A stretch of 28,805 nt of DNA, taken from positions 1 through 28,805 of the IMG/VR virus record IMGVR_UViG_3300008267_000710; one strand, written 5' to 3'. The position numbers and the translations under genes were made by a program. How positions within the stretch are numbered: the first letter of the stretch is position 1; the number at the start of each line of letters is the position of its first letter. The notes beneath the pieces are model-generated. The model was given only the letters and a program-made list of their open reading frames with translations, ran no database searches and was not told the origin of the DNA. This document shows positions 1-28,805 of this stretch, one piece after another. This DNA is from a virus.

Positions 1-1
1 A

Positions 2-331
2 GAATTAGAAAGTAACCCAGGACTTACTGGTGAATATAATATCCAAAGGGCAATTGCAACATTTAATAAAAGAGTAGAACCATTACTTGTTGTTTTTAAA
101 GAAGAAGTAAGAGATGGACTTTTAGTTAAGAATCCAGAAGAAAGACCATTCTTTACAAAAGACCAATGTGAATTAATTAATGGAGTTCCATTTGAGGAAA
201 AAGATCAGGATGATATACAAAAAGACCTCATCGATATGGAACAAGGTGAAGTTGATTTTTGGGGGAATGTTGGTATTAATCCAGATTATATTTATGAGTT
301 AGCAGAAGAGGGGTGGGAAGAATATATTTAA
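2..331 (+). CDS. 3' end of an unassigned protein (partial)
   Basis: The reading frame is open from the window edge to a TAA at 329-331 and gives 109 residues; the start lies outside the window. The fragment is acidic and soluble-looking, with no membrane segment and no motif I can name with confidence. It has a segment RVEPLLVVF early on and ends in an acidic, aromatic tail (GWEEYI). The spacing of these segments vaguely recalls the end of a replication enzyme such as a phage polymerase, but this is memory only and I do not assign it. It is convergent with the next gene, and the two stop codons overlap (328-331), so there is no room for a terminator between them. Confidence 0.75.
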   Translation, partial: ELESNPGLTGEYNIQRAIATFNKRVEPLLVVFKEEVRDGLLVKNPEERPFFTKDQCELINGVPFEEKDQDDIQKDLIDMEQGEVDFWGNVGINPDYIYELAEEGWEEYI

Positions 332-702
332 CCAAGTTTTAAACCGTCACTTGATAGGATATACCAGTTTCCTTCAACAAACTGAAACTGGACACAAGCT
401 CCTTTTTCTAAAAGGAGTTCATCCCACTCTTCATCAATAGAACCAACATCTGATTTAATTAAAACATTTGTTAAAGATTTAATTGTAATTTTTGAGGAGC
501 TATTTGAATTTAGTGTTACTTCAGAGTAATCAACATTTTTTACAATTAAAAATGTTTCATCACTTGTTGTGTAATTTGAGTCAGAAATAATTTTATGAAT
601 TTCTTTTGGGTGTTCAATAATTACTTTTGGTTCAACAACTGTTTGTGTTTGGTACCTAACAACATTTTTTCTTTGTGTAAGATTGTCAATTTTAATACTC
701 AT
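328..702 (-). CDS. small beta-rich, virion-like protein of unknown function
   Basis: This 124-aa protein has a short basic N-terminus followed by alternating hydrophobic residues that suggest beta strands (TFLIVKNVDYSEVTL, then KITIKSLTNVLIK). It ends with GNWYILSSDGLKLG. Short ends of the W-Y-I-L-S type are common on beta-structured phage virion proteins (fibres, head decorations), so a structural role is a reasonable inference, not an identification. Its ATG (700-702) overlaps the TGA of the upstream gp13-like gene in an ATGA arrangement, so the two are probably translationally coupled and made together. There is no signal peptide or membrane segment. Confidence 0.7.
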   Translation of the reverse strand: MSIKIDNLTQRKNVVRYQTQTVVEPKVIIEHPKEIHKIISDSNYTTSDETFLIVKNVDYSEVTLNSNSSSKITIKSLTNVLIKSDVGSIDEEWDELLLEKGACVQFQFVEGNWYILSSDGLKLG

Positions 703-1823
703 ATCACATATATTTGTCTTGGCATTGCTCTGAACTTGAGCTGTTTATTTAAGTTTTCAGCAATTTGTGCTTCTCTTTCCATAACCTTTTCTGGTTTTAA
801 TCTTGTAAGTCTACCTTCAGCGCCTATAAGTTCGTCAATTAATTTTGTCTTTTCATCTTTAGCTTCTGTTGATAATGATTGATAATCCATTGTTAAATCA
901 CCATCTGGTGTTTTTAAATTACCACTAAACTTACCACGAACTTTAGAAAGTGTTTCTTTACAATAAGCAATAAACCATCTTCTAACCCAAATTTGTGCTG
1001 GGTTGTTTAAATCTTGCCAACTTATTTTATCAAATGGAACATCAGATGGTAATTTAATAATATCTGGATTATCCTTTAAACATTTATCTCTATCGTCCGG
1101 ACCAACATCATAATACCAATACCAAACTTTACCTCTCATCAATGTTGAGTTACCAAAGTCAAATTTACCACCAGGTGTGTTCATTAAATGAATTGCTTTT
1201 TTTCCATCTGGAAGTGCTGTAACTCTATACGTTAATTCACCAGCAATAATCCTTCTTTGAATATTAATCTCTTGCATTCTTAATAACATATCAAAAGCTG
1301 GCATCATAAAGTAAGATCCTGACATATTACCAAGTTGCGCATATCCAGCAGGACCTGAAATACCACCACCGGCAATTCCACCAAATGTCCAAGGGTCAAA
1401 TAACATATTATTTAATGTTGGTGGTGTAAACCATAATAATTCATTCAATTCTCTATTTGCTGGAATTTCATAAATTTGTTGACCTCTTTCTAATTGGATA
1501 TAATCTTTTTTTAACACATAATCACCACCCGCTTGTAACCCAACAATTTTGGAATAAGCATATGTATATCTTGTTTCGTAATCTAAACTTCTTGTTGTAA
1601 AAGCTCTGGATAAAGATTGTGTATCCAGATTTAAATTATTAAGAGCGGTCCATTGAGATTCAATTAACCAATCTTGAACATATTGAGAATACTCGTCAAT
1701 TGAAAATTCAAGTAAAGTATCCATTTGTTCATCTTCCAATTCGATACTTCTTAAAGGAGCCCCTAATAAATGTCTTATTTTTTTGTAAAGCTCACTTCTG
1801 TCTGGTTCATTAATAATTGCCAT
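699..1823 (-). CDS. gp13: neck / head-completion protein, T4 gp13-like
   Basis: This 374-aa protein resembles the gp13 neck family, which closes the filled head and prepares it for the tail. The N-terminus has the family pattern of a short helix, a hydrophobic LGAP segment and an acidic helix (LEDEQMDTLLEFSIDEYSQY). The C-terminal part has WVRRWFIAYCKETLSKVRGK, then a short loop and EKTKLIDEL, as I recall from cyanophage gp13 proteins. It is longer than T4 gp13 (about 309 aa); a Gly-rich loop near residues 148-165 accounts for part of this. It lies on the opposite strand from the other neck and tail genes. A TATTTAT element sits 15 nt upstream of the ATG. The assignment is by pattern recognition without alignment. 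Confidence 0.68.
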   Translation of the reverse strand: MAIINEPDRSELYKKIRHLLGAPLRSIELEDEQMDTLLEFSIDEYSQYVQDWLIESQWTALNNLNLDTQSLSRAFTTRSLDYETRYTYAYSKIVGLQAGGDYVLKKDYIQLERGQQIYEIPANRELNELLWFTPPTLNNMLFDPWTFGGIAGGGISGPAGYAQLGNMSGSYFMMPAFDMLLRMQEINIQRRIIAGELTYRVTALPDGKKAIHLMNTPGGKFDFGNSTLMRGKVWYWYYDVGPDDRDKCLKDNPDIIKLPSDVPFDKISWQDLNNPAQIWVRRWFIAYCKETLSKVRGKFSGNLKTPDGDLTMDYQSLSTEAKDEKTKLIDELIGAEGRLTRLKPEKVMEREAQIAENLNKQLKFRAMPRQIYVI

Positions 1824-1838
1824 AGTGATTTTTTTTAT

Positions 1839-1846
1839 ATAAATAT
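1839..1846 (-). promoter_or_regulatory. TATTTAT late-promoter-like element for the gp13-like gene
   Basis: The minus strand reads GATATTTATA. The 8-mer ATATTTAT ends 15 nt before the ATG at 1823. It overlaps the last base of the preceding 78-aa gene, so this gene can be transcribed separately from its upstream neighbours. Confidence 0.5.
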
Positions 1847-2082
1847 CACCTTCTTGGGTTTACTAAATTTCTAAGGTCAATTTTAAACCTTTCATTCTTA
1901 GCTAAATTTCTAATAATATCTTGTGGAATATTGTCACCAAGTCTTAAGACTCCGTATTTTTCGCCAAAATTATTAAACAATCCTAATACTTCTTTTGTTT
2001 TTTCATCACCAATTAAAAAAGATTTATAATCATCCATCGTTAATATTGGAAACTGAATAAAACCAGACATTGTTTTATTCAT
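1846..2082 (-). CDS. 78-aa protein of unknown function
   Basis: This small basic protein has no recognised domain. It has a conserved-looking hydrophobic start (MSGFIQFPILTMDDYKSF), and an acidic-to-basic helix follows, ending in a basic tail (NLVNPRR). A second in-frame Met at residue 5 (MSGF) could be the true start. It lies 2 nt downstream of the metalloprotease-SOD gene and is very likely co-transcribed with it; its own 3' end runs into the element in front of the gp13-like gene. Nothing visible tells its role. I regard it as a real gene because of its tight packing and lack of a competing frame. Confidence 0.6.
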   Translation of the reverse strand: MNKTMSGFIQFPILTMDDYKSFLIGDEKTKEVLGLFNNFGEKYGVLRLGDNIPQDIIRNLAKNERFKIDLRNLVNPRR

Positions 2083-2084
2083 CT

Positions 2085-3893
2085 TTAATTAAGTAATCCT
2101 GGTGTCTTTGCAAGTTCGATTATTTTGTTTTTATCGTAATAAGATAATTCAACACCAGTGTTTGTATCATTTGGTATCCCAACTAATAAACCTGTTATAT
2201 CTGTGAGTAAGTATGCCAAAATATCTTCGGCTTGGTTTTTTATATCATCACTTTCGTGTCCTACAAGTAACTCTAAAAAATTTGGGTATTGACTTAATCT
2301 ATTCAATTCTTCTTTATTTTCTGGACTACCATTATATTGGAGAATAAATTTTTTCAAGGACTCTTTAATACTTTTTACATTAATTCTTTCTCCTAAATCT
2401 CTTACAACTTTACAAGAAATTTTATCACCTCTTGTTGTTGATACATCAAATGGAGAAACATTACTTATTGCTAATTGACCATCAAGAAAACCAGCAACCA
2501 TACCCTCAAAATCAAAACCTCTTGTTTTACTTTTAAGAAATCTCTTAAAGTAATTGTTAAACCTATATTTAGATCTTTCAGACACATCTTTTAAATTAAG
2601 AGTCATAAGACCCTCAAGAGTTCTATTGAAGTTTAAATTACCTCGTTCAATCTCTGCTGAGGTAATATTATTTATTGCTTCAGCAGCCGCTTCCGCATCC
2701 AAAGGTATAAGTCTAATTTTTTGTAGTTCTCGACTCATAGCCTTTTTTAAATCCATATCGATTTCTTCGTTCTCAACAAGTAATCTTGAAATAGATTCTG
2801 TTAATTTCTTTTTTGATTTTGTTTCATATAAATCATTCACAAAATCCCAATTTATATGATTCCAAAAGTTTGTGATATATTCGTCTTTTTTATTTTGATA
2901 TTTTAAATAAAAAGCGTGTTCCCATAAATCAAGACCCAATAGTGGATAACCACCACCTTTAATTATATTCATCAAAGGATTATCTTGGTTTGGCGTAAAC
3001 ATAACTTTTAATTTGTTTCCTTTTGTCAAAACTAACCAAGCCCAACCAGAACCAAAACCATCTTTAGCTATTTGATTAAACTCATCTTTTAATTTTTTTA
3101 TATTACCAAAATCTTTTTTAATTTTTTCTAAAATTGGTCCGTTTGGTATTTGTTTTTTTGGTGAAAGCATTTTCCAAAATAATGCGTGATTAAATGCACC
3201 ACCAGCATTGTTTCTAATTTTATCATCAAATTTACTGATTTCTTTAACAATGCTTTCCAAATCCTCAACCTCAATATTTTGGTCAGAAAGAAACTTATTT
3301 AATTTTTTAACATAACCTTTATAGTGTTTATTATAATGTATGTTCATTGTTTCAGAATCAATAAATTTTTTCATAGATGAATAAGCGTAAGGAAGTTTCT
3401 CAATTCCAATTCTTTTCATTTCCAAAAGAAGTTCATTTTGTGTATTTTCTTTTTCTGTTATTAAAATTTGTTCATTAATAACAGAAAGTTTTCTTTCTAA
3501 ATTTTCATACATCATATGTTCTTTTTTGGGGTATTTTTTTTCAAATTTTTTAATTAGTTGACCAGCAAAAGCGTTTGCCTCATCTTCATTTTTACCCCCA
3601 ATATTTGGTCCTTTTTCTCTTTTAAGGATGTCTCTTTGATAATCGTGAACCCACTCGTGAGCCAATGTTCTTAAAACATCCCTATTTATCCTCCCTTTAG
3701 ATAAAATTCTAATACGTCTCAAATTTTGATTGTGACTACCAGTTGACATTGTTTTATCTCTTTTATCAAGAAACTGAATAGTCAAATCATTTTTAAGAGG
3801 ATAATTTTTTTGTAAAAAATAAATAAATTCTTTATAAAATGTTTTTTCTTCTGACGAGATTTCTTTATCAGTATATAGAACTTTAACTTTCAT
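2085..3893 (-). CDS. fusion: zinc-metalloprotease-like + Mn-type superoxide dismutase + unknown C-terminal domain
   Basis: This 602-aa protein has three parts. Residues about 1-125 carry HEWVH (79-83), a zincin HExxH motif, with an acidic EDEANAFA (103-110) placed like the third metal ligand of ImmA/gluzincin-type proteases. Residues about 166-357 are a complete Fe/Mn superoxide dismutase domain: LPYAYSSMKKFI, then metal ligands His186, His236, Asp322 and His326, with His190 and the Tyr34-equivalent Tyr194 present. Gly231-Gly232 before NH and Gln303 in NQDNPLM follow the manganese-type pattern rather than the iron-type one. Residues about 365-602 match nothing I know. SOD converts superoxide to oxygen and peroxide. 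No signal peptide is seen. It starts a minus-strand unit with a TATTTAT element 5 nt upstream, next to virion genes. Domain calls are firm for SOD and likely for the protease. Confidence 0.9.
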   Translation of the reverse strand: MKVKVLYTDKEISSEEKTFYKEFIYFLQKNYPLKNDLTIQFLDKRDKTMSTGSHNQNLRRIRILSKGRINRDVLRTLAHEWVHDYQRDILKREKGPNIGGKNEDEANAFAGQLIKKFEKKYPKKEHMMYENLERKLSVINEQILITEKENTQNELLLEMKRIGIEKLPYAYSSMKKFIDSETMNIHYNKHYKGYVKKLNKFLSDQNIEVEDLESIVKEISKFDDKIRNNAGGAFNHALFWKMLSPKKQIPNGPILEKIKKDFGNIKKLKDEFNQIAKDGFGSGWAWLVLTKGNKLKVMFTPNQDNPLMNIIKGGGYPLLGLDLWEHAFYLKYQNKKDEYITNFWNHINWDFVNDLYETKSKKKLTESISRLLVENEEIDMDLKKAMSRELQKIRLIPLDAEAAAEAINNITSAEIERGNLNFNRTLEGLMTLNLKDVSERSKYRFNNYFKRFLKSKTRGFDFEGMVAGFLDGQLAISNVSPFDVSTTRGDKISCKVVRDLGERINVKSIKESLKKFILQYNGSPENKEELNRLSQYPNFLELLVGHESDDIKNQAEDILAYLLTDITGLLVGIPNDTNTGVELSYYDKNKIIELAKTPGLLN

Positions 3894-3898
3894 ATGAA

Positions 3899-3906
3899 AT
3901 AAATAT
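3899..3906 (-). promoter_or_regulatory. TATTTAT late-promoter-like element for the protease-SOD gene
   Basis: The minus strand reads GATATTTATTTC and ends 5 nt before the ATG at 3893. It occupies most of the 32-nt gap after the helicase gene. If the element works like a T4 late promoter, the transcript would have almost no leader. Confidence 0.45.
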
Positions 3907-3925
3907 CTAAAAAGAGAGAAATGGT

Positions 3926-5686
3926 TTAAATAGATTTATTGATAAGATTTAGAATTTCTTCTACAACATCGACAGATTCTACAATTTCATCACCCATTAC
4001 GGTTCCAATTACCTTTTTCTTTTTATTTAGAATGTCATAAATAACACCTTCAATAGTGTTTTCAAAAATTGGATAATAAACCAGAACATTATTTTTTTGA
4101 CCATAACGATATGCTCTATCTTCGGCTTGTGCGTGTTCTGCCGGAACAAACGATAAGTCATTCATTATTACAACCTCAGCCGCGGTTAATGTAAGACCAA
4201 CACCGGCAGCTTTTAAGTTCCCAACAAAAACTTTGATTTTTTCATTTTCCTGGAATTGGTCAACGGCGTATTGTCTTTGGACTTTATTACAACTACCATC
4301 AAGATATACAGATTCTTTGCCAAAATGATTATGAATTAGTTGTAACGTGTCGGTAAAGTTTGTAAATATGATTACTTTTTTTCCTTGATCTATAATGTTC
4401 TGAACAAATTCAATTGTGTCTTTTACTTTTTCATTTGCAATTACTTTTCTTACTTTCATTAGTTTTGAAAACTGAACTGTAAGAGAAGATGATTCATCGG
4501 TTTTATTTTTTAACCAATCATAGTACTCACCCATCAAATCTTTATATTCTTTTGATGAGGTTCTAAGATATACTGGTGTAATAATTTTATCTGGCAAATC
4601 AAGGACATCTTCCTTTAGCCTTCTTAAAATTTGTTTTGATGTTCTATCTCTTAGTTCCTCAAGATTAGATGCCCCAGTTACATTCCATACTTTTCTTTTT
4701 CCAGCTCTAAACTGAAAACCTTGGCAATAACGAATAGCATAAGCCATCCAGTTTTGTGCTACCGGACTTTCAATTATATTAAGGAGGTTATAATAATTTA
4801 TAGGTCTTGATGTCATTGGTGTTCCAGTAAGTAACCAAACTCGTTTAATATTTTTTACAAAATCATTTATAAGTTTTGTTCTTTGTGCTTGAGCATTTGA
4901 AACCATATGAGCTTCATCTAAAATCACAAGTTCAAAATTTGATTGTAATAATTGTGAATTTTCTTTATCTTCTTTACTGTGAAAGTTTTTTAATATATCG
5001 TAGTTTACGATAACAAAATCAGCTTCGGTTGAAAATTTTTTACCTTCAGCAATAAAACAGGTTCTATCTGAATAATTTGCAATTTCTCTTTCCCAATTTA
5101 TTTTAAGTGACGCTGGACAAACAATTAAAATTTTCTTTGCCCCAGTTTCAAGAGCCGCAATAATTGTTGAGGTTGTTTTTCCAAGTCCCATATCATCACC
5201 CAAAATAAATCTTCTTGACCCTACTAATTTTTCAATAGCTTCCTTTTGGTGTGATAGTGGTGGTCTGTGTTCGTATTTAGAATAATCAATATTAACCTCA
5301 TCTACCGTTTGTGATTTTATTAGTGAAGATTTTGGAACCCAGAATTCAGATAAGACATCTTTTTCAAAGAACTTACCCCAAATATGATACGACTTATCTT
5401 TTTCAACAAGTAATTTTTCAATATAAACATTTTCTGGTGTTTCTAACAAGTATCTTTCAGTTGCAAACTTCTTTGCAAAGTATGGATCCAGTTCAACCCA
5501 CTTACGAGCAACCTTTGGTTTTGTGTCAAAATAATTTACAATGTAGTCCGCTTGAGTTCTTGTCGGATAAAACTTTTTATTGGTTTCCTTTTTAGATTTC
5601 ATATAAAGGATATAGTTGTTGGCACCACTATATGACCCCAACAAATCAAGGGCTTTATGTTCTATTAGTTGTTTTTGTAATTCCAA
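3926..5686 (-). CDS. SNF2-family DNA helicase/translocase (SMARCAL1-like)
   Basis: This 586-aa superfamily 2 ATPase is of SNF2 type. Visible motifs are Walker A GDDMGLGKTT (163-172), DEAH (257-260), TGTP (287-290), and the C-terminal lobe with FTNFTD (441-446) and QAEDRAYRYGQ (520-530), whose arginines serve ATP hydrolysis. The roughly 140-residue N-terminal region precedes HQKEAIEKL, as in SMARCAL1/HARP-like annealing helicases. T4 uses UvsW, a different SF2 helicase, for fork reversal and recombination; this protein may fill that role. The start is a TTG at 5684-5686, because the next in-frame Met is residue 29. A TTATTTAT element lies 11 nt upstream. The gene diverges from the gp14-like gene. 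Confidence 0.9.
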   Translation of the reverse strand: MELQKQLIEHKALDLLGSYSGANNYILYMKSKKETNKKFYPTRTQADYIVNYFDTKPKVARKWVELDPYFAKKFATERYLLETPENVYIEKLLVEKDKSYHIWGKFFEKDVLSEFWVPKSSLIKSQTVDEVNIDYSKYEHRPPLSHQKEAIEKLVGSRRFILGDDMGLGKTTSTIIAALETGAKKILIVCPASLKINWEREIANYSDRTCFIAEGKKFSTEADFVIVNYDILKNFHSKEDKENSQLLQSNFELVILDEAHMVSNAQAQRTKLINDFVKNIKRVWLLTGTPMTSRPINYYNLLNIIESPVAQNWMAYAIRYCQGFQFRAGKRKVWNVTGASNLEELRDRTSKQILRRLKEDVLDLPDKIITPVYLRTSSKEYKDLMGEYYDWLKNKTDESSSLTVQFSKLMKVRKVIANEKVKDTIEFVQNIIDQGKKVIIFTNFTDTLQLIHNHFGKESVYLDGSCNKVQRQYAVDQFQENEKIKVFVGNLKAAGVGLTLTAAEVVIMNDLSFVPAEHAQAEDRAYRYGQKNNVLVYYPIFENTIEGVIYDILNKKKKVIGTVMGDEIVESVDVVEEILNLINKSI

Positions 5687-5697
5687 AATTCCAAGAT

Positions 5698-5705
5698 ATA
5701 AATAA
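5698..5705 (-). promoter_or_regulatory. TATTTAT element for the helicase gene (minus strand)
   Basis: The minus strand reads TTATTTATAT, 11 nt before the TTG start at 5686. On the plus strand the same bases spell TATAAATA (5697-5704), the T4 late-promoter consensus, so its direction cannot be settled by sequence alone. Confidence 0.4.
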
Positions 5706-5722
5706 AAATAATAATAAAAACA

Positions 5723-5730
5723 ATATTTAT
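5723..5730 (+). promoter_or_regulatory. TATTTAT element for the gp14/gp15-like genes
   Basis: AATATTTATC lies in the 59-nt divergent gap. The 8-mer ATATTTAT ends 15 nt before the ATG at 5746, the same spacing as at 1839 and 15562. Confidence 0.5.
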
Positions 5731-5745
5731 CAATAAAAAAAGGTT

Positions 5746-6258
5746 ATGACTAATAAAGTTCCAATTACTCGTCTTGGTAAATTTTTTGGGGATAGTGATT
5801 TCAAATTAGAAATTGAGATGGGTCAAGAATGGTTAATTGGTGATATGAACTATACTTGTGTATTGTATCGTGTAGACAAAACAAAAACCAAAACTGATGA
5901 TGTTTATGGTGAAACCGTATCTGATGGTGTTAAGTTTTTACCGCCAGTTGAGTTTAACGCTTATATTGCAATTGCCGCACCAGAAAATAAATTTCTTGGT
6001 ACCACAAAAATGGATCAAGTTGAACCTGGAAACATAACAATGTCTGTATATTTAAAGACACTTGAAGATTTAAATATTGATATAGATTTTGGAGATTATG
6101 TTGGATACTATGATAGTGAAGATTTTGTTCGTTATTATACGGTTGTAAATGATGGTCGTGTAACATCAGACATTAAACATACATACAAAGGATTCAAACC
6201 ATTTTATCGTACTATTATTGCAGCCCCAGTTGGGCCTAATGAATTTAGAGGATTATAA
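5746..6258 (+). CDS. possible neck protein, T4 gp14-like
   Basis: This 170-aa soluble protein is rich in beta-type segments. It contains DVYGETVSDG early on, which recalls the YGE segment of phage gp14 neck proteins, and a long run of alternating hydrophobics (EFNAYIAIAAPENKFLG). It is shorter than T4 gp14 (about 256 aa). The gene sits directly in front of a gp15-like gene (2-nt gap), which matches the T4 order 13-14-15 and is the main support for the call. It has an AAGG close to its ATG, one of only two possible Shine-Dalgarno-like signals in the window. If not gp14, it is still most likely a head-tail joining protein. Confidence 0.45.
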   Translation: MTNKVPITRLGKFFGDSDFKLEIEMGQEWLIGDMNYTCVLYRVDKTKTKTDDVYGETVSDGVKFLPPVEFNAYIAIAAPENKFLGTTKMDQVEPGNITMSVYLKTLEDLNIDIDFGDYVGYYDSEDFVRYYTVVNDGRVTSDIKHTYKGFKPFYRTIIAAPVGPNEFRGL

Positions 6259-6260
6259 AA

Positions 6261-7298
6261 ATGCCGTTACCTAATAAGATAAAGAAATACTTACCACTTA
6301 CTGAAAGTAAAACATTACTTCCAAGAAGACACGAAATTGCTGATATGATTTCCAAAGACGGAACATATCTTCCTAAATCTTTATTACATGCTGATTTGGA
6401 TAGAGGTTTTTTAGATTTTGTAAAGGAACAATTAGAAACCGTAGTTGAAGGAAAAAAAATTCCAGTTGTTGATATTTTAATTACAACCCAAAACTGGTCA
6501 CAGTTTGTTGAAACTTGGGATTTTCAAAACATTGATAAAAATCTTGAACCACCATTTGTCACGGTAATTAGAACACCAGAGGTTAAGTACGGAACAAATC
6601 CTGCAACAGTTTATACAATACCAAATAGAAGACAATATTATTATGCAAAAGTCCCAACTTGGGATGGTCAAAGACACGGAATGGATATTTACAAAATACC
6701 CCAACCAGTCCCAGTGGACATTAAATATACTGTAGCGATTGTATGTAATAGAATGAGAGAACTAAATAAGTTCAACCAAATTGTATTAGAAAAGTTTTCA
6801 TCAAGACAAGCCTATCAAACAATTAAAGGACATTATATTCCAATTGTGAATGATGGTATTACTGATGAATCAATTTTAGATTTAGAAAAAAGAAAAGTTT
6901 ATATTCAAAAATATGAATTTACATTACTTGGTTTTTTAATTGATGAAGATGAGTTTCAAGTAAGTCCTGCAATCACAAGAGCTTTTACAATGTTTGAAGT
7001 TGATTCGGTAACAAGAAAAAGAAAACAGAAAAAACCAATTCCAACTGAACCAGAAATCATTACATATACTTTCCCAATTTCTGAAAATAGTGTTGAGCAA
7101 AGTTTTGAATATGTTGTAAATTTAAATTTTATTAATTCCGATAATATTGAAGTCTATCAAGTTTTTATAAACGGTGATTATTATGGAAATAATATTTCTG
7201 AAATACAAATTAATAATGGTGATAATCTATCGATAACAGTTACAAGAGATGATAATACAAAAGAAAGCTCAATTCAGTTTTCAGTTTCTTTAATTTAA
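6261..7298 (+). CDS. gp15: tail sheath stabiliser / tail completion protein, T4 gp15-like
   Basis: This 345-aa protein follows the gp14-like gene with a 2-nt gap. Gp15 caps the tail at its head-proximal end and joins it to the neck. The central part (about residues 150-245) has the family features I recall: PVDIKYTVAIVCNRMREL, a helix with NQIVLEKF, then a repeated strand region ending in RKVYIQKYEFTLLGFLID. A lysine-rich linker (about 251-262) leads to an extra C-terminal beta domain of roughly 75 residues that looks Ig-like and is not in T4 gp15 (272 aa). The ORF is convergent with the small regulator gene, and their stop codons overlap. Confidence 0.6.
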   Translation: MPLPNKIKKYLPLTESKTLLPRRHEIADMISKDGTYLPKSLLHADLDRGFLDFVKEQLETVVEGKKIPVVDILITTQNWSQFVETWDFQNIDKNLEPPFVTVIRTPEVKYGTNPATVYTIPNRRQYYYAKVPTWDGQRHGMDIYKIPQPVPVDIKYTVAIVCNRMRELNKFNQIVLEKFSSRQAYQTIKGHYIPIVNDGITDESILDLEKRKVYIQKYEFTLLGFLIDEDEFQVSPAITRAFTMFEVDSVTRKRKQKKPIPTEPEIITYTFPISENSVEQSFEYVVNLNFINSDNIEVYQVFINGDYYGNNISEIQINNGDNLSITVTRDDNTKESSIQFSVSLI

Positions 7299-7459
7299 TT
7301 CTCACCATATATATCCTTTTTTTCTTTACATTTTTCTAAAATTAAGTTTTCTAAAAACTTATACATCTTTATTCCTCTCTTATCACAATACCTTTTTAGG
7401 ACCTCGTGAACTGAGATATCAATTTTAAGATTTTTTATTTTTTTTGGTTCCTTAGACAT
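7295..7459 (-). CDS. small ribbon-helix-helix-type DNA-binding protein (predicted)
   Basis: A 54-aa basic protein starting at the ATG at 7457-7459. A longer 65-aa reading from a TTG at 7492 is possible, but its first 11 codons run through the tandem repeats described below, and the ATG is the better start. The sequence has a short strand (IKNLKIDIS), then a helix, a turn at KRG and a second helix (YKFLENLILEKC), the layout of ribbon-helix-helix regulators. Such proteins bind DNA as dimers. It is the only minus-strand gene among the tail genes, with its own TATTTAT element 36 nt upstream. I infer a transcriptional regulator, possibly autoregulated; the target is unknown. Confidence 0.55.
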   Translation of the reverse strand: MSKEPKKIKNLKIDISVHEVLKRYCDKRGIKMYKFLENLILEKCKEKKDIYGEN

Positions 7460-7460
7460 A

Positions 7461-7482
7461 GGTAGAAAAAAGGTAGAAAAAA
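7461..7482 (-). repeat. two tandem 11-bp repeats at the start of the small regulator gene (possible operator)
   Basis: The unit GGTAGAAAAAA occurs twice in a row without mismatch (7461-7471 and 7472-7482, plus-strand reading). It ends 1 nt upstream of the ATG of the ribbon-helix-helix-type gene and lies between that ATG and its TATTTAT element. Direct repeats one helical turn apart are typical operators for ribbon-helix-helix dimers, so an autoregulatory site is plausible. Confidence 0.45.
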
Positions 7483-7495
7483 TTCTCACCAAAAT

Positions 7496-7503
7496 ATAAA
7501 TAG
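7496..7503 (-). promoter_or_regulatory. TATTTAT element for the small regulator gene
   Basis: The minus strand reads CTATTTATA, ending 36 nt before the ATG at 7459. This is the long-spacing class also seen at the sheath and tube genes. Confidence 0.4.
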
Positions 7504-7537
7504 TTATATAGAAGTAAAGTTTTTACCAAAAACGACA

Positions 7538-7545
7538 ATATTTAT
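7538..7545 (+). promoter_or_regulatory. TATTTAT element for the tail sheath gene
   Basis: AATATTTATA ends 34 nt before the ATG at 7580, followed by an A/T-rich leader with no Shine-Dalgarno. Confidence 0.5.
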
Positions 7546-15584: not shown

Positions 15585-18500
15585 ATGTCAGATAGTTTTT
15601 TATCATTTGGTTCATCGGCTCAGTTTAGAAACACTTTGATTGCTAGAAATTTAGCACCATATAGTGTTCCTGGTGTTTTTGCACCACAATCAAGTAATGT
15701 TAATTATGAAACAAATCTAACAGTTACAAATGTAATTGACTCACCAAATAATTTAGTATCTACAAATAATCAAGCAAATATATTATATCCTTTAAATGAA
15801 TACGGACCAGATGGTGGATTTGGAACACCAATTGGTTTAAGTAATACACCATTAGCTGTTGACTCTAATAAAGGACCATACGACCCAAATGATACAGTAA
15901 TTGATTTAGTAAATGAGTTTTTTATAGATGCGGCATATGTTCAAAATACTTATGGTCCACAAGGTGGTTTTAACAATTTTGTAATAATTACAGATATTAT
16001 TAAACCTGGAAAAATTTATCAACCATATTGGGAACCACCAACATTTGCACCATCATCATATAGTCCATATGACATTTTAATTAGTAATAACCCAACAGGA
16101 AGTAATGGAAGTTTATCACAAGATTCATATATTATACAATTAGGATCAAGTGTCTTAAAAGATTTATTATTACAAAATCAAAATTTTTACACACAACAAA
16201 GTTTACAGAGCCAAGATTCAATAAACTTTAGTATAACAGTTGATGATGTAAACGATAACTATTTAAGTCGATTAGGTGGATCATATGTTCCATTTTCTCC
16301 AATACCTGGTGATTATTTTTTAGATGGTACTACAAACAGAACAACCGATACACTTGGTGAAGCAATAAATTTAGTTGCCGGTAGAAGTACTTTATTTGGG
16401 GGTGCGTTAAATGGAGGGTTAACAAGAGCTGTTAATCAATCACAATTATTTTTAGAAAATACCAATGACGGACAAAAAGGTATTATGTTTGCAAACATTT
16501 CTAAAAACATATACAGACCAGCTTATGGTGGTTCACTTTTAGCGGGTATTGGTACAAATTTACTAACAACAGGAATAAATAGTTTAATTGACGGTTTTGG
16601 TGTACAATTACCAGGAGCATACTATGTTGGTTCCACTTTATCAGAACCTGCATATTTGGAATCACCTATTGATGCTGTACCAACAGATGTTTTTGGTAGA
16701 GACACCCAAGCTATTGTTTTTGGACCAGATGTATTAGGTAAAGAATATGAAAAAAATCAAGAAAAAATTAATTTTGGTTTAAAAGCTAAAACATATACAA
16801 ATAGCGGAAGTATTGACGGTGAATTTATTTGGACATCACCAAAATATAAAGATAATGCTGGTTTTTATGTATCACCTGGTGGAGCCCCAACATCACTTGA
16901 TGATACGTTTAACTTTGTTGAAGCAAATTACAATAGAAATTTATCAACAAATATTGATTTTAAACCTGGGTCAATATTAGATGACACACAAAGATTAATT
17001 AATTCTGCGGATAGTTTACAAGGTGAAGCTAGATTAAAACACGTTGGGAATGCAATGAACCAAGTATCCAAGGTATTCAGTGATGGATACAAAGAAATGA
17101 CAAAAGGTTCACAAGTATTGAGGTATAATGATAATACAAACGGTACTGAAGCTGGTATAGAATATTGTAGAGTTTTTACAAAAGATACACCATATTTTAC
17201 ATTTGGTGATTTACAAAAGTCTGATGGTATTACAACTGCTGGTAGAAAATTTTCATATTCTGTATTTGATAGTACATACAATTTAAATATTGCACCATTA
17301 AGAGGCGTTGATTCAACAAACATCTTTAATAATAAAGTTAAAAAATATATGTTCTCAATTGAGAATTTAGCTTGGAGAACATCTGATAGACCAGGTTATA
17401 CTTATGACGAACTACCAGCTTGTGAAAGAGGTCCAAATGGTGGAAGAATTATGTGGTTTCCACCTTATGATATTAGTTTTAGTGATGATAGTAAACCAGA
17501 TTTTGGCTCAACAAGTTTTCTTGGAAGACCAGAACCAATTTATACATATAAGAATACATCAAGAAGTGGTTCATTAAAATGGAAAATAATTGTTGATACA
17601 CCAGCATCACTAAATACAATTATTGAAAAACAATTAGCAAACACACCAAAAGAAAGATTAGATTCAATTGTTGATTCTTTCTTTGCTGGTTGTACAAAAT
17701 ATGACTTATATGAATTAGGTATTAAATTTAATACAATACCAACAAGAGATTTATTTACATATCAAGAATTATTAAATAACCCAAGACTAACAACAGAAGA
17801 GTTTGGACAAGTTGTTTCTGAAATACCAACAGAAAATGTTGTTACAAGTACAGAAGAATCTGGAAGTGCCGGATTAAACACAACTGGCGGTCAGAACACA
17901 ACAACAGCTAAAAACAATCAAGACAATCCATTTAAAGACCTTGAGGGTTTAGGGTTTTATTTTAATCACAACGCACCAACTGGGGCTGGAAGTGAGACAT
18001 CTGCTGAGGATTTTGGAACTCTTTTTGAAAATTATAAAATACAATATGAAGAAACAAAAAATTTAGAACCAGGAGAAACAATTTTGGGAGATCAAACATA
18101 TATAAAAGGAGAAGTACCAACTTTGTGGAACTCTGTAATCACTGGTAATTTTGATAAATTATCAAAATCTTTAATAGAAAATACAAACAATATTTTAAAA
18201 GAAGGTGGTAGAGTTAAATATATGTTAGAAGGGACATCTTCAGCACCAGGTACTGAAACTTATAACGAAGAGCTCGCAAAAAGAAGAATTTCATCTGTTG
18301 AAAAATGGATTTTTTTACAAAAAGATAGTAACGGAACTTCATACCAGGACCTTATTAAAGAAGGAAAAATAATAATAGATAGTAACCCAATTGGTGAAAA
18401 AATTATTATCCCAATTGGTGAAGCACCATTTACAAAATCGATTAATTGTAACGAAATTCCTAAACAAAAAATAATAGCTGTTACAGCAGGAGGAGGGACA

Positions 18501-19637
18501 TCGAATGTCCCACCAACAATTGTTGCAACAACAGAATCTAAACAATTTTCTTTACCAGCTATGGCCTGTAGACGTGTAATCTTGAAGGCAACATCAGTAA
18601 CACCACCAGAACCAGAAATACCGGTTAACACAGAGAGTAACCCAGAAGAAAAAAAAGTTAATGAAACTAATCAAACAAATAATGATGTTACAACAAACAC
18701 AAAAAAACCAATTCCTCAAGTTGATGTAACACAAAAAATAAAAGAAGGTATTTCTAAAAAAGTATTAAGACAATTATTTACTGAATGTGATTATTTCCAA
18801 GTAATAAAGGAATCTAATCCGATGGTTTACGATACGTTTAAAGAAAAAATAAAATATTTTAGTCCGGCATTTCACTCAACAACACCAGAAGGTTTAAATT
18901 CAAGGTTAACATTTCTTAATCAATGTACAAGACCTGGACAAACAATACCAGTTATTGGTCCAGACGGTAGACCAAAATATAACGACGCATTAAATACTGC
19001 TTTTGGTGCTCCACCTATTTTAGTTTTAAGAGTTGGTGACTTTTATCATAGTAAAATTGTACCAACAGGACTACAAATTGCGTATGACCCATTAATTTTT
19101 GATATGAACCCGGAAGGTATTGGTATACAACCTATGATTGCAACTGTAACATTATCTTTTAATTTTATTGGTGGTATGGGATTAAAAGAACCAATTGACC
19201 AACTACAAAACGCTCTATCTTTTAACTATTACGCTAATACAGAAGTTTATGATGAAAGAGCAACAGCAACTGAAGATACTTCAGCAAGAGATAAATATGT
19301 TGTTGAAAAGATATTGGCTAATCAACCAACAGTGACTCAAAATCAAGTACAAAATCAACAACCAAAAAAAGGTGGAGACACAATCGGAACAATTTTATCA
19401 ACAACCCCAATTAGTGGGACAACAAATGAAACTGGTGAAATTGAATATTCTTCACTTATGAAAGAATTGTCAGACCAAACAAATAACTATTTTAAAACAG
19501 TATTTAACCAATTAAAAACAATTCAAAACACAACAAACTATGGAATGTTACAATTAGTTGGATTCAAAAGAAAATACTCAAAAGGTGATTTGTGTTTTTT
19601 TAGTGATAATAAATTACCAACAAATATATATGGTTAA
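15585..19637 (+). CDS. baseplate tail-tube cap/initiator protein (gp48/gp54-like) with OmpA-like insertion
   Basis: This 1350-aa protein has two segments that recall tube-cap proteins of contractile injection systems. About residues 624-672 hold MWFPPYDISFSD and FLGRPEPIYTYKNTSR. About 1140-1195 hold PPILVLRVGDFYHSK, VPTGLQIAYDP and a PMIATVTLSFNFIGG strand. T4 gp48 and gp54 are only 320-364 aa. Much of the extra length is an N-terminal region with YGPDGGF/YGPQGGF repeats and a middle insertion (about 855-925) that looks like an OmpA-like peptidoglycan-binding domain (VKYMLEGTSSAPG, then YNEELAKRRISSVEKW). Long Thr/Asn-rich linkers flank the insertion. The end overlaps the next gene's ATG by 8 nt. 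The tube-cap call is by pattern only. Confidence 0.55.
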   Translation: MSDSFLSFGSSAQFRNTLIARNLAPYSVPGVFAPQSSNVNYETNLTVTNVIDSPNNLVSTNNQANILYPLNEYGPDGGFGTPIGLSNTPLAVDSNKGPYDPNDTVIDLVNEFFIDAAYVQNTYGPQGGFNNFVIITDIIKPGKIYQPYWEPPTFAPSSYSPYDILISNNPTGSNGSLSQDSYIIQLGSSVLKDLLLQNQNFYTQQSLQSQDSINFSITVDDVNDNYLSRLGGSYVPFSPIPGDYFLDGTTNRTTDTLGEAINLVAGRSTLFGGALNGGLTRAVNQSQLFLENTNDGQKGIMFANISKNIYRPAYGGSLLAGIGTNLLTTGINSLIDGFGVQLPGAYYVGSTLSEPAYLESPIDAVPTDVFGRDTQAIVFGPDVLGKEYEKNQEKINFGLKAKTYTNSGSIDGEFIWTSPKYKDNAGFYVSPGGAPTSLDDTFNFVEANYNRNLSTNIDFKPGSILDDTQRLINSADSLQGEARLKHVGNAMNQVSKVFSDGYKEMTKGSQVLRYNDNTNGTEAGIEYCRVFTKDTPYFTFGDLQKSDGITTAGRKFSYSVFDSTYNLNIAPLRGVDSTNIFNNKVKKYMFSIENLAWRTSDRPGYTYDELPACERGPNGGRIMWFPPYDISFSDDSKPDFGSTSFLGRPEPIYTYKNTSRSGSLKWKIIVDTPASLNTIIEKQLANTPKERLDSIVDSFFAGCTKYDLYELGIKFNTIPTRDLFTYQELLNNPRLTTEEFGQVVSEIPTENVVTSTEESGSAGLNTTGGQNTTTAKNNQDNPFKDLEGLGFYFNHNAPTGAGSETSAEDFGTLFENYKIQYEETKNLEPGETILGDQTYIKGEVPTLWNSVITGNFDKLSKSLIENTNNILKEGGRVKYMLEGTSSAPGTETYNEELAKRRISSVEKWIFLQKDSNGTSYQDLIKEGKIIIDSNPIGEKIIIPIGEAPFTKSINCNEIPKQKIIAVTAGGGTSNVPPTIVATTESKQFSLPAMACRRVILKATSVTPPEPEIPVNTESNPEEKKVNETNQTNNDVTTNTKKPIPQVDVTQKIKEGISKKVLRQLFTECDYFQVIKESNPMVYDTFKEKIKYFSPAFHSTTPEGLNSRLTFLNQCTRPGQTIPVIGPDGRPKYNDALNTAFGAPPILVLRVGDFYHSKIVPTGLQIAYDPLIFDMNPEGIGIQPMIATVTLSFNFIGGMGLKEPIDQLQNALSFNYYANTEVYDERATATEDTSARDKYVVEKILANQPTVTQNQVQNQQPKKGGDTIGTILSTTPISGTTNETGEIEYSSLMKELSDQTNNYFKTVFNQLKTIQNTTNYGMLQLVGFKRKYSKGDLCFFSDNKLPTNIYG

Positions 19638-20499
19638 AGATATAAATCAGGGTCAAAACCCAATTGTTATTCAGTTTTCAGGAACACCAAACGTACAATC
19701 AAAATCAGTAAGAGCCGTCCAAAATTTTTTAAAAACAACATTACAAACAAAACAAAATGAATTGAATCAAACCGTAATTGGACCTATAAATGAAATTACA
19801 AAATTCCAAGAAAATTATACATATACATTTAAAAAAATGGATGCTGTAATTTATAATGTAAATTTAACTGGAACTACAAGAGGTGGTGTTGATGGTAAAA
19901 AATTAGAAACCGGTGAAAATAAAATATATGAAATAATTCAAATTGAAGGACAACCTAATTTTGATAAAATGTTTAACCAATATAAGGATTCTGTTTGTGA
20001 TAATCTAAATAAATATGATAAGTTTATTGAAACAAAACAAATTTCAAACCCAGTGCTATTTATTGAACCAGAATCAACATTTACACAAATTGGACCAAGT
20101 GGAGAACTTAATAATAATGACACGAATAGGTTTTATATTATGATGTGTGACACATTTGTTGATGATGCAAAATATAATGTATTTAGAGAACAAATGAAAA
20201 ACATAAAAGAAATTAGAGAAACACCTTCAGAACTAAATCAGTTGGTTAAAATTTTAGATAATTTACAAGTTTTGTTTAAAAAAGAATTTGAATTAGAAAA
20301 AAAATTGTTTGCAGATGTTGAGGTTAGTCCAGAATATAAAACTTTTGATACCTTCAAATTAGATACCATTGAAACTAAGTTTAAATACACAACAGATTAT
20401 CAAGATGTTGTTGAAAGACAAAAAATAATGAGAAGAGTGTATAGCAATAACAATGATAATGTAAATGACACATTCAACCTAAAAGTAAAATTTAATTAA
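19630..20499 (+). CDS. baseplate-operon protein of unknown function
   Basis: This 290-aa protein starts at the ATG at 19630, which overlaps the previous stop (ATGGTTAA). A longer reading from a TTG at 19558 exists, but its first 24 residues lie wholly within the preceding gene, so I reject it. The protein is soluble, with an N-terminal strand segment (NPIVIQFSGTPN), a helix, and Lys/Glu-rich helices in the C-terminal half (about 185-250). I do not recognise it. Its place between tube cap and gp53-like genes, with a 1-nt gap to the latter, argues for a baseplate component or assembly factor. Confidence 0.7.
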   Translation: MVKDINQGQNPIVIQFSGTPNVQSKSVRAVQNFLKTTLQTKQNELNQTVIGPINEITKFQENYTYTFKKMDAVIYNVNLTGTTRGGVDGKKLETGENKIYEIIQIEGQPNFDKMFNQYKDSVCDNLNKYDKFIETKQISNPVLFIEPESTFTQIGPSGELNNNDTNRFYIMMCDTFVDDAKYNVFREQMKNIKEIRETPSELNQLVKILDNLQVLFKKEFELEKKLFADVEVSPEYKTFDTFKLDTIETKFKYTTDYQDVVERQKIMRRVYSNNNDNVNDTFNLKVKFN

Positions 20500-20500
20500 T

Positions 20501-20827
20501 ATGTCACAATTACAATATTTTAATAGATATAGTAACTTTTTAATCAATGGACAACAAACAATTGTTCCTTATATTACATTACCATCAAAGTCTACCGATA
20601 AAAATTATATTTATAAAGTTGGTCAATCAAGACTTGATAAGATATCACAACAATATTATGACTCACCATTTTTTGGTTGGTTAATATTACAAGCAAATCC
20701 ACAATTTACAGGAATGGAAACTAATATACCAGATGGTTCAATATTGACAATTCCATTTCCGTTACTAACTTCATTACAAGATTATAAAAACGAATTAGAT
20801 AATTATTTCTTCTATTATGGTAGATAA
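20501..20827 (+). CDS. gp53: baseplate wedge protein with LysM-like fold, T4 gp53-like
   Basis: This 108-aa protein begins YFNRYSNFLING and has a LysM-type core: YIYKVGQSRLDKISQQYY (about 37-54), then FFGWLILQANPQ, and the closing strand GSILTIPFP. T4 gp53 (196 aa) holds wedges together around the hub and contains a LysM domain, with the same YY...WW/GW pattern. This one is about half the length, so only the LysM part plus a short N-terminal arm is present. It overlaps the next gene by 11 nt. Confidence 0.7.
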   Translation: MSQLQYFNRYSNFLINGQQTIVPYITLPSKSTDKNYIYKVGQSRLDKISQQYYDSPFFGWLILQANPQFTGMETNIPDGSILTIPFPLLTSLQDYKNELDNYFFYYGR

Positions 20828-23800
20828 CAGTGAAAACATTTTAGTAGAATTTGACTATGACAACATATCAGTAATTGACCCAAACAAAGTAATTGACAGT
20901 GAAGGCAATGTAAAAGAAAGATTTGTTAAACAGGAAAATTTAGTATTCTATGCAAACTTAGAGTGTAATGTTCTACCAAGAACTAAACTTGCTGTAGGTT
21001 CCGCATTAAATGATTCTGTTAGAACAATTTCAGTTGGAAAAATTAATTTTTTAAATCCAGGTCAAAAGACTTTTTTAGAAAACACATATACAGATGAAAT
21101 TACTGGTAAAGGTTCTGTAGAGGGTAAAGGTGTTAATCAACCAAAATTAACCGCAGTATCAAATCCAAATAAAACTAATGATTATTATATCACACAAAGT
21201 TTAAATTCAAATGGAAATCCTGGTGCTGTTGATAATGGATTATTAGGTATTACTTCTATAAAATTTACTGTAAATACATCGTTTCAACCAGTAATCGACA
21301 TTGATCTTGAAGATGTTAAAGGAAGAGCTTTATTTGAAGCAGGAGATAACTCACCATATGCGGCATTTTTCCAATTACCATATCCTGCATTCTATTTAAC
21401 ATTAAAAGGATATTATGGTAAAGCTGTAAGATTTCCAATTATGTTACAAAACTTTACATCAAGTTTTGATCCATCAACTCATAACTTTAAAATCAAGTTG
21501 AGTTTTTATGGGTATAAATACACAATAATGTCTCACATAAATTGGGCAAGTATTTTGGCGGTACCCCATATGTATACCTCAACAATTAAAACCCCAACAA
21601 CATCAACTACAAATTCACAACCTAATCAAACAACAGTTAAAGAAAAAATAACAAGTAAGGGTTATGAAAAAATGAAAGAGTTATATTCTGAATATAAATC
21701 AAAAGGTTTGATTTCAGATGATTTTCCAGAAATAACTCTTACACAATTAAAAACCAGATTGGATACGTTCTTAAAAGATCTTATTGATAAATTCACAAAA
21801 GAAAATCTTGGTGTATTAACCGATATTGGGAATTATGAAACATTAGTCCAAGAGTATGAAAAAGAAGTGTATAGTTATACAGATTCTTGGGCAAAAACTA
21901 ATTTAGATTTTACAAACCCATTTATAATTAAAGACTTAGAAAAAACTAAAGTTTATACTTTTTTAAAAGAAAAAAATTTAGAACAAAGAACTACAGCAAT
22001 TAATGAATTACAAGATAAATTAATCACAAAATATAATGAATTACTTGCAAATAATTTAGTTTTAGGTTTAAATGGTAAATATGTCATTAATGGTAAAGAA
22101 ACACCAAGTAATGTACCAAATACAATAGTTTATAACACTTTTATATACAATACTGATATTACATCATTACTTAATAGTGAAATAGATTTAAACGAAACAT
22201 ATTCTTTTAGAAATGCTGGGAAAAAAGCTACTGGCGATACCGTAATACAGGAATTTAAAGAAAAAATAAGAACTGAATTAAACAATCTTCCAGATACTTT
22301 TGGTTTTTGGTTTGAAGGAACATCTAATGGTAATAAGTCTTTTGTAGAATTGATAAAAGAAATAACAACAGAAGTTAAAAAAATAAGAAAAACAATAGAA
22401 GATCAGTTAACAAAATCACTTGAGGAAAAGTTTGTTGAAAAAAATAATACAATTGGATTTGTCCCAACCGTAAGAAACGTAATGGCCGTATTTTTTGCTC
22501 AAGCTGAAGCATTTCTTAGGCTTATGGATGATGTCCATACCGCAGCATGGGAAGTAAGAGATAACCGATACAGAAAAGAAGCGGTATTTAATAAAAATAC
22601 TGCAGCCCCAAGTGTTGATTATAAAGATGTTGTTGAAAACAATACACCTATTTATCCTTGGCCACAATTAATATTACAAAGTGTAGGTGACGATAAAGAA
22701 GAAAAATTTGAACCAAAATATCCTGGAGACCTTGCTTTTGCATCATCAGTAAAAGCGTTTGTTCCAGAGATATGGCCTGAAGTTCAATTTGTTGAAGAGT
22801 TTATTAAAGGATATACAGAAAGAGAAAGTCCAGAACCAGAACCAGATTATCAAGGAAATTTACAAACAAGACCAGATAGAGTTAGTTTAAATGCTCTTGA
22901 TTTTCCGGTTAATAATGAAGTCTATCAAAATACACAAGAAGTTAAGTTTTTTTATGAAATATATGAAAGACTTATAATGAACAGTTTTTTTAGTAGACTT
23001 AATAGAAAATCTGGTGACGCATTTGGTGTTTATACTGTTGAATCAGAAATGGAAAAAGAAAGTATTAAAAAAGCTCTTGGCGATGATAATCCATTTCTTA
23101 TACAAAAATTAAAAGATTATAACATTAACGCTAGTAATTTTTTAGCTTTTTTAAGACATATTTCTAATCAAGGTGAAGGAGAAAGTTGGCAAAAATTTAT
23201 TAGAGGTGAGTTTACATCTAGCTATATAAAAAATGAAATAAGTGTACCAACCTCACTTATTAATCAAAAAATACTACAAAGTGAAATTTCGAAACCAACT
23301 TTAAGTGTTACAAGTGAAAGTAAGTTAAACTCTTATTTACAAAGTCCTTCAGCTTCGAATGTTTTTGAATTTGGTGATTTATACCCAGTTGTTAATTTGG
23401 ATTATTTGAAAAAATATTTTGCAGATGGAAAAGCTCTACAAAATTCTGTAGATGCATACAAAACAAATGACGTAATGGTGTTTAACACAGATTATAAGTC
23501 AATTTCTAATTTTTTAACATCGGATAGTGACGACACTAAAAGACCATTTACAAATTTCAATTTTAAAGGAGACACATTAAACCAACCTTTAGATTTAACT
23601 AATCTTAAAAACTTTTATCAAAATAGAAAAATAAAAGATCAATTTGTAACTGAAGGTAATGTAAATTATATTAATTATAGTGGTTCATTGATATACAATC
23701 AAACAACCTCTATGTTAAACACCCCTTATTTTGTTAATTCAATATTAAAAGGTGTTAATGAGTTTAGATTTAATACCACAGATTTGTCATCATACAAATT

Positions 23801-26800
23801 ATCGGCTTACTTATTTTTAAATAGTTTACCTTTAGCAACATTAAAAGAAAAATATAAAACTTTTAATTCTGCAACAGATTTAAGTTATTTGTTAGCTGCA
23901 TTCAAAAAGTTTGGTGCAGTACATAAATTACCATATTCTTGGATTTTAAAATACGGCTCAATTTGGTATAGATATAAAAAGTGGAAGACAAGTGGTGTTG
24001 ATATATTAGATGATGTTTGGAAAAATTTTGATTATAATGGAAATTATGACCCAAGTCTGTCAGCAGCAACTAAAAATTATTCAATAACAGCATTTACCAA
24101 TCCTTATGAAATAGTACTTCAAAATACAATTCAAAATACAACAAATATTAATTTAGGATTTTATCCTAAAGTAATTGATGATTTTAATGTTTTTTATCAA
24201 GGTTTAAAATTATTTACTGGAGGAACACAATTAAATGGTATTGGGTCTGTAACTGGAACAACATTTAGAGTCGAATCAGTATCAGATAATATTTTAGCAC
24301 CAGGACAACAAGTATTTGGTAATGCTTTTGTTACTGGGACTGTAATAGTAAACCAAATTTCTGGAACAAGTGGTGGTACTGGTGATTATACAATAAATAT
24401 TTCTCAGAATGTCCCAGTTGGAAACATTTTTGTAATTCCAAATGCACCAAAAACAGCTGTCTCATCATCATCAATACAATCGTTAATTAATGATAATTCG
24501 TTATATGTTATACCATCCGATGGTTCTAAAATAACCAAAGGACCACTTTATGATTTGAGTAATCCATTAAAAAGTTTAAATTTAAAAACTTGGTCCATTT
24601 TATCTGCAACACCAAGTAAACAATCTGTATATGTTCTACCATCTTTCGGTTCAAATATAAATCAAATAAATAATGAATGTTTTAATGCCGCAGGAAATTT
24701 AAAAATACAATTGATTAATAATTCTGCAATTTATAATGGTTCAGTTAGGTCTTTTTGGTTAGCACCACATTATGGTTATTTTGATAATAATTCACTTTTA
24801 AAACCAAATCCAGAACAATACTTTAAACAAATTTTAAATGAAGAAAGAATACAACAAAATTTCTTAATAGATGGTGATAGTACAAAATACACTAAAATTG
24901 ATGAAATGTTTTCTACGTTTGATAAAAGTGTTTTAGATTTATTTGAAAGTGAGTTTTTAAACTTTAGTAGGTCTTGTTATGATTTTAAAACAAACCTTGA
25001 TTTTAATGACGTATCTGGATCATCAACATTGTTTTCATCACTAACAAAAGGACCTACATTAGAAAATGAGGCTTTAAATTTTCAATTTTTAATGAGGTCT
25101 TTAATGAAAGTTACAAAACCAACACAAACAACACCAGATAGTATAATAACGGAAGTTACAAATTTACAAAAAGATAATTTTATTTCAGTCCTTACCAATT
25201 TTTTAAATTATAATGTGGTATTAAGATTAGGAAACCCAACAAACTTTAATAAAAAATTATACTATACATTTTCTACTGAATATTTACAAGACCCAATAAT
25301 ATATCAAGGATATAATCAAGGTTCACCAGGTTATTTACCTTTTAGTGGTGGAAACATTACTTTAGCACAATCAAAGACAATATACCCAGACGCATGGAAT
25401 GCTATGGAATTATATATTGGTTTTTCAGAAATACCTGAATTAAAATATTCAGACAATGGTTCTTACTTGACAGATTTTTTTATTGATGTTAATGTAAAAT
25501 TTGATGAAAAAAATGTAATAGATTTTGCACCACTTATTAAAATATATGCAACAGAAAAATTGAAAGACCCTACATTTAATGGACAAAAGTTTTTTAATTC
25601 AATGAACACATATATTAATGAATCAAACAATTATATCAATAATGTTATAAATGTTATGATGCCAGCACTTCGTAATGAATTAAATAGTGTTCAGATAATA
25701 TCAGCTGGTGCTCAAAATAATAAAGAATTAGGTGAACAAACTAAATTTGAACTTTGGGATTTATTTAAATCAATAAATGATACTTGGATTTCTGGATATG
25801 ATTTAAAAACAAAAACACTATTTGAAGATGTTTTGTTATTTGATAGGGCAAGTAGAGATGTTGGACAAAAAATAATTTTGGATATATTCAAAATAAAAGA
25901 GTTAATTGATAGTAGACAATATAAAAATAATTTTCTTGATATAATTCACACAATACTTAGTGAAAGTAATTTCGTTTATTTTAACCTACCGTCATTCTGT
26001 AATTTTTATAATGTACAAGATGCGCAAAAAAATCCATTACCAAGAGCTGAAGGAACCCTTGAATTTGCTAACTCATTATTTGGTACATTTTTAAATCTTG
26101 ATTATAGAGAGACATCACCAAAACTTGTTTGTTATTACACAAACAAGAATAGTGAACATTTAGATATGAAAAATAATATCGACTATAGGTTTAGAAATGA
26201 TGCTTTTGATTTAAGAAGAGCCAGTGACAATCCTTTAGTTCAAAATTTACAGAATAAAAAAGACTGGGATAAATCTAATAGGGTTGTAGGGTTTAATATT
26301 GATATTGGTGTACAAAACCAACAGATTTTTAAATCATTCGACGTTTCTCAAACACCTGGAAAACCAACATCAGAATCCCTTGAGGTTTTAAACCAAATGG
26401 CAAATATTGATAAGAATAGAAAATCATCAACACAAAATAATTCTTTATACAATTTGTATAAAAATAGAAGTTATTCTTGTAGTGTTGATATGTTTGGTAA
26501 TGCACTCATTCAACCAATGATGTATTTCAATTTAAGAAATGTACCAATGTTTAGCGGACCTTACCTAATCACAAATGTAACACATTCAATTAGTGAAGAT
26601 GGATTTAATACATCGATTGAAGGGACAAGACAACCATTTTACGCTTTTCCAAAAATTGATAATTTTATTCAAACTTTAAGTTCAACAATTTTAAAAACAA
26701 TTCAAGAAAAAATACAACAAAAAGATAGAGAATACCAATCATCTTCCGAAAACATAATTAAACAAAAAAGTATTATAATTGATAATGTAACGGACGCAAC

Positions 26801-27431
26801 AGAAGATTTAACACCAAGTCAAGATTGTTTTGAAAAATTAGTTGGAACATATAGAAGTTATAAACCAGCCGATAACCCTTCATTAAAATTTGTTTCATTT
26901 ATTGAAGCTAAAAAGATAATATATGAAAGACTTAGAGTTCTACTACCAGGACAACAAGATTTTGAAAGAAATAATTTTGCACAATTTATTTTTAGTACTA
27001 TGTATGCGGATTCTGGAACTGGTACTGGGTTTAGTGCATATGAGTGGAATTTCTCAACAATAAATCTTACAACAAATTATGGTCAAGTTGGTTTAAATTA
27101 TTTTGGGACAAAATTTTTCTGTGTCAATAAAGGACAAAGTATTAATAATTTACCATTAGCAACTTTTGAATCGTTTAATGATTTTATAGATTTCTTTATT
27201 CAGAAATTCGCTGGTAAATCAACTTTATTAAATGAGGAACAACTGACATTGAGTGGTGTGTCTAAAATATATGTATTAAATTGGCCATTAGAACAACCAG
27301 AAAATGTTTACAATGAATTAACTGAAACTGATAAAAATTTATTAGACGAAAAAATTAAAAAAGGTTCTGAAGTTTTTATAGCAACACCATATACTCCGCC
27401 ACCAGCACCAACCCCCACACCAACACCATAA
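20817..27431 (+). CDS. giant baseplate hub-like protein with possible C-terminal cell-wall hydrolase domain
   Basis: At 2204 aa this is the largest protein in the window. The N-terminal part (about 150-260) has a hub-like strand pattern: SFQPVIDIDLEDVKGRALFE, then YPAFYLTLKGYYG. Near 1915-1942 it has PYLITNVTHSISEDGF followed by TRQPF, typical of gp27/phage-D-type hub proteins. In between are long helical regions and a beta module (about 1141-1212) with GTTFRVESV and GGTGDYTINIS. The last about 200 residues (2002-2204) resemble glucosaminidase-type domains (FAQFIFSTMYADSGTGTG, then a cysteine-containing strand and ATFESFNDFIDFFIQKF). The tail ends in PTPTPTP. It follows gp53, where T4 places the hub lysozyme gp5. 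The N- and C-terminal calls are inferences. Confidence 0.55.
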   Translation: MVDNSENILVEFDYDNISVIDPNKVIDSEGNVKERFVKQENLVFYANLECNVLPRTKLAVGSALNDSVRTISVGKINFLNPGQKTFLENTYTDEITGKGSVEGKGVNQPKLTAVSNPNKTNDYYITQSLNSNGNPGAVDNGLLGITSIKFTVNTSFQPVIDIDLEDVKGRALFEAGDNSPYAAFFQLPYPAFYLTLKGYYGKAVRFPIMLQNFTSSFDPSTHNFKIKLSFYGYKYTIMSHINWASILAVPHMYTSTIKTPTTSTTNSQPNQTTVKEKITSKGYEKMKELYSEYKSKGLISDDFPEITLTQLKTRLDTFLKDLIDKFTKENLGVLTDIGNYETLVQEYEKEVYSYTDSWAKTNLDFTNPFIIKDLEKTKVYTFLKEKNLEQRTTAINELQDKLITKYNELLANNLVLGLNGKYVINGKETPSNVPNTIVYNTFIYNTDITSLLNSEIDLNETYSFRNAGKKATGDTVIQEFKEKIRTELNNLPDTFGFWFEGTSNGNKSFVELIKEITTEVKKIRKTIEDQLTKSLEEKFVEKNNTIGFVPTVRNVMAVFFAQAEAFLRLMDDVHTAAWEVRDNRYRKEAVFNKNTAAPSVDYKDVVENNTPIYPWPQLILQSVGDDKEEKFEPKYPGDLAFASSVKAFVPEIWPEVQFVEEFIKGYTERESPEPEPDYQGNLQTRPDRVSLNALDFPVNNEVYQNTQEVKFFYEIYERLIMNSFFSRLNRKSGDAFGVYTVESEMEKESIKKALGDDNPFLIQKLKDYNINASNFLAFLRHISNQGEGESWQKFIRGEFTSSYIKNEISVPTSLINQKILQSEISKPTLSVTSESKLNSYLQSPSASNVFEFGDLYPVVNLDYLKKYFADGKALQNSVDAYKTNDVMVFNTDYKSISNFLTSDSDDTKRPFTNFNFKGDTLNQPLDLTNLKNFYQNRKIKDQFVTEGNVNYINYSGSLIYNQTTSMLNTPYFVNSILKGVNEFRFNTTDLSSYKLSAYLFLNSLPLATLKEKYKTFNSATDLSYLLAAFKKFGAVHKLPYSWILKYGSIWYRYKKWKTSGVDILDDVWKNFDYNGNYDPSLSAATKNYSITAFTNPYEIVLQNTIQNTTNINLGFYPKVIDDFNVFYQGLKLFTGGTQLNGIGSVTGTTFRVESVSDNILAPGQQVFGNAFVTGTVIVNQISGTSGGTGDYTINISQNVPVGNIFVIPNAPKTAVSSSSIQSLINDNSLYVIPSDGSKITKGPLYDLSNPLKSLNLKTWSILSATPSKQSVYVLPSFGSNINQINNECFNAAGNLKIQLINNSAIYNGSVRSFWLAPHYGYFDNNSLLKPNPEQYFKQILNEERIQQNFLIDGDSTKYTKIDEMFSTFDKSVLDLFESEFLNFSRSCYDFKTNLDFNDVSGSSTLFSSLTKGPTLENEALNFQFLMRSLMKVTKPTQTTPDSIITEVTNLQKDNFISVLTNFLNYNVVLRLGNPTNFNKKLYYTFSTEYLQDPIIYQGYNQGSPGYLPFSGGNITLAQSKTIYPDAWNAMELYIGFSEIPELKYSDNGSYLTDFFIDVNVKFDEKNVIDFAPLIKIYATEKLKDPTFNGQKFFNSMNTYINESNNYINNVINVMMPALRNELNSVQIISAGAQNNKELGEQTKFELWDLFKSINDTWISGYDLKTKTLFEDVLLFDRASRDVGQKIILDIFKIKELIDSRQYKNNFLDIIHTILSESNFVYFNLPSFCNFYNVQDAQKNPLPRAEGTLEFANSLFGTFLNLDYRETSPKLVCYYTNKNSEHLDMKNNIDYRFRNDAFDLRRASDNPLVQNLQNKKDWDKSNRVVGFNIDIGVQNQQIFKSFDVSQTPGKPTSESLEVLNQMANIDKNRKSSTQNNSLYNLYKNRSYSCSVDMFGNALIQPMMYFNLRNVPMFSGPYLITNVTHSISEDGFNTSIEGTRQPFYAFPKIDNFIQTLSSTILKTIQEKIQQKDREYQSSSENIIKQKSIIIDNVTDATEDLTPSQDCFEKLVGTYRSYKPADNPSLKFVSFIEAKKIIYERLRVLLPGQQDFERNNFAQFIFSTMYADSGTGTGFSAYEWNFSTINLTTNYGQVGLNYFGTKFFCVNKGQSINNLPLATFESFNDFIDFFIQKFAGKSTLLNEEQLTLSGVSKIYVLNWPLEQPENVYNELTETDKNLLDEKIKKGSEVFIATPYTPPPAPTPTPTP

Positions 27432-27468
27432 TTAAAATAAAGATGTTGATGTTTTTTTAATTAACAAG

Positions 27469-27476
27469 ATATTTAT
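27469..27476 (+). promoter_or_regulatory. TATTTAT element for the last two late genes
   Basis: GATATTTATAA ends 12 nt before the ATG at 27489. A weak all-A/T hairpin (27429-27437 with 27455-27463) precedes it and might slow read-through, but is too weak to call a terminator. Confidence 0.5.
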
Positions 27477-27488
27477 AATAAAAAAAAT

Positions 27489-27716
27489 ATGAGTAACACA
27501 AAATTAATATTGGACAACTATCTTGGTAAGAATACCAGAATGTCAGAGAAAGAATTAGGAAATGGTATGAAACAAGTTTGTGACTTGGATACCGGTGATT
27601 GTTATGTTGTAAAAGAAAAAGATGGTCTTATAGAAAGAGTTGACAACACTATGAAGACAAACAGAAAAATCCAAGTTGAAACAACTACAGGAATAAAAAC
27701 TTTACTAAATGGGTAA
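27489..27716 (+). CDS. 75-aa protein of unknown function
   Basis: A small charged protein with two Cys (residues 31 and 38, in QVCDLDTGDCYVV) and a beta-hairpin-like middle. It is not one I recognise. It lies 2 nt before the proline-rich gene, and both share one upstream TATTTAT element. The CxxxxxxC spacing is not a known metal motif. It is kept as a real gene because of the element and the tight packing. Confidence 0.65.
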   Translation: MSNTKLILDNYLGKNTRMSEKELGNGMKQVCDLDTGDCYVVKEKDGLIERVDNTMKTNRKIQVETTTGIKTLLNG

Positions 27717-27718
27717 AA

Positions 27719-28390
27719 ATGACAAACACAGAACAAAAGATTTTAGAAGAAATCAAAAGGTATCATTTGATTAATAATTATATTACAGAACAAGAAGCAC
27801 CCCCACCACCAGAAGGAGATGTACCCCCACCACCAGGAGGAGATGTACCCCCACCACCAGGAGGAGCACCAGATGCGGCAGCAGCACCGCCACCAGGAGG
27901 AGCACCAGCACCAGATGCAGGAGGAGCAGGACCAACCCCTATTGATCCAGCTACGGATCCAGATGTTGAGGAAGTTGGTAAAGAATCTGACGAAACAGAA
28001 GAATTAGATATAACTGATTTAGTTACATCTCAAAAAAATATAGAAACAAAACAAGAAGAATATTTTGATAACTTGTTTAATCAATTGAAATCTTTAGAAG
28101 ATAAACTTGCTGAAATGGATAATATTGTTGCGTCTATTAATAATTTGGAGACTAAGGTTGAGAAATATAGACCAAAAACAGCACAAGAAAAACTTGAGCT
28201 AAGAACATTAGATTCTGGTCCGTTCAAACAAAAACTTTCTGATTTCTTCGTTGATAAACAACAAGAAATGGAAAAAGCTGGTAAAAACGAATACGTTTTA
28301 ACAACTGATGATGTTGAAGATTTTTCACCAAAAGAAATTGAAGATTCATTCCATACTTTGGACGATGAAGAAGATGATTTTGAATATTAA
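27719..28390 (+). CDS. proline-rich, acidic, coiled-coil protein, possible virion/scaffold component
   Basis: This 223-aa protein has three regions. The first about 25 residues form an amphipathic helix (KILEEIKRYHLINNYITEQ). Residues about 26-80 are Pro/Gly/Ala-rich with three tandem 8-residue units of the VPPPPGGD type. The rest is strongly acidic with a coiled coil (about 100-145, KSLEDKLAEMDNIVASINNL) and ends in DDEEDDFEY. Such an acidic helical protein with a short N-terminal helix could be a scaffold or internal head protein. The codon use in the Pro region is far more G+C rich than the neighbours. The gene is followed by a strong terminator. The function is an inference. Confidence 0.7.
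   Translation: MTNTEQKILEEIKRYHLINNYITEQEAPPPPEGDVPPPPGGDVPPPPGGAPDAAAAPPPGGAPAPDAGGAGPTPIDPATDPDVEEVGKESDETEELDITDLVTSQKNIETKQEEYFDNLFNQLKSLEDKLAEMDNIVASINNLETKVEKYRPKTAQEKLELRTLDSGPFKQKLSDFFVDKQQEMEKAGKNEYVLTTDDVEDFSPKEIEDSFHTLDDEEDDFEY
27797..27868 (+). repeat. 24-nt tandem repeat, 3 copies, coding PPPP-rich units
   Basis: Units at 27797-27820, 27821-27844 and 27845-27868 differ by only a few bases and encode A/V-PPPP-E/G-G-D/A. They are locally G+C rich compared with the rest of the window. Confidence 0.8.
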
Positions 28391-28427
28391 AGTTTAAGGT
28401 CGTAATTTTAGACCTTAAACTTTTTTT
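28391..28427 (+). terminator. strong rho-independent terminator
   Basis: AGTTTAAGGTC (28391-28401) pairs perfectly with GACCTTAAACT (28411-28421) around a 9-nt loop, followed by T residues to 28427. It begins directly after the TAA of the 223-aa gene and insulates the gp32-like gene. Confidence 0.92.
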
Positions 28428-28432
28428 ACTTA

Positions 28433-28461
28433 TTGACTGCGACACTATTTTAACTTATACT
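28433..28461 (+). promoter_or_regulatory. sigma70-type promoter for the gp32-like gene
   Basis: TTGACT (28433-28438) and TATACT (28456-28461) are separated by exactly 17 nt, 33 nt before the ATG. This differs from the TATTTAT element of the late genes and fits an early or middle gene. A Bacteroidota-type reading (TTG, then TA-N2-TTT about 21 nt later) is also possible but matches less well. Confidence 0.6.
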
Positions 28462-28494
28462 TTCTATTGTAAACCTTTAAAAACAAATACATAT

Positions 28495-28805
28495 ATGGCG
28501 ACAAACAATGTTTTAGACGCGGTTCTCTCACAGTATGAGAACTCAAAATCCGGAGACTACACATCTGGGTCAAAAATGTCTCAAGAAGACAGAATGAAAA
28601 AGTATTTTGCTGCAATACTTAAAGACAACGAAAAGCAAGCACAAAAAAAGATCCGTATCCTACCTACACCAGACGGATCATCACCCTTCAAAGAAGTTTG
28701 GTTTCACGAAATCAATGTTGATGGTAAATGGCAAAAATTCTACGATCCAGGAAAAAATGACAATGAACGTTCACCTTTAAGTGAAGTTTATGATGTTCTT
28801 ATGTC
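28495..28805 (+). CDS. gp32: single-stranded DNA-binding protein, T4 gp32-like (5' part, partial)
   Basis: 103 codons are visible and the frame stays open at the window edge. After a polar start (MATNNVLDAVLSQYEN) comes KKIRILPTPDGSSPFKEVWF, then INVDGKWQKFYDP and SPLSEVY, which is the beginning of the gp32 DNA-binding core. Gp32 coats single-stranded DNA during replication, recombination and repair and organises the replisome. The basic N-terminal arm for cooperative binding (KKYFAAIL region) is present. Codon use is more G+C rich than the tail genes (CGT Arg codons appear), typical of a highly expressed gene. It has its own promoter after a terminator. Confidence 0.85.
   Translation, partial: MATNNVLDAVLSQYENSKSGDYTSGSKMSQEDRMKKYFAAILKDNEKQAQKKIRILPTPDGSSPFKEVWFHEINVDGKWQKFYDPGKNDNERSPLSEVYDVLM

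Follow-up and report, generated by a model that had tools for sequence, protein, structure and literature searches.

Late transcription of the gp55 type has been worked out for T4 and related phages that infect, for example, E. coli and cyanobacteria, and region 2 of sigma factors reads the non-template strand. T4 late promoters have no -35 element and possess an AT-rich melting region downstream of the box (PMC2988020), and gp55 accommodates the non-template bases A-12 (Y97), A-9 (N13, H95) and A-8 (T99) in pockets (PMC7892883). In the host promoter of F. johnsoniae, which is marked by T-12 and A-11, A/T-rich blocks centred at -18 and -28 outweigh any motif at -33 (PMC6847099). The moraphages, described in 2025, have the tail tube, sheath, gp25, uvsW, PhoH and an RNA polymerase sigma factor among their core genes (PMC12619734); in the text of that paper the word "promoter" occurs once, in another context.

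The window, i.e., the whole stretch of DNA analysed here, is a linear fragment of 28,805 bases of a virus record with 30% G+C, and was originally predicted to carry a TATTTAT element at nearly every transcription-unit start on both strands. All 11 exact copies named in that prediction are present, seven on the plus strand and four on the minus strand, and the positions given for them were off by one base. The three spacing classes described earlier also hold, with 3-5, 11-18 and 34-36 nt between the end of the box and the start codon, two of these spacings depending on uncertain TTG starts (SNF2 at 5686 and Arc-like at 7492); because gene calling relied on a simple open-reading-frame finder, some gene starts are wrong. 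Searches with the window's tail tube and baseplate proteins found hundreds of related IMG/VR contigs, and about 158 loci were read. Since related contigs are not independent, similarity filters were applied: in the ortholog promoter test, run for each gene of the window, only upstream regions less than 80% alike were kept ("dissimilar orthologs" below), and for promoter anatomy 365 sites less than 60% alike outside the box were kept from 1125. The features of the window are as follows, the fractions being those of dissimilar orthologs that carry the box.

1839..1845, minus strand: TATTTAT box, candidate promoter of a 374-aa gene (699-1823); 5 of 5
3899..3905, minus strand: TATTTAT box of a 602-aa gene with a superoxide dismutase domain (2085-3893); 13 of 15
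5698..5704, minus strand: TATTTAT box of a SNF2/UvsW-like helicase gene (3926-5686, start codon uncertain); exact copy in gap
5724..5730, plus strand: TATTTAT box of a 170-aa gene (5746-6258); 28 of 28
7496..7502, minus strand: TATTTAT box of an Arc-like gene (7295-7492; the true start may be an ATG near 7459); exact copy
7539..7545, plus strand: TATTTAT box of the tail sheath gene (7580-10918); 37 of 37
10938..10964, plus strand: terminator-like hairpin and T run, 3' of the sheath gene and just before the next box; consensus match alone
10977..10983, plus strand: TATTTAT box of a HAD-like gene (10988-11668 plus 11611-11952); 41 of 64
11953..11972, plus strand: AAGTAAATAGAAAAATTTTT, conserved element 30 to 11 nt upstream of the tube-gene box
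11983..11989, plus strand: TATTTAT box of the tail tube gene (12026-12514); 65 of 66, and 66 of 66 loci
13554..13560, plus strand: TATTTAT box of a 650-aa tape-measure-like gene (13579-15531); 30 of 30
15563..15569, plus strand: TATTTAT box of a 1350-aa gene (15585-19637); 55 of 55
27470..27476, plus strand: TATTTAT box of a 75-aa gene (27489-27716); exact copy in gap
28433..28461, plus strand: TTGACT-17-TATACT, sigma-70-like candidate promoter of the gp32-like gene, of the class without the box

Over the whole window, TATTTAT is not enriched: 28 copies are seen on both strands against 23.2 expected, and 21 of 100 shuffles reach 28. By contrast, 11 of the 13 upstream non-coding gaps of at least 15 nt contain it, in the sense orientation relative to the gene behind, against a mean of 1.16 and a maximum of 6 when these gaps were dinucleotide-shuffled 5000 times. 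Among the 7-mers of the gaps it ranks first, and a count of 11 was reached by no 7-mer in any shuffle. Given that there is no window-wide excess and that the excess is confined to upstream gaps, the 16 copies located inside genes are background, as the original prediction had suspected.

The related contigs agree with the window. In their upstream regions TATTTAT occurs in the sense orientation in 743 of 1002 cases and in the antisense orientation in 182 of 1002, and it is the commonest and most strand-biased upstream 7-mer in the 158 loci. As was also proposed, the box is missing before the gp32-like gene at 28495 and before tightly packed genes, the dissimilar orthologs of which have it in 1 of 82 cases (0/26 for the 345-aa gene, 1/35 for the gp25-like gene and 0/21 for the 2204-aa gene). 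Near-universal presence at unit starts and this near absence before packed genes identify the box as a unit-start signal. A further, variant site had been placed at about 12617, ahead of the baseplate gene at 12641, and this one has to be abandoned as a promoter: only 10 of 80 dissimilar orthologs carry the box there, and many have instead a terminator-like stem and T run. TATTTAT is absent from 40 upstream regions of LR756508.1 (180001-230000), an uncultured phage of 484 kb that has a similar sheath and gives a weak gp55-like match.

Several of the individual sites deserve comment. The box of the 170-aa gene is divergent from that of the SNF2/UvsW-like gene, and the tube box overlaps a reverse-strand TATTTAT at 11988-11994. 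The box of the 602-aa gene stands 5 nt ahead of the ATG in the window, with a box-to-ATG distance of 12 in 11 of 13 orthologs, and the message of this gene is possibly leaderless. The 602-aa protein itself, encoded behind a late box, contains an iron/manganese superoxide dismutase domain preceded by an HExxH-like stretch, and its C-terminal part is without an assigned domain. The two overlapping HAD-like frames correspond to the halves of a protein of about 320 aa in relatives; the broken frame in the window is either a sequencing error or a real mutation. The element AAGTAAATAGAAAAATTTTT lies directly 3' of the gene that precedes the tail tube, about 54-73 nt ahead of the tube ATG. Its form AAGTAAATAG is found in most tube-bearing relatives in about one copy per contig, nearly always right before the tube gene, and was accordingly discarded as a general upstream element.

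The genes behind the box are predominantly those of the virion. In the cultured Flavobacterium phage immuto (NC_055915) and Microcystis phage Mel-JY01 (PP395634), 15 of 28 structural or lysis genes have it compared to 1 of 26 replication or metabolism genes (p=4.8e-5), counting named genes only, because wider class labels took in hypothetical genes by neighbourhood. Three long contigs from the group to which the window belongs, with classes assigned by homology, give 14/18 and 4/18. The virion genes concerned lie on either strand. On the replication side, the box is found at the replicative helicase gene in each of these three contigs and at ssb in one; conversely, the capsid genes of immuto and Mel-JY01 are without a box despite having their own gap. 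For comparison, ATAAATA is found in the sense orientation at 12 of 18 late genes in T4 itself. These counts indicate that the box belongs to the late class and a few replication genes and is not a universal promoter. As judged from the upstream regions, TATTTAT appears to precede almost every independently transcribed late gene in a large, mostly freshwater group of T4-related phages.

The relationship of this box to the T4 late promoter was originally interpreted as an inverted polarity or, alternatively, as the signature of a different sigma factor. Indeed, TATTTATA is the reverse complement of TATAAATA, the late consensus that T4 has on the non-template strand and that the box does not match. 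Aligned in the same orientation, however, TATTTATA and TATAAATA are identical at 6 of 8 positions, and the two that differ are the middle ones, where A-10 and A-9 of T4 are replaced by T. Because only two changes are needed in the same orientation and a change of specificity is simpler, the reversed-promoter reading is rejected, and inverted polarity is unneeded. A literature search for TATTTATA as a phage late promoter returned a single phage paper, in which it is the template strand of the T4 box; for TATTTAT no published report was found, in a literature mostly without subscription journals.

The 365 sites of the anatomy set reveal additional regularities. In the consensus, A or T mostly follows TATTTAT, and the base preceding the box is A in 52%, G in 19%, C in 15% and T in 15% of the sites (purine, 71%). 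Positions -16 to -14 from the first T have a G+C content of 3-9%, compared to about 25% further upstream, and an A-rich stretch is found at +11 to +13 downstream of the box (A, 67-71%). No -35 hexamer was found among these sites. With the first T numbered -12, the A/T block occupies positions -28 to -26 and the A-rich stretch coincides with the start site; RNA would thus probably start about 12 nt after the first T, within that stretch. The distance from the box to the start codon ranges from 7 to more than 60 nt and, counted from the first T, forms three groups, of about 11-12, 18-28 and 37-49 nt, that track gene families: sheath and tube are long, tape measure and the 1350-aa gene are intermediate, and superoxide dismutase and HAD-like genes are short. 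In about 20% of the sites the box ends 3-6 nt before the start codon, and the short-distance group would give rise to leaderless or nearly leaderless messages.

A candidate for the protein that reads the box was detected outside the window. Among the first 12 long contigs, a weak match to the T4 late-sigma profile phrog_234 was obtained in one, G005 (the others proved too short to include the gene), and likewise in immuto, which led to a gp55-like family; a search with the profile phrog_12791 gave zero matches. The protein, of 230-270 aa, is encoded in G005, in immuto (gp118, "hypothetical protein") and in Mel-JY01, all three of which have TATTTAT, and the family comprises at least 422 matched stretches of viral contigs. 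The best PHROG is phrog_234 ("late sigma transcription factor") in 22 of 23 members, with a best E-value of 2.4e-4, and the top sequence match in the Protein Data Bank was both times T4 gp55 (7d7c), albeit weak (E-values of 0.085 and 0.23); hhalign against T4 gp55 gives an E-value of 0.0023 with a probability of 12%. The predicted structure (mean pLDDT 70, pTM 0.38) retrieves sigma factors alone among the matches listed, namely sigmaE region 2 with a Z-score of 8.8 and gp55 (7d7c) with 7.8 over 124 residues; homology and fold thus both point to sigma region 2, and no match of the C-terminal domain to sigma region 4 is among the structure matches listed. Each of these lines is modest alone, but together they make it likely that the family is a diverged gp55-like sigma. 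In the profile alignment to T4 gp55, which is weak, Y97 corresponds to an invariant Tyr, H95 to Tyr or Phe, such as Y106, and T99 to Gly, Gln or Ser, such as G110; retention of A-12 and A-8 along with the change at -10 and -9 would fit a changed -9 pocket on this alignment.

Upstream regions around the gp55-like genes have the box in the sense orientation in 171 and in the antisense orientation in 28 of 283 cases, and the gp55-like gene itself has it upstream in 1 of 18. Of 17 long contigs with a gp55-like gene, 12 also encode a homolog of the window's tail tube, with 94% identity in G028 and 80% in G013 (304 kb), and the longest also encode an RpoD-like sigma. The suggestion that a gp55-like sigma be sought elsewhere in the genome was thus borne out in close relatives, and the proposal that the sigma factor differs fits as well. 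The distance from the gp55-like gene to the tube gene is about 54-62 kb in G013, G014, G016, G022, G027 and G028. Eleven box-bearing contigs gave no gp55-like match, apart from a cross-match of the RpoD-like sigma in G001, and all of them are fragments; in G001, the longest of the window's nearest relatives, the absence of the gene can be explained by the end of the contig about 50 kb away on that side. The profile of the T4-type clamp (phrog_223) matched only T4 itself, although a divergent clamp could escape this profile.

We hypothesize that TATTTAT(A) is the -10-type box of late promoters that are read by a phage sigma of the T4 gp55 kind on the host RNA polymerase, and assign to this reading a probability of roughly two in three; the gp55-like protein is the best candidate for the reader. 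Under this hypothesis, the gp55-kind sigma, made earlier in infection, would bind the host RNA polymerase and its region 2 would read the box on the non-template strand. Each copy would start one transcription unit on the strand along which it points, with RNA beginning some 12 nt past the first T, in many cases at A, and with no use of a -35 element, and the genes packed behind the first one would be transcribed by read-through.

The alternative that best survives, though we consider it unlikely, is that the box is the -10 element read by the phage's own RpoD-like sigma. This protein of about 266 aa, present in 9 of the first 12 long contigs, resembles RpoD over its full length and matches Sigma70_r2 strongly (63-65 bits), and the box has T-12, A-11, T-8 and T-6 in common with the Bacteroidota consensus TAHHTTTG (PMC6847099). 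However, immuto and Mel-JY01 use the box and are without such a sigma, for which reason this reader was demoted. In genomes that carry the RpoD-like sigma, a more natural target is present: the gp32-like (ssb) gene has TTGACW-17-TATAMT promoters. At the corresponding position, each of 3 relatives has a TTGAC-type element paired with TATATT, TATAAT or TATACT, and immuto and Mel-JY01 contain few such pairs. What singles out the ssb promoter is its relatives alone, since a scan with the sigma-70 consensus over positions 10000-28805 of the window found 91 matches against 101 expected. In searches against genome contigs, the RpoD-like sigma is similar to proteins of Spirochaetes and Bacteroidota at 35-40% identity, which indicates no host. 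One of the contigs that encode it, G001, has a further small ECF-type sigma (206-aa frame; 137019-137213, minus strand, locus L173).

Other promoter classes can be glimpsed in the same genomes. In upstream regions without the box in G001, G005 and G006, TAnnTTTG occurs 34 times in the sense and 10 times in the antisense orientation, mostly outside the structural region, and these sites are probably early promoters read by the host machinery. In Mel-JY01 (loci L208-L211), TTGCATA shows a strong strand preference in front of genes (11 to 0) and is perhaps part of an early promoter. For the large T4-related Bacteroidota phages, one could speculate about a cascade in which TAnnTTTG would be followed by TTGACW-17-TATAMT with the RpoD-like sigma and then by TATTTAT with the gp55-like sigma, a scheme that we consider more doubtful than credible. 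If it is true, most phage transcription escapes the unusual promoter code of the host.

There is a slim chance that the box is read by a primary or alternative sigma of the host, the timing being set by a phage activator or a modification of the polymerase. The A/T blocks, which precede the presumed start by about 27 and 19 nt, are near those at -28 and -18 in F. johnsoniae, and the distant phage Ma-LMM01 uses the host SigA for all its promoter classes (PMC5780444). Nevertheless, in 152 upstream regions of two Pedobacter genomes TATTTAT occurs 9 times in sense and 9 times in antisense, i.e., without a preferred strand, against 32 to 16 for TAnnTTTG, so that the box is not a general feature of Bacteroidota; and the same box is present in Mel-JY01, reported from a cyanobacterium, the GGAG-like ribosome sites of which suggest a host outside Bacteroidota. 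A slimmer chance still is left for the box being an operator for a phage activator rather than a sigma recognition site: the variable distance to the start codon would suit an operator, but, as in promoters, the spacing from the box is constant both for the A-rich stretch (+11 to +13) and for the A/T block (-16 to -14), and no other -10-like element was found downstream of the box. Hardly any credence can be given to an effect of translation starts or composition in A/T-rich leaders of the Bacteroidota type, which are A-rich and in many cases without a Shine-Dalgarno sequence and to which the sites that end next to the start codon might be ascribed, in view of the strong strand preference, the absence before packed genes, the long and variable distances and the lack of strand preference in Pedobacter.

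In a very abundant phage group, one cultured member of which, immuto, infects Flavobacterium sp. LMO8, a changed box co-occurs with a gp55-like protein that has diverged strongly and had escaped annotation. If late promoters of the gp55 kind are the correct interpretation, the box would provide a ready signal to find late genes in uncultured genomes, and several hundred "hypothetical" proteins would gain a candidate function. The system would also amount to a natural experiment in which sigma region 2 shifts its -10 specificity from AA to TT in conjunction with a divergent Bacteroidota RNA polymerase.

Among the described systems, the primary promoter of Bacteroidota (TAHHTTTG, F. johnsoniae) resembles the present one in the four shared bases and in the A/T blocks near -18 and -28, and differs in that the box, with A at -7 and no G at -5, does not match its -7 element. 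Known variants of the late box have changes elsewhere: that of Aeromonas phage Aeh1 has a/gC at -13/-12 (PMC2988020), and for cyanophages NATATAATA is cited in PMC3184105; none of them reads TATTTAT. The moraphages (PMC12619734), freshwater jumbo phages of 200-307 kb related to the T4 group with predicted Bacteroidota hosts, are probably the same group as the contigs studied here or its sister. The closest parallel is the T4 late promoter with gp55 (Straboviridae), which likewise combines a single AT-rich -10 box, no conserved -35 element and an AT-rich stretch around the start, located downstream of the box, with placement before virion genes on both strands and a protein with sigma region 2 in the same phages. 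Unlike in T4, TT replaces A-10 A-9, the box-to-ATG distance is often very short, no T4-type clamp was found with the profile used, and the gp55-like protein is only weakly similar to gp55 and carries an additional helical domain at the C terminus, the fold of which was not recognised. As a kind, the gp55-type late promoter is known; what is new is the variant, with its box, its host group and its diverged sigma.

Follow-up and report, generated by a model that had tools for sequence, protein, structure and literature searches.

We report that a 28,805-nucleotide stretch of viral DNA (IMG/VR record IMGVR_UViG_3300008267_000710, positions 1 to 28,805; hereafter referred to as the window) encodes a protein in which a complete Mn-type superoxide dismutase (SOD) lies between two short tag-like joints, with a zincin-like domain in front and a truncated nuclease-like module behind. 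The joints resemble tags used for head loading and trimming, and the SOD would thus probably be delivered into the host together with the phage DNA. Tentatively, and with more doubt than confidence as to the picture as a whole, we suggest a virion-loaded, protease-releasable effector cassette in which an active SOD would be packed as one precursor with a zincin and a rapidly exchanged restriction-like nuclease, the three would be cut apart in the head, and the SOD would be injected at time zero against host superoxide, as one among some 35 tagged cargo proteins per genome, an arsenal much larger than that of T4. The features are as follows (positions in the window; basis in brackets).

3926..5686, minus strand: SNF2/UvsW-like helicase, the upstream neighbour (conserved synteny).
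2085..3893, minus strand: whole ORF, 602 aa, with zincin-like domain, tag 1, SOD, tag 2 and truncated nuclease-like module (relatives found).
3510..3893, minus strand: zincin-like metallopeptidase domain, residues 1-128, with HEWVH at 79-83 and E103/D104/E105 (model and invariant motif).
3420..3509, minus strand: joint 1, a tag-like linker, residues 129-158, closing with LSVINEQILITEKENTQNELLLE and ending in L-x-E right before the SOD (163/163 conservation and homology to N-terminal tags of zincin-less SODs).
2820..3419, minus strand: Mn-type Fe/Mn SOD domain, residues 159-358, ligands H186, H236, D322 and H326 (Pfam, PDB alignment, conservation).
2769..2819, minus strand: joint 2, an internal capsid-targeting-like tag, KLTESISRLLVE/N, residues 363-375 (tag-profile rank).
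2085..2768, minus strand: type A C-terminal module (C-module), PD-(D/E)XK restriction-endonuclease-like, truncated, residues 376-602 (model of the intact module of relative L002).
1846..2082, minus strand: 78-aa ORF, the cut-off C-terminus of the type A module (95% identity to the corresponding part of the L002 module).
699..1823, minus strand: head-tail adaptor (neck) protein, the downstream neighbour (phrog_211, conserved synteny).

At joint 1, [L/I/V]-x-E precedes the SOD in all 163 relatives, where, counted from LPYxY, Glu occupies position -9 and L/I/V position -11. The next residue is usually Met, which might be a former start codon or belong to the beginning of the SOD, and it is Ala in eight relatives, where L-x-E is still kept. 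At the same locus, 49 zincin-less relatives have only an N-terminal tag of approximately 29-38 aa before the SOD, ending at the same L-x-E site. When the joint 1 profile was compared with N-terminal tags, seven of 38 scored 19-29 bits against 15.3 for the best of 760 shuffles, while the remaining, lower-scoring tags overlap the shuffles. The second tag (KLTESISRLLVE) stands ahead of most C-modules and is missing in relatives that end after the SOD; it is confined to proteins with a C-module, with one exception among 52 proteins that lack one. Free-standing tagged copies of modules A and B exist as well, and these have the joint 2 sequence as their N-terminal tag, while joint 2 conforms to a shorter pattern where a type C module follows.

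Protein starts in two related phage contigs (296 and 257 kb) carry tags such as MKKIIRLTESDLTRIVKRVIKE, MKIIITESQYKLIKEN and MNLQESIRRILREE, and about 35 proteins per genome begin with short tags ending in L/I-x-E, their bodies being mostly unrelated (L163-L177 in the 296-kb contig and L178-L190 in the 257-kb contig). Specifically, 37 tagged proteins from the two genomes have N-terminal tags of three classes and are spread over 27 clusters with unrelated bodies, and the tag is therefore a module. A profile was derived from eight MNLQES-type (MNLQESIRRILREE) tags and run on the 161,167 13-mers of both related proteomes. It picks mostly protein starts, and joint 2 of the window (KLTESISRLLVEN) would rank 14th of 161,167, for the most part preceded by genuine N-terminal tags. 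Several proteins of relative G001 have at least two tags, one at the start and one internal (L168 and L167, G001 95498-101947), e.g. a 430-aa protein tagged at 1 and 317 and a 507-aa protein tagged at 1 and 187, which extends tag-joined multidomain precursors beyond the SOD gene. Elsewhere in the window, positions 27719-28390 encode a protein starting with MTNTEQKILEEIKRYHLINNYITEQEA followed by a Pro/Gly-rich stretch, possibly a tagged core protein, and a HAD-like gene (FDWDDN motif, 10988-11952) begins with the tag-like MNQKKFIEKLINE, which is missing from the G001 homologue, and is broken by a frameshift near 11611-11668.

In T4, cleavage by the prohead protease gp21 follows L/I-X-E, and internal proteins enter the prohead by means of short N-terminal tags with this motif at their end (PMC9026906). 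Relatives of the window encode a gp23-type capsid protein with SFLINE/ATGEG in its N-terminus near residue 60, and a scaffold-like protein full of LxE repeats. LINE/A at capsid residue 60 lies at about the position where T4 gp23 is cut. A Peptidase_S77/gp21 prohead protease (E=4e-22) is present between the portal and capsid genes of G001, a region outside the window. In some relatives the portal and terminase genes look much longer and include intein-like stretches (L171, G001 162873-165968; L178/L179, G002 14400-22492). Judged by its capsid protein (41%), Flavobacterium phage immuto (NC_055915.1) is a cultured relative, which has MKKSQLREIIRKEL-type protein starts and IVSE/A in the capsid protein; in immuto (L191), tags (MKKSQLREIIRKEL and DLKKFLVENKL...ILKE) are also found on metabolic genes, e.g. 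that for cob(I)alamin adenosyltransferase.

From these likenesses we infer a T4-type internal-head-protein cassette, with prohead loading, cleavage at both joints and ejection with the DNA, a reading that we hold to be reasonably probable. The sequence-only reading had proposed that the protein may be packaged, and this idea is strengthened independently by the gp21-type tags and by the L/I-x-E at the joints, which point to loading. The product would be a modular head-protein precursor with a Mn-type SOD flanked by two T4-CTS-like tags, and these would bring it into the prohead core. There a gp21-type prohead protease would cut after L/I-x-E, and zincin, SOD and nuclease-like cargo would come apart within the head, to be ejected along with the DNA. 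In the newly infected cell the SOD would clear superoxide within the first minutes, while the nuclease-like cargo would act on host, rival or defence-related DNA, and the zincin on some protein. Several points speak against head loading, however: the tags are short and an L-x-E triplet by itself is common, in the window's protein the tag is internal, and N-terminal only in the zincin-less relatives, whereas the T4 CTS is N-terminal, and the gene is located near helicase and neck genes, away from the capsid operon.

The locus order in the relatives is always helicase, SOD-fusion gene, neck protein. Hence, of the earlier placement among virion genes it holds that the gene borders such genes, with the head-tail adaptor downstream and the helicase upstream, but it is not in the capsid operon. 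This position would also suit a conventional auxiliary metabolic SOD, made and active in the infected cell as an uncut multidomain protein, never packaged, and with the L-x-E joints as ordinary linkers. Moreover, untagged stand-alone SODs of the same Fe/Mn fold occur in other large phages, e.g. Pseudomonas Wroclawvirus (182 aa) and Vibrio phage 2.275.O (189 aa), which differ from the window's SOD in having neither fusion nor tag and are approximately 26-30% identical to it. Invariance of L/I/V-x-E in 163/163 relatives is, however, unexpected for neutral linkers, and the homology of the tags, their N-terminal position in zincin-less relatives and the loss of tag 2 when no cargo follows also argue against this account, to which we give perhaps one chance among several. 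A late-type element, TATAAATA, previously suggested to govern the gene, is absent next to it and shows no enrichment across the window (9 occurrences vs 5.5 expected).

Returning to the head-cargo reading, the part that would be released behind the SOD varies among the relatives. In zincin-bearing relatives the SOD is followed by a type A, B, C or D module or by nothing, and zincin-less relatives have, at the same locus, SOD plus type E, SOD plus two modules or SOD plus a short tail. Overall, the cargo comes from one of four nuclease-like families unrelated to each other or from a single non-nuclease family, or is missing; the C-module families were clustered under a coverage rule, as two-module proteins otherwise link them. 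Over most of their length, families A, B, C and E cannot be aligned with one another, yet a D-x(n)-(E/Q/S)-x-K stretch is conserved in every one of them. For types B, C and E, where no credible Pfam match was found, it is the conserved D-x(n)-(E/Q)-x-K motifs that suggest a nuclease-like nature, whereas for type A, and for it alone, this is backed by the fold. A tree built from 131 SOD domains implies at least 27 changes of cargo, a count that weakly supported branches may inflate, and one change of the zincin state. Type D is a member of a tagged small-protein family found in tandem right beside the SOD gene of G001, where five tagged paralogues of about 149 aa form an array around it (238754-242671, L174-L175); one such paralogue is now the type D C-module of the SOD gene, i.e. 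cargo capture caught in place. The 635-kb huge uncultured phage LR745206.1 encodes, at 68.3 kb (L285), a distant relative of the type A nuclease-like module as a free-standing 310-aa protein that starts with MKYLLPYKIYESYDEDW.

Compared to L002, the window is without 49 nt near position 2085, which shifts the frame and turns the end of the type A module into the separate ORF 1846-2082; relatives with the same C-module have approximately 693-707 aa versus 602 aa in the window. This deletion, not the fusion itself, could be a contig error. The fold was modelled on the intact L002 copy (pLDDT 84). Foldseek returned HinP1I, NhoI and Eco15I in its ten best rows (E 0.01-0.2, probability mostly >0.9 and up to 1.00), and the top 33 rows from VIA-align were all restriction enzymes (best Z 8.3). 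Type A models as a PD-(D/E)XK-type restriction-endonuclease fold, as in the type II enzymes NhoI/Eco15I, HinP1I, 3ndh and PvuII, while Pfam revealed no sequence relation of the module to restriction endonucleases. Glu101, Asp121 and Lys133 (alignment A2 numbering) are invariant, as is P-x-D, but with S-C-K (SxK) instead of (D/E)xK at the active site, catalysis is uncertain. The sequence-only reading had counted about 235 residues of unknown sequence here; these belong to a module of about 335 aa that is cut short, and structure prediction, which had been proposed as a check, gave a restriction-endonuclease-like C-domain (L002 copy), hence not an unknown one, along with a zincin for the N-domain.

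Fe/Mn SODs are normally stand-alone enzymes of about 200 aa, and the bacterial cambialistic/Mn SODs (PF00081/PF02777) share the same complete domain, which here is fused and tagged. Both Sod_Fe_N (E=3e-21) and Sod_Fe_C (E=1e-37) scored above the curated Pfam cut-off across residues 165-354, and MnSODs in the PDB align with residues 166-358 with up to 217 bits. His186, His236, Asp322 and His326 together with the gateway residues His190/Tyr194 are invariant in 56 non-redundant relatives, and so are the Mn-type Gly/Gln signature (GG/NQD) and the WEHA bridge. On Pfam, PDB and conservation evidence, a complete Mn-type SOD with its ligands and gateway Tyr194 had thus been named correctly, and judged from its residues the SOD is very likely catalytically competent. 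Its nearest cellular relatives found are from Bacteroidota, with up to 50% identity. The suggestion that the SOD fold is reused for binding only is disfavoured, as the invariance covers every catalytic residue, beyond those of the fold. For the same reason we find it improbable that the SOD is a non-enzymatic chassis, i.e. a dimerisation unit or a Mn/Fe carrier for the fused nuclease that is kept structurally and not for dismutation: the ligands, the gateway His/Tyr, the Gly/Gln signature and the WEHA bridge are all retained, and some relatives have the SOD without any cargo. This idea has in its favour that the SOD is constant while the cargo changes, and that nucleases of the PD-(D/E)XK class, as the fused ones would be, need a divalent metal.

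In the N-terminal domain, HEWVH (residues 79-83) and EDEANAFA (103-110) are located as claimed. HExxH (HEWVH or HEWIH) is present in 56/56 non-redundant relatives, and E103, D104 and E105, on helix 101-120 of the model and each a candidate for the third zinc ligand, are all invariant in 56 relatives. The model (pLDDT 86) has M1 aminopeptidases, YbeY and Wss1 as best structural matches (Z 8-10 over approximately 110 residues; 9.8 to ERAP2 and 9.7 to 1oz9), with zincins throughout the top of the list, while Foldseek gave only E 0.02. Sequence searches gave no match in Pfam, PHROG or PDB, and none in GenBank phages or GTDB genomes. The domain models as a zincin metallopeptidase fold, with its identity taken from the fold alone, and this supports the earlier metalloprotease-like assignment. 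A stand-alone zincin gene of 129 aa is present in a 322-kb relative, roughly 145 kb from its tagged SOD.

The ORF has the coordinates given for it before, runs on the minus strand (3893 to 2085) and encodes 602 aa. At least 594 IMG/VR stretches encode relatives (one scan of IMG/VR), and a search for the same three-domain order in other phages, as had been recommended, gave an identical order in 158/158 loci from independent contigs, fetched by whole-protein and N-domain queries. Relative to L002, the nearest relative, dN/dS is 0.05-0.07 for each of the N-domain, the SOD and the C-module, and all parts of the protein are under purifying selection. The relatives in many contigs, the invariant motifs and the low dN/dS exclude chance and an assembly joint as origin, and the proposal that three domains are truly fused in a protein of a contractile-tailed phage is borne out. 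That separate genes were joined during assembly is barely conceivable and was ruled out by the relatives' domain order, the conserved synteny and the dN/dS, even if the window has at least two frame-broken genes.

The phages that carry the gene are large, T4-like and from lakes, and as a group they are widespread. The isolates nearest by capsid protein infect Flavobacterium and Microcystis, and based on these isolates and on the cellular relatives of the SOD the host is likely a member of the Bacteroidota.

The closest known system is that of the T4 internal head proteins (IPI-III, Alt), in which short tags ending in L/I-x-E are likewise found on many unrelated proteins, with a gp21-type protease and a gp23-type capsid protein in the window's relatives. 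The differences are that here tags are also positioned between domains and that the cargo would be SOD, zincin and a restriction-like nuclease. The best-known use of such cargo is in T4, where internal proteins block host restriction enzymes (PMC12373910). Polyvalent proteins (Iyer et al. 2017, PMC5512222) similarly combine several unrelated enzymatic domains, including zincin metallopeptidases, in one phage polypeptide; they are predicted to be injected, with self-processing by the zincin being stressed. With an SOD, a zincin fold and a nuclease-like fold, the present protein has the at least two disparate enzymatic domains that define them, but its domains are bounded by prohead-protease-type sites, and "superoxide" is absent from the main text of PMC5512222. 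Precedent for a packaged SOD comes from chlorovirus PBCV-1, which carries the Cu/Zn SOD A245R in its virion and in which superoxide is lowered after infection (PMC7019647), although A245R has an unrelated fold, belongs to a eukaryotic virus and is unfused.

Accordingly, the parts are already known: SOD, zincin, the PD-(D/E)XK fold, T4-type tagging and polyvalent phage proteins (PMC5512222). Within the reach of our searches, there is no earlier description of the domain combination, of a SOD that is probably head cargo, or of internal protease-type joints at which cargo is freely exchanged; no paper on a tagged or fused phage SOD was found, an absence that, given the limited literature coverage, is weak evidence. 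If our reading is true, antioxidant enzymes would be added to the proteins that phages may inject along with their DNA, and a single gene would document the acquisition and exchange of cargo by internal head proteins. Moreover, a simple sequence rule, a short tag ending in L/I-x-E, would, for a large group of mostly uncultured phages, point to about 35 candidates for injection in each genome, and this rule is testable in the cultured Flavobacterium phage immuto, which has similar tags in its proteins and in its capsid propeptide.
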